Positions 1 through 64,000 of a stretch of DNA of 64,000 bases are shown one piece after another; position 1 is the first letter of the stretch, and the number at the start of each line of letters is the position of its first letter. The notes below the pieces were generated by a model. That model searched no databases and was not told the DNA's origin. It saw nothing but the letters and a program-made list of their open reading frames with translations. A program made the translations under genes and the position numbers. The stretch spans positions 1,683,720-1,747,719 of the forward strand of contig OX422189.1 in assembly GCA_949130485.1 (NCBI GenBank), read 5' to 3'. This DNA is from Agelas oroides. Taxonomy: Eukaryota > Porifera > Demospongiae > Agelasida > Agelasidae.

Positions 1-191
1 GGAGGAGTGTAGGAGTTACTCATGTTCCACCCCAGTACTTATGATCAAAGTACCAGTCATGGAAAATTACCTTGACCAGATTTGGTGGTCAGAAATTTAC
101 ACACAATTGTTAGTCCTTGAATTGTGTGTAGAATCACAATGCGTTGAAACCTGAAGGCATGCTTTCACAAGCCTTATAAATGTAAAGCTGG

Positions 192-500
192 TTTTTCCTA
201 GAATTGTGTACTGATCTCGTCAAACTCTGTAACTGATGAAGGCAGTACCAAGCATCCTTTTGCTAGTTTGACGTAGGAGGGTCTGGAGTCCATACTAAGC
301 TACCTAAGTATATAGCTGTCTTTTCCTTGAATTGCGTCCATACCTTGTCGAACTCTGCAACCGATAAAGGTAGTCCCAAGCATCCTTTGCTACCTAAGTG
401 TACAGTTGGCTTTTCCTCGAATTGTGTACACACCTCGTCGAACTCTGCGACCTATGAAGGCTGCACCAAGCGTACTTGGACTTGTAGGAAGGCCACAAAG
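192..500. repeat. Three degenerate tandem units
   Basis: Three related units begin near 192, 320 and 411, each with a TTTTCCT.GAATTG core followed by a CTCGTCGAACTCTG-like stretch and a CCAAGC motif. Spacing is uneven (about 128 and 91 bp). An open frame runs through two units but looks like repeat translation, not a gene. The rest of 1-1140 shows nothing I recognise; the first coding exon of the gene downstream should lie here or beyond the window edge. Confidence 0.6.
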
Positions 501-1140
501 GTTGGCTTCAGTCATTTTATTATGCTAAATTGGATTAGCATAAATATACTAAGACTCGGACTTGCGTAGAATTGGGTTCATGGTAAACTCCTGGAATTGA
601 ATTTCATACGTTAAATTAGAGTATTATTATGGTAACAGCTACATTTGCAAACCAAGCAATTTGGTGTCGGCTGCAGTAAAGACACGAAGTCCTCAGTAGC
701 AAGTTACATGGCCACAGTTACAAACACAAAGCAACTCAAGTTGGTTGCTGTTCTCTTCAGGCCAAAAGGTCCTTTGTAAGTCAATTTGGTGCATTCAGAG
801 CTACTTTCGGCAATTTGGTGCTTTCAGAGCTACTTTCACTTCTAGGCTACATTTTGAGGGGGAATGTAGAATGGAATATGGCATCCTTCATATAGACATG
901 TGGTGAGAACTTGGCTGCGTTTATGCTTACACAAAGAGAGTGTGTAATAGACCATCCAGCTGGTATGTATATTTACAGCATTTCATGTGCGGGAGAGAGG
1001 CAACTCTAATTGCAATTCCTTCCTTTGATTAACCAATGTGCTTGTACAGGAGCTACATATTGACCAGCTAGAGTAGCTGAAGTGCCCTACAGTAACTGAA
1101 TGAATGTAACATGTTAAGCATTCAGTTTTGTTGGTCTCAG

Positions 1141-4100
1141 GATCATGTGGCGATTGTTCGAGTGACACTTTCCAATGAGCGATCCTTCCTCACCACACTC
1201 TCACCGACTCCTCTCTCCTATGACCTGGTGAGGAAGGGTGTGTCACGGGACAGATACCTGGAGATTGACACAAGATTTGCAAAGGAACTGGGCATCACCT
1301 TACCAGACACTGAGGTGACTGTATAAATAGAAACTCGTACTTTTATATGGTGGTTTTTGTGTTAAGTTACAGTGTTCTGTTTTGTTAACTCAGATATTGC
1401 TTAGGAGGTAACTTATGTGGTCTAGTGGTTCCATTGATGTACATGTGAGCACTCAAAATGTCCAATGGAGTACATTTAGTTTGAGTTTGCCCCTGTTTGA
1501 TCCTACTGTGAATAAGCCAGCAAACCCATTTGATGCCTTTAACAATCATCGGGATGACCACTTGCAAAACCAACTGTACAAGTGACTATGGTTAGAGGAT
1601 GAGCCAAGGTTTGTGGTAGTTACAAATACTGGTGTACCACAAATGCTGAGTCTTTGCCAATACATATATGTGCACAAATCCAGTGATCATAAGTCATTAA
1701 ACCAGAACTCAAGTTTGCCTGACCTGAGAAAAGCAGTGTCTAGGGTAATAGGGCATCAACTTGGTGTGATAAACCTAATGATAAAACAAACCCTAGTTGT
1801 GCATGCAGTAACTGAATTGATTTTTCGCTCAAAACAACCTAGAAATGGCCTGATCTAAAATTTGAAGAGTTTCCTGGGGAAGGGAGAAGTGGAGAATGCT
1901 TTCAGACCTAACTAGATGCTTCTCCAGTCTCATGCCAGAACACAGCCCTCACATGTGGAAAAAGTCTGGTGGCATAGCCTATGAATCAGCAGGCTTCTAG
2001 AAGTGCCAAAGCCTTGTAATTGTACGTATAGGGTTACAAATTGGTCTGTGATAAAGAATGAATCTCATAAAATCACTTAACTTTGAGCGGCTCCTTGCTT
2101 CCCCATTAATGTTGTTCGGGTTATCCTCTGCCAGCTTTCATGTGGCACCGTTGATCCAATAGAAAAAGGTGCAGATTTGGTGGGTGTACAGGGTCCTGGT
2201 TCTTACCGATTTAATGTTCTGTAGTTGCTGGGGGTTGGAAACAATCACCCTTGATACCTCTTATAACAAACCAACAACTGGGGCATATTATTTTACCCTC
2301 ATTAATTTAAAAGCTTGGAGGGGTATTTGGAGGCCCTTATTGGGTCCTCCGAATCCGATGCCCAGCACTAAACACCGAAGACCCTGTACTATCACGCCCC
2401 ATAGTATGGAGCGGAGAATTAGTGGGTTATGGGTGGGTGGGTAAACAGCTTTGTCCCTCTTTTGGCGAGCGAGTGCACGAGGTACTTACATGACGCATGC
2501 GCAAAAAAGGCTTTGTGCGCTCAGGACCCCATACAACCAAGGCCGGCGCGCGCCCCCCACTCCAACATTAACTTAGTTTAACTGACGTAAAACCTCATTT
2601 AAGTTGAATAAAACTCACTCTTTTAATGGTAGCTCTAAGTCTCTTGAGCTAGCTCAAGGATCTGGGGTTGTGTCATCAGACCTTTTTCCTCATGTGAGAA
2701 GGCAGGTCTGGACATGAGACTAATCCCCTTCTGCTTCATTACTGGCAGGTAGTAATAACAAAGGCGCTAAAAAAAAGCATTTGGTTGTAATATAGTGTGT
2801 GTAGCACTGTGCGTACTTCATGTGCAGCGTCATCATTAACCTCATCCCCAGGCTCCCCCACTCCAGAATGTGAACATTAAAGTTATGCAGGTGGGGAGAC
2901 CCTGGTATCTTTTCTCATGAGAGCAATGTCAAGGGTAGAAAAAGGGTAGAAAGATCTTAATTGTGCGTGGGTGTACCTGAAGGCTCAGAATGGCAGAAAA
3001 GGTATAGTGGGTGACTCACCACATATAAAAAAAAAATTATCTATCTAGTGGGAGGCAAACATCCTACACATCGAGCGTTGAAAATATTGTTGGTTGAACA
3101 ATGTGCAAAACATTGCCTTTCTGTTCTGAAAGTTCTGGCCCTTTTCCATGCTCACGTGAGAGAAAAAAATACCAGGCTCTCCCTGCGTATTCACATTCCA
3201 GAGCGGGGGACCCTGGGTACGAAGCCACATCATCATCTAATCTACTTTACAGCGATCCTATGCTATTTAAAGTTGAAGTATTATGGTTGTATCTCCTAGG
3301 TGGCGGTGGAATCTGTTCGCAATATTGAAAGGTGCACCTCATTGCATGTGGTACCTGTCAATCCAGATGACTATGAGAGGCTGGTAAGTGTGTGCAATTT
3401 TGCTGTGTTTATAGTAGATGTGTACCTGAGTAGCCGAGGGAAGTGACATAGGTTAATGAATACTTGTTCATGTAGCAAAATATGCCCCTTGAGACCTGGA
3501 AGTTAAAACTCAAAAAGTGAATATTCTCAAGAAAATGTAGAATTTTAAGGAAAGAGTCAAAACTCAAAGCTACATGTAGTGCAGTGGACTATTTGTTTAT
3601 CCGACTGCAACAGGACCAGACCATGGCCAGATAAGTGAAATGGCCGTATATGTGAATCATTAGGTATAGTTTGACCGTCAGCTAGCTCTTCTATGATGTC
3701 ACCATAGATCTCAAACTACATGTATGATGTCGCCGAGGGTCAAAACCCAAGTTCTGCTGAATTCATCTAGCCTCGTTCCCAGGCCACTCCCAGATTTTAT
3801 CTCGCAGCTGAGGAGAAAAATTGGGAGAAGGCCTGGTACCATTACTACATCACAGACCGGAAATTGGTGGACTCAGTTAGTACGTAATGTGAACTCGGTT
3901 TCGTAATGATCGCAACGTGCCCACACAATATGCGGCCGTTACAAGCGATTGATTTTACCTCCACGGTTTTACCAACAGCTATGGACTTCACAAGTACTAA
4001 GTCACTAGTGTAGACTTAAATGGAAGGCATTATGCGTGTATGTCGACTGGAAGGGATTGGGAAAGCACCAGGCTGAGGGCAAGCGTGTCACTCCGTGTCT

Positions 4101-4715
4101 GCACTTGGGCTACTTTCATCAAGGAGGCTCAGAGCCAGGGCTAGAACAACTTAGATAACTTGTATATACTTACAACTAGCCTTACCATCTGCATGTTTCT
4201 TTGTCCTTGATGATAGTAGCCCAAGTGCAGACACTGGTTTTGACACAGAGCGACACGCTTGCTCTCAGCCTGCTGCTTTCCCGATCCCTTTCAGACTTCA
4301 TCTGCCCCCAGTGCTACCTTCACAGGGGTTGCAAAATCCATGTTTTTTCTTCTTGGGATTTACTCAGAGCTAGCTTTGTGCCCACAATCATGCATGCATG
4401 TACATGGTGTGTGCTGTTTGATAATTCGAGCAGCTGGATAATTGAGAGCCAGATAAGCGAGAGTCCACTGTACACAGCTTTCCGGTGAAGGAGTAAGTAG
4501 CAAAGTCATATTGGTTATAAATAGTAAGTGTTGTAAATAACTGTGGGGCTTCAGTGTCATCTGCTATGTATATGCTTTTCACATGTGTTATGCTTAGGTG
4601 GATCACAGTGAGAAAATTGAGTATGAGCTTACCGAAAAAATCAGAGTTGTCTCAGCACAGTCTTTCTCCTTCCCAATCTGGATTACAGACAACGTAGTAG
4701 TCCCAGTGAGAGTAG
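1141..4715 (+). CDS. PEX1: PEX1 exons for the N-terminal double-psi barrel domain
   Basis: Three exons encode the N-terminal adaptor-binding fold seen in PEX1 and VCP-type ATPases. Landmarks are [18 protein letters not shown] at the start, [12 protein letters not shown] (matching human EINRQVGQKLGL), [15 protein letters not shown] (matching the VEVEPLSADDWEIL strand) and [15 protein letters not shown] (matching IRIVFPKAIFPVWV). Phases run 0, 0, 0 and end in phase 1. The first exon passes straight from YDLVRKG to [10 protein letters not shown], so about 25-30 residues present in human PEX1 between these points are absent. That could be real, an assembly loss, or an unseen exon. Confidence 0.85.
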
Positions 4716-7700
4716 GTGAGTCATCCAGTTTGTATCATGAACTGCCGTATAATTTCTAACAATTTGTACAAAATTAAATAACTTTACATAAATTACTGAA
4801 TATTCTAAGAAACGGGCGGCGTATGAATATATAGAGGATTTATACTAAGTGAATTAACGTACATGTATGCAAGTCGGAAGGCTAAGGAAATTGAACGACA
4901 ACTTAGTACAGGTACCTATATAGTCTCAGAGCCAGACCCTCGCACGCGTAGAAGGAGGGTCTGGTAAACTTGCATACATAAACTCTTTATGGGATATGGC
5001 CTCCTTACAGGCTTCCTATGCAATAATTGAAGGTGTTGATTGGGTGCAAATATGCATGTGCTCAATTAGCTACTGTAGACTGTCGCTGCCAGTGAAGATA
5101 CTAATAACGAAGCGACCGTTTGATAGTACCTTGGAGAGTGCCACTGCTACTTTTGGCAGGCAATTTAAACAGCGAATAGCAGGGCAGCCCAGAACTGTGG
5201 TGTTGGCTAACGAAATTTGCGTGACTTGTGTCCGTTGCCATGAATGCCTCGGCTACATCAAGCACGAATGCCTCCAGAGGGCTTACAATAACTACGATGG
5301 ACTTACGTCTGCCTCCGTGACTTCCCTGCGCCAAAATTCGCCGATGAACGTACACTACCGTAGCAGAGGGACTTTCACAGTTCCACTGCTCAGGTAGTGA
5401 AACCGAAGACTTCTATCCCTTTCATAACAGCTTTCCAGCTGCTCGAGATTCGCTGGAGAATATCTAAGTTTGTTGAACGATGGTTGCTTCGATTCTTGTA
5501 TCAATCGCTGGTCCGTCAATCAAATTCGCCATGTTGTTATTACACGAACACGTGCCTTCGTGGGCAGAAATGTAATTACACAGTCATCAACCAATCAGAT
5601 TCATCCCGCCAAAATTCCGCGGACTTCAAATTTGTATGTATGCAAGTTTACCAGACCCTCCTCCTCCTCCGCGTGTGAGGGTCTGGTTCCGAGACTAGTA
5701 CCTATATCTATCCCCAGGTAGTTGCTATAGTGTACAACAGCTAGTAGCAAGTAGTCTTAGCCTCTATCTACATATGCATATCTGTACACTGAGTGAGCAA
5801 ACAGGTAGCTGAAGTGCTACAAGTTACACAACGTACCGTTTGCACAAGACATCAGTCGCACTAATACCTTCAGCTGACATCAAGAGCAACTTTGTAGGCA
5901 AGCTGTATGGCATTCATTTGACTTTAGTCTCTCGAAGCTTTGGAAGCTAGACCTATGTAGGGAACATGGGGAGAACCCCAGTGGATTTCGACATCTTCCC
6001 TGGCCGTACAATCGACACCAACAGCTAAAAACGACATTTGTTCTCATTTCTGGACGTCAGAAATGCCATTTCATTGTACTTCTGCCATCCCATCGTGCTT
6101 GCGTTCAGCTGTACAAATTATATGTCATTTTTATGTGTATGAACAATTAGAGAGCATATGATGTCAAAAGGAACTCTTTTCTTTCGTCTAGTACGCTCAG
6201 AGCCTGGTGCAAAATGGGTTCTCCTGGTCTCTGCAACAACTGTACTCCGCATTGAACCCTCTGATGCACCCAATGTGCCTACTGATGTGGGAACAGAGTC
6301 ACTTCCAGATAGATCCTCAAGTGAGGGAAGTGAAGATCAGACAAAAACATCTAAGTTCTGGGACTTCTCAAACAAGTATCGAGCAGAGCGGACTCGCAAG
6401 CAGCAAAGTTTAAGTTCCTCTACCGGGGGTGGTAGTGTTTCTAGTTCCACAGCTACATCTCCTGAAACAGAGACAGAGTCAATGAGCTTGTCCTCTGGCA
6501 TCCTAGCACAATTGTTCGGCACTACACAGAAGTTACTTTCGATGAATCTTCCAATTCCAATTGCTAGTTCTCTCTTGTCACCAACTGACACACTCAGTGG
6601 AAAGGAGCAGCCCCAACTCACTGAGTCAGCAGATCCACCAAACTCAAGAGCAGCAAGCACACGAAGTACGCACAGTGACAAACGTGTCCCTGATGAAGAT
6701 CCTCCAGTCAGACCTCATCACAGAAGAATAAGGACTTGGCACTCGGAAACAGAATTTGGGAGTGGCCAGGCATTGAGAATCCTTCCAAAGTACATTGGAA
6801 CGCCCAAGATGAAAGCCTTTCTTCGAGTTCAGCCTCACTCATTGCATTACAATGGGGCAAGGCTTAGCACTTGCAGAGCTGAAACTTTGTTGCCCTTGTG
6901 GAACTATGAGAGGATTTTCGATGTATTTGTTCATCCTTCGAGTATTCCTGAAGTGTTTCATTATGTTCAGCATTACCCCAATGTCTCTGTTTTGGTAGAG
7001 CTAAAACCAGTGGAACCACCATATGCACAGAAACCCCAGTCTGGGGCAGGAGATAACACTGCACAGGAACCTCAACCAAGGAACAAGGGAACGGAAGATC
7101 CTCCCGATATTTTAACAGATATGAGAGAACTTGGCTTGATTGCCAAGTCAGATCAAGCTTCCAAGTTACCAGATCGGTTTTCTAGGTCTCCAGAGTGGTT
7201 CTCAAGGTTGTCTGACGGCTTTGCCAGTTCCCTTGTTGTGAGACTGTGCTTTGCCACGAAGATGCAATGCAGTGATAAAGGAATCACTTCTGTGATCAGC
7301 GAAGAAAAATGTAAGGATAGCAATGCTTCCATGCCCAAAAGTTTTGAGACTCCAGTTGCAGTTGGTCACATTGTCATGAGTCACATAGCTCGACAGCAGC
7401 TGAAAATCAGGGAATGTTCTCTTGTGCAACTGCTTCATGTGAAGGATGAGTGGAAAGCTAATCCTAGCTACAAGAAAACAACCATGCTTCGTCTCCAGCC
7501 GCTAAGAAATCAAGTAAGAGCTAGATGTTATTGCAGTTGATAAGCATACACTCTCAATAGGAAGCCACATTACCTGAATCTTGATTCATCAAATGGCCCA
7601 GATATTTTGTTGCAGAATGGAATCTGTTTTGTATTCAAATATATAGTATTGTTTTGGGGCTTACTTGGAGCAACCAAATGTTGTAATTATTGTCACACAA

Positions 7701-10700
7701 TGGTTTGGGTTAGCTATGGTCAAGAGCGCATAAGAACGGGCGGCTAGAGTAAGAGCGTGTAACTACGTAAAATTCGAAACCGGGCGGAATTTACCGCCAG
7801 TACTAAAAATAGTAACATGCACTGCGCACGCTGCGTTGACATAAGCCCTTATGCATTGTTGCTAAGCGCACACGTGACCGGATGTTCTATTTTTAGTACG
7901 GTTCAATAATTTTGCCCGGACTACAGGCTTCTATTGGAGTTGCACGCTCTTACTCTAGCTGCCCGTTCTTATGCGCTCTTGCTATGGTTTAGTAAGGTTT
8001 AGTGTAGACGGTGGTAATATGTCTGTGTCTTGTAACACCAAGTAGCTACCAAAAAGTTTAGCCAGCATGTTAAGATAAAATTGCTGTATATAATATTCTT
8101 CATGCAGCTGAAACACGTGTTGTAAGTAATTTTACTTATTCTGCATTTTTTGTGCACTTGTATCTAAAGCAACACAATCGTGCCATCATAATCTCATCAT
8201 TTGAGGAGTGGATCAAGCAAGTATCTGCTATCACTGAACTTGGAGCCATTCTAGTTGACAAGCAAGTGATACCTTTGCAGACCTATGAAGGTATGTGTAA
8301 GCTCAGAATGTTAGTTGCCTTATGTAGCCCCGTGGTTCAGAAATTTGGAATAATGTGTTTTGCAGGTGAATGGATCCATTGCAAAGTGGCAATGAGATCT
8401 GGTCGTTTGCCACAGGATGACAGTGCAAGGATCCGTTTTTGCATGGTGACATCCAAAGACATCACAAACAAGAATGTGAAGCTGTCTGTGGAACAACGAG
8501 TAAAAGATGTTTCTCTGCCAGATATGAAGAAGTTGAATCTTCCAGTGATAACCGAATCTCATGAACAGTTTGGGTAAGCACAGTATATTTATGTAAGGAA
8601 GGGAGTATCCTTAAGTTCCATATACCTGTTTCTTCTTTACTCTATACCTGTACGTTGCCTATAGTTGTATTATTCTCCAGTTCTGCAGCATCAACTGTGT
8701 GCTAGCTACGTTATGCAGTACTGTAAGCTCTTGAAAAGATGCCCCCAAAGTGGGGAGAGGGGGGCGTTTGCTCAAATATTCAAGTAGTCTCGTGCATACA
8801 CTCCCCACCCCACGCAGTTCTTGAGATTGACAATCATGATGACTGCCACAGCTTTCTGGAAGAACTGCAGCTTTGCTCTCCCCTCTTTAACCCCCAGAAA
8901 TTGTGGGTTAAAGAGGGGGGTGAGCGTTTGCTCAAAGGGAGCTTTTTGGGAGCTTACGGTATATGTGTATGTTCATTCTCTTGCAATTTTCTATTTTGAC
9001 ATGCATTGTGTACCTCTGTATTGTAGTGGTCTTGAGGAGCTTGAAAATGCTGGCCTACAGTACCTCGACTCAGTGTTTTCAGAGCCAGGTAGAAGTGGTG
9101 CTCTTCTGATTTGTGGCCTTGCTAGCAGCTCTGGCTCAGGCTGTGGTAAGAGCAGCCTAGCAAAACTGCTATGCAAGTCCGCCTCACGTCTACCGTACTG
9201 CGCTCACATATCTATGATTGACTGTACCTCACTGAGAGGTAAACTTTGATGTGCACAAAATACAATATTATGTGAGAGTGAGAATACTAATTGCAATACA
9301 CATAATTATGTTTTTGTATTATGCGGCAAACGGTACTATTAACCAACAGTTGCTGAAACATTTCGTCCACGTGTGCTCCATTGCTGTTTTGTGCAGGCCA
9401 GAATAGTCCTCATCGATTAAAGAAGAGGCTCACTCAGTTGTTTGATGAGGCAGTGTGGCACCAGCCATCAGTGCTACTGCTTGAGAAGCTAGACCATGCC
9501 ATGCCTCATGTGGCTGATGCCCAGGAAGCTGTAGTGGATGTTGATGGGAGCAACGGTGTAAAGAGAGCACAAGGTTTGTTGCTTGTAATTAGCACTGATA
9601 GCCAAGATACTGTTTCTCATTTAGGCTACTATTTGTTGCATATTAGTTTTTCATCCTCCGCCCGCATGCTTTTTGGGGACCCGCTTCGCTGGCCATTATT
9701 GTATATTTTATCAATCTCCCGCTCTGTACACGACGATGCTGCTGATTTACATGTTGATTTACTACTCATGTTCAGCGTACTGCAAAACAGCTAAAAGATG
9801 ACTCCCTTCGTAAAATATCGGAGCGCTTACCCCCAGATGTCACTTCTTTCACAGGGAGCATGGTCTCGCAAGTCCAGGAGCCGAACATTTTTGCGGTTGG
9901 CGAATAATGGTATAACGCTAATGGCCGCCCGCCCGCACAAACTTTAGAGAAAGTTCCTGATGAGAAGCTAACATGCAACAAATAGTGGCCTTACTTTGAT
10001 TTGAGCCCTATTGCATGCACGAATTGTGTCCTATACATTGGGTGACTTTGTATAATTATCAGTAGGCCAGCTTGTTGAGTGGCTCACTGATTGCCAGTGC
10101 ATGAATTCCCATACTCCAGTCCTATGGTACCCAATGATTTACATTGGGGTCATGTTGAAGTGGTAGGTCTATCAATCTGGAGACCTGATTATCTTTGGCA
10201 GATCTCATTGCACGGATAGAGACTTTGGAATTGACCACTCTAAAATTGATGTAACATATCGAACAGCATGTATGAGCAATCAAGGAACCACAAGGTGGGC
10301 CTATAGCCGTTATACAAAATCACCCACTGCATTTTGGCCAATTTTAACCTCATCAGTGGCACTGCGGTGGCCAGGAGATGGCTGGCTTTATTCATGCATA
10401 TGTACATAGAGATTTCCCCTTGCTATGTATGTTTTCCCTGGTTTAGTGTTCCTGGACTGTATGGCTAAAGTCCAACGTGAGTGCGCCCAAGTACTGGTCA
10501 TAGCAACGGCCCAAAGCAAACAGCAGTTGCTGAAAGATGTTGTTCCATCAAGAGGACAGCACACATTCGAGAAGGTTTTAGAAATTGCTCCTCCCACTTT
10601 GGTGAGTATTTCTTTGGAAGCATGTTTCGAGCACTTGAAAACCATTGCTCTTCTTGATTGTCTCTAGGCTGATCGCAAAGCCATTCTAAAAGCCATTATG

Positions 10701-13700
10701 CGGTCTAAGGATGTGACTGTGCTTAGTGATGGAGACCTCAGGTATAGCGATAAGAAATCAAACATCACAGTTCACTGCAGCAGAAAAATGAATATGGTTG
10801 TCTATTGTTTCATTAGGGACATTGCTCTCAGAACCGAGGGGTTTCAGGCAAGAGACTTGGTCACTCTTGTTGACAGAGCAGTTAGTCATTCTCAAGTCAG
10901 ACCACTGCAACCATTCATCAGTCATCCTGCACAATCACAGTTCTCTACAGATAGTGTGCCACTCATTGCAACGCAACATTCGTTATCATCTTTGCCAGGC
11001 ACTCCACTATCTTCCTCACCTAAGAAACACTCAGTTATTAAACTTGGCACTTCACCCCAAATACAGCAACTAAAAAAAATTTCCATCATGTCCACTGAAT
11101 CTACGGTTACTTTAGTCCACACTGATGCTGAAGAAAAAAATCAGCCTAGACTTGAAGATTTCCGCAGTGCTCTTCAAGGCTTCGTACCGCTGTCTCTTCA
11201 AGGCCTGTCCCTCCATTCATCAGGGTCTGTTGATTTTTCTAGTGTTGGAGGGCTAAAGGAAGCCAAGCAAACCCTCAAAGAAACACTGCTGTGGCCTAGC
11301 AAGGTAAATAAAGCTAGCTACAATATTAGTGAAGTTTTATCATGAAACTTCAAGCTAGTGTGTGTCATCTTACTAAATGGAGGCATGGTTTTCCATCATA
11401 TCTTATGCTACAACCTTTAGTATGCAAGTACATTTGCCCTTTTAGTAAGATTGTAATCTGAAATTTGCAATATACTTAGTCCCTTTACAACAGTAAGGTC
11501 AAGATTACTATAGTTTCGTTGTAATGGTGTAAGCATTTGCAAAGTTTGTAAAAGTAATTGTAGCTTTTACAATATCTTGCATTCTACAGTATCCAAGGCT
11601 GTTTAGTCAGTGTACTATCAAGCAGCGGTGTGGGGTACTGCTGTATGGAGCACCTGGTACTGGGAAGACCTTACTAGCTGGTGCAGTCGCAAAGGAATTT
11701 AGCCTCAACTTTGTGAGCATTAAGGTACAGAAAAATGTATATACATACTTCTGAATATACAGGTGTATAGTATCAGGAATCTCATTTGTAAACTCATCTG
11801 CAGGGCCCAGAACTCCTCAGTAAATATATTGGAGCTAGTGAGCTAGCAGTCAGGGACATCTTTACAAGGTTTGTTACAATTTTCTTCATGTGGAAGTGAA
11901 TTTGGTCTAGTTTTCCGAAAGTACTGCTTGGGTGTTTGAGTGGAAAGATCATTAATTCAGTACAAAAAATTATCATGTGACCTTCGTTTTTTCCCCACTT
12001 GTACATACTTGATAGAGCTCAGTCGGCAAGACCCTGCATTCTGTTTTTCGATGAGTTTGACTCCCTTGCTCCTCAGTGAGTTGTTAAGCACACAAGCTTT
12101 GTTATACCTGGACACTGAATTTGCCTATATGTTACATGTCTAGTTTACTTAGTAATTCTTGGATTTGGGACGAAGACTAAACTTGTAGTAGCATTGTAAA
12201 GTGAAATACAATAGCCTTATTTCCAGGCTCCTCCCAAGCTTTTGTTGCATAATGCACAAAACAATATGCAACAAATGCTGGGAATGGACAAGCATTATAG
12301 CATCATACAACTCAGTGATGGTATTCCAATTGTTCTCAAGGCGTGGCCACGATCGCACAGGAGTAACTGACAGAGTTGTGAACCAGCTGCTGACCCAACT
12401 TGATGGAGTTGAGGCTCTGCAAGGTGAGCACTACTGCAATGGTACCTTTTGTAGTCACACTCTTTAGCACATTATGATCAAACAATTTAATTGTACTGGT
12501 ATCCTCTATTGTCTATTTGTAGGGGTATATGTGCTGGCAGCTTCAAGTCGTCCAGATCTCATTGATCCAGCATTACTTAGACCAGGACGATTAGATCACA
12601 GTCTGTTCTGTGAAGTCCCAAACCAGGTCTGCAACTATAAATCAGTGCATGCATGGAGAGTACTAGTATAGTATTTTGTATGCTGTGTTGAGTCACAGTG
12701 TGTACCTGCTTTGAGACAGGTAGTATAAGAGTATTGATTGCTACTGGTTTGTGTGCAAGGTTAATGAGAGGAGAGCTAGTATGCGAATTGATGTGTATTT
12801 CCATGCTTTCCTCACTACTAGGATGCAAGGTTGGAGATTCTTACAGCACTGTGTAGAGGAATTCCACTTGATGAAGCTGTTGACTTGAAGGAAATAGCAG
12901 AGAAAACGGATGGTTTCACTGGTGCTGATCTGAAGGCTGTGTTATACAATGCACAGCTGCAGGCTGCACATGCAGCACTAGATTCTGATATGGAACACAT
13001 GACTAGGGAAACCCCAGAAGAAGGTGATAGAGAACTGAGAAATGACCAAAGGGTATCTAGTGAAAGAATAAAGCTGGTGTTTCGTTTGAACTCTTCTGGT
13101 TTGAATAAGGATTGTCAGATTATGGATGAGCAACAGGTTTGTGAGTAGGGGAATAGATTATCATGTCAGTAAACTCAAATGATTACTCTTTTTCCAAAGG
13201 TAACAAAATCAAAGCGAAGGTCTGTAGTGCAGCCTGGAAGTCAATCACTTCGGGTGAGAGATACACCTGTACTTTTTATACACCTATATGTATTGTATTT
13301 GTAGTTGTGTCTTTCTTTACACCATTTGTAGCTGTGAGAGCAAGATTTCCTCAGGGAAAGTCTCTGCCCACTAAAACCTGCATTATACTCAATGGTACTA
13401 GACAACTATTTTGTATGTCAAAATTTATATCTGGTAAGTAGAAAGACTACACAGAGACTTTCCTGTTACAAAACTGCAGAATAGGGGAAAAAGCAGAAGG
13501 CTAAGAGCAGTGATCACGCATGCTCAGTTGCTTAATGTCCTCCAAGATATGAAGCCTTCAGTCTCGGACCAAGAGAAGAGGAAGTACAGTCAGATGTGAG
13601 TGTGATAATATAGGGTATTACTATAATACAAAGGTATATCAAATACAAAGGTATATCACGAGTTTGTCGTCATGCATCTGTACAGTGGAACCCCTCTATA

Positions 13701-14355
13701 TAGCAGACACCATTGGGACCAACAATTTTATAGTGAGGTGTCCCTAACTCAGAGGCTTCCGGTATATTTCCAGTAGGCATGGTACTACATAATTGGGACG
13801 TTTTCAGAGCTTTCCCTCTCTGTATGCTGGCAGGGAAGGGTAAGCAGAGGCTAGTACTATGAGTAACAGCGCTAATCTAATGTCAAGTTGTTAACTTTGT
13901 AGTGATGGTGGACGATCTTGCTGAAAAGGTCGACGAGTGTCCACTAAGTAGGGGTCGTTATGTATTGGTTGTGTACAATTGGGAGCACAAAAAGTGTCTG
14001 TTGTACGAGGTAGAAGGATGTGCCTGTATCAAGCATCCGGCCATTTCTGTCCACTTTGGGAATGCTACTTAAATCAGCACCCTAGCCAATGGCTTCGCAT
14101 GGTCAATGAGCTTTAGAATCTCTCATTTTGAAGACTACAATTTCTATTGGATAACAATGTACACATGTAAGTTGTAAAATAAACATGACCTAGATACTTC
14201 AGTGATTAATATATAGCTTTTAACTAGTTATTGCTCTGCCTTATGCACTCACACATGTTCTGTCTGTATCTCTCTTCTGTAGCTATGACAAGTTTGCAGG
14301 GAAGACAAAAACCACACTGACTGATGTAACACAACAGATTGCTACCATGGCATGA
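1141..14355 (+). CDS. PEX1: PEX1, peroxisome biogenesis AAA ATPase (19 exons found, first exon missing)
   Basis: PEX1 pairs with PEX6 in a double-ring AAA motor that pulls ubiquitinated PEX5 from the peroxisome membrane. Exons placed by GT-AG sites with matching phases: 1141-1314, 3300-3383, 4598-4715, 6192-7513, 8170-8290, 8366-8573, 9027-9238, 9397-9573, 10447-10601, 10668-10741, 10817-11303, 11590-11724, 11804-11868, 12016-12075, 12341-12423, 12523-12626, 12822-13136, 13200-13253, 13480-13595, 14283-14355. The order of N domain, weak D1 ATPase, strong D2 ATPase and a conserved C-terminal tail matches PEX1 and not PEX6, VCP or NSF. The start is unresolved: an ATG at 1111 reads into the first listed exon without a stop, but a good acceptor (TTGGTCTCAG) ends at 1140, so an upstream first exon is more likely. 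Identity as PEX1 is very likely; individual exon edges are inferred. (The list holds 20 intervals if the short 13200-13253 tail exon is counted.). Confidence 0.93.
1315..3299 (+). other. PEX1 intron with transposon
   Basis: Two-kilobase intron. Apart from the inverted-repeat element at 2837-3227 I see no coding or RNA feature; short open frames here have no recognisable sequence. Confidence 0.5.
2837..3227. mobile_element. Family A MITE (TAGCCTCG ends), old copy
   Basis: Inverted-repeat element with diverged family A ends (TAACCTCATCCCCAGGC left, reverse of GGGTACGAAGCCA right). Inner arms match: ACCCTGGTATCTTTTCTCA against the reverse of GAGAGAAAAAAATACCAGG. Flanks CGTCATCAT and CATCATCAT form a 9-bp target duplication with one mismatch. 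Confidence 0.75.
3578..4474. mobile_element. Foldback element in PEX1 intron
   Basis: Ends TGCAGTGGACT and AGTCCACTGTA are inverted. Inside, a second inverted pair lies at about 4042-4130 and 4198-4295 (CACTTGGGCTACTTTCATCA against TGATGATAGTAGCCCAAGTG). A family A half-element begins at 3771. Boundaries are approximate. Confidence 0.6.
4921..5697. mobile_element. Family B MITE (TAGTCTCG ends) with 9-bp TSD
   Basis: Ends TAGTCTCAG and CGAGACTA are inverted, followed inward by CCAGACCCTC and GAGGGTCTGG. The flanks carry a perfect 9-bp duplication, GTACCTATA, at 4912-4920 and 5698-5706. The 133-codon open frame inside (4996-5397) resembles no protein family and is probably chance. Confidence 0.9.
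6192..7513 (+). CDS. PEX1: PEX1 large linker exon (N domain to D1)
   Basis: This 1322-bp exon enters in phase 1 after a CTAG acceptor and leaves in phase 0 at CAA|GTAAGA. It begins with [20 protein letters not shown], which fits the end of the PEX1 N domain. It then has a serine/threonine-rich low-complexity stretch and a second folded region around [13 protein letters not shown] and [14 protein letters not shown] that fits the second N-terminal subdomain of PEX1. The family is poorly conserved here, so assignment rests on frame continuity as much as similarity. Confidence 0.85.
7721..7981. mobile_element. MITE with CAAGAGCGCATAAGAACGGG ends
   Basis: Terminal inverted repeats CAAGAGCGCATAAGAACGGG and its reverse, extended by CTAGAGTAAGAGCGTG. 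Flanks carry CTATGGT at 7714-7720 and 7982-7988. It lies in the PEX1 intron between 7513 and 8170. Confidence 0.85.
8170..8573 (+). CDS. PEX1: PEX1 exons just before D1
   Basis: Two exons (8170-8290, 8366-8573) separated by a 75-bp intron. The first ends in phase 1 and the second in phase 2. They encode a variable segment ([20 protein letters not shown], then [13 protein letters not shown]) corresponding to the region of human PEX1 that ends in the 'FILPFLKLSSLGG' stretch. No motif here identifies the family alone; the frame and position between the N domain and D1 do. Confidence 0.75.
9027..10741 (+). CDS. PEX1: PEX1 D1 AAA domain (degenerate)
   Basis: Four exons (9027-9238, 9397-9573, 10447-10601, 10668-10741) encode the first AAA ring. 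The P-loop reads [17 protein letters not shown], where the first glycine of GxxxxGKS is serine. The Walker B strand reads [11 protein letters not shown], lacking the usual acidic pair. Both fit the known weak ATPase activity of PEX1 D1. The segment [16 protein letters not shown] aligns with human EAVWMQPSVVLLDDLD, and [13 protein letters not shown] with VALIATSQSQQSL. A 9.57-10.45 kb intron holds no feature I recognise. Confidence 0.9.
10817..13136 (+). CDS. PEX1: PEX1 D2 AAA domain (catalytic)
   Basis: Exons from 10817 to 13136 carry the end of D1 ([14 protein letters not shown]) and all of D2. D2 has [14 protein letters not shown], Walker [13 protein letters not shown], the pore segment [14 protein letters not shown], Walker [15 protein letters not shown] with an intact acidic pair, the second region of homology [17 protein letters not shown], the sensor/arginine stretch LLRPGRLDH, and [19 protein letters not shown] in the lid. 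All key ATPase residues are present. Exons 11804-11868 and 12016-12075 are very short, but their phases fit (ends in phase 2 and 2). Confidence 0.95.
13200..14355 (+). CDS. PEX1: PEX1 C-terminal tail and stop
   Basis: Three exons (13200-13253, 13480-13595, 14283-14355) finish the protein. [20 protein letters not shown] aligns with the human tail [20 protein letters not shown], and YDKFAG with the YESFQN stretch. The stop is TGA at 14353-14355. The last intron holds a short inverted-repeat element (13683-13970). Confidence 0.85.
13683..13970. mobile_element. Diverged inverted-repeat element in last PEX1 intron
   Basis: AACCCCTCTATATAGCAGAC on the left resembles the reverse complement of GTCCACTAAGTAGGGGTCG on the right. 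Ends are diverged and no clear target duplication was seen. Confidence 0.45.
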
Positions 14356-14395
14356 CACTGACTGATGTAACACAACAGATTGCTACCATGGCATG
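14314..14395 (+). repeat. 41-bp tandem duplication across the PEX1 stop
   Basis: The stretch starting CTGACTGATGTAACACAACA at 14317 is repeated without visible change at 14358. The stop codon lies at the junction, so the second unit is 3' UTR. The duplication is recent. Confidence 0.85.
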
Positions 14396-15769
14396 ACACT
14401 ATAGAGAATATTTTTATTAGTTTCTGTTTTGGAACACCCTCCATGCTTCATGTTTGGCATTCATAATAATTATATCAAGTGAAACTGTACTTCAAAATGG
14501 CAGAGTTGCTGAATCTGCACAGCTACCTACCCAGTTTGGCGCTGGCGTCATCCAAAACTTGCACCATTGGCATGCACAAAACCTGCAAGGTGATATTTAA
14601 TAGGGAGAGTCTGCCATGCAGTTTGCGCATGACTAGTATATATGTAAGAGGTACAAGTACGTTACCACTTTGCACGCGGAAATTATATACACGTCACCGT
14701 TTATTAACGCGGAAATTAAAATTATCTGTCTGAGGTCAAAGTGACAAGCGTTGCTTAGCAAGCCCTGGGCCTTGCCAGCGGCCTGATTTGCATAGGTGGC
14801 ATGTAACAAGGCTGGACTAGTTCATCTAAATTGCTGATCACCGCTAGGTAAGCGATTTGTACCTGTTTGAAGCCATTATCTGTAGGTGTATATCGTAGCT
14901 TACCAGCAATTTGAAACGGTGCCGATTTTCTCATTTGTTACGTACAGCTCCGACGGACTAAGCCCTTTTCCAAGTTATTTGAAGCTAGTACTCCAGCCTT
15001 ATGTGAAATCTGGAAGCCGCTTGCTCCACATGTTGAAGAAAAAGCTTCGCTTTGACGGCCCTTCTTAAAATTCACGAACGATCACGAACTAGCACCGCCC
15101 CTTCCGCCTTCCCTGCGAGGTGATCTAAGTGGAAAGGTGTGGTCTACACTTATTACTACTCAACAGGAAGGGATTTACCCCAAAAGCTCGCTTGGCTTCG
15201 CTACTTACCGCGTAAACTCTCCCGCGCCAATATATTGGCGCATCGCGCTACGCGTGTACAGCCCGTGCGCCAATATATTGGCGCTTCGCGTTCTAAGTGT
15301 TACCATTCACACAATGCTTCACATACAACTGCATGAAGAATAATGTGCCCCTTCTAAAGCTATTGTAACTGTAATGTAATGTACTGTACGTACATGTACT
15401 GTGGCTTGTGCGCTCAAATTTTCTATGGCAAGTATCTTCCAGGGAAATAGATAACATCATCAGATCATGATACAAAACAGCCGGAAATGCTGCTACTCGC
15501 GGCATTGCGCATGCGTTGAAAGCCAGTCCCAGTCATGTGACTATTATGAAATAAGCATTACGTCATTAACTGATTGTGACAACACGCAGGAACAAGGAAA
15601 ACAACAGTGAGTAAGGAAGATTGATCAGGATAGTAAACTGCTCATAACGTTAAAAAGGGTGAAAAAAAAGAGTATAAGCGTTTTACACCTCAGGGAAGTC
15701 AACAGGACTTATATAGTCAAGTTTTAGGACGACCGAGTCTTCCCCACGTTTTAATGGTGCTGCTGATAA
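14396..15769. other. Intergenic region between PEX1 and the dispanin gene
   Basis: No gene recognised. It contains two copies of an 18-bp perfect palindrome and is otherwise unremarkable. Promoter elements of the downstream dispanin gene may lie at the right end. Confidence 0.4.
15224..15284. repeat. Two copies of a perfect 18-bp palindrome
   Basis: GCGCCAATATATTGGCGC occurs at 15224-15241 and again at 15267-15284, 43 bp apart. Each copy is a perfect palindrome with a TATA-like centre. It could be paired protein-binding sites or ends of a small element; the sequence does not decide. Confidence 0.75.
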
Positions 15770-16499
15770 TAGTCTCGCGTGGCCAGACCCTACCTGGAGA
15801 GGTCTGGTCTACGGCCTAACACGGATTTGTATTGCGCAGTCAGCACGTAGACAGTTAACTAAGTACTTGCTACTGTGTTTGTGCAGTACAAAGTGTGAAG
15901 ACCTGTGCCGATCATAACTAGAGCCACTTAGAGCTTGTATCACACCCCCAATTATCTGGGGGGTGTTTAATAGATACATGTACAAATGGTAGCCTCGTTC
16001 CCAGGCCCGCGCCCAGCTTCCCGTCGCTTGCAGTACGGTTAAGCGGGAGAGGGCCTGGTACATTTTCTCACGTGAGTGACGTCACAGGTAGAAAGGCGGT
16101 AGAAAGACTTTAATTGAACGTGGGCGAGCACGACTAAATTGCTCACTGATTGCTGGTGTGTGTCTTCACTGTTTTGACTTGGTAAAACTCTCTGTCCTCC
16201 CGACTGTCTCGTGAATAGCGACATAAAAGCGCCTTCGTGCGCTGCTATTTTTCAACTCGGAATAGTCGCGCTCCAGTGCATGCGTGCGAGCGAAGTTTTT
16301 TGTGGTTTACATGACGCCCACGTTCGCATAATTTGCCCTGTCCGTGACGTCACTCACGTGAGAAAATGTACCAGGCCCTCTCCCGCTTAACCATACTGCA
16401 AGCGACGGGAAGCTGGGAACGAGGCTATACAAATGGCGTGTTAGGCAGTAGACCAGACCCTTCCTTCCTGGTAGGTCTGGCCATGCGAGCTCGAGACTA
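15770..16499. mobile_element. Family B MITE interrupted by a family A MITE
   Basis: Ends TAGTCTCGCGTGGCC and GAGCTCGAGACTA are inverted. Perfect 9-bp duplication TGCTGATAA flanks it at 15761-15769 and 16500-16508. The family A element 15990-16427 is nested inside, so family A inserted later here. The outer element ends about 160 bp before the dispanin start codon. Confidence 0.92.
15990..16427. mobile_element. Family A MITE, full-length, with 9-bp TSD
   Basis: Starts TAGCCTCGTTCCCAGGCC and ends GGGAACGAGGCTA. Arms are long: the CAGTACGGTTAAGCGGGAGA stretch and its CCTGGTACATTTTCTCACGT extension are mirrored on the right. Perfect duplication TACAAATGG at 15981-15989 and 16428-16436. It is the best-preserved long copy of the family in the window. 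Confidence 0.93.
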
Positions 16500-16657
16500 T
16501 GCTGATAACCGGTTGAAAGACGATGCTTAGAAGATGAAAGTCAAACTGTATTTCCTGATAATAGAAATGACATGTATACTTGTATATCACCTGTAGGCCT
16601 ATATATAACCTACTTTGAGTATCCTAATCATATGTTATGTCTCTTCTATTGGTAGTC

Positions 16658-17308
16658 ATGAGTCAGCAGTACCCACTTCCTGGCCAAATACTGGTGCCGG
16701 GGGCTACCCCAGGTCTGTCAATGGCTGCCACTGCGGCTTCCCCCAGCCAACCTGCCACTGGGACCACCCCTGGCCAATCAACTTTCACTGTTGAAGCACC
16801 ACCAGACTACACTGACATTTACAAGCAAGAACGTCAGCCACCACTTCAGCAACATGCCCAGAGCTTTCCAGCCCAGTTCATACCTGTACAGCAACCTGCC
16901 CAGAGCTATCCAGCCCAGTTCGTACCTGTCCAGCAACCTGCCATGCAGTCTGTAATACAGCCAGTACAGTACGTGATGCCAGCCCCGATGCAGATGGTTG
17001 CAGTCACCCCTCGTCCTAACTACCCTGGCCCACACGACTTCCTCATCTTGGCCATAGTTGTGACATCCATCTGCGCCTTACTGAATCCCACCTCTCTTAT
17101 ATTTGGGATATCAGCAACCGTCGTGGCCGTTATAAGCAAGGGTCAAAAGGATGCTGCTAACTACCCCGGTGCTAAGAGCTATGCAACTGCAGCACTTGGT
17201 TTGATCATCTGTGACATTGTATACACCCTTGTGATGGCCATTTTAGGCATCGGACTCACTATTGGGCTGGTTTACCGTTTGATTTATTCTTATTCCTACA
17301 TTGACTGA
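16658..17308 (+). CDS. Free-standing CD225/dispanin (IFITM-like) membrane protein
   Basis: Predicted 216 residues. The N-terminal ~125 residues are rich in proline and glutamine, with repeats of the type QSYPAQFVPVQQPA. After PNYPGPHDF come two hydrophobic segments: FLILAIVVTSICALLNPTSL and, after a short basic loop (SKGQKD...GAKSYAT), a longer one around LGLIICDIVYTLVMAILGIG. This proline-rich N-terminus plus two-segment layout fits the CD225/dispanin family, whose vertebrate IFITM members sit in plasma and endosomal membranes. An upstream in-frame ATG at 16637 exists, but I prefer 16658: a GTAG acceptor-like site lies 2 nt before it, and the related fragment at 45608 has the same ATG without the upstream one. 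A 5' UTR intron is therefore possible. Family call is by pattern, not search. Confidence 0.75.
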   Translation: MSQQYPLPGQILVPGATPGLSMAATAASPSQPATGTTPGQSTFTVEAPPDYTDIYKQERQPPLQQHAQSFPAQFIPVQQPAQSYPAQFVPVQQPAMQSVIQPVQYVMPAPMQMVAVTPRPNYPGPHDFLILAIVVTSICALLNPTSLIFGISATVVAVISKGQKDAANYPGAKSYATAALGLIICDIVYTLVMAILGIGLTIGLVYRLIYSYSYID

Positions 17309-17821
17309 GTTTCAAGTACAGATCGTATGTTTCTGCATGTCTTCATGATCTGGTTCATATGTTACTATGTCAGTAATTATTGGTTAGTTTTGACTCATGG
17401 GCCTTCCTGTTTTTTTATAAGACAGTGTAAGCAAGTTCATGTCTTTAGTTTTGTACCTGTAGCCACTCTGCAGGTTTGTTCATGCAATCACAGCATTGTA
17501 GCTAGTTGAATGTTGTATTAATCATGTCAAAAATGCATCCAAAGACAACCTCACTGACTTTGATAGTAGCTACATGGAGCTTCAATTATACATGGAAGTT
17601 AACAGTTTATGTAATCCAGAGGCATACTGACTTGTTTTGTAATCTTGCAAGCGATCAAAAATTGGATCTGGGGACTGGGAATGAGGCTAGGTGGGGTCTG
17701 GGCAAGAGACTACTACGTATTGCATTGTGCTACATGCAGCCTTGTTCCCAGGCTCCCCAGAATGCGAATATGTAAGTTACAAAAAAGTTTTCTGAATGAA
17801 AACAAGGGATGGAACCCTCCA

Positions 17822-18200
17822 CTTCAGCCACCTGCCTAGAGCTCTCCATACCTGTCCAGCAACCTGCCATGCAGTCTGTAATACAGCCAGAATGTGTGAG
17901 TACGTGATGCCAGCCCCAATGCAGATGGTCAGAGTCACCCTGGTCCTAACTACCCTGGCCCACACGACTTCCTCATCCTGGCCGTAGTTGTGACATCCAT
18001 CTGTGCCTTACTGAATCCCACTTCTCTTGTGTTTGGGATAGCAGCAACCATCTTGGCTGTTAGAGGTATGGCAACTGCGGCATTGGCTTTGATCATCTGT
18101 GACATTGTCCATACCCTTGTGATGGCCATTTTAGGCATCGGACTCGACTGGTTTCCCTGTTCCTTAATCAATACATCTATGATAGCCACTCAGCAGGCCA
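17822..18200 (+). pseudogene. Frameshifted dispanin copy
   Basis: Follows the 16658 gene and repeats its sequence from the proline-rich part (CAGCAACCTGCCATGCAGTC) through both membrane segments. The frame changes near the PNYPGPHDF motif, and the segment between the two hydrophobic stretches is shortened (AVRGMATAALAL instead of the longer basic loop). The C-terminal end reads DWFPCS rather than the usual tail. It looks like a decayed tandem duplicate. Confidence 0.8.
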
Positions 18201-18295
18201 TCATCAGCATTAAAGTTAGTTGGTTGGCGCTATCCCAAATACAAGAGAAGTGGGGTCCACAGTAAGGCACAGATCGATGGATGCGACTTTGGCAC

Positions 18296-18395
18296 TAAAT
18301 GGCTGTGACATTGTCTACACCCTTGTGATGACCATTTTAGGACTCACTATCAAACTGGTTTCCCCATACCTTAATCAATGCATCTAGCTATTACT
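18296..18395 (+). pseudogene. Dispanin tail fragment
   Basis: TGTGACATTGTCTACACCCT followed by TTGTGATG.CCATTTTAGG matches the second membrane segment of the 16658 gene. Only about 100 bp remain. The ACTCAGCAGGC.ATCATCAGC motif that follows (18454) also follows the 17.8 kb copy (18187) and recurs at 46193. Confidence 0.7.
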
Positions 18396-18869
18396 GTTCT
18401 TGTCATCACTAATGTGACTGAATAAAGTAGCTACCAGAAAATGTATCATAGTTACTCAGCAGGCAATCATCAGCATTATAGTTACATGTTTCCTCGTATG
18501 TAGTGGATGTATATCAATACCTTGTATTGCAATGAAAAGTGTGCATGTCCAAGATGGACTCCATGAGCATCAAAGTTGCTAGTTGACTCAACCGAAACGT
18601 GAAGTAAACTCACCCAGTTAATTTTGTATCCCCTAGCAGGTACATGAGTTGGAGTTAAGCATGGAGTATGGAATACGCTTGACGAGTTTTATCCAAGGGG
18701 TATTAGGCATGGGGCAGCAGGGTATTTGGCTAGCAGTACCAATTATCCACAGGTATTAAGTTAATACCATAATATTATAGCACTATTGAGGATGAGCTTA
18801 GAAGGGAGCTGGCCGAGGGATGCCATACTTTCTAGGAAACTACATTTCCTCGGGGTGCTAAATAGCCGA

Positions 18870-19316
18870 GGGATACGCTAAATTCACCCGGTTTGAAACC
18901 TTATGAATAATTAATCAGTACGTTTAACCCCTTTGATACGAGTAAGCAAATGTCGTGAAGAAAGCTGTATCAGTCACAGAACGAGATTCACTTGCCATGT
19001 GTTGGTCTTCTCCATCTGCTACAATACTGGCACTGAGATAGCAGGTAAGGCTGTTCAGGGAGGTGCTTGGAAATGGCCATTTTGAAGCCTCTGGGCATGG
19101 AATGGATCAGCTGGCTATACATATCCTGTCTATACATATTGCTTTGCACGACCTGCACTATGGGAATTTGTAAAAACGATGGTGCACACTACAGAAACAC
19201 AACATAAGTACCAGGCAAAGTTCAGTTTGAGCTTGTGAATAGCAAGCCTGCCCCAAGTTGTAATGAGAGATCTTGTGACATTGTCGTAGTCTTGCCGGAC
19301 TTTGTTGCAGACAGCA
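18870..19316 (+). repeat. Left long inverted arm
   Basis: Matches the reverse complement of 22174-22619 with scattered differences, down to the GACAGCA stretch where the two diverge. Confidence 0.9.
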
Positions 19317-19503
19317 GTGAACTTGCATAAAATTACATAAGGCCACCCCAAGTTGTACTTCTGTTTCTGCTCCTCCATTCTGGAGCATTTCAGAATTCCT
19401 GTATAATGAGCATGTGCAGAAGCAGTGCTCACTGTAATGTAAAGGGACTTCTGTGCAGGTGTTTATCTTATATTTCCAGCCTACCTGCTTTAAAGTGTTC
19501 ACC

Positions 19504-19818
19504 TATAGAGCGTTTTCATCACGTGAACAAATTCCGTATACTAGAAATAAACCGCCATCTTGGTGTACAACTTGTACAGTATGTTATTAGCAGTATATGC
19601 AATATCGATTAAAAAACCCACAGGTAAGCGTTTATATAGCTGTTTTAACTTGTGTGGCAATGGTATTTTGTCCGATTCAACACATATTAGAAGCATTATC
19701 ACTCATTTCGTGAAGATCGCCATAGAAGCTCCTATCTTATTGTACACGAACATGGCGGCTGTTTTCTGTTTTCCTTTGTAATCTCGAAGGTAACGACGTC
19801 ACATGAAAACGCTCTATA
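19504..19818. mobile_element. MITE with TATAGAGCGTTTTCAT ends
   Basis: TATAGAGCGTTTTCATCACG at the left mirrors CACATGAAAACGCTCTATA at the right. A TA target duplication is possible. It is nested in the long-arm transposon. Confidence 0.75.
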
Positions 19819-19837
19819 TAAAGACTATGTCGTGGAT

Positions 19838-19975
19838 ATTGGGACCCCCGATTTTGGGGACCCCCCATCGCCAAATCTATATAGATTTGGGGATCCCAAT
19901 CTACATAGATATGTATCTATGATAGATATGGGGACTCCCCATCCCAATATCCATGGTAGATATGGGACCCCTACC
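19838..19975. repeat. GGGGACCCC / ATATCTA cluster, left
   Basis: Repeated GGGACCCC and AGATATGGGGA motifs in both orientations. A similar cluster (GGGGTCCCTAAATCTACG, GGTCCCCATATCTACGGGG) lies at 20946-21035. The pair may be the ends of an inner element that carries the PHD fragment. Confidence 0.55.
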
Positions 19976-20034
19976 TATATACCATTTTTTTTGTTGTGCT
20001 ATGGCTTTGGCTGTGCTTAACTGCATCATTTATG

Positions 20035-20823
20035 TCACTCACAATCATAAACATTGATGCTATCAAAGAGTAAAAGGAAAAGAAACTGCAATAGGTTACA
20101 TGCACTACAAAACCACTGTTCTACACTATTGAGCATAGATCTAAGATTGATGCACCTAAGGTGATACCACTCTCCGTAAGAGTCACAGCATACCATGTTG
20201 TCCCATGTCTCGGGTGTTTGACAGGTACAAAACACTTCTATTTCATGAAATGGGAAGTGCATCTGTTTAGGCTTATAGCCGATGGAGTGCGGGAAAGAAG
20301 ATAGTTTCCTCTGGCGAAAGCACCTCTCCAGGTGTTGTCTCATCTTCTGGTCAAACACAATTATACTTACATCATCTCCCAGAGCAGCATGGTACTCGCA
20401 ATTGCAAATACACCACAATCTTTTGTGCCATGCTGTTGCTTGATGTTTGGCACATTCACCACCAGGTGAGGGTTGAATCTTTCACCATGACACTTGTCAT
20501 GGATGGACGAAATGATTTTCTTCTGCTGCTCTCGGTCTTCAATCACAAGCCTCGGTGTTGCAGAAATTGTCTTTCCTAGTCAAGAGAAAAGGATGCAGGT
20601 TTATATCATAGTTAATTGCTAGCCGATCGCCAAAAGTCATCGATCCTTCACTAATTTCGGAAGTGATCAGTCGATAGAGATGCATCTCCTGTGCTTGGAA
20701 AAACTTAGATTGTTTCCAAAAAGCGAGTTTGTCGTCTTTCTGGACTGTTTCGGGGTACTTTCCATGTTTGATGTAGCCGTAGATCTGTTGATATGTGAAT
20801 TTCCCCTCACTTTCAGCTTCCAT
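20035..20823 (-). pseudogene. PHD-finger / integrase-type transposon gene fragment
   Basis: Reading the minus strand, the first part contains FTYQQIYGYIKHGKYPETVQ, resembling the stretch before the zinc-binding motif in integrase-bearing (Ginger-like) DNA transposons and related host genes. Further on a TKDCGVFAIA motif resembles the cysteine-containing site of Ulp1-type proteases. The last part is a PHD finger: VFCTCQTPETWDNMVCCDS, then GEWYHLRC and WFCSAC. The reading is interrupted and the catalytic integrase core is not visible, so this is a decayed, internally shortened copy. Family naming is an inference from motif order. Confidence 0.6.
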
Positions 20824-20945
20824 TGCTTTAATTGATACATGTAGCTTCGAATATAGCTTTTCCTACGGCCTACAGATTTCATATCCTTGGGCTATTAGAC
20901 TTCACTCAATCACGGTACAACCGTTGACATCAATTGACATCAATT

Positions 20946-21035
20946 AACAGCGGGGTCCCTAAATCTACGCGGCAGTCCCTATATTGACGTAGAATTAGGG
21001 ATGGGGTCCCCATATCTACGGGGTCCCCAATAAGA
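20946..21035. repeat. GGGGACCCC / ATATCTA cluster, right
   Basis: Partner of the cluster at 19838-19975 in roughly inverse arrangement. Confidence 0.5.
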
Positions 21036-21228
21036 CAACGGAAATAGCATATTCTTGTGATCCTGGTAATGATACAGGTTTCTTATACAGTGATGTGTTT
21101 GTTGTACTGGCAAACGCATGATTGTTATTTGTGTTGCTGATGTACTGCCCACGTGCACAGTAGCAGGAAGTCCAGACCAGAAACAAAAGTATAACTTCGA
21201 ATGGCATTATTGTTACTACATTATGATC

Positions 21229-22153
21229 TCAGTGCACAGACAATTATAGTTGACTCACACTTTAACTTTACACAGCATAGTTGCTTTCGTCCGGGTCTAC
21301 CAAATTTTGGCTTGTTAACACAAAACGGACGTCACCACAACCTTCCACTAAACACCCTTCACACCCCCTACATTTTGATATCTTCTCGCCTATTAGCAGT
21401 AACAACTGTCTCCAGTGCGTGCATGTGACTTTCCTAATAAGCTGTAAAGCGTGTTGGTTTCACTGGCTTCCGTATATCAGCTGTTGATGCTGCTGCCTCT
21501 ATTCCGCCTCACCCTTAGCTTGATATGAGCATACAATGTAGTACTCTTAATGAGACCAACAGACGAAGGCACAAAGTCCCTGCCCATCGGAACAGGGCTA
21601 TATTCAAGCAGACTGCCTTTGTAAGGTAATGTAATCATATTGTAATACACTTCCGCTATCATTTAATAGAGGCACAGGCGGCAAAATGCCAAGTGTTAGT
21701 AAATAGGACTTCCAGTGAAATAACACTTTGATGAGTTGTACTTCTGCTAGCACTTATAAGCCACTTCACACCAAGAGTCACCACCTTCCCAGCCACACAC
21801 ACCGCAGATTGATATTCAGATCCTAAAAGAGGCTGCTAAGAAGGCAAATACTGCCCCTGTCATCACGTCCTACTGAAATAGTGCCAGCAGCATCAATGGT
21901 TGACATATATATATATATACAGAAGTCAACATGCTTTTACAGTTTAATGACAGGCACAGTCATGCATTCACTAAGAAAAGTCGCTACTTTTTATAGGCAA
22001 GAAGGGAGAGCCTGGGAACAAGGCAAGGGGTGTGAAGGCTGTTTAGTGGAAGAGGACTGTCTCTTTCGTGCTGACAAGCTGCTGGACCCAAACAATAGAA
22101 ACATTGTTGTGCAAAGAGCAAGTGTGAGCAAACAGTAATTGTCTGTGCACTGA
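21229..22153. mobile_element. Foldback element inside the long-arm transposon
   Basis: TCAGTGCACAGACAATTA at the left mirrors the reverse of TAATTGTCTGTGCACTGA at the right. The arms extend about 140 bp with moderate divergence (CACTAAACACCCTTCACACC against GGTGTGAAGGCTGTTTAGTG). Confidence 0.75.
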
Positions 22154-22173
22154 CACATTCACATAATTTTATT

Positions 22174-22619
22174 GCTGTCCACAACAAAGTCCAGCAAGAC
22201 TACAACAATGTCACAAGATCTCTCATTACAACTTGGGGCAGGCTTGCTATTCACAAGCTCAAACTGAACTTTGCCTGGTACTTATGTTGTGTTTCTGTAG
22301 TGTGCACCATCGTTTTTACAAATTCCCATAGTGCAGGTCGTGCAAAGTAATATGTATAGACAGGATATGTATAGCAAGCTGATCCATTCCATGCCCAGAG
22401 GCTTCAAAATGGCCATTTCCAAGCACCTCCCTGAACAGCCTTACCTGCTATCTCAGTGCCAGTATTGTAGCAGATGGAGAAGACCAACACATGGCAAGTG
22501 AATCTCGTTCTGTGACTGATACAGCTTTCTTCACGACATTTGCTTACTCGTATCAAAGGGGTTAAACGTACTGATTAATTATTCATAAGGTTTCAAACCG
22601 GGTGAATTTAGCGTATCCC
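22174..22619 (-). repeat. Right long inverted arm
   Basis: Inverse of the left arm. It ends CCGGGTGAATTTAGCGTATCCC, followed by the 10-bp target duplication. Confidence 0.9.
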
Positions 22620-22650
22620 AAATAGCCGAGGACCCTCGACCAGCCGTCAA

Positions 22651-22856
22651 GTAGGGCGCGGTTTCCGGTTTTGTAGTTTTCGTTTTCGCTATTAATTAAC
22701 GCTCCCACTCAGCCTGCAGCTTCGCGCTATCAAGTCTGGAGAAGCAATAAGAAAACAAGTGGCTACATGCACTAAGACGTAGAGGTCAGACGTAGCTACC
22801 ATTTTGGGGGGCTTGCTCTGCTTTTGCAAGTGTAAAATAATTGCTGAAAACCCGAC
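22651..22856 (+). promoter_or_regulatory. Putative promoter/5' leader of Death-domain gene 1
   Basis: The 14-mer GGGCGCGGTTTCCG at 22654-22667 and AACAAGTGGCT at 22754-22764 recur in the same order before the paralogue (46321-46334 and 46391-46401). Surrounding sequence differs between copies, so these short blocks look conserved. The block starts 22 bp after the transposon's right target duplication. Confidence 0.55.
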
Positions 22857-25800
22857 ATGGACCTGCAAGGTATGTTCACATGTTCCTTGCCCGTAGTGTG
22901 AGTGAACATTAATTTACATTCAGAAAGTGAATATCTCAATTCTCCTTACATGTTAATCCATTTTAACTACAGTCATAGATAGTAGAGTAGTAGGACTACT
23001 CTACTATCTATGGTTACATGCATGTAAGTGGATCAGGTATATGATCTTTGCTGTCTGTTATCCATAAGTATCGTCTTGGTGGCCTGAAACATGCATCAAA
23101 TGTGCAAGTGGTTCTGTGCCATTGTACAGCATGCAGCCAGCTGAGACCACCAAGATGCCCGTTTCTGTTCATGCTAATATAATAATATGCTGTCTCACAT
23201 CTGATTGAGGATGATGACATTGTTATCATGCAAGGATTGGCATTATTATCACAGATGATGATGATGCATTTGGATCTGCTGAAGTAGATGAACAGGTATT
23301 GCTACTATTGTCCAGTGTGTATTTGTCAATTTCAATTAGACAGCTCTTATTGTTGGCCTGATTGCATGCACTAGCAGATAGAAATGCATGATTAGTTCAA
23401 GAATTTAATTTGTCTGTCCATATAACTATTTGAGTTCGAATATCATGGTAAGAACGATATTTGTTCTTTACAACTTGCAAGAGGTAGGTAGAATGGAGAT
23501 AGAGGTAAATGGGGTGAGGTAAATGGGGTGTTGCTAAAGCAACAATATATTTACATGACCCAGATTTCAAAACGATGGCACTTGTTGTGAATGTGCTGGT
23601 CGTCCAACCATTTAGCTTGACTTGGCTCTTTACAGCAGCGGTACTATAAAGTATGCTGGATGGTATGTAAAGATAAGATCATTAATTTTCTCAGCAGGTA
23701 CACTGCATGCTGCCGAAAAACCTGCTTGGCCATCACATGCATGCCACTGCAAAAACAAAGTTGTTATTTTAGCTAAGTATTTGGTTACTACAGTTGCGTG
23801 ACTATCCTTACTGTGCAAATTTTATGAATGCATTGCTGGAAATGAATTCATGCAGTGGGAGCTGATACTTGAATCAACTTTACTACAAGCACATTTTTTG
23901 AATTAGCGTAGGAAGGACAGTGACGCAATTGTAGTAACCAAATAATTAGCTAAAACAACAATTTTGTTTTTACAGTGTGGATAATGGGACAACACACATG
24001 GCTAGCTACCATCCACCTTTTTTCAAGTTTCACATAATTTTCCTGTGCCTGCATCTATACTGATTGTGCTCAAATTGTGGTAATATGCTCCTTCCTACCA
24101 CTCAGTCCACTGTGTGCTCAAAATTGTGGTAATATGCACCTCCCTACCACTCAGTCCCACTGTGTGCGAGAGATAAAGTGTTGGGATGTACAGCATAAAT
24201 AGACAGTAATGTGTTCTGAACATTAGGGGCATCTGTTTTCTTCACGATGAGAGTATATAGGAGAACAGAGGAATGGGGGTGAACAAGCTGGATTTGTTTA
24301 TTGAGTAATTGCATGCACAGCAATAGTTGTTAGCTATGTCAATTACGAATGAAATAACACAGACGACAGTAAAGCATTCTTATCCATGACCCACCAGCCT
24401 CCCTTCATACCTCAGTAATAGAGGCATGCCTTTTAAGTTTACTCATTTGCTATGATAGAAACGAAAAGTTTAAAGTGCACACAGACCACCTATGTAGCAT
24501 GTGATCCACTAAGCTTCTCAACACCATCTGTTCAGCTTACTCTCAACGTAAAAAAGTTTATCCATTTACAAGTAACAAATAAGATTATTGGTCAAAAGGG
24601 AAGACACTTATCAAACCACTAAGTTACAAGTACAAGCATGGCTACTTTCAATACTGCAGCATTTTACATGTTGTATGGGGAGACCACATAATGAGGCCAC
24701 AGAAAATAGGCAGTATGCTATATACATGTTATCACAAGAGCTTGTTATGGCTACAGAAAACATCACAATAAGGATACGAAAAAACTTTCTGATTGGACGT
24801 TTACAGGCTGTAGAAGAGGTGCTATGAAACCGAGCTACAGAAATATTCTGTGATTGGCGTAGTAGTTTACAAGTTGTATGGGGAGACCACCTATTAAATT
24901 ACTACTGCCACAAATAGCTAGTTATAGCTAGCCTCGTTCCCAGGCCCCACCCAGCTTTCCATCACTTGCAGTATGGAAAAGCCCGTACTGTAAGCGATAG
25001 AAAGCTGGGCGGGGCCTGGGAACGAGGCTAAGTTAGAGCCACAAAAAAGTCCCAGATTGGTAGTTTGAGCTAGTATGACTAAATTTCCTGATTAGATGTT
25101 TACAGCCCTATGAAACCATTATTATTGAACTAGAGCTACAGAAATATTCTTGATTGGCAAGTGTAGTAGTTTACAAGTTGTATGGGGAGACCACCTATTA
25201 AATTATTATGGCCACAAATAGCTAGTATAGCTACAAAAAAATGATCGGCAGTTTGAGCCATGACCTGAATACGTAAAAGTGGTCAAAGTTCTTAAACACC
25301 TACCCAACCACATAACTGTATTCATGTGCAGAGCTGTGCATAATTTTCTATGTTGAGAGCTTTTCATGTTCATGTGCAGAACTTTTCATGTGAGATATTT
25401 TTCTGTTAGTCTCAGCAATGAAGTCAGATAACTAAGACAGAATTCTACCTCTAAGATATTGAGGGGGATTAACTGTTTGACTGGTAATTTTTTTGTTTTC
25501 AAGTCTACAACTTCAGGATCCAGCATGGACCCAGATAAACATCCAAGTGACCAGGAGGTTGAACAGGTGGCCACAAAGCAGGACACAGAAAACAAATCTG
25601 GTAAAGAGAAAAATCAATTATTATAGGAAAATCATCTTGTATTACAAAAGCTTTTGATAATTTCCCATAGCATTAATACTACAGTTAGCTACAGCTACCT
25701 ATTTATGCATGTATTATTTGTACTTGGTCAATCAGTTGAGGTCAATTTTTCAGGTATGCCAGGTGCTGCAGCTCCCCAACAAGCAACCCTATGTTGATAC

Positions 25801-28800
25801 AGTCCTGGAAACTTTCATTCTCTACCCATCTATCTCCTATTTAACTATAGAGGCAGGGTGGTATATTGGAAACTCTTTTAATTTTTTGGGCCAAGTGTAC
25901 GGAAAAAATTTTCAACCTATTTTCAGCCATCAGAAAGTGCTTTTGTTGAGTTCATCAACTTCATACACCTCACAGTATAGGCCCTATCTATACAACATAT
26001 GGGTATATAGCTAGTGCATATTACATGGTGACTGTCTCGTTGCCACCGTTCAGTTTTGATCACTTCCAGTATGCAAAAACTGGATGGTGGGAAGGCCTAG
26101 GAACGGGCTACGTATTACATACATTCTCTGGAAGGTTCCAGGGCTTTCCTCCACAAAATCACACTCGATCAGGGCTATGCTAGCACAGCACATGTTGCTT
26201 TACTCGACACCCCTCAAACGTCAGTGGTAACAGTCATAAACGACACTTTGGAAGGGATTGACACTGCTGCACAGTATATTATCAGTATATTCACAAAAGT
26301 TTATTCTTCTAACACCATTGATTTTTATTCTTCTAATTTTATCACCAGCTTCTTTTGTTGTTTCAGCTTTCAGAATTGATGAAATTGTCAGTGAGCTGCT
26401 GGGTGCGAACCTTCACCTCAGCATTCATGTACACCAAATCCCTGAGGAAACAGTAGATGGCAACACTGACATCAAGACCGAGAGCAAGCAAGAGGTTGGA
26501 AGCTGGATTGCCTTACAAGATAATGCTCCCACATGCTCCAAACTGCTTGAGCCTCTTGTTCAGTCTGGACTTGTGGTCATGGAAGACACTCAGAAACGTA
26601 AGTGTTAGATGAGTATTGCATACCAGCAAATAGAACTGCGGCAGTCCCAGGAATCAAACATTAATCCATCATGTATTTCATTTGCATCGCTGCATTCACA
26701 CACCAATCACTGGACTTTTAAAAATCAAGGGCAGACCTTATAGATGCTGAGTAGATGCATCAATATCTGACATGCTATGCATATGTATGAGCATTTCCCT
26801 TAACAGAAATTTAGTGGTATATCACTTTGAGCATAGCTGAAAAATGCATGATGATTTCAACCTGCTTTCATTTTTGAACAACATCTGCTTCATTTTTGGC
26901 CTCATTTCAACACCATTAAAAGTGATGTAATGTTAATTGAGCATACATGTATTTATGGGAACCTATACTGCAGCCGTTTTGTGATATCATAGCTTTCTGT
27001 TGATGTCAGGGGCATGTCTACATGCCGTTCTTAGACAGTAATGTTTTTCATACAGAGAGTTCTGAAGAAGAGATGAAAGTGAATGGTGGAATTTCCAGCA
27101 AAGAGAGCGATGATGAAGAGGAGCAGAAAGGTTAGGACAGTTGGTTCTTGGTCAGTTGCAATTATACCAACCTCCTTGCTGCCATGAGTACATGATTATA
27201 ATTTCCTTAAATGGTCATTGTACCATTATAGCAGCCAGGTGTCATTAGCCTTGTTTTCAGGCCGTCCCACATGGCCTGAGAACGAGGCTAAAGTGTCATT
27301 TTGTGTCCATAATGAAGTACTGTGCCAAGAGAGAGAGAGTATGTTTATAAATTTGGCCAAAGAGCAGCAAAAATCCTTTCAATATATTTCAGCATACCTC
27401 CTACACTCAGATCATGTTCCATGGATGTTTGCATGTGTGTGCATGATATGTCATCAAGTTTAAGGGACACTTCCAAATGAACATCTTGAGTACAAAATCA
27501 CTTTAGTCTCTTCTTTCAGAACACTACTTAATCAGCATTTCTGGAAGCAGTTGGCATTGCTTTGATCTTGCACATCTGCATGTATCGCCGGTACCAAATG
27601 CTTCTGAAATAGGAGACTTAACTAAGGAAGAAGCTCCTCTGTGGACTTTCAAGAACACCTGTTTGAATGCATTCTATGGACTTCTGATAATGTGCAATGC
27701 ATGATGCAATGGTGTGAGAATTATCTAAAAATATGGTAAGTGTTTTTACAGTGACAATTAATTTGCTATCTGGGCACATTCTGACATGAAATGATGTATC
27801 ATTGGGGCGAGCCTGAGCGAGCCCCACACTAGTGGGACTGCATTGCAGAAGTGTGTGTATCTATCTATGCCTGCTTGCGGCCATATACCGTAAATTGCGC
27901 ATTTAAATATTTCCCGAAAATTGAACGTCCTCGGCCTCATGCACCAGAGGAGGTCGGACATGGTTGAACTTTACTAATTAAATGGCTGAGGTCACACTAA
28001 TTGATTTTTCGTATCTCAACAGACTAGCTCTCTTGACTTTCACTGAGGTGGGCCCCAGTTTTCAAATCAGGATTCAAGGCTGGATCCAGTCATAGAAAAA
28101 GCTAAAAAAACTTTCTGCCTTGCAACATCAATTAGTGTGACCTCAGTTGTTTTAATTAGCAAAGGTCAACCATGTCCGACCTCCTCTGCTCATGCACAAT
28201 GCTGCCAGAGTGCAGCGTCGGCAACCGTAGTGGAGACGGCTCAAGTTGAAGCACACACGGCACCTTACTTCTTGTTTGTCACAGCAGCTACGGACTGACC
28301 AGCATCAACGGCAGGCTGCTCGCAGACCGTACAAAATGACACACCGGTACCGTTGAGATCGCTTCAGGTAAGGGTCGTGCATAAACGGCACTCATAAATG
28401 CTAGCGATTCAGCTCATGATTTCAGCGTGAAGCTTATAGTCTATTCATGTGTAGCCATAGTAGCTGCTTGCTCAGGCTCGCCCCCACCATTTTCTAGTAG
28501 TAGGTGCCGTTTAATGAAGTACCAAGTGTACTGTGCCATCACAAGCAATTACTGGTAGTACATACTTTTGTAAAAGAGCTGCAAAGATGTTTTCAATCTA
28601 TTTACTATTTTGGCACACCATTTATTGTTCACAAACATGGCCAGGTGTACATTTTAGATCAATTTTAATGCTTGTATTTTGGATACAAAACACAGCACTA
28701 CATTGGCGTGTGAATGGGGTGCTTATGTCAAAACACTGAAAGATAAACTTGTGAAATTGCAAATCGAACTGTTATGATTTTGTAGTGAGAAAAATAGCTA

Positions 28801-31800
28801 AAACCAGAAACAAGCCTTGAGAAAGAATAGAAGAGTGTGCAAAACAACATTTGCCTCAAGTCAGTGTAGTGTATTAGAGCCTGTCACTCATATGGCATGT
28901 ATTATGAACTATACTTGTGTACTCCCAAATTGAAACTGAAAGAGGAACAGCAACACGTGTTATTCATGTGGCTAACAGGCTTCCAGATGTGCTACAATAG
29001 ATTGTAATCTTTGTTTGTTTTGTAACAACTAGTTAGCTGACTGCATGCAAGTAGGTAGCATTTAGAATGTGTAATGAGAGAACAGGTTAATGAGACAACA
29101 ATACATAGGTGATGGGCACATGGTCTGAGGGCCATGGCCATCCGTGTCCCACAGCATGCTTCTTTCATCACATCAGCTGCCCTCTAATGCTTTCCTGCTT
29201 CTTTGAGGGTTCATATCACTGTTATCGTCTTGCTTTGCTTGGTTTACGTATGTTGCCTTCTTTGATGCATTTGTGTATCATACGAGTCATATGTTTGACG
29301 AACCTTGTTCCAAGACTTCACAGCTTAGCATTGGTTGCTTGTTCTCAAACCCTTATGATACCATCCAGGAATAAAGTTATGTTGCGGTGTTAGTATAATT
29401 ACCACTTCGGTTACTGTTGATTTCACCTTGCTTCGTGAGCATGAAGCATAAGCATGAAGCAACAATGCTCTGCATGCAAGTACTAGCAAGTACACACTTG
29501 TACTTGTACAAGTACATGCACGCTGACACACTCATCACACACTATTAATTTGAAGTGGGGTAAAATTTAACCACATTTTTGTTTAGTCTAACACATTATT
29601 GGAAGTTTAATACCAAAGTAACCAAACAGGTTTTCTTGAATCAGCCTCTTCTTTCAGAAGATCCATTTGGTTGTAAACATTTACACATGATCAACCTCAT
29701 ATTCCAGTTTTCTACTACTAATTGTACTGGTGTACGTACTAGTTGAGCTGTAGAAAGGAGATTTGGTTACATTCCTGGAATTTTTACCATAACAAAACAA
29801 TCCTACAGGACCAGATGTGCTAAACGGCGAACCTCTTTCACAAATGCTGATTTGTTTTATTGGGGCAAGCCTGATCGAGCTCCACACTAATGTGGCCTAT
29901 AGGAAAACATGATCTGACTAACAGACTGACCGACCGTTTCATCCCAGTTGTGTGTGCCAAACATGTAACAGACAATACAATGTGTAAACAAGCCAAGCTG
30001 TTCACAGAATGCAGACTGGCATAGTGGCAGAGTTTGTTCCTCAAGCACACAGATAAGCCAGTCTGCTTAAAGGGTCAGCATGAATTTTTTCCTGCTATAC
30101 AGCTTTTAGTTACGTGCACAACTTGCCATTGTGTCAATTGAATATGAAGTGCGTAGGTGCTATCAGCACACATGGCAACTAAGCTGCCTCAAGAAAGGAC
30201 AATTAATGAGACAAACAAGCTAGCTAGGCTGTGTGCTCTCAGACAGCAGAGATTTCCATCCTAGCTTTGCCGACATGTGTCATAGCTTCATGTGTGGGTG
30301 CATACTCTGAGTAAGAACTTCCTTCGCTACTATATAATCTGTGGGATCAGTACTGCATTTTGCTCAAACTCACCCCACGATGATCAATCACCTGTTTACT
30401 AGATACACACAGTGTTGAATGAGTTTCCCTCCTCCCTAGAGTTGCTTTTGAAGGACTTCATCAATGAGCTACAGGAGGTGATTGATTGGTTCTACCTGGG
30501 GATGTGCCTGGATGTTCCCATACCAACCCTGCTGACGATAAAGAGGGACCTCAGGAATACAGATGAGTGCAGAACAAGGATGCTAGAAGCATGGATGAAC
30601 CAAGAAGAAGAGCCAACATGGTCAAAAATAGTTGCTGCACTCCGCGAAATGAAGAAAACAGCTCTGGCTGAGCAAATTGGCTCTAAATTTGGTGGGTTGA
30701 TACTTAAAAAAGCAGTCTGACTTCATTGCATTAACTATGTACTATAGTCCTGTTGTCAGCCATGAAACAACTTGTACAACACAAACAGCCCTAGCACTGT
30801 CGTCAGAAAGTATTCACACATGTGTGTGTGTGCCGCGTATACTAGCTGCGGCTATACTATTTGAAGGTGGCATTTATTTTGCTTAGAGCTTCCGATTGTG
30901 CAACTACTATTCAAGGGCAGAGACTATTTGAGGGTGGCGTCTATTTGAAGAAATACAGTATATAATTGAAGTGTTGGTGTAAATGGTTGGTGAAAAATTG
31001 GAGCTAGAGGGCCCTCAGAAATGCTTTAGTTGTACTTGGAAAGAAATGTTTTTAGGGAAAAAACAACAGTTGAGTTCAATGTGTGCAAATAGCTTGTGAG
31101 GAAACGGTAGCTTCGTTCCCACCCAGCTTCTCATATTGCTTGTAGTATGGAAAGCAGGAGAGGGCCTAACGATATTTCATCATGTGAGTGACATTAGTGT
31201 GGAAAGAATGGTAAAAATGGTACCATTGAGACAACAGCAATAGTATCATTTTGTGAAAGTTGAACTGCATTGTTGTGTGATAAATTATGACTGAGCGCCA
31301 ATTATCTATGTGCAGTGCATGTCTTATACATTAATCACAGCTGTGTTTGGAGTCTACTTGGCTGTCAATTGTCTTTATTTCTAGAACATCATATAAATAC
31401 ATTTTTACTTCATAAGTGTCAGTCACAATTTTAAGAGATACAGTCCTCGAATCTCAGTTGCTGTGAACTCTAGTCACAGTTATTTGCCTACTGTCAGTGC
31501 ATGTAGCATTATAGTGTCTGAAATTCCTGAAAACAGTACAATTTTGTTTACTGGTTTGATTGTGTAAGCAGTATAGTTAGCTGAGATGATAATTATAAGG
31601 TGGAATGTCTCTATACCAGATGTGGCGAGTGCTCCAGAACCAGAGACTGAAGTGAAGGTGAGTATTTTATGACCTCCATTATGATTACTGCATTCAAGTT
31701 GTGAGATATGGAAGAGTGGTTTTCAGCTTAAGTTGTGAATGACATAATGAAAGGAAAAACAAAAAACAAATGAAGGACATAATTGCTAGGCCAGAAGAAG

Positions 31801-34800
31801 CAATGAACATCACGTCTGGGCGTGTATACTTGATATTGCATGGTCCACCTACCAATAAGCCTGTGAATGTGATCAGTGAAATTATTGATGGTTGCTTTGT
31901 TAAGTTACTCAGAAACAGTACTGTTAAAACTTTGTGCTTTCAACAAAGAGTCAGTCACATGATGCAAGTCATTGCGTTCATTAAATGTAGTATACACTGC
32001 AATAACTACTTGGTTAAAGTAACCTCACACAGTGGTTACTCCAGTTTCAGGGTTAATTGAACTTGTGAGATATACTATGAAGAGAATTTAAACACTGTAA
32101 AATCACCATCCATCATCCCCTCACAATTCAATTAAGAAGCAAAAAGCTAGCACAGACACTTGTCTACTACTTCTTATGGTCAACCTGCTGGCTATATTAT
32201 CCAGTTCCATAACTATCCATCATCCCCCTTACAATTCCACCAGGCTTTATTAAGGTTACGGGTATATTTCATGAATAAAATTAGTATGTTACAAACTTGC
32301 CTGTATAACATTTCCTACCAAAAGCTACTGGATTTTTACAACAACCCGTCACTACAGAGGGCATTCAGCTATAGTTCAGCATAACACTAACTTCGCTACA
32401 GTACACAGTCAAGTGACAGTAGGTGGCTGCTCGGTGGAGTACGAGTACAAACTTCTATGTCAGTTTACTACGACGGTAGCAGGATGACTTCAACAGAGCC
32501 AGAGCAACTCACTGCAGGGCTACACGAAGCGTTTTTGCTCACATCTCGGAATAGAACAGAGCAGCAGTGGCTGAAAGGCTACTGGATACTCGAAAAACTG
32601 GTACCCAGTAACTTCGCAAACAAACTACGGCAAACTGGAAACATTTTTTCCTCAAAAACGCTTTGTGTGGCCCTGCAGCGATGTCGTACAAATAGATAAA
32701 ACACTGGTATACAGCATTCTGTGCGCAACAACGCTAGTGAACTGACGTAGAAGTTTGTACTCGTACTCCACCGAGCAGCCACCTACTGTCACTCGACTGT
32801 GTACTGTAGCGAAGTTAGTGTTATGCTGAACTATAGCTGAATGCCCTCTGTAGTGACTGGTTGTTGTAAATATCCAGTAGCTTTTTTGTAGGAAATGTTA
32901 TACGGGCAAGTTTGTAACATACTAATTTTATTCATGATCTTGTTACTCTTGTACCCGTAACCTTAATAAACAAAGAGTTACCACAGCTCTTTGCGCAAGC
33001 ATCTGTCGTAGCTCTTTGCAAGCTAATGGAAGTGTGAGGGGGATGGTGGATGGTGATATGTTTGTGAATTCTCTTCATAGTATACTCACCAGTTCAGTGA
33101 ACCCTGAAACTGGAGTAACACCACTCAGAGGTTATTTTAACTGAGTAGTTTTTGCAGTGAGCTAACTATATAGACTGGGAGACACCACTGTAATGAATAT
33201 GGCCAATGAAGAGGTTATGATGATTGTCTCATGCAGTGTACTACTTTGTACATACACTCGGCCAGCACAGTTACTTGTACAGACAGAATGCTTTGTTAGA
33301 GCAATAGAGTAGATACAAAAACACTTGGGTTACTTCAACCACATTTTTAGGTTGTCTCAGTTGCATCAGTATGACCAAGGAGGTTTTCTTGAAGGTTCAT
33401 TGAGGAGCTTTTTTATTAGTTACATTAGCTCGCCTCTTTTTTCAGAAGACCTATTTCGCTACATTCCTGGTATTACTACCACAACCATGCAACCAAGGAA
33501 CTCCTCCACAGGGGCAGATGTGTAGGATCAATGAAAGAAACAACAAACCTCACCAGAAATGCTGATTTATAGGCTTTCTGAAAGGAGGCACTAATTTAAC
33601 TAAAGAGGGAAGCTTCTCAACTAAACTCTTTCAAATTGTAAGCATTCCTTGAACTTTACATGTCATGCACACAAAAGGAATGCAACTGAGGTGACCAAAA
33701 TATGGTTGAAGTAACCTAAACCTTTTTACAGTGTATACCAGCTAGTGTCGCTGAAGTGTAAGTCTTTTCCCTTAGACTACCAGCTAGTAAAACTGTGTTT
33801 ATAGTGAGTCTATCCCAGTCCGGAAACAGAATTCCATACACTGTAAAAACATTTGGGTTACTTCAACCATATTTTGGTCATCTCAGTTGCATGCCTGTTG
33901 TGTAAGTGAAACATTAGCTATGAACGTCATCAAGGGATGCTTACAATTTGAATCAAAGTGTAGTTGAGAAGCTTCTCCCTTTGGTTAGATTAGGATCATC
34001 TTGCAGAAAGCCTATAAATCAGCATTTCTGGTAAGGTTTGGTGTTTCTTAGATCCTACACATCCGCCCCTGGAGGAGTTCCTTGGTTGCATGGTTATCCA
34101 GGAATGTAGCCAAATAGCTAGGCTTTCTGCAAGAAGATCCTAAGTTAACAAAAAGGAGAAGTGTCTCAACTACACTTAAGCTTTCAATCAATTGGAAGCA
34201 TCCCTTGAAGTTTGTAATGTGTCACGTACACAACAGGCATGCAACTGAGATGACCATAATATGGTTGAAGTAACCCAAATGTTTTTACAGTGTACTGACC
34301 AGCAGTTTACGGGCGTAGTGAAGCAGTTTATAAACTCTTGTACTGTCCATCCTCTGTGTCTACTGAATGAGAACACATTAGTTCTGTCCATACTAGTGGT
34401 AGGTTCAAAGATGATTGTATGTACTATGGCCATTGAAAGATGCTAGTAACTAAGATTCTTATTTTTTCCTAGCCCGGTGGCAGATCGGTGGTACCCTTAA
34501 ACATGACCTACATTGACAGCAGTCAGGATTTGCCCGGGGGTATGTATAAATCAATGTGCCAGATACCGCATGCTTATTAATCAGCATTGCCAGAAGATGG
34601 TCAGGCTATATAATATATTCACACATGGAAACTTTTTTAGACCTACTTTAAGCAGTCAGGAAACACTCTTGTCAAACTGCAGCTTCAATCAGGTGGCTAC
34701 AATCAACTATAGTAGCTACTTCAAACCTGAAGGCCAGTTCCTGTGCACTCTTTTACACAACTACAATCGTATTCAAATTACCTATGTATTTCTGGTTTAC

Positions 34801-37800
34801 TATGACATTCACTGGAAACAAACGCACAGAATGGAGGTCGATCCTGAATCTCACATGCTTTTATCTTATCTTGCTACACAAAACACATGTGTACTTACCA
34901 TAGTTGTAAGTGTATGCAGTAGTTGCATGTTCCTTGGCAACTTTGTTGCTCATAGCTGGTTCATGCTACGACCCTACTGACATTGCTGTCTAATTTTTAG
35001 TTGCTATAATATTATTTGTACTTTTGTAATGCAGATTTACTAAAGGCTTTGAGGGAGGTGAAAGCATGGTATAAGCTTGGCTTGTGCTTGGGTGTCCCTG
35101 TGGAGGTACTGCAGGAGATAAAGAAGAAGCACATAAGTCCAAAGAAGCGTGCAAGGAAAATAGTCACGGCCTGGATGGAGAAGGAGATCACTTCATGGGA
35201 TAAATTGGTCCGGGCTCTGGATGACACTGGAGCTACTAGTTTGGCCTGCAGAGTTGCTAACCGATATGGTAAGCTATTGAACGGTGGTTAAAGGGTTAAC
35301 CTCTTCACTGCTGTATTAGGTTACAGTGATGGCTTATGTGATCAGAAAACTGACATCTGATGTAATAACTTAATCCATCAAGCTACTCACCCTCTCACTT
35401 TTCTGGAAAGTGAGAGATTTTCTAGCTCTAATAACTAAGCTCTTTATTGCAGGTGTTCGAATTGTACACAAACCTGGCGAAGGGGTTCCATCTGTTGAAG
35501 GGCTCTCTGACCCAACATGGGAGGTATGTTTAGGATGATTGATATAACAGCAAGAAAGGCTCGTAAAAAGATAACTGACTCAAATTAAAGTCACCAACAA
35601 AATTGCATAAAGCTTCAATGAGTACAAATGCTTACCCAGGAAAATGTCTGCTCAAGACATTATAAACATCAGTTATGCATTCATTACTGATATATATTTT
35701 ACTGAAAACTTGACTAGTCACTGCAAGGGTTGTTTTAATATTCAGAGTAGGGTAGAGTGAAATGCCGGGCATAGTGGAGTGGGCCTGAGCTAGTGCAGTT
35801 GCAAAACATGAAGTATAGTGAGCCAACTAGTCTACTATGCTGACTAAAGCTAGAGGAAATCCTCTACTGCCCTCTGTTGTGACTCCTTTGCTTAAGGAAC
35901 AGTTAGAAAAAGTCCTCTATGTAAGTAACTCAGATGGTGTGGCTAATGTAACTGTCTGCACTCAGATGACGTGGCCTCAAGTTCTTGAGTTTTTGGACTT
36001 CACCTTTGAAAGTACATGCATCACTCAACATGCATACAGTCCTCTTTCACAATCAACAGCCATTGACGTAATGCCTGTGACTTGTGAAAATGTATTTGTT
36101 CAGATATTGCATTTGTTTGTTTTTGTCTGCATAAACTGAGTTGTGATCTGTCCCAGCAACAAACAAGTGAGCATGCCCACACTCAAGCAGCAGTCTCATG
36201 CTGTGGGACCCACTCAGGCTTGCCCCAGTAATAATATCTAATGCACTCTTCTACACACCTACAAATACAACTGCAAGAGACACATACCTGCATGGACATA
36301 CGTATATCATAAAGAAGTACACCCAGCTCACTTTGTTTTATCTTTCATACACATACAGTCTGTAAAAGCCAACCCAGAGGAGCAGACTGTGTTTTTCCAC
36401 AAAGAAAGTGACGGACGCAACTGCCTTGTGTGTAAGATCATGAATTATGTATACTGACAAAGAACAGAAAACCACTGTCTCTCTTAACAATGTTTATGAA
36501 ACCAAACTGAGTGCAAATTTTCCCATCTCATATTTAGGGGATTTCAGCATACCAGAAGTCGAGGAAGTTGAAGAAGTTGAAGAAGTTGAAGAAGTTGATG
36601 TTCCAGGTGTTCCAGATGCTGAAGAGGAGCAAGGTGAAAGCTACACGCAATAGAATGGCCAATGCCATTTCCCTAAGCATACCATTTATGCTGTCATGGT
36701 AATGACATTTTGTGCCTATTAAAATCTGGCTAATGATGTAGTTCCAAGAAGAAAGTGAGAAATAAATACACAAGGAATAATCTGGGATTCAACCTCAAGA
36801 CCTTGTGAACACTTGTCAGATGCTCTCACCACTAAGGCACTTGGGTCTCTGGCAGAGGAGTGGAAGACAAGCTACGTACATAAGCAGCATTGCCTAGAGG
36901 CCTCAGCCGAATTCCAACCGATTCTCACTCTCGAGTGCGGACTAAACTGGAACAGGATGAAATAAGCAATCTTTAAGGCCCAGTTAAATCAGTTGAAATT
37001 TGGCTGAGGCTTCTAGGCAATCTTACTTATGTGACTTGTCTTCCGCTCCTCTGCCCAGGGGCCCAAGTGGCATAGCAGTGAGAGTGTCTGACTAGTATTC
37101 AGGTCTTGAGTTGGAATCCAGGCTGAAACCAGGATTTTTTTTTGTATGTGTGTGTGTATATATTTCTCACCTCTCAGAACATCATCATTATACATGAGTG
37201 CCTACTGTCACCTATACTAAGTAACACCAGGCCTATACAAGGTGTTCTGTACATGTGCAGCCACATTTGAGGAGGCATGCATGTAACTCGTACATGTATA
37301 AACGTTACAGCAAACCTGAAGGACTTGGTCTGTGAGCTGCAAGAAGTGACAGACTGGTTCCATCTTGGAATATGTCTGGGGATTCTCTTGGCAAAGCTAC
37401 AGTCCATAAAACGAGACTACCGACACATTGATGAGCGCAGAAGGGAGGTATTGCTGGCATGGAGAGACAACGAAAAGCCGACTTGGTCCAAGTTGGTCGG
37501 TGCACTTGTGGATATGAGAAATCTGTCACTGGCATATCAGATTGCCGGAAAATATGGTAATAAATAAATATACAAACCATTTGCATACTTTGGAGGGACT
37601 GAGTATGGGAAATGCTGCAGTCCAGCTAGTATCCTTCCTATCTTTCCAAACCCATATATTCATACTACATGTTGGGAGGCTCATGACTCCCTGCCCCCCC
37701 TCCCAGCCTTGTACCCAGCCTGTTAAGAAATAAAAATGGCCTGGCAACTTGCGCGGGTTCAAACTATTTACTTGTACTGCCCTAGAGTTGGGAAATGGCC

Positions 37801-40800
37801 TGGGTACAAGGCTATCCCCCCACCTCCCAAAATGAAGCTCCTGAGGTAGGTACTAGCTAATTCAGTTGCTGAGAGCAAGCTGTGGCTGCCCAGGACATCA
37901 TAGCTATTGCACAAACCAAACTTACTGTGGCATGTGCCCTAGGCTTTGGCTTATCACTGCTGCTTGTTAAGTCAATGGATGTTTATTCTTTGTAGGTGTG
38001 CCAGTTACAACCACAGAGTACGTGATTGAAGAAAGCCAGCCGGTAATGTATAAAAAAGTTTGTGTAAGCAGATGCTATAACAAAAGATTTTTTGCATAGT
38101 TGTTGAGAGACATAGTGCCGCAGTAACCAATGTGCTGAGATTTGCTGGACTAACACTCAGCAAAATAGATATTTTATTGACAGCATTTCAAACGGACTAT
38201 TCCGATCTTTAAAAAAGATTTTTAAAGCTTTCTCTGGCAGTTGTGAGTGTTGAATCTATTTTCCTTCAGGGTGAAAGTGAAACAGCTATGCTACAACCTG
38301 GTGGGAGAAAGCCAAGTAAGTGCTTGCTGCAGTTTTTACACAACTTCATAAACTTCGATTGGACAGTCCATGGACTAGTAGCTAAATGAGTAGGAATTAC
38401 AGCAGGCCACAGTTATGGAATCTAGATGATATGGCTTAGACTTCAGTTGGATGAATGGCATTCAGTCAGAAACTCCACAACGCTTACAGATGCTTTGCCA
38501 CTTGCATTGCTTTATAGTCTTGTGTACTTCTTGCAAGCAGCAACAGAAAACACACAACACCAGTACAGCCATGGACACACTGGTCATAGTGGTTCCTACT
38601 GCCTTGAAGTTACTGATAATACACTACATGGAGTTGGACATGACCAGCAACTGTAATCATACTACAGAATACTATTATACATGCATACACTAATGCGTGC
38701 ACAGGTTTGAAGGACCTGTTGAGGGAGCTACAGCAGGTGATAGAATGGAAGCACCTCGGTCAGCTTCTTGGACTTTCAGAATCAGATCTAGAGGCCATTT
38801 ATGAGGAGAATGAGACTACTGAAGACTGCCGGAGGGAAATGCTACTCCTTTGGATGGAGCGAGACCCCGACTGTAGCTGGAAGAAGATCGTTGATGCCCT
38901 CATTGAGATGAAGGCTGAGACTCTTGCAGCACAAATTGCCTCCAGATATGGTAACTAACTAATAAAAAACACTTATCATACGTCTAACTCATGCTAATGT
39001 ATGGGAGTGAATGGGGAAGCCTTGCAGCTATGTGCAGTAAATTTATAAAAGTTACTACAAGTCATGCGAGAATCCGTATCAGTACTACAAGTCACGCGAG
39101 AATCTGTATCAGGACTGCGTCTGGACGTGAAATGAAATCGAACCATAGTACCAAGCTATATATATACCGGAAAGAAATATCACTCGTTTGTTGCCATTGG
39201 CATTGTTACTTGTGCTGCGCACTCATAGCAATACAAATGGCAACGAACTCATGATATTTTCCGGTATAGCTTTATATATTGTGGGGGTGCTTGAAGCAGT
39301 GCAGTGCGGTGTGAGATGATTAGTATATTACCTACCATTTTCTTTACATAATAGCTCAAGCCATCTGAATAAGATATGAGCTTTTGAAGCTTATTGTAAA
39401 ACATATGACAGTGCATTGGGAGATACGTACTACATAGCTTGAGCGGGGGAGGTTGAGGTGATGGGTAGTAAGTGTCCGCTCAAGCAACATGCTTGTATAT
39501 TATATTTACTTCACTCAGATGTGCCAATCCCACAGTCAGTCAAGGATCTGGCAAAAGCTGAAGCACCGCAAGAATTAGGTTTGTACTCCAATACAACCAA
39601 TATGTATTTGCAGATGATGTTTTGTGCAGGCCATAGGCTGGGTTTGATTATAAGCACCGATCTCAAGCTGTTTAATCCACTGAGTCTAGCACTTTGCTGC
39701 ATGAATTCTCTTTCACAATTCAGTCTCCCAATGGTGGACCAGCCATTTCCTCTTCTTATTGAGGAACTGCTGTACAGGCCGACTCTTGTCACTGTTTTAC
39801 TGAAGTGGTTGGTAGCTCCATATCTTCAAGCAATTGCCTGTACTACCGAAGCATGGACATCAATGCTCATGCAGGCACAAAGTGGACATACATACCTACA
39901 TACACTCCAGCATACACTGCCTCAGTGCCTAATCCACAATCATGAGCTGTGCACCAGTTGAAGCACTCAACATCAGGCCCATAGCCAGGATTTTTAGAAG
40001 GGGGGTTACATGGGTGTCTGACGTGTATGTATGCATGTATAAGCATGCAAGACTAGGGGGGTCTGGGGGCATGCTCCCTCAGGAAATTTTTAGAAATTAG
40101 ATGCTCTGAGATTGCTTCTGAGGCCATTTTGGGACAGAAACAGGCATAGTAGCTACATGGCTCGCGGAGTATTGCATCCAATTTTTGGCTGTCCATGTAT
40201 GCATTTGCTAAGCCAGCTGACTTGGAATTTCTACGAGAGAAGGTACTACAGTTGGCAGAACAGCAGGTGACATCACTAGAAGGACAACTGGTGAACTCTC
40301 GAGCGCCTGAAATAGCGGTTTATTTACGCGTGTAGTTACACGCGCATGTCCTTTCATCGCAGTGGCGCAACCAGCTTACACGCGCATTCCGCTCTGGTAC
40401 ATGGTCCTCCATGAACAAATTTGCATTGCTGCAACCAGACTCGTTTGGATAGCGGTGATTCTCAATAGCAGCAAGACTAGTGGACCACTTTCAAATGGTA
40501 GGGCACTTAAAATGTGCAGTTAAGCAGTGTATATAAAATCTTTTGGAGGCCAAAAGGGGGGTTCGCTCGAACCCCCTCGAACCCCCCCTGCCTACGGGCC
40601 TGAACATGCAATAACAATATTGCAGCAGTATGGCCTGTACACTTATGCTATCATCTCTTCAGCTCAACAAATGGTGCATTAGAGTATACGGTATATATCA
40701 TTTCAGGCATTGACATTCTTTTCAGGTATTCTATCTCCTCCTCAAACAATTGTTGGAGTGGCTATGAGGGATCTTCTCAGTGAGCTGCAGGAGCTTACTA

Positions 40801-43800
40801 ACTGGTTCTACTTTGGAGTATGTGTGGGAGTTCACCAATCGATGCTGAAGGAGATAAGGCAGGACTACGAGGATACAGAAGAGTGCAAGAGAGAGATGCT
40901 TGCTGTGTGGAGGAATAAAGAGATTGCTACATGGTTCAAAGTGATTCGTGCACTTGCTGACGTTGGAATGCCCAGACTTGCTCTTGAAATTGCCTCCAAA
41001 TATGGTATGCCTTGTGAACATAAAATAATTCTGCTACAGTGAATTAGTTTTGTGCACATGCAAATCATTCCATTCCATGGCTTCTGTTATGCTGCACTAT
41101 TTATCCCCCTCAAGGTGAGACTGTTCCACTCTCACTGCACGAAGCAGTGGATAAGATGAAACATGATGTAGCAGAGGTATGCTATTAGCACGGTTTGGAA
41201 ATAAGTTGCAAGTGGACCAGTTTTCATGTGCTAAATTTTACTGTGCACACAGGCCCAGAAGCATGGTGCCACTGAGAAAGAAGGTACGACCTTAGCTTTG
41301 GTGTTACTGAATCATGCAACTTTAGCTTGGGTTGCTTTATTAAACAGTGAGGGATGATGTTGGACAGCCTGAGGAAGAGAGGATTATTCCAGACTATGAG
41401 GAAAAAGGTAAGGAAAATGCAGCAAAATTAATACAAAAACTAGAAAAGCTTGTTACATTTTGTGTTTGCTAAGAATTTTTGTTATACTAGGTATTGCATA
41501 TCCATGTGCAAGTATACTTATGTAACCAGTATTTATAGGTCTTATAAAAGAGTACTGAAAGTCAGTTACATATGTACACAGCTTAGTGCAATTTGTTGAT
41601 TGTTCAGGGGAGGTGAAACTCAAGGATCTAGTGAATGAACTCCAAGAGGTGACAGACTGGTTTGCCCTTGGTGTCTATCTGGGGCTGGAAATGTCCACCC
41701 TCGCAAGTGTGAGAACGGATTGCATGGGAGTTGATGAGTGCCGAAGGAGCATGCTTGGGATATGGATGAGGGAACAGGAAGCCACCTGGTCCAAAGTGGT
41801 CCATGCCCTGGTTCAGATGAAGATGTACCATCTAGCAGTTCAGATTGCTTCTAAGTACAGTAAGTAAACACGATTTTTACACCAGTGCACTAAGTATAGT
41901 TTCAATCACAGCCTGAATCTCGATCATTATACCAACAGAGGCTCCTATTGCAAAGTCAGCAGTGAAAGCCATGCGAGGCAAGATACCTGAAGGAGAGGTA
42001 TGTAGGACAATTGCAGAAACACACAGAAGACAATAAATCCCACAACCTTCGAATCATGTATACACATTGTGTGCATTTGTACCCTATAGCTGAGGATCCT
42101 TGAAGTGGTACAGGGTGAAGAGGAGACAGACTCAGGTAAGAGCGTGCCTGTTGCGACCCGAAAGATGGTGAACTATGTCTGAATAGGGCGAAGCAGGTCT
42201 GACTACTGAATGGTTTTGTGTACCAGATGTGTTTAGTACTTTACAACTGTACCATGGGCAGTATTTTACTAAACTATATGACTTCTTATCTCTTACAGAG
42301 AGTTCTAGTGATGAAGGAGAAGGTAGAGTGCATTGTATTGATACATATAACTACACCCGAGATATTGTAAGGTAACTTTACTGCTGTGTGTTGTCCGAAA
42401 GTGCCACACAGACCTTATGGTGATGAGGCTAGTGTCTTTGGTCAGTGAATACATCATGAAGCTACACTGCCAGTGCCACTTGCTGGTAGTAACTGTTGGT
42501 AAAGGGCTTAGCCTTAGTCATAATCATTACTGCTAGGTTAGGAGTAAGCATAGCTATGTAAAATAACCGTGTGATTCAACATGAAATGTGGTTGATGCAT
42601 AACTGTGTTTATACTCATTTCTCCTGAAGCTTCGATGTACGTACCATAATTCTTCGAATAGACGTCGCCCTCAAATAGTAGCCGCACAAAAGCAAGCAGC
42701 AAAAGCTATAGTAGCCATGGTGTCTGATCGAAGAAATACGGTAATAGCAGCAACTAAGCTCAACATCAAAAGTAAATGAACTTTCATCACCTACTAACGT
42801 GTAGACTCAGCAAACTTAGCACTAATCCTGTTATGGAACTTCATGTATAGCTTTAATCCAGTAGAGTAGAAGTTAGTAATCCTAATCCATTTACTAAGCC
42901 AGAACTGCTATTTTCATATGTTTCACAGACCTTTAAATGGACTGTTGGCTAGTTAAATAACCAATATCAAGTGTTTCAGGGTTGCTCTTCCTGTTGAATG
43001 GCAGCTGTAGACACATGACAACTTTGACAAGCAAGGATAAATTCCTAGGCAATATGCTGACTGTCAAAGTGAACTGCATGCACAAGCTTAAGTAGAGTCT
43101 AAGTGATGGCTTCATTGTTGTGTGCATTCTATTGCTAGTCATGTCCAGCAGTTTGACCCACTATAGTGGCCAGGGAATGCTTCCTCAACAGCTGTCTAAT
43201 CACTGTTGCTGGGCTCCTATACATAGCAATTAAATAGTCTTGCAAGCTACACTCTTTGGAGAGAGGAAGGGTCTGGTCACGCTGCAGTGGACAAGTTGTC
43301 ACCAATGAATGCAATTATCTAACATAGAGGTTAGATAATAATATGTTGACATCTGCTAAACATGTTGTGACGTAACTGCTACTCCATGGCAATGGATGCG
43401 ATCTTTGAAGAGCGCGGATCTCATTGGTCACTGCAAGTTTCTCCCATGGCAACAACTTGATGGTCAAAGTGTGACCAGACCCTTCCTCTCTGTGAAGGGT
43501 GTGGCTTGCGAGACTAGCAATTAAAGTGCTCATATGTGTATTGAACACCACCATATTTGGAAAACTGAGTTCTTACTGTGCTGTACACGTATGAGCCTGA
43601 ATGAATACTTGCCTGCTACTGTATTGATACTCTAGATGAAGCAGAGATGAGGGATCTTATCCAGGAATTGGAGGAGGTGACAGAATGGGATTATTTTGGT
43701 ATCTGCCTGGGAGTTCCTGGATCCACACTGAGAGCCATACGGAGAGATGAAAGGGGTGCTGAGGGTCGCAAAAGAGCAATGCTCATGGAATGGGCAAAGA

Positions 43801-45197
43801 TTAAAAAGCCAACCTGGTACAGGGTAGTCCATGCCCTTCTGGAAATGGGAATGGAAGTGCTAGCAAAGAGGATTGCTGAAAAGTATGGTAAGGACTGAGT
43901 AACCACATCAGAAGGGTTTGCTGACCCTAGTGTCAAACTACTGGAACACACTGTTCCTCAAAGTAGATTTTCTGATCACATTTGTTATTGTTACTGTGTA
44001 CTGATTCTTTGCTATGCAGAATAATTAGTTTAGCAAGGAGAGTCAGATACTTAAATGTTAATGCCTTAGTAGAACTGCATGGTAACTGCATGGTCACTGC
44101 CCACATGGTCACTGCCCACATTGTCACTGCCTGCATGGTCACTGCCTGCATCAGTTACTTTCTTTCAAAGGCCTTCCCTGCTCAGTCCCTACCCCCAGTT
44201 TGGTATCACAGGAACTTTATATATTGCTATGCCATGCTGTGTTTACAGATATACCTATACCAAAGAATGTCAGAAGGCGTCGTCGTCCAGAGCATCTACG
44301 GGTGGAGGAAGAGGAGGAACAAGAAGCACAACCATCGGTAAGTTGTACAACTGATTAGCCTAATTCCCAAGCACTCAGTTCTCACCCAGCTTTTCAGTTC
44401 TAATGCAAGCAATGAAAAGCTGGGTGAGACATGGGAATAACACTAACTGTGAATGTAGGAAAATGCTCATAAGTAAAAATGTGAACTTTTGATGTGTCGA
44501 CACTTCCAACACTGGTCAGCAGTAATCATGTTCAAACAAAATTCAGGATTTTTGGTCACCGTATTTGGAGGTACTGGATGGCTCACTCTTAATATAGTGG
44601 TCTTACATAATAGTGCATAATCATGACATGATTTGATTGACATGACCATGGAATTGGGATTATAACATCCTAGTACCAAATTGTCTAATAAGCATCTGTC
44701 AATAGATTCAAATTTCCTAATCTACTTTCATACTCCAGATGACAGCCCCAGTGCACACTCAAATGCCACCTCCAATGCCATACCCAATGCCATACCCAAT
44801 GCCATACCCAATGTACCCAATGCCACCCCCAATACCACCCCCAATACCACCACCAGTGCTATCTCCAGTGCCAGTCCAAGTACAAATGGCTGAAGATATC
44901 CCTCGTCCTGACTATCCAGGCCCACACAGCTTCCTTGTTCTTGCCGTAATTGTGACATGCATTGGTGCCTTGCTGAACTTTCCTTCCTTCTTATGCGGAA
45001 TAACAGCAACTGCCTTTGCCCTCCGAAGCAAGGGACTATCGAATGCTGGATACTATGCCAGAGCTAAGAGATACGCAAACACAGCACTGTTTTGCATCAT
45101 GTGTGACATTATTTACACCCTTGGTGTTGCTGTTTTGGCCATCGGGCTCACTTTTGGACTGTATTACTACTTTGGTGGCTGGCGTTATAATTATTAG
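22857..45197 (+). CDS. Multi-Death-domain scaffold with C-terminal CD225/dispanin module (gene 1)
   Basis: Twenty-eight exons join in one frame (3546 nt, about 1181 residues): 22857-22869, 23255-23295, 25504-25600, 26367-26597, 27056-27130, 30440-30691, 31620-31657, 34473-34539, 35035-35268, 35453-35523, 36359-36431, 36538-36633, 37311-37556, 37996-38042, 38270-38315, 38705-38950, 39519-39578, 40726-41004, 41115-41176, 41253-41283, 41348-41407, 41608-41859, 41939-41997, 42090-42135, 42299-42322, 43636-43887, 44249-44337, 44739-45197. All introns are GT-AG and every phase matches. Death domains are six-helix interaction modules of innate-immune and apoptotic complexes; CD225 modules are membrane-embedded. 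Inferred role: a membrane-anchored Death-fold scaffold with the Death domains in the cytosol. Start: ATGGACCTGCAAG opens the first exon and the paralogue has an equivalent exon. Alternative: the last exon starts with ATG and could be a separate dispanin gene. Frame continuity in both paralogues argues for a fusion but only transcripts can settle it. Confidence 0.78.
23750..23980. mobile_element. Foldback MITE in gene 1 intron 2
   Basis: Arms about 75 bp: GTTGTTATTTTAGCTAAGTA and TATTTGGTTACTACAGTTGC are mirrored on the right by GCAATTGTAGTAACCAAATA and TTAGCTAAAACAACAATT. Confidence 0.75.
24064..24172 (+). repeat. Two-copy tandem repeat
   Basis: GTGCTCAAA(A)TTGTGGTAATATG followed by a CCTACCACTCAGTCC stretch occurs twice, about 56 bp apart. 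Confidence 0.8.
24627..25290 (+). repeat. Degenerate intronic repeat array
   Basis: At least four units share TACAAGTTGTATGGGGAGAC or variants plus GCCACAGAAA and GATTGG...GTTTACA. A family A MITE (24929-25030) is inserted. Related units occur at the matching place in gene 2 (47990-48250), so the array predates the gene duplication. Confidence 0.7.
24929..25030. mobile_element. Family A MITE, 102 bp
   Basis: Near-perfect hairpin from TAGCCTCGTTCCCAGGCC to GGGCCTGGGAACGAGGCTA. Flanks AGTTATAGC and AGTTAGAGC form a 9-bp duplication with one mismatch. Confidence 0.9.
26367..26597 (+). CDS. Gene 1 exon 4: divergent Death-fold-like exon
   Basis: A phase 1-1 exon of 231 bp, the same class and size as the Death-domain exons. 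Its C-terminal half reads SWIALQDNAPTCSKLLEPLV, which lines up with the W......PTWSK(IV)(IV).AL pattern of the seven clear domains. The N-terminal half (FRIDEIVSELLGANLHLSIH) lacks the W-x-x-LG motif. It may be an eroded or strongly diverged Death domain. It is absent from gene 2. Confidence 0.6.
27056..27130 (+). CDS. Gene 1 exon 5: acidic linker
   Basis: Phase 1-1 exon of 75 bp encoding SSEEEMKVNGGISSKESDDE. Removal would keep the frame; gene 2 lacks it. Confidence 0.65.
27246..27290. mobile_element. Family A micro-MITE, 45 bp
   Basis: TAGCCTTGTTTTCAGGCC and GGCCTGAGAACGAGGCTA around a tiny loop. Flanks AGGTGTCAT and AAGTGTCAT form a 9-bp duplication with one mismatch. Confidence 0.8.
27795..28512. 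mobile_element. 718-bp insertion in gene 1, empty site in gene 2
   Basis: Flanked by AATGA at 27790-27794 and 28513-28517. Gene 2 has one AATGA at 49229-49233, with the same sequence on both sides (GACATGAAATGA, then AGTACCAAGTGTACTGTGCC). Inside are inverted GGGGCGAGCCTGAGC and GCTCAGGCTCGCCCC and an inner foldback (about 27935-28195, GAGGAGGTCGGACATGGTTG). Confidence 0.85.
30440..30691 (+). CDS. Gene 1 Death domain 1
   Basis: Single phase 1-1 exon, 252 bp. Core motifs: INELQEVIDWFYLGMCLDV, CRTRMLEAWM, PTWSKIVAALREM, ALAEQIGSKF. These match helices 1-2, 4, 5 and 6 of the Death-domain pattern. It is almost identical to gene 2's DD1 exon except at its first ~22 bp. Confidence 0.85.
31620..31657 (+). 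CDS. Gene 1 linker exon a1
   Basis: Phase 1-0 exon encoding DVASAPEPETEVK. The following exon 34473-34539 (phase 0-1, PGGRSVVPLNMTYIDSSQ) completes the linker to DD2. Gene 2 keeps both (51000-51037, 51897-51963). Confidence 0.75.
31995..33159. mobile_element. Foldback element with ~480-bp arms
   Basis: Starts CACTGCAATAACTACT and ends AGTAGTTTTTGCAGTG. The arms share TTACTCCAGTTTCAGGGTT, the ATTCATG/CATGAATAAAATTAGTATG stretch and GGCTGCTCGGTGGAGTACGA. The short open frame at 32457-32699 is in the loop and looks non-coding. Related arm sequence occurs at 45763-45820. Confidence 0.85.
33312..33733. mobile_element. Older CACTGTAAAAAC-family MITE
   Basis: Diverged copy: CTTGGGTTACTTCAACCACA at the left, GGTTGAAGTAACCTAAACC and TTTTTACAGTG at the right. 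The interior resembles the copies at 33839, 62215 and 62801. Confidence 0.65.
33839..34292. mobile_element. CACTGTAAAAACATTTGGG-family MITE
   Basis: Inverted ends CACTGTAAAAACATTTGGGT with TACTTCAACCATA continuing inward. TA duplication at 33837-33838 and 34293-34294. The interior is itself largely palindromic. Confidence 0.88.
35035..35268 (+). CDS. Gene 1 Death domain 2
   Basis: Phase 1-1 exon, 234 bp, the most diverged of the seven clear domains. It reads LREVKAWYKLGLCLGVPVEV at the start, then IVTAWMEKEITSWDKLVRAL and LACRVANRYG. It is rich in lysine in the middle helix. No counterpart was found in gene 2, where exon 51897-51963 passes directly to DD3. Confidence 0.82.
36538..36633 (+). 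CDS. Gene 1 acidic EEV-repeat linker
   Basis: Phase 1-1 exon containing EVEEVEEVEEVEEVDVPGVP, made of a repeated 9-bp GAAGAAGTT unit. It follows linker exons 35453-35523 and 36359-36431. The donor of the latter (GTG T|GTAAGA) and the acceptor TTTAG at 36537 were chosen because they keep the frame. Confidence 0.65.
36730..37190. mobile_element. Two tRNA-derived SINE-like units head to head
   Basis: On the plus strand, box A TGGCATAGCAGTG (37068-37080) and box B AGTTGGAATCC (37109-37119) have tRNA-gene spacing. On the minus strand, box A TGCCTTAGTGGTG (36827-36839) and box B GGTTGAATCCC (36784-36794) mirror them. The sequence between is also inverted (ATTGCCTAGAGGCCTCAGCC against GGCTGAGGCTTCTAGGCAAT). 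They lie in the intron before DD3 of gene 1. Confidence 0.72.
37311..37556 (+). CDS. Gene 1 Death domain 3
   Basis: Phase 1-1 exon, 246 bp: LQEVTDWFHLGICLGILLAK, then RREVLLAWRDNEKPTWSKLV and LAYQIAGKYG. The linker exons 37996-38042 (GVPVTTTEYVIEESQP) and 38270-38315 (GESETAMLQPGGRKP) follow. Gene 2 counterpart at 52655-52900. Confidence 0.86.
37708..37813. mobile_element. Short palindromic MITE (CCTTGTACCCAG type)
   Basis: AGCCTTGTACCCAGCC at the left and GGCCTGGGTACAAGGCT at the right. It is a variant of family A ends. Confidence 0.65.
38705..38950 (+). CDS. Gene 1 Death domain 4
   Basis: Phase 1-1 exon, 246 bp: LLRELQQVIEWKHLGQLLGL, CRREMLLLWMERDPDCSW and LAAQIASRYG. It lacks the aromatic after the tryptophan seen in most sister domains (EWKHLG). 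Gene 2 counterpart 54095-54340 differs at few positions. Confidence 0.86.
39519..39578 (+). CDS. Gene 1 linker exon after DD4
   Basis: Phase 1-1 exon encoding DVPIPQSVKDLAKAEAPQEL. The neighbouring sequence (about 39290-39770) is almost identical to 54670-55140 in gene 2, so the long open frame through it reflects recent copying, not an extra gene. Confidence 0.65.
   Translation: MCQSHSQSRIWQKLKHRKN
39974..40602. mobile_element. 629-bp insertion, CAGGCCC ends, 5-bp TSD
   Basis: Ends CAGGCCCATAGCCAGG and CCTGCCTACGGGCCTG are inverted. The perfect duplication AACAT lies at 39969-39973 and 40603-40607. The matching interval in gene 2 (about 55740-55910) has no such element, so it inserted after the gene duplication. 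Confidence 0.9.
40726..41004 (+). CDS. Gene 1 Death domain 5
   Basis: Phase 1-1 exon, 279 bp. A short leader (GILSPPQTIVGVAM) precedes LLSELQELTNWFYFGVCVGV, CKREMLAVWRNKEIATWF and LALEIASKYG. Linker exons 41115-41176, 41253-41283 and 41348-41407 follow, in phases 1-0, 0-1 and 1-1. Confidence 0.85.
41608..41859 (+). CDS. Gene 1 Death domain 6
   Basis: Phase 1-1 exon, 252 bp: LVNELQEVTDWFALGVYLGL, CRRSMLGIWMREQEATWS and LAVQIASKYS. It ends AAG TAC A|GTAAGT, the only one of the set leaving an A rather than a G. Linker exons 41939-41997, 42090-42135 and 42299-42322 follow. Confidence 0.86.
43235..43516. mobile_element. Family B MITE with 9-bp TSD
   Basis: Ends TAGTCTTGCAAGC and GCTTGCGAGACTA, with inner GGAAGGGTCTGGTCAC mirrored. 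Perfect duplication GCAATTAAA at 43226-43234 and 43517-43525. Confidence 0.9.
43636..43887 (+). CDS. Gene 1 Death domain 7
   Basis: Phase 1-1 exon, 252 bp: LIQELEEVTEWDYFGICLGV, RKRAMLMEWAKIKKPTWYRV and LAKRIAEKYG. It is the last Death domain before the membrane module and is more basic than the others. Gene 2 counterpart 58704-58955. Confidence 0.86.
44249..44337 (+). CDS. Gene 1 basic/acidic juxtamembrane linker
   Basis: Phase 1-0 exon encoding DIPIPKNVRRRRRPEHLRVE followed by an acidic tail. Its DIPIP opening resembles other linker-a exons (DVPIP after DD4). It ends TCG|GTAAGT in phase 0, matching the ATG-starting last exon. If the intron were retained a TAG would follow within eight codons, giving a form without the membrane module. 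Confidence 0.7.
44357..44440. mobile_element. Family A-like hairpin in gene 1 last intron
   Basis: TAGCCTAATTCCCAAG ... CACCCAGCTTTTCA mirrored by TGAAAAGCTGGGTG ... GGGAATAA. Ends are decayed. Confidence 0.55.
44739..45197 (+). CDS. Gene 1 last exon: CD225/dispanin module
   Basis: Encodes 152 residues. A methionine/proline repeat region (MPYPMPYPMPYPMYPMPPP) comes first, then RPDYPGPHSF and two hydrophobic segments, FLVLAVIVTCIGALLNFPSF and LFCIMCDIIYTLGVAVLAIG, separated by a basic loop with SKGLSNAGYYARAKRYA. The end is aromatic (YYYFGGWRYNY). It closely resembles the free-standing gene at 16658. The ATG sits exactly at the exon start, so a separate transcript is a live alternative. Confidence 0.8.
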   Translation: MTAPVHTQMPPPMPYPMPYPMPYPMYPMPPPIPPPIPPPVLSPVPVQVQMAEDIPRPDYPGPHSFLVLAVIVTCIGALLNFPSFLCGITATAFALRSKGLSNAGYYARAKRYANTALFCIMCDIIYTLGVAVLAIGLTFGLYYYFGGWRYNY

Positions 45198-45607
45198 AGT
45201 GACAAGGTCAATTGCCAGAAAGTGCATGCATGTTTTGTTTTGTAGCCTAGTTTCTCAGCAGGCTTGTTCATGCTTGCAGTAATCAATGTATGACTGTAAC
45301 TAGTTGTACTATTTCTCCTTGTGTTTTAGCATCATGCATTGTTTATATTGTACTAGCTAAGCCACTAGTAATTGTTATAACAATTTCTTTTTTGCTGTCA
45401 GTATACTCATTGATATGTGGATACTGTAGCCATGATCATGTCAACAGGGCCAAAGATAGCAAGCATGCATTATTTAATGCCATGATACAATGCTGAAAAT
45501 CAAAAGTTTGCATGGTTTCTGGAGCTGTATAGATGGGCCAAGCTCACTTGGGAGGAACTTTTAGTATGACACTACAGAGTCATCATATAGCGGGCCAGTA
45601 CGTAGCC

Positions 45608-45890
45608 ATGAGTCAGCATTACCCACTTCCTTGCCAAGTACTGGTGTTGGGGATTACCCAAGGCCTACTCATACCTGCCACTGGAACTGGCTACTGGGAA
45701 CTGTGACGGGGTTGATAGATGATGAATGCGTTTTGGAATTCTTTTAAAATATACTATATACCCACCTGTTCAATGAACCCTGAAACTGCAGTAACCTGGT
45801 CATTTTAACCAAGTAGTGTCTATATCCTTGTGATGGCCATTTCAGGTATCAGACTCACTCCTCAGACTGGTTTTCCCTGTACCTTAGGCC
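45608..45890 (+). pseudogene. Dispanin gene fragments between the two large genes
   Basis: ATGAGTCAGCATTACCCACT at 45608 matches the start of the 16658 gene, followed by CCAAGTACTGGTGTTGGGG. After about 110 bp similarity stops at sequence related to the 31995-33159 foldback. It resumes at 45822 with CCTTGTGATGGCCATTTCAG from the second membrane segment. The middle of the gene is missing. Confidence 0.8.
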
Positions 45891-45958
45891 ATGCCAAATT
45901 GATTTTATGTTTCACGGATCCAGCTGGGTCTAATATGTACACATAATCCAGTACTCAC

Positions 45959-46005
45959 TAGCCTCGTTCCAGGGCTTCGCGCGTGAAGGCCTGGAAACGA
46001 GGCTA
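45959..46005. mobile_element. Family A micro-MITE, 47 bp, perfect 9-bp TSD
   Basis: TAGCCTCGTTCCAGGGC and CCTGGAAACGAGGCTA flank a short loop. The duplication AGTACTCAC is perfect at 45950-45958 and 46006-46014. Confidence 0.92.
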
Positions 46006-46309
46006 AGTACTCACCACGTGGCAAGAATGGATGATGGCAAGCAGTTTTGTGTGGCTGAGTGGTACCTAATTAAATTCATGAGAAGTTTGGTCATTTTTAT
46101 TTTTATTTTTTTGCCTGCCTACCGGGTCATGTTTCTCACCTAAGCAATCCGTGAAACATAAAATTAATTTGGTATGGCCTTAATATGGTAGCCACTCAGC
46201 AGGTCATCATCAGCATTATAGTTAGGAACTATATAGGACAAAATACCCGGATACGTACCAATTTCTGGGATGGGAATGCCGGGGGACACTATAACCTTCG
46301 ACCCCGCGA

Positions 46310-46485
46310 TGAACATGTAAGGGCGCGGTTTCCGTTTTTTATAAACGCAGCTTTCGCGGCCTTCAACGTACGGTATTGTGCAAGGCAACAAACAAGTGGC
46401 TGTATTGACTGTATCAGACCTAGCTAGGGCTCACTCAAGTCCGCAGTGTCTATCAGCAAGCTTCAAATAATTTCTCCTGAACAAG
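46310..46485 (+). promoter_or_regulatory. Putative promoter/5' leader of gene 2
   Basis: Carries GGGCGCGGTTTCCG (46321-46334) and AACAAGTGGCT (46391-46401), both shared with the region before gene 1, ahead of the ATG at 46486. Confidence 0.55.
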
Positions 46486-49400
46486 ATGAGCTCGCCAGAC
46501 GGTATGTTCACATGTTGCTTACCCGTATTTATAATTTCAGAAAAATTGTGAGTAAGAATTTGCCTTCAGGAAGAGAGGAATTCAATTTCATGTTAACCTG
46601 GCTACTGTGTCATCGAATAGTAATAAAGCTCAATTTTCCTTAGATAACCATGGCGCATGGCTATGTAAGGAGGTAAATATGTAACATGCAAATCGCTTAG
46701 CTATAGAATTATCGAGGCCTGTACTGTCATGGTGCATAATATTATGCACCATGATTGCCGTCTTCCAAAACTCTAGTCTGGCAAGTCAGACCTTTTCCGT
46801 TCCGCAGCACCGATTGCCGGCACGCACCTGTCGGATCACGACTGGAAGCGCCGGATCGCCGCTGCGGAACGGAAAGGGTCTGGCTTGCGAGACCCCTCCT
46901 CTATCAAAGAGAAGTAATATTTATCTGCATGGCTACCCTACCATCACACTGCACTCGCAACATTCTTTAGCAACAGGCGCGCGTTGGTAACCCGGCACGT
47001 GCATACCGCTTTATCGCGCATCGCAAGTCGCGAAATTAAATCCCTGGGGAAAATTTCAACGTGTATGGTATATAATACTCATACACTAGCTCAGACTGGC
47101 CATCCCAGGATGCTTTGCTAGTAGACTCATCACCGTCCAGACAGTTATCAATTCATGTGAAGAGTCATCCGAAGTAGAATCAAACGTGACGTAGGCCCCC
47201 CAGCCCCCCCAGCCCTCCCCAGACTCCCAACCCTCCCCCCCCCTCAAAATTGCCAGTGGGTGGTACAGACTCTGACTGCACTCACTCTCTGCAAATAAGT
47301 TGCCATGATTGACTACACAAGTTTGGTGGAATAAGGGGAATAAGAGGCAATTAAAAACCATGCAGTCACTAAGAAATTATCCCATGGGTTTTTTTTTTCA
47401 CTTATTTATTGCCTCATGCAACAACTAGTCTGAGCCTGAGTGGTTGCAATTAATATGTCATTATTCATCCTACAGTTCAAGTGGAGATCGTTATCAATGG
47501 AAAACCTGTGATTGGTTCAAGAAACATCTCAACATGCAAGTTGTTCATCAAATTCAGTGTCCATTATACATGCAGCTGTTGGTTTTCAGCTAATATAATT
47601 ATGCCATAAACTAGCTAATACTATATATTATGCCAACACCTTTTTATTCACAATGCTTGTGTTAATAATGTGCTGTCTCACATGCATTTGAGTTGAAAAT
47701 GATGACACTGCATGTTGTTAAGCAAGGATTGTCTGTTATACTATCACAGATGACGATACATCTGGATCTGCTAAAGCGGATGAACAGGTATTGCTACATG
47801 TATACTACTATATCCAGTGTACATGTGTACTAGTCATTTGAATAGATAGCTCCCATTGTTGCCATGAATGTATGCACTATAGATGGAGTGAACGTAGGAT
47901 TGGTGTAAGATAGTTTTGGTCTGTTACTAGCCTAGCTCCCTAGAAAACCACCATTGTCACAAGAGCTATAGTATGGCTACAACTGATCAGCTGCAACATT
48001 TTACAAGCTGTACCGGGAGACCACCTCAAGAGCTAATATGGCTACAGAAAACATCTTGATTGGCAGTTTACAGGCTGTATGCATGCATGGAGGATGCGTT
48101 ATTGTTACAGTAGGGCTGTAGAAAATATTCTTGATTGGTACATGCATCAGTTTACAAGCTGCATGGGGAGACACATATAGAAAACCACTATTGTCACTAG
48201 TATGGCTACAGACAACATCCTTGATTGACTCAGTTTGAACTATTACATGAATACAAGTGGTCAAACTTCTCTATACATGCTATATATGCATGCAGAGCAT
48301 TTCATGTACAGAGTTTTTCATCTGTAGCTATTGTCAGTGGGTAGAATATGCCAAGAGAATTGTGGAAGCATTGACCATAAATGAGAGATGTAACACAAAG
48401 TCACTATGTTAACAGGTTCATAGTGGATGTACATGGCATGGCAATCTGTAACATGGATGAGTCAACAGCGAGTTTAGCTCTGGCTGCCCTCTTTGGTGAA
48501 CAGCAGTTATCAGCATTGTAAATTTTTTTTGCTGATGATGCAGTACAATAATTATGTTCATTTAATTGACTACTTGATTGTTAATTTTTTCTAGATCATT
48601 CTCCTCAAGTCTACAACTTCAGGATCCAGCATGGAGCCAGAGGACAAGGAGGAATATCCAAGTGATCAGGGGCTTGAACAGGTGGCAACAAAGCAGGACA
48701 TAGAAAGCAAATCTGGTGAGGAGAAAAGTAAATTATTAAAACTGTGATTGCCATACTTAGGGTACTACAGTGAGTTATAGTTACATGGTCTCACAGCTCA
48801 GAAAGGTCAACGGATTTATTTGTAATTGATGAAGCAGTTAAGGTCAATTTTCATGTTGAGTGACAGGTACTGCAGAGTGCTATATAGATGGGCAGTGCAT
48901 AATTGTGGCAGTCTAATTGAAATCGAACATTAATATGTCGCGTGTTTCAAGTGCATCACTGCGTTCACACATCGGTCACTTAACTTCAGATGCATGTCAT
49001 CGCCCTGGAGGAATTTTGGGTTATGGCAATATGATGTCAGGAACGTAACCATAAGGGTCTTCTGAAATAAGAGACTGATTCAATTGAAGAAGAAGCTCCT
49101 CAATGGACTTTCAAGAAAACCTATTTGGAAGCATTCTATGGACTTCTGACATGATGCAATGGCGTGAGATGACCTAAAATATGGCAAGTATTTTAATTAA
49201 TTTGCTATCTGAGCACATGCTGACATGAAATGAAGTACCAAGTGTACTGTGCCGTCAGGGTGATTACTGGTAGTTCACAAATTTTGTGAAAAAAAAATGA
49301 CTCAAGACTTTGGTGCACCATTTATTGGTTGCTAACACGGACATGTGTGCATTTTAGCTGCCCTCTTATGATTTTCTGGCTCTCTTTGGGTGTGCATATC

Positions 49401-52400
49401 CAGACCACTGTTATCATCTTGCCCACTTCATTGTGTATCATACATGACAAACCTTCTTCCAAGAGTTCACAACTTAGCCTTGTTCTCAAACCCTTGCAAC
49501 AAAGTTATGTTGCGATGCTAGTATAACACTTGACTTATATTTTGTTTTTAGACAGTTGCACCAGTGTAGCACATTACTGGAAGTTTAAGGAATGCTTCCA
49601 AACAGGTTTTCTTGAAAGTCCATTGAGGAGATTCTCTCAGTCCCTTACTTCAGAAGACCCATTTGGCTACATTCCTGGAATTTTTACCATAACAAAACAA
49701 CTCTACTGGACTAGATGTGCAGACAGCAAACCTCTTCCACAAGTGCTGATTAACAGGCCTTCTGAGAGCAGAGAATGGCCAAACTGTAAAAGAGAAATCC
49801 CATCTCTTCAATGGAACTTAATTCATAGCGTGTCATGTATGTACGACTGAGATGACCCAAAAATCAGGGATAAAAAGGAATGTTAATATTCAGCTGTCAT
49901 TCATTCCACATTCATTCTAGTAAAAATAGCTGGGTATACACCAGACAACTGCATTTATGTTTTATAAATCATCAACACTCAAAGTTCAAAGTTGTCTCTT
50001 TACATGAAATTTCGAATTTGCGCAGCTGCTTGGTATGCAATCCATTGATTATTTTCTAAAGTCTATCATACACACTTTTTATTATATATTCTGTAGTTAT
50101 AGCTATAAGATTTGTTTTAACCCTTGTTGAAATAACTCAAATAATTTAGCGTTATATACACACAGCATGGTGTTGAATGAGTACTGCATTTTGCTCAAAC
50201 TCACCCCACGATGATCAATCACCTGTTTACTAGATACACACAGTGTTGAATGAGTTTCCTCCTCCCTAGAGTTGTTCTTGAAAGACCTTGTCAATGAGCT
50301 ACAGGAGGTGATTGATTGGTTCTACCTGGGGATGTGCCTGGATGTTCCCATACCAACCCTGCTGACGATAAAGAGGGACCTCAGGAATACAGATGAGTGC
50401 AGAACAAGGATGCTAGAAGCATGGATGAACCAAGAAGAAGAGCCAACATGGTCAAAAATAGTTGCTGCACTCCGCGAAATGAAGAAAACCGCTCTGGCTG
50501 AGCAAATTGGCTCTAAATTTGGTAGGTTGATGTAGTTAACTGTCTTAAGCAAGCAGCTCAGTCTTGTCTTCTGTGCAAGAAGGATTTTCAAGTATTGCAT
50601 GTAAATGCATGGTGAAGAATCAGAGCTAGAAGCCATGCATTCAGAGAATGTTTTAGCTAGTTAAACTTAAAGAGAATGATATTTGGGAAAAGAAAGCAAT
50701 ATCCTATAATGTGCAAATAGCTTGACATAATATACTAGTGTAGAGAGGTGATTCTTTTGTTAGGGGAAAGGGTGGCCTCATTCCTAGGCTCTCAGCACCC
50801 TGCTTCCTGTCACTTGCAGTATGGAAAAGCAGGAAAGGGCCTGGTAATCATATTTTTCATGTGAGTGATGTCAGGGTAGAAAAGATGGTATAACTGGAAC
50901 CGGAATAGTTGGCATTAACACTATAATCATGTAAGTAGAGATTAGCTAGTTGAGATGATGATTACAAAAGACGATGACTGTGGAATGTCTCTATACCAGA
51001 TGTGGCTAGTGCTCCAGAACCAGAAACTAAAGTGAAGGTGAGCATTCAAATGTGTGGTGAACCTGTACCCTAATGTCTCGCTTGCATGTTGATTTGTGCA
51101 TGTTTGACTCTCTCAGATACAATTTTGAGCCTATTCCAGACTGACCTTAGCCCCATACCCAGGTTGTTCATAGAAGAAATTTTATTTGTTTCTTTTTTAA
51201 ATGAATGGTCTGGGGCGAGGTCAGACTGACGTAAACATCCAGTGTAACTACAATATTTTGCTGCTAAGTCTTGTGTGCACGCTTATGTATGCTTAACCCT
51301 GGACATTTATGACAGCGAGCAGCATGGTTTGTAAGTTTCTATACATGCATAACTACTGTACCAGTAGTAGTAAAGCGAGCAGCATGGTTTGTAAGTTTCT
51401 ATACATGCATAACTACTGTACCAGTAGTAGTAAAGCGAGCAGCATGGTTTGTAAGTTTCTATACATGCATAACTACTGTACCAGTAGTAGTAAAGCGAGC
51501 AGCATGGTTTGTAAGTTTCTATACATGCATAACTACTGTACCAGTAGTAGTAAAGAAAGTGCGTGTACTTGAATGAAAAGCATAAAGCAATAGTCTCACC
51601 TTCGTGTGAGACCAACTGCAGGGCAGAGACTCATATATGAATATTATATACAAAAACATACCCTGGGCCTGGAACCACTCTGAAGTGTAAAGTTCCACAC
51701 AGTTTTACCATGCAACAGCTGCATGGTAAAACTGTGTGGAGTACAGTCCAGTCCAGAAACAAATTATATGGTAGTTGAATGACTGTCCTCTGATGAGACC
51801 ATGTAGGGTTCTGGCCATGCGGTTCAAAGGTGACTTTACTATGGCTGTGGAGTGGATTAAACAGATATTAATAACTAAAATTCTTATTTTTCCTAGCCTG
51901 GTGACAGATCTGTGGTACCCTTGAACATGTCCTACACTGACAGCAGTCAGGAGTTACCTGAAGGTAATGTGTCAGATACTTTGCTTAGTATCAATCAGGA
52001 CTTCCAGAAGCAAGTTGAAGAGATCAGGGTATATATTCATATGCGGCAAATTTTTTAGACCTACTTTTAATTGTCAGGAACACTCTTGTCAAACTTAAGC
52101 TTCAAACAGGTACGTAGCTACTATGCAATATGCTTAGAACTCATGTCTCACATTGGAATAAAGATGTTTTGAGGCGAAATAGAGGCTTTTTCACTTTCTT
52201 CTATTTCGTTTCAAAACATCTTTACTATGCAACGTACTAAGTTTCCCATGTGCTCTTGGTTCCATCATATTCAAATTATGTTTTTGTGGTTTCCAAAACA
52301 GAAAACATACACGCAGAACAACTCAGTGTACTTAAGGCCTGAGTCAAGCTGTTTCTGGTGAAAATTGATATTCTAGATATATTGATGGCTATGTTTCTCT

Positions 52401-55400
52401 AACTTCCAACAGTATGTTGACACCAAATACTTGATCATCATGAACAAAGTTACAAGTTTATAAAAGCGGGTTCTCATGAGTATTGGAACTGGTAATAGAT
52501 CTCCCAGGCCTCCCCCCAACTCTGAGACCATGTTTACATACTGAACGCAATCAAATTCTGAAGGTGGCAAAAGGCCTGGGAATGAAGTTACGTACTGGTG
52601 TTGTTCTAGCTGTGCTGCCACATTTTATGATAGTAACTCATACAATTGTTATAGCAAACCTGAAGGACTTGGTCAGTGAGCTGCACGAGGTGACAGACTG
52701 GTTCCATCTTGGAATATGTCTTGGGATTCTCTTGGCAATGCTACAGTCCATAAAACGAGACTACCGACACATTGATGAGCACAGGAGGGAGGTATTGCTG
52801 GCATGGATGAACAACGAAAAGCCAACTTGGTCCAAGTTGGTTGATGCACTTGTGGATATGAGAAATCTGTCTATGGCATATCAGATTGCAGGAAAATATG
52901 GTATTGTTTTTACCTTTCTGTGGTGTGTAAATATACAAACCATGTGTATACTTTTGAGCATGTGCCCCAGGCTTTGGCTTTATCACAGCTGCTGGTTTGG
53001 TATATAATCATGGATGTTTATCTCCTTATAGATGTGCCTATTTCAACCACAGATTATGTGATAGAAGAAAACCAGCAGGTAATATGATTGGCATAAACTG
53101 TGTAGCAGTTGTAAAACGGTACCTTCAGGATGAAAGTGAAACAGCTATGCTACAACCTGGTGGGAGAAAGCCAAGTAAGTGCTTGCTGCAGTTGTTACAT
53201 TGTTATTGTGTCTCTTAGACTCCATTATCGCAACAAAAAGGTTACAGGCTACCAGCTGAATGAGTAGGAGTCATGGTTATGGAGTCTAGTTGGATGGGCA
53301 TTTCAGAAACTCCAAAGCATGTTGTTTGGATGAAATGCCTACTTACTGACAAGCAAATGGTTTACCTGCATTAAAGTTTTAGTGTCTTCCTACATAACTA
53401 AGGGTTGCACAGTTGGCCAGAATCATGGGTGAATACCGATAGAAAATTGATCTACCTCTAGCTGGTATGTGTCATTCAGAGATAAGTATTGATCTGTATG
53501 TCATGGCATAACATAATACTTGTTTATAGCTTCTACTTGCATGTACTACACTTTGTGAATCGATAAAAGGCACTGCGTTTGTATCGTGCATGACTACAAC
53601 TGTAACCATTTACATACTTATACAGACTATATATTATACATGCATTCACTTACTATACTGTTATGCGTACAAAGCTACTACCAATAGCTAATAAAACCTG
53701 CAACAGTATATAGAGTGAAAAGAGGAAAGCCAGAAATAAATCAGCTGATTGCATATGTGGTTGGGAGACCACTTCCCACCTTTTTTTCCAGTAGTCTAAG
53801 AGCTTCCTCTAATTCTTGCTTTGCTTGTTGCAAGTTTTACTAACGACAGCAAACTGCATGGAGGTAGACATGACTAACAACTGTAACCTGAATTTTACTA
53901 TATACATATATGTATGCTAATACAAGGCCGTAGACAAGTGGGTGCTTGGGGGTGCTGAAGCACCCCCAAATTTTTGGCATTTGTATTTGAAGGATATAGC
54001 ACATAGCCACAGCACACAACTGCTTATGATGTGTAGTGAAAGTTAGCACCCCCAAACTAAAAAACTTGTCTACGGTCCTGTAATACATGCACAGGCTTGA
54101 AGGACCTGTTGAGGGAGCTACAGCAGGTGATAGAATGGAAGCACCTTGGTCAGCTTCTTGGTCTTTCAGAATCAGATCTAGAGGCCATATACGAGGAGAA
54201 TGAGATCACTGAAGACTGCCGGAGGGAAATGCTACTCTTTTGGATGGAGCGAGACCCCAACTGTAGCTGGAAGAAGATCACTGATGCCCTCATTGAGATG
54301 AAGGCTGAGACTCTTGCAGCACAAATTGCCTCCAGATATGGTAACTAATATGATCATACGTCTAACTCATGCTAATGTATGGGAGTCAATGGGGAAGCCT
54401 TGCAGCTACACGCCGTTTATAAAAAGCCGTATTTTTTACTACAAGTCATGCGAGAATCCGTATCAGTACTACAAGTCACGTGAGAATCCGTATCAGGTAC
54501 TACAAGTTACGTCTGGACATGCAATGAAATCGAACCATAGTACCAAGCTATACGGGGAAAAAATATCACTCGTTTGTTGTCATTGGCATTGTTACTCATG
54601 CTGCGCACTCGCAACAACACAGACAGAAACAAACTCATGATATTTTCCAGTATAGCTTTATATATTATAGGAGTGCTTGAAGCAGTGCAGTGCGGTGTGA
54701 GATGATTAGAATATTACCTACCATTTTCTTTACATAATAGCTCAAGCCATCTGAATAAGATATGAGCTTTTGAAGCTTATTGTAAAACATATGACAGTGC
54801 ATTGGGAGATACTACATAGCTTGAGCGGGGGAGGTTGAGGTGATGGGTAGTAAGTGTCCGCTCAAGCAACATGCTTGTATATTATATTTACTCCACTCAG
54901 ATGTGCCAATCCTACAGTCAGTCAAGGATCTGGCAATAGCTGAAGCGCCACAAGAATTAGGTTTGTACTCCAATACAACCAATATGTATTTGCAGATGAT
55001 GTTTTGTGCAGGCCATAGGCTGGGTTTGATTATAAGCACCGATCTCAAGCTGTTTAATCCACTGAGTCTAGCACTTTGCTGCATGAATTCTCTTTCACAA
55101 TTCAGTCTCCCAATGGTGGATCAGCCATTTCCTCTTCTTATTCCATTGCCTCCAGATATAGCAACTAATGAAAACATGTATAGGGGTGCTTGAAGCAGTT
55201 GAGTGTGGTGATTAGCAATTGCCTACCATAATAAAATGATAATGTATTTACTCTTCTCAGATGTGCCAATCCCTCAGTCGGTCAAGGATCTAGCTAGAGC
55301 TGAAGCACCACAGGAAGGTTTGTACTCCAACAGACTGACACGGTGACACCATATTTCCTTGATCAGACATGCAGCATGACTGGCACTAGTACACAAAGCC

Positions 55401-58400
55401 TCTCAGTCCTGCTGTCTTCAGTGGAAATCAGTACACATGTTTGTGTACAACCTATTTCAGGATGATATTTATGTTACTCAGTGTTTTCGATTGTGTGACT
55501 AAATTAGTGTTCAGCATTCAATCAAGGAAGTATAGTATCTGTTTGCTCTTATACAGAATTATAGGTCTTATTTGCAAGCCAATAAGCACTGAGTCTGGCA
55601 TACTCAGTCTCCCACTGGTGGACCAGCTGTTTCTTTCCATGCCGTATTACTGTCTATGCTTCTGGGCCCACTGCTGTACATCTAGGCCAACTCTGGTCAC
55701 TGTGTTTACAGAAGTAGCCAGTAACTTTTGAGCGACTGCCAGAGGCATGAACCTGGACTCTATGTTCATGTGCAGAAAGTGGACACACATAATATACATC
55801 ACACAACCTTAGGGCCTAGTCCACAACTATGAGCCTTGCACCAAATAAGGTGCTTGTTGTGCAATAATATTGAGTATTGCAATTATGTCGACATCTCTTA
55901 GGCTGAACGAGTGAGTACTTACTATTTCAGGAGTTAATATTATTTCAGGTATTCCATGTCCTGTGGAGCTCCAAACTCAAATGGTTGAAATGGCTATGAG
56001 GGATCTTCTCAGTGAGCTGCAGGAATTCACTAACTGGTTCTACTTTGGAGTGTGTCTGGGGGTCCACCAATCGACACTGAAGGAGATAAGGCAGGACTAC
56101 GAGGATACAGAAGAGTGCAAGAGAGAGATGCTTGCTGTGTGGAGGAACAAAGAGATCGCAACATGGTCCAAAGTGATTCGTGCACTTGCTGAAGTTGGAA
56201 TGCCCAGACTTGCTCTTGAAATTGCCTCCAAATACGGTATGCACATGATATCAAATTATGCTACAGTGAATTAACAGGAGAGTCTGGGAACAAGGTTACC
56301 TCATGCACAAGTCACTTCCATTTATGCAAAGGGTACCCTTATGATTTACCACTTATGTTTCTCAAGGTGAGAATGTGCCACCCTCACTGAAAGAAGCAGT
56401 AGACAACCTGGAACATGATATAGCAGAGGTGTGTTAATTTAGAGAAATAGGACCAGTTTTTTGCATGCTAAACCTGCATCATTCACCACACAGGCCCAGA
56501 AGCTTGGTGCTACAAAAAGAGAAGGTACTACCTTAGTTGTGATATTACTAAATCATGCAAAAAAATTCATTTTGTTTTTGATTAATCAGTGAATAGTGGT
56601 GTTGGACAGCCTGAGGAAGAGAGAATTATTCCAGAGTATGAGGAAAAAGGTAAGTAATTTTCTAGGTATTGCATTCCCATGTGCAAGTATACTTACACTA
56701 AAAAGGATTGATGTTATGAGGCAGAAGTAGAGAAAAGCCAGCAGCCACCAAGTGTCGAACCTAATGCTCCTTGCTTGAGCAGCCAGTGCTCTACTGCTAA
56801 CCTACTGAACTGCCATATCATCAAATCTCTTTTACTTCCAGGCGAGGCAGGAAGTTCTAAGCACATACATGCACTGTATGTAACCAGGACCACATATGTA
56901 CAGCTCTTATAATTATGAACAACAAGTCAATTATAAATGTGTGCAGCTTAGTGTCTATTGATTGTTCAGGGGAGGTGAAACTCAAAGATCTAGTGAATGA
57001 ACTCCAAGAGGTGACAGACTGGTTTGCCCTTGGTGTCTATCTGGGGCTGGAAATGTCCACCCTCGCAAGTGTGAGAACGGATTGCATGGGAACTAATGAG
57101 TGCCGAAGGAGCATGCTTGGGATATGGATGAGGGAACAGGAAGCCACCTGGTCCAAAGTGGTCCATGTCCTGTCGTCACCAGATCTATGCAGGCCCTGAC
57201 CTGAAGGCAATGATATGGTATGGATCATAGAAGTGATGTCACTACTAAAACTAGAGCTCTGTAGAGCACATACCCCGCGTGCCACGTAGCTATGCATGTG
57301 CTTCCTTGAGGACAGGAACAAACTGTTGTCTCACAAATGCACGCTGTATATAGTGAACCCTAGGAACACTGAAACCATCAACTCACGTTGTACAGGTGGC
57401 CAGGTATCTGGGTGTGGTCTGTAGGCGTGCCCACGATGCCAACTCAAAACGCAGGATTTTAAGTGTTTGGAGAGTGTATCTAGCAAAAGAAGCACAGACA
57501 AGGAAGTTAAGTATTTAGCACTAATAGAACAGCCTGGATCTGGAGAACAGAGGTTTTTTGTGCCGACAGACAGACGGACGGACAGTCAGACACAACCGAT
57601 CACTTTACCCCTTGCGCATGCGCGCGGGGTAATGGGTAGGCCTTGGTAGATTATGCTCCAACTTCTACCCATTATTCTATTCTTTTACTCCCATAATTCT
57701 TACCTATTATTCTTTTCAATGCACCTATTATTCTCAATTATGCTAACTGGATTTCACCACATATGCATGACAATAATTTGAAAGCGGTTATAGGATTCTT
57801 GCCTTTCTCGGTGGTTGTATTCTAGCATTACTGAAAGCTGTATGTAGTCGTTTCCAAAGAAGGAGCTTGATGTGAACAAAAGGAACTTGTTAATAGGGAC
57901 AAGGTTACAGTGCACTTGGTAGAATGAGATTGCAAGTTTGCATGTTCTCGGCTAACTGATCATGAAATTGTTCCTATTATGCCAGCATAATTCTTGATGT
58001 TCAGAAGCACCTATTATTCCCCAAATTATGCGGCATAATCTACCAAGGCGTAGTAATGTTTTTGATATGTGACGCAGCTAAAATGCTACAGATGTGTAGT
58101 ACATTTCTGTGGCATGCTTGCAAATGTGTTGCAGTTGCTAGCGATGGTCAACAAGGAAGTAACATTGCACATTCTGCAATGCTACTTCCTTGCTCAACTA
58201 GCCAAAATCCGGTAACCTGCTGTTTCTTCTTCAGACAAATTTGTGAATAGATGCATATCCAGGGATAGATGTACAGATGAGTTCATTCAGACGATTTATA
58301 AATGTGCACTTTGCACCCATATAGCTGAAAATCCTTGAAGTGGTGCAGGGTGAAGAGGATACAGACTCAGGTTTGTAGGTCTGAATTAAAAAAAATTGTG

Positions 58401-60675
58401 TGCAGAGGTGCTTGTGTACTTTCTAACTGTATCAGAAAAGTATCACCCCCATAGGCAGTGTTTTATAAACTAGTGACATCTTATCTCTTACAGAGAGTTC
58501 CAGTGATGAAGAAGGAGGTAAAGTGGACGTCTATAGCAAATTCAGTTTAAAATTCTGTATCCGGAAAAAAAGAATATGTCTACTGTGTGCTTCTATACTG
58601 TATGCTGTCCACATTTACCCTTTGGTTCCAACATGTTTGGAAAACTTCCTACTGCACTGTACATGTATAAGCCTCAATAAAAACTACTGTATTGATACTC
58701 TAGATGAAGCGGAGATGAGGGATCTTATCCAGGAATTGGAGGAGGTGACAGAATGGGACTATCTTGGTGTCTGCCTGGGAGTTCCTGGATCCACACTGAG
58801 AGCCATACGGAGAGATGAAAGGGGTGCTGAGGGTCGCAAAAGAGCAATGCTCATAGAATGGGCAAAGATTAAAAAGCCAACCTGGTACAGGGTAGTACGT
58901 GCCCTTCTGGAAATGGGGAGGGAAGTGCTAGCAAAGAGGATTGCTGAAAAGTATGGTAAGAATTGAGTAACCACATCGGAAGAGTTTTGATCCTATAGCC
59001 TTGCTGAATACAGTTACTACATGTAAAACTGCAGATTCTACTAACTTTGGGCCAAAAGTGGTCTCAGAAGCAGCTTCCAATTGTAAAAATTTCCTTGGGG
59101 GGGGGGGATCCTACGTAGTTACACACATGCACATTAATTCATCATTCAGCCCTCCTAATCTGAAGTATCTTCTGCCACCACTGCTATAATAATTATGCTA
59201 AAGCTCCAGTTAGAACAGTTTCAGGTCATCGACTGTAATTGTGCATTTTGGGTCAGTCATTACCCAGGTTGGCAGGTTTCTATGTCATTGTTATGATGAT
59301 TGAAAGGCTGCTTTTTTTATTTGGAAGTGCACTCTCTTACATGGATGCATAGTTTCATATGTATGTGGCAGTTGTATGCACCTTAATTCACACTTTACCC
59401 TCATCAGCTCATGATGCCATTTACGTGTAAATGCCGTGTTTACAGATATACCTGTACCAAAGAACATCAGAAGGCGTCGTCACCCAGAGCAGCTACAAGT
59501 GGAGGAAGAGGAGGAACATGAAGCACCACTATCAGTAAGCTTTAACAACTGATAACATCAATGCATTTTCACAAGTGCAAGCAGAGTCAGCACATGTAGC
59601 AATGTGCATAGGAAGTTACTCACCAGTAGCAATGCTAGAGTAAAGATGCAGTGACACAGTATGATATTCTGACCAGTGCCAATACTGGTCAAGAGTCTTT
59701 GACCAAAACTCAACATTTTGATTACCATAATGTGGAGACAAAGTTAAACTACTACTTTTTGCCTTCTTTCTGCAGTAGCATTTTTGCAAATTTGTCTGTT
59801 AATAGCTAGAATCATAACTTTTACCTAATTTTTTTTTTCTATAATGAAATTTATGTCCAAAAAAAAAAAAGGGACAATGGCTACATAAATAGCAATACTT
59901 GCTAATGTGGTATGTGAGCCTTAAATACAGAGATAGAAGAAGTTTTAACACTGTCTGGTAAGTTATTCCACAAAGAGATAACAGATGGGACAAATGATGA
60001 ATACAAATAATTAGTACGAGCAAATGGTCTAATATAATTCCATGACTACTGGAATAGGGGAAATAATTTTGCACGAAGTAACCGGTGAGAAAATATAAAG
60101 TGCCGTTAATGATATTGTACATTGTAGTTAGTTTTAAAAACTTGCAACGTTGTGATAAAGAAGTGAGTTCCAACTGTTGCAACATACTTTCATAGTCCAT
60201 ATCCCATCGTTTTAAACAAACTTTACAGGCAAATTTTGTACTGAATTCTAGTGCTTGCCTAATCTACTTTACACTCCAGATGGCACCCCCAGTGCCTGCT
60301 CAAATACCACCTTCAATGCCACCTCCAATGCCAGCACCAATGCCACCCCCAATGCAAATCCAAGTACAGATGGCTGCAAATATCCCTCGTCCTGACTACC
60401 CTGGACCACACAGCTTTCTTGTTCTTGCTGTAATTGTGACATGCATTGGTGCCTTGCTGAACTTCCCTTCTTTCTTATGTGGAATAACAGCAACTGCCTT
60501 TGCCCTCCGAAGCAAGGGACTATCGAATGCTGGATACTATGCCAGAGCTAAGAGATATGCAAACACAGCACTGTTTTGCATCATGTATGACATCATCTAC
60601 ACCCTTGGTGTTGCTGTTTTGGCCATCGGGCTCACTTTTGGACTGTATCAGTACTACTTTGGTGGCTATGCCTAG
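46486..60675 (+). CDS. Multi-Death-domain/CD225 gene 2 (tandem paralogue, partly broken)
   Basis: Exons placed: 46486-46501, 47750-47787, 48610-48715, 50270-50521, 51000-51037, 51897-51963, 52655-52900, 53032-53078, 53129-53174, 54095-54340, 54901-54960, 55261-55317, 55949-56236, 56367-56428, 56494-56524, 56590-56649, (56970-57172 broken DD6), 58325-58370, 58494-58517, 58704-58955, 59446-59534, 60280-60675. Order and phases follow gene 1. Missing relative to gene 1: the divergent exon 4, exon 5, DD2 with its linkers, and the linker after DD6. With DD6 broken, joining 56649 to 58494 keeps the frame and gives about 806 residues, whereas joining to 58325 does not. The gene may be functional with exon skipping or may be decaying. 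Extra linker exon 55261-55317 is a duplicate of 54901-54960. Confidence 0.7.
47476..47536 (+). other. Possible extra gene 2 exon
   Basis: After a CCTACAG acceptor an open stretch reads VQVEIVINGKPVIGSRNIST. It has no GT donor, but an AACAT|GCAAGT site could serve as a GC donor in the right phase for exon 47750-47787. No counterpart was seen in gene 1. Weakly supported. Confidence 0.3.
50270..50521 (+). CDS. Gene 2 Death domain 1
   Basis: Phase 1-1 exon. Six differences from gene 1 DD1 fall in the first ~22 bp and only one in the remaining ~230 bp. Preceding intron sequence (CACCCCACGATGATCAATCA and onward) is also shared with gene 1. It begins ELFLKDLVNELQEVIDW. Confidence 0.85.
51314..51555 (+). 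repeat. 60-bp tandem repeat, four identical copies
   Basis: Four exact 60-bp units, each starting AGCGAGCAGCATGGTTTGTA. Because 60 is a multiple of 3, every frame stays open across the array on both strands, producing long false open frames. It lies in the intron between linker exons 51000-51037 and 51897-51963. Confidence 0.97.
52655..52900 (+). CDS. Gene 2 Death domain 3
   Basis: Phase 1-1 exon: LVSELHEVTDWFHLGICLGI, RREVLLAWMNNEKPTWSK and MAYQIAGKYG. It follows directly after the linker-b exon of DD1, so DD2 is absent from this gene with frame kept. Confidence 0.86.
53923..54080. mobile_element. 158-bp MITE just before the DD4 acceptor of gene 2
   Basis: Ends CAAGGCCGTAGACAAG and CTTGTCTACGGTCCTG. 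The perfect duplication TAATA lies at 53918-53922 and 54081-54085. The DD4 acceptor AG is at 54093-54094, so the element supplies most of the sequence where the polypyrimidine tract and branch point should be. Its ends resemble the 39974-40602 element and both have 5-bp duplications. Confidence 0.9.
54095..54340 (+). CDS. Gene 2 Death domain 4
   Basis: Phase 1-1 exon almost identical to gene 1 DD4: LLRELQQVIEWKHLGQLLGL, CRREMLLFWMERDPNCSW, LAAQIASRYG. Confidence 0.86.
55144..55168 (+). pseudogene. Relic of a Death-domain exon 3' end
   Basis: ATTGCCTCCAGATAT followed by AGCAACTAAT matches the last bases of the DD4 exons and their donors (ATTGCCTCCAGATATG|GTAACTAAT). The sequence then follows the DD4 downstream intron (GGGGTGCTTGAAGCAGT) to a second copy of the linker exon at 55261. 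It appears to be what remains of a duplicated DD4-plus-linker block. Confidence 0.7.
55261..55317 (+). CDS. Gene 2 duplicated linker exon
   Basis: Phase 1-1 exon reading DVPIPQSVKDLARAEAPQE, a second version of exon 54901-54960. Using both keeps the frame. Confidence 0.6.
55949..56236 (+). CDS. Gene 2 Death domain 5
   Basis: Phase 1-1 exon, 288 bp: LLSELQEFTNWFYFGVCLGV, CKREMLAVWRNKEIATWS, LALEIASKYG. Its leader (GIPCPVELQTQMVEMAM) differs from gene 1's, while the domain itself is nearly the same. Confidence 0.85.
56735..56815 (-). mobile_element. tRNA-derived SINE-like unit
   Basis: On the minus strand GGTTAGCAGTAG (box A-like, 56791-56802) and GGTTCGACACT (box B-like, 56751-56761) have tRNA spacing. 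It lies in the intron before the broken DD6 exon of gene 2. Confidence 0.5.
56970..57172 (+). pseudogene. Gene 2 Death domain 6, broken
   Basis: Matches gene 1 DD6 closely (LVNELQEVTDWFALGVYLGL through TWSKVVHVL) and then stops abruptly at 57172. The rest of the exon, its donor and the next linker exon are replaced by unrelated sequence. As read it runs into a stop after seven codons. The last helix of the domain is missing, so it should not fold if included. Confidence 0.82.
57173..58050. other. Foreign sequence replacing the end of DD6
   Basis: Contains a stretch bounded by CATACCCCGCGTGCC and GCGCGCGGGGTAATG with a GACAGACAGACGGACGGACA motif, followed by the MITE at 57640-58049. These probably arrived with or after the loss of the DD6 end. 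Confidence 0.55.
57640..58049. mobile_element. MITE with GCCTTGGTAGATTATGC ends
   Basis: GCCTTGGTAGATTATGC at the left and GCATAATCTACCAAGGC at the right. GTAG flanks both sides, a possible 4-bp duplication. The interior repeats CTATTATTC motifs. Confidence 0.78.
58704..58955 (+). CDS. Gene 2 Death domain 7
   Basis: Phase 1-1 exon, few differences from gene 1 DD7: LIQELEEVTEWDYLGVCLGV, RKRAMLIEWAKIKKPTWYRV, LAKRIAEKYG. Confidence 0.86.
60280..60675 (+). CDS. Gene 2 last exon: CD225/dispanin module
   Basis: 131 residues. The proline/methionine region is shorter than in gene 1 (the MPYP units are absent), followed by RPDYPGPHSF and the same two hydrophobic segments. The end is LYQYYFGGYA. Starts with ATG at the acceptor, entering in phase 0 from exon 59446-59534 (DIPVPKNIRRRRHPEQLQVE), as in gene 1. 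Confidence 0.8.
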   Translation: MAPPVPAQIPPSMPPPMPAPMPPPMQIQVQMAANIPRPDYPGPHSFLVLAVIVTCIGALLNFPSFLCGITATAFALRSKGLSNAGYYARAKRYANTALFCIMYDIIYTLGVAVLAIGLTFGLYQYYFGGYA

Positions 60676-60899
60676 TTATAATTATTAGAGTGACAAGGTC
60701 AATTGCCAGAAAGTGCATACTTGTTAGTCTTGTAGTCTAGTCTCTCGGCAGCTTGTTCATGCATGCAGTAGTCAATGTATAACTGTATTATTCCTCTCTG
60801 TTGTAACAACCATGTAATTTTTAAGCCACTAATAGTTGTATTACAATATCTGTCGATGTATAATTGTGGTGGGTCAGTGTATTGTTAAGCAACAACAAA

Positions 60900-61499
60900 A
60901 ATTAATGTGTGTCCAAGATGAAACGTGACAATGGATTCCAAACCTGTCAGGAACATATTGCTTGCCAGAGTTGGCTGTGACTGCTAAATCAAGGGTTTGG
61001 TCCCCAGAGCTTTTTAAATCAGGGGGTGGCCCAAGCTCACAGGAAATGGCTAGTTTGGTTCCAAAACCCTTCAAGTGCATGTAGGGAGGAGAGGAAGACA
61101 GTCACTCTGCCCCTTCTGTCTTGGGAACCAAGCTATAGCAAAACAACAAAAGAAAAGTCTGGGAACAAAGCCAATATGGTGAGCATAGTCTTTGAAGAAC
61201 ACACAACACACAGGAAATGTTGAGAAAATAATCATAAAAACAGCTTTTTGACATGAGTGACTTGAAGTGATGCATTGAATGCTGGGAACTGCATAATAAT
61301 AATAATAGCATTAACAATTGACTTGAATCAAGATGGAACAATTGTGTAGATAGAGAATTTTCTGTTCAGGGACTCACATTGTCACAAACCACTGATATTG
61401 AATAGTCACTTTATTTGTCATGACAATGGTCCATGCAGTCTATATCATAGCTTATGTGTGTCGTTGATATTATGATGCTGTAAAATTATGATTTAGACT
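60900..61499. other. Gene-poor stretch after gene 2
   Basis: Sequence after the gene 2 stop resembles that after gene 1 for about 170 bp (GTGACAAGGTCAATTGCCAG). Beyond that I see no gene, RNA or clear repeat. Confidence 0.5.
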
Positions 61500-61620
61500 A
61501 GGACTACGCATGCGCATGATGCCTCGCGCCGCTCCAAGCGCCATGCGCGGATGGGGCGCGCGGCGCAGGTGTCGGGCGTTGCTCGTTTAGTATAGTGGGA
61601 GTCCAAAGAACAACGGTAAC
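61500..61620. promoter_or_regulatory. CpG-rich patch, possible promoter
   Basis: A short GC- and CpG-rich patch (CGCGCCGCTCCAAGCGCC, GGGGCGCGCGGCGCAGG) in otherwise AT-rich DNA. It could be a promoter for a gene I cannot see or part of a repeat. Confidence 0.35.
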
Positions 61621-61821
61621 GTGAAGAGTGAGCCTAAATACCTGGCTTGTGAAGAATCTCCAGTACGTGCTTTCTACTTTCGAACTCTTTCTTGTTCTTC
61701 TGTCGCTCTCTTGGCTTTCTACGCGGGTGGGCTGACTTCTTTGCTTTTTTGCTTTTTCTCAGCCGTCGGCTGCGTTCAGCACTCGTTTATGCACTTCGCT
61801 CCGCAAATACGTACGGGAGAG

Positions 61822-62090
61822 CAGTTATGCTTATGTCTTATGTTAGGAAAGCAGCAAGAATCAACGTACCTTGAAATGTACATAAACAATAATGTATAGC
61901 AATTGTTTGTTATGCAAACCTCAAACACGCAATTATGATAAGCAGCCATGCAGTTACGCTTATGTCTTATGTTAGGAAAGCAGCAAGAATCAATATACCT
62001 TGAAATATACATAAACAATAATGTATAGCAATTGTTTTCAGTTTATGCAAACCTCAAACACGCAATTATGATAAGCAGTCATGCAGTTAG
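61822..62090 (+). repeat. ~129-bp tandem repeat, two copies plus part of a third
   Basis: CTTATGTCTTATGTTAGGAA and the CAATAATGTATAGCAATTGT stretch occur twice at 129-bp spacing. A third unit begins near 62084 and stops. Confidence 0.85.
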
Positions 62091-62099
62091 TAATAGTTA

Positions 62100-62214
62100 T
62101 AGCCTATCCCGCCCTGGGGGATGGTCTTACTCATTGGTGTTGGGCATAGCTTGCAGTACGGTTTACTGTACTCCAAGCGACGGGAAGCTGGGCGAGGGCC
62201 TGGGAACGAGGCTA
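62100..62214. mobile_element. Family A MITE copy
   Basis: Starts TAGCCTATCCCGCCC and ends GCCTGGGAACGAGGCTA, with the AAGCGACGGGAAGCTGGGC inner motif of the family. A CACTGTAAAAAC-family element is inserted at its right edge. Confidence 0.7.
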
Positions 62215-62659
62215 CACTGTAAAAACATTTGGGTTACTTCAACCATATTATGGTCATCTCAGTTGCATGCCTGTTGTGTACGTGACACGTTACAAACTTC
62301 AAGGGATGCTTCCAATTTGATTGAAAGCTTAAGTGTAGTTGAGACGCTTCTCCTTTTTGTTAACTTTGGATCGTCTTACAGAAAGCCTAGCTGTTTGACT
62401 ACATTCCTGGATAACCATGCAACCAAGGAACTCCTCCAGGGGCGGATGTGTAGGATCTAAGAAGCACCAAACCTTACCAGAAATGCTGATTTATAGGCTT
62501 TCTGCAAGATGATCCTAATTTAACAAAAGGGAGAAGCTTCTCAACTACACTTTGATTCAAATTGTAAGCATCCCTTGACAGCTAATGTTTCACTTACACA
62601 ACAGGCATGCAACTGTGATGACCAAAATATGGTTGAAGTAACCCAAATGTTTTACAGTG
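62215..62659. mobile_element. CACTGTAAAAACATTTGGG-family MITE
   Basis: Inverted ends CACTGTAAAAACATTTGGGT and ACCCAAATGTTTTACAGTG. TA at both flanks. Interior as in the copy at 33839. Confidence 0.88.
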
Positions 62660-62800
62660 TAGGTTTTTGTAAGACACATACAACGGTGCCGCATTCAATA
62701 CGGCACTTCCGCTCAGAAAAGGGTTACGCAATTTTTCACTGTTATGAAATATCATTTGGACTAGTCAGTTGTTGTTGTTTTTTGCCAAATTGTTATCGTA

Positions 62801-63265
62801 CACTGTAAAAACATTTGGGTTACTTCAACCATATTTTGGTCATCTCAGTTGCATGCCTGCTGTGTAAGTGAAACATTATAGCTATGAACTTCATCAAGGG
62901 TGCTTACAATTTGAATCAAAGTGTAGTTGAGAAGCTTCTCCCTTTTGTTAAATTAGGATCATCTTGCAGAAAGCCTATAAATCAGCATTTCTGGTAAGGT
63001 TTGGTGTTTCTTAGATCCTACACATCCCCCCCTGGAGGAGTTCCTTGGTTGCATGGTTATGGTAGAAATGCCAGGAATGTAGCCAAATAGCTAGGCTTTC
63101 TGCAAGAAGTTCCTAAGTTAACAAAAAGGAGAAGCGTCTCAACTACACTTAAGCTTTCAATCAATTGGAAGCATCCCTTGAAGTTTGTAACGTGTCACGT
63201 ACACAACAGGCATGCAATTGAGATGACCATAATATGGTTGAAATAACCTAAATGTTTTTACAGTG
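62801..63265. mobile_element. CACTGTAAAAACATTTGGG-family MITE
   Basis: Same ends as the 62215 copy, TA at 62799-62800 and 63266-63267. The interior is close to the 33839 copy, including TCCTTGGTTGCATGGTTAT. Confidence 0.88.
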
Positions 63266-63503
63266 TAGGTTTATTGCTCTGTCGTCAACATTGCTAAGTT
63301 GTTTTGGTATCAGAATGCTGCAAAGCTACTGAAATATTGAAGTTTCTAGAGGTATGTGGTCTAGACAAATTGCTGCAGTATGCTGTGTAAACTTCATCTG
63401 CACAGACAAGAATGGCTGTGGTAAAAAGCTACCTACTAGACCTACCTGTGTGTGCAATACTGGTGTGCAGTTGTTCATAACGCTGAAGTAGCGGTGAAAT
63501 TTT

Positions 63504-63548
63504 CAGAATTACCCAGTATTCAGAATTACCCAGTATTCAGAATTACCC
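63504..63548 (+). repeat. 16-bp tandem repeat, about three copies
   Basis: CAGAATTACCCAGTATT repeated nearly exactly. The open frame through here (63452-63772) has no recognisable domain and I see nothing else to the window end. Confidence 0.8.
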
Positions 63549-64000
63549 CGACTTACCTTAACTATTACCGTATAGCGGGAAATTTTCGCTGGTGTGCAAA
63601 ATTTCGCGAAGCTGCGTCAAGACTCTTCAGAAGAAATTTTCATTTTTTCGGAACGAATGCGTTACGCTCTGACCACACACCAACCACGCAGTTGATGGCC
63701 ATGCGAACCGAAGAAACGACACTGAACGACAAAGCGAAGAAGCAAGTTTGTGCAACAACGGCCAGTCGTTAGGCCAGCGGTCCATTTCATTCAGATACAG
63801 GAAGTGCACGTAGAGCTACATTCCAGTGTGTAATTAACGCAATGAATACTTCCTGACTTTTCCACAAGCTAGCTCCAGCCAGCAATGGCAGAAACGAACC
63901 GGACTTGCACCAGTTTGCGTAGAGCTACCTCTCTGCTGTTCATAAATGTACTTTGTATCCCGGTTTGATAATGCCTTCCAGCGTTGCGACCGTTTTTCGC

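Follow-up and report, generated by a model that had tools for sequence, protein, structure and literature searches.

The genome of the sponge Agelas oroides carries what appears to be a gene in which seven Death-domain exons are followed, across a phase-0 junction, by a terminal exon with a CD225 (dispanin-type) module. We consider it rather probable that the whole chain is translated as one polypeptide of about 1160 residues, in which a cytosolic string of seven Death domains would end in a CD225 hairpin serving as its membrane anchor. The gene lies in the window, that is, the whole stretch of 64,000 nucleotides that was analysed (contig C7, positions 1683720-1747719), and the genome searched comprises 259 Mb in 141 contigs.

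A sequence-only reading of this DNA had placed the gene at 22857-45197, and both ends, the ATG and the stop, were found to be correct. It had also counted 28 exons and about 1181 residues in one frame; the single frame with matching phases stood, and the count was revised, the gene being rebuilt as 27 exons encoding 1163 aa from the ATG at 22857 to the stop ending at 45197, with the exon limits taken from splice site and phase. All 26 introns are GT-AG, the phases are all compatible, and the single stop is at the end. In the following list, copy 2 is a tandem paralog in the window, and C20a and C20b are paralogs on another contig, C20.

22857-22869, + strand: E1, putative exon; frame and splice sites fit
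25517-25600, + strand: E2, putative N-terminal exon; conserved in copy 2
26367-26597, + strand: E3, putative exon; frame and splice sites fit
27056-27130, + strand: E4, putative exon; frame and splice sites fit
30440-30691, + strand: DD1 exon, phase 1-1; PF00531 E 2.4e-4, just under the cut-off
31620-31657 and 34473-34539, + strand: linkers L1a and L1b; splice sites kept in copy 2
35035-35268, + strand: DD2 exon, phase 1-1; PF00531 E 2.1e-4, just under the cut-off
35453-35523 and 36359-36431, + strand: linkers L2a and L2b; conserved in C20a
36538-36633, + strand: linker L2c; acceptor alone conserved
37311-37556, + strand: DD3 exon, phase 1-1; PF00531 E 1.9e-4, just under the cut-off; in three paralogs
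37996-38042 and 38270-38315, + strand: linkers L3a and L3b; splice sites kept in copy 2
38705-38950, + strand: DD4 exon, phase 1-1; PF00531 E 3.6e-8; six-helix bundle in AlphaFold2
39519-39578, + strand: linker L4; splice sites kept in copy 2
40726-41004, + strand: DD5 exon, phase 1-1; PF00531 E 1.4e-5; in three paralogs
41115-41176, 41253-41283 and 41348-41407, + strand: linkers L5a, L5b and L5c; conserved in three paralogs
41608-41859, + strand: DD6 exon, phase 1-1; PF00531 E 2.8e-6; intact in both C20 paralogs, disrupted in copy 2
41939-41997, 42090-42135 and 42299-42322, + strand: linkers L6a, L6b and L6c; conserved in C20a and C20b
43636-43887, + strand: DD7 exon, phase 1-1; PF00531 E 2.4e-4, just under the cut-off; in three paralogs
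44249-44337, + strand: L7, last linker, entered in phase 1 and left in phase 0; the donor forms the junction with the C-terminal module
44739-45197, + strand: terminal exon, a proline-rich stretch followed by CD225 with two hydrophobic segments; begins AG|ATG

Among the 22 exons running from DD1 through L7, 21 have a counterpart with the same length modulo 3 and conserved splice sites at both ends in one or more of the three paralogs, L2c being the exception. This recurrence indicates that the backbone is right, while the first exons stay uncertain. E2 keeps both splice sites in copy 2, E4 is supported by its donor alone, in C20a, and the test against copy 2, C20a and C20b gave no splice-site support for E1 and E3; the assignment of E1, E3 and E4 to the gene is thus uncertain. 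E3 was tried as a new N-terminal domain and dropped, since it had neither another match in the genome at E 0.1 nor a Pfam match. As all seven Death exons are of phase 1-1, each is a cassette whose skipping or copying would preserve the reading frame. The linker exons are rich in acidic residues (72 acidic vs. 31 basic among 290). A Pfam search of the assembled protein at E 0.01 returned Death, CD225 and a sub-threshold DUF1824, and no NACHT, TIR, kinase or caspase domain.

The Death family profile PF00531 (curated cut-off 22.6 bits) matched every Death exon taken singly (7/7, E 3.6e-8 to 2.4e-4), with DD4, DD5 and DD6 over the cut-off and the other four at 21.6-22.0 bits, and the whole 1163-aa protein reached 106.3 bits (E 9.3e-31). 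A profile built from 12 rows of the window matched THOC1, PIDD and FADD. The AlphaFold2 model of DD4, one of the seven domains, obtained with the same 12 rows, is a six-helix bundle (pLDDT 89.8). The best 30 Foldseek matches to this model were all Death-domain structures, including FADD, DR3 and RIPK1, at E 0.004 to 0.2 and TM-scores to the query of 0.62-0.86, nothing falling below E 0.001 (best 4e-3). When DD4 was run against non-animal collections, none of the 134 pattern matches in genome contigs and none of the 17 in viral contigs was confirmed.

Death domains in the same position are 68-96% identical between the gene described here (copy 1) and its paralogs, the value for DD6 of copy 2 referring to its remaining 68 residues; for DD1 the values across three paralogs are 90-96%. 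When a copy 1 domain was compared with other positions of copy 1, C20a and C20b, identity did not exceed 57%. The higher identity between same positions indicates that the Death array is old and is not being homogenised, and such positional conservation would fit a separate partner for each bead. Genome-wide, at least 150 Death-type exons match DD6 (150 of 552 candidates were scored), many of them on contigs C10 and C11, and judged by these matches this is a large Death-domain expansion.

The terminal exon scanned alone matched the CD225 profile PF04505 at 30.1 bits (E 5.2e-7), above the curated cut-off of 27.1 bits; within the 1163-aa protein the module scored 24.9 bits (E 2.2e-5), under the cut-off, and the CD225 exon of copy 2 gave 29.7 bits. 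The two families named from the letters, seven Death domains and a C-terminal CD225, were thus both matched by profile in the predicted protein. The description of the module as two-segmented also proved right, as the only two segments of the whole protein above hydropathy 1.6 (residues 1071-1101 and 1125-1157) both belong to CD225. Its loop bears the A-X6-A pattern (A109 and A116 of the exon), invariant across the three CD225 proteins of the window, and the loop glycines are spaced G-x4-G. No GD pair occurs anywhere in the exon, the double cysteine of helix 1 is absent (the exon cysteines, at 74, 86, 119 and 122, are never adjacent), and there is no GxxxG in the loop, the sole GxxxG of the exon being GLTFG at 136-140 in the second helix. 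According to the excerpts consulted, G-D and the double cysteine are the most conserved dispanin patterns, not strictly defining ones (PMC3282796), and GxxxG at 91-95 of the IFITM3 loop is tied to oligomerisation and function (PMC9716219). A SNARE-like role has been described for CD225 in the part of PMC11730294 consulted; by analogy it is possible for the present module, in which the loop GxxxG tied to that role is missing. The structure model of CD225 was poor (pLDDT 55.9), and the matches of the CD225 exon to solved structures were rejected as chance (best E 0.66).

The tandem paralog lies downstream of the gene and is laid out as follows.

48605-60672, + strand, 5′ limit approximate: copy 2, tandem paralog, partly decayed
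near 48620 (E2-like), 50272 (DD1) and 52654 (DD3), + strand: N-terminal part of copy 2
54094 (DD4), 55981 (DD5) and 56969-57172 (broken DD6), + strand: middle of copy 2
58706 (DD7), 59446-59534 (L7) and 60280-60672 (CD225 exon), + strand: C-terminal part of copy 2

In copy 2, the DD2 exon with its linkers and the linker L6a were not found, and the DD6 exon breaks off after residue 68, where other sequence with a stop takes over (window 56969-58302). A tandem repeat within copy 2 (window 51313-51573) reads as four 20-residue units on the + strand. The pN/pS ratio between copies 1 and 2 was measured on seven pieces (DD1, DD3, DD4, DD5, DD7, L7 and the CD225 core; the DD6 remnant and the proline-rich part were left out) and was 0.25 over all of them (p 4e-10). 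The CD225 core (94 codons) gave pN/pS 0.15 (p 0.0003, uncorrected for seven tests) and, by this comparison, is under purifying selection. Constraint was not significant for L7 alone (0.60, p 0.29) or DD7 alone (0.36, p 0.12). In the DD6 remnant dN (0.026) is close to dS (0.022), as for a decaying domain.

The other two paralogs, seven-Death genes at C20:3201959-3210127 (C20a) and C20:3375310-3395192 (C20b), both possess DD2. In both, the linker homologous to L7 closes with a donor in phase 0, which reads gtaact in C20a and the weaker gttaga in C20b; its lengths are 77 and 92 with hand-set exon limits, the automatic alignment having placed the acceptor alone. With limits likewise set by hand, the frame continues from this donor into six further exons, which are conserved in the two genes. 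The putative trefoil exons lie at about C20:3211557-3214027 in C20a and about C20:3395931-3400691 in C20b, and the gene ends lie beyond. The C20a exons matched PF00167 (FGF) weakly over its whole length at E 0.0083 (16.6 bits vs. a cut-off of 24), a rougher C20a version matched at E 0.1 and the C20b version did not match; against an FGF4 chain, the domain gave E 0.07 and 0.15. These C-terminal exons are probably those of an FGF/IL-1-like beta-trefoil. The genome searches for CD225 found none on C20, and the Death backbone thus does not require CD225. A five-Death relative is located on another contig (C2:1003908-1008194). Downstream of its Death exons, on the same strand and up to about C2:1010050, there are two Sushi matches and a stretch judged by eye to be hydrophobic; this end possibly belongs to the same gene and was not counted as a third C-terminal type.

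The closest CD225 relative found in the genome is a gene in the same window.

16658-17308, + strand: standalone single-exon CD225 (dispanin-like) gene; PF04505 E 7.3e-8 (open frame 16628-17305)

Situated 27 kb upstream, it encodes a proline- and glutamine-rich product that is 57% identical to the fused module over 92 aa (E 2.4e-26); the best relative outside C7 reached E 9e-9. Among the 36 CD225 exon matches in the genome, three cover profile positions 2-67 in one exon, and all three are in the window, including the fused module, which is held by the single exon 44739-45197 with no intron in the loop. The remaining 33 cover at most 43 of the 68 profile positions, as expected from the loop intron present in nearly all eukaryotic dispanins examined, to which two known exceptions are named (PMC3282796, excerpts). 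Since the single-exon form is confined to the window and the closest relative stands next door, the CD225 module probably stems from the lineage of the neighbouring dispanin and was taken up as a single exon. At least two of the 36 matches sit downstream of a listed Death exon at a distance of no more than 2 kb (of the 552 Death candidates, 150 were scored). CD225-like exons on contigs C22 and C18 were rejected as fusions, the 30 kb examined on each contig giving no match to a Death exon of copy 1. Beside the standalone gene, a second, partial CD225-like frame (window 17900-18262) shares 57% identity with the fused module (E 5.7e-11) and matches no Pfam family at E 1; it appears to be a duplicate in decay. 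The window also contains two AAA-type ATPase pieces on the + strand (9100-11750; PF00004 E 0.049 and 3.9e-9), which we take to resemble PEX1, and on the - strand (20038-20862) a PHD finger (E 4.3e-7) beside a possible Ulp1-type peptidase piece (E 0.029, under the cut-off), perhaps a transposable-element remnant.

At the junction between L7 and CD225, the L7 donor is a GT in phase 0 in both copies of the window, and copy 2 keeps the length of 89 and both splice sites of L7. The CD225 exon opens in phase 0 behind a clean AG acceptor in both copies, phase agreement being expected by chance in 1 of 3 cases. In the acceptor region, 31 of the last 40 intron bases match between the copies, and the four 40-base blocks before it have 20-24 matches each. 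When the L7 donor is read through, a stop follows 6 codons later in copy 1 and 5 codons later in copy 2, and the two read-through frames differ by a one-base indel; these early stops and the indel indicate that the coding region common to the copies ends at the donor. Polyadenylation signals are uninformative as evidence for one gene or two: neither AATAAA nor ATTAAA occurs in the L7-CD225 intron of either copy, and they are equally absent from the 503-528 bases past the CD225 stops, while AGTAAA was found once in each intron, and the intron of copy 2 also has a single TATAAA. The joining of L7 to CD225 in one transcript is a prediction from the splice sites and the phase, which agree in both copies of the window. 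Onward splicing of L7, with CD225 as its partner in the C7 genes, is argued for most strongly by one junction serving two plugs, CD225 on C7 and other exons on C20; the ATG at the head of the CD225 exon in both copies speaks against it, since the exon could have its own start.

The same junction could be read in two other ways. In the first, which we regard as not very likely, the locus would have a dual output, the long L7-CD225 membrane scaffold and a short dispanin of 152 residues translated from the exon's own ATG by means of an alternative promoter; through pairing with the long form, this dispanin could tune the clustering of the latter. In both copies the CD225 exon does open with ATG as its first codon and the module is homologous to the standalone neighbour, but no promoter or untranslated exon came to notice in the course of the other analyses. 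In the second, which is unlikely, two adjoining genes would have been duplicated together: a soluble seven-Death gene ending at or near L7, and a proline-rich dispanin whose coding part begins with the ATG at 44739 and is preceded by an intron in the 5′ untranslated region. The AG|ATG start in both copies would suit this arrangement, as would the existence of a single-exon CD225 gene upstream, the stops 6 and 5 codons past the L7 donor and the AGTAAA in both introns; copy 2 keeps CD225 despite a decayed Death array, without DD2 and with DD6 broken, which an independent CD225 gene would also explain. It agrees poorly, however, with the retention of the L7 phase-0 donor in both copies, with the continuation of the homologous linker of C20a and C20b into more coding exons, and with upstream conservation that lies mainly in the last 40 intron bases, as for an acceptor rather than a promoter; the intron without AATAAA or ATTAAA would also oppose it, but carries no information since the 3′ flanks of CD225 lack both.

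The IFITM-type antiviral flavour given to the module by the sequence-only reading was not borne out, as its loop is devoid of GxxxG and G-D, the cysteine pair is missing and its nearest relative is the dispanin-like gene. It is very improbable that the protein is an IFITM-like restriction factor with added Death domains, mainly blocking virus entry at membranes: it does match the CD225 family, but the motifs just named are missing from its loop and helix 1, and CD225 proteins generally serve membrane traffic, not antiviral defence alone (PMC11730294, part consulted). Barely credible is an artefact of gene model or assembly, with unrelated exons joined by eye: E1, E3 and E4 do lack paralog support for both splice sites, but between DD1 and L7 three paralogs, one adjacent and two on another contig, repeat the order of the exons, their lengths and their splice sites, by which such a reading is already contradicted for that part.

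We therefore return to the single membrane-tied chain, in which the L7-CD225 splice would be used and seven distinct Death domains on acidic linkers would be followed by the proline-rich stretch and then by the CD225 hairpin in the membrane. By analogy with IFITM proteins, whose N-termini are mostly cytosolic (type II), a minority having the opposite orientation (PMC9716219, excerpts), the N-terminal side with the Death string would face the cytosol. Each Death domain may recruit its own Death-fold partner, such that the protein would act as a membrane-bound assembly platform or a pre-linked signalosome core. The membrane-tethered Death-fold scaffold envisaged at the outset is a natural inference from one frame, seven Death domains and a CD225 end. 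The latter would probably derive from a single-exon dispanin like the neighbour, its coding exon having been spliced to the Death backbone at the phase-0 junction; the captured exon perhaps already had an acceptor immediately ahead of its ATG. For a Death-fold adaptor of a sponge, supersaturability and a nucleation barrier have been reported (PMC13012725, excerpts), and we speculate that, given such a barrier, a pre-linked multivalent string could seed assembly effectively.

The sister genes, with the same string and a different end, suggest an exchangeable signalling scaffold. As a tentative proposal, which we hold to be possible rather than probable, the family may have a covalent seven-bead core, with its own partner for each bead, and may swap CD225 for an FGF/IL-1-like trefoil plug at the phase-0 junction, the CD225 form being a pre-linked signalosome core permanently tied to the membrane.

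The Death domains resemble those of FADD, PIDD, THOC1, DR3 and RIPK1 (family PF00531) in profile and in the predicted six-helix fold of DD4, and differ in that seven distinct domains, each kept in its position, stand in one chain. Death-fold signalling is usually described in terms of separate proteins that meet and polymerise, and in the PIDDosome and the Myddosome several Death domains come together and recruit partners. In the present protein they would instead be covalently linked and tied to a membrane. The terminal module is akin to that of the dispanin/CD225 proteins (PF04505; IFITM, PRRT2 and relatives) in profile, in its two hydrophobic segments and in the A-X6-A of the loop. Dispanins of the PRRT type have a proline-rich N-terminal side, as does the CD225 exon here. 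Unlike in dispanins, the module stands behind a Death array and has no G-D, no loop GxxxG, no cysteine pair in helix 1 and no loop intron, the last being a feature of nearly all the eukaryotic dispanins examined (PMC3282796, excerpts).

Among the papers listed, the titles and abstract openings of the dispanin, CD225, sponge and tandem-Death literature contained no description of a Death-CD225 protein, in line with the initial remark that no described protein with this combination was known. In the parts consulted, PMC6019070 has Death and CD225 domains in different genes, and PMC9334734 lists them apart. The Death-domain immune genes of sponges and amphioxus are similar in that Death domains enter lineage-specific combinations (PMC12909245 and PMC2575513, excerpts), the sponge paper combining Death with NACHT-LRR or with TIR (PMC12909245, excerpts); the word CD225 is absent from the main texts of both.

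Seven position-specific Death domains and a CD225 hairpin in one chain would represent a different design of signalling platform, and would link two families that are both active in vertebrate immunity. The same backbone with and without the membrane module is a natural experiment on the role of the anchor, and if plugs are exchanged at a single phase-0 intron, this would be a clear example of exon shuffling.
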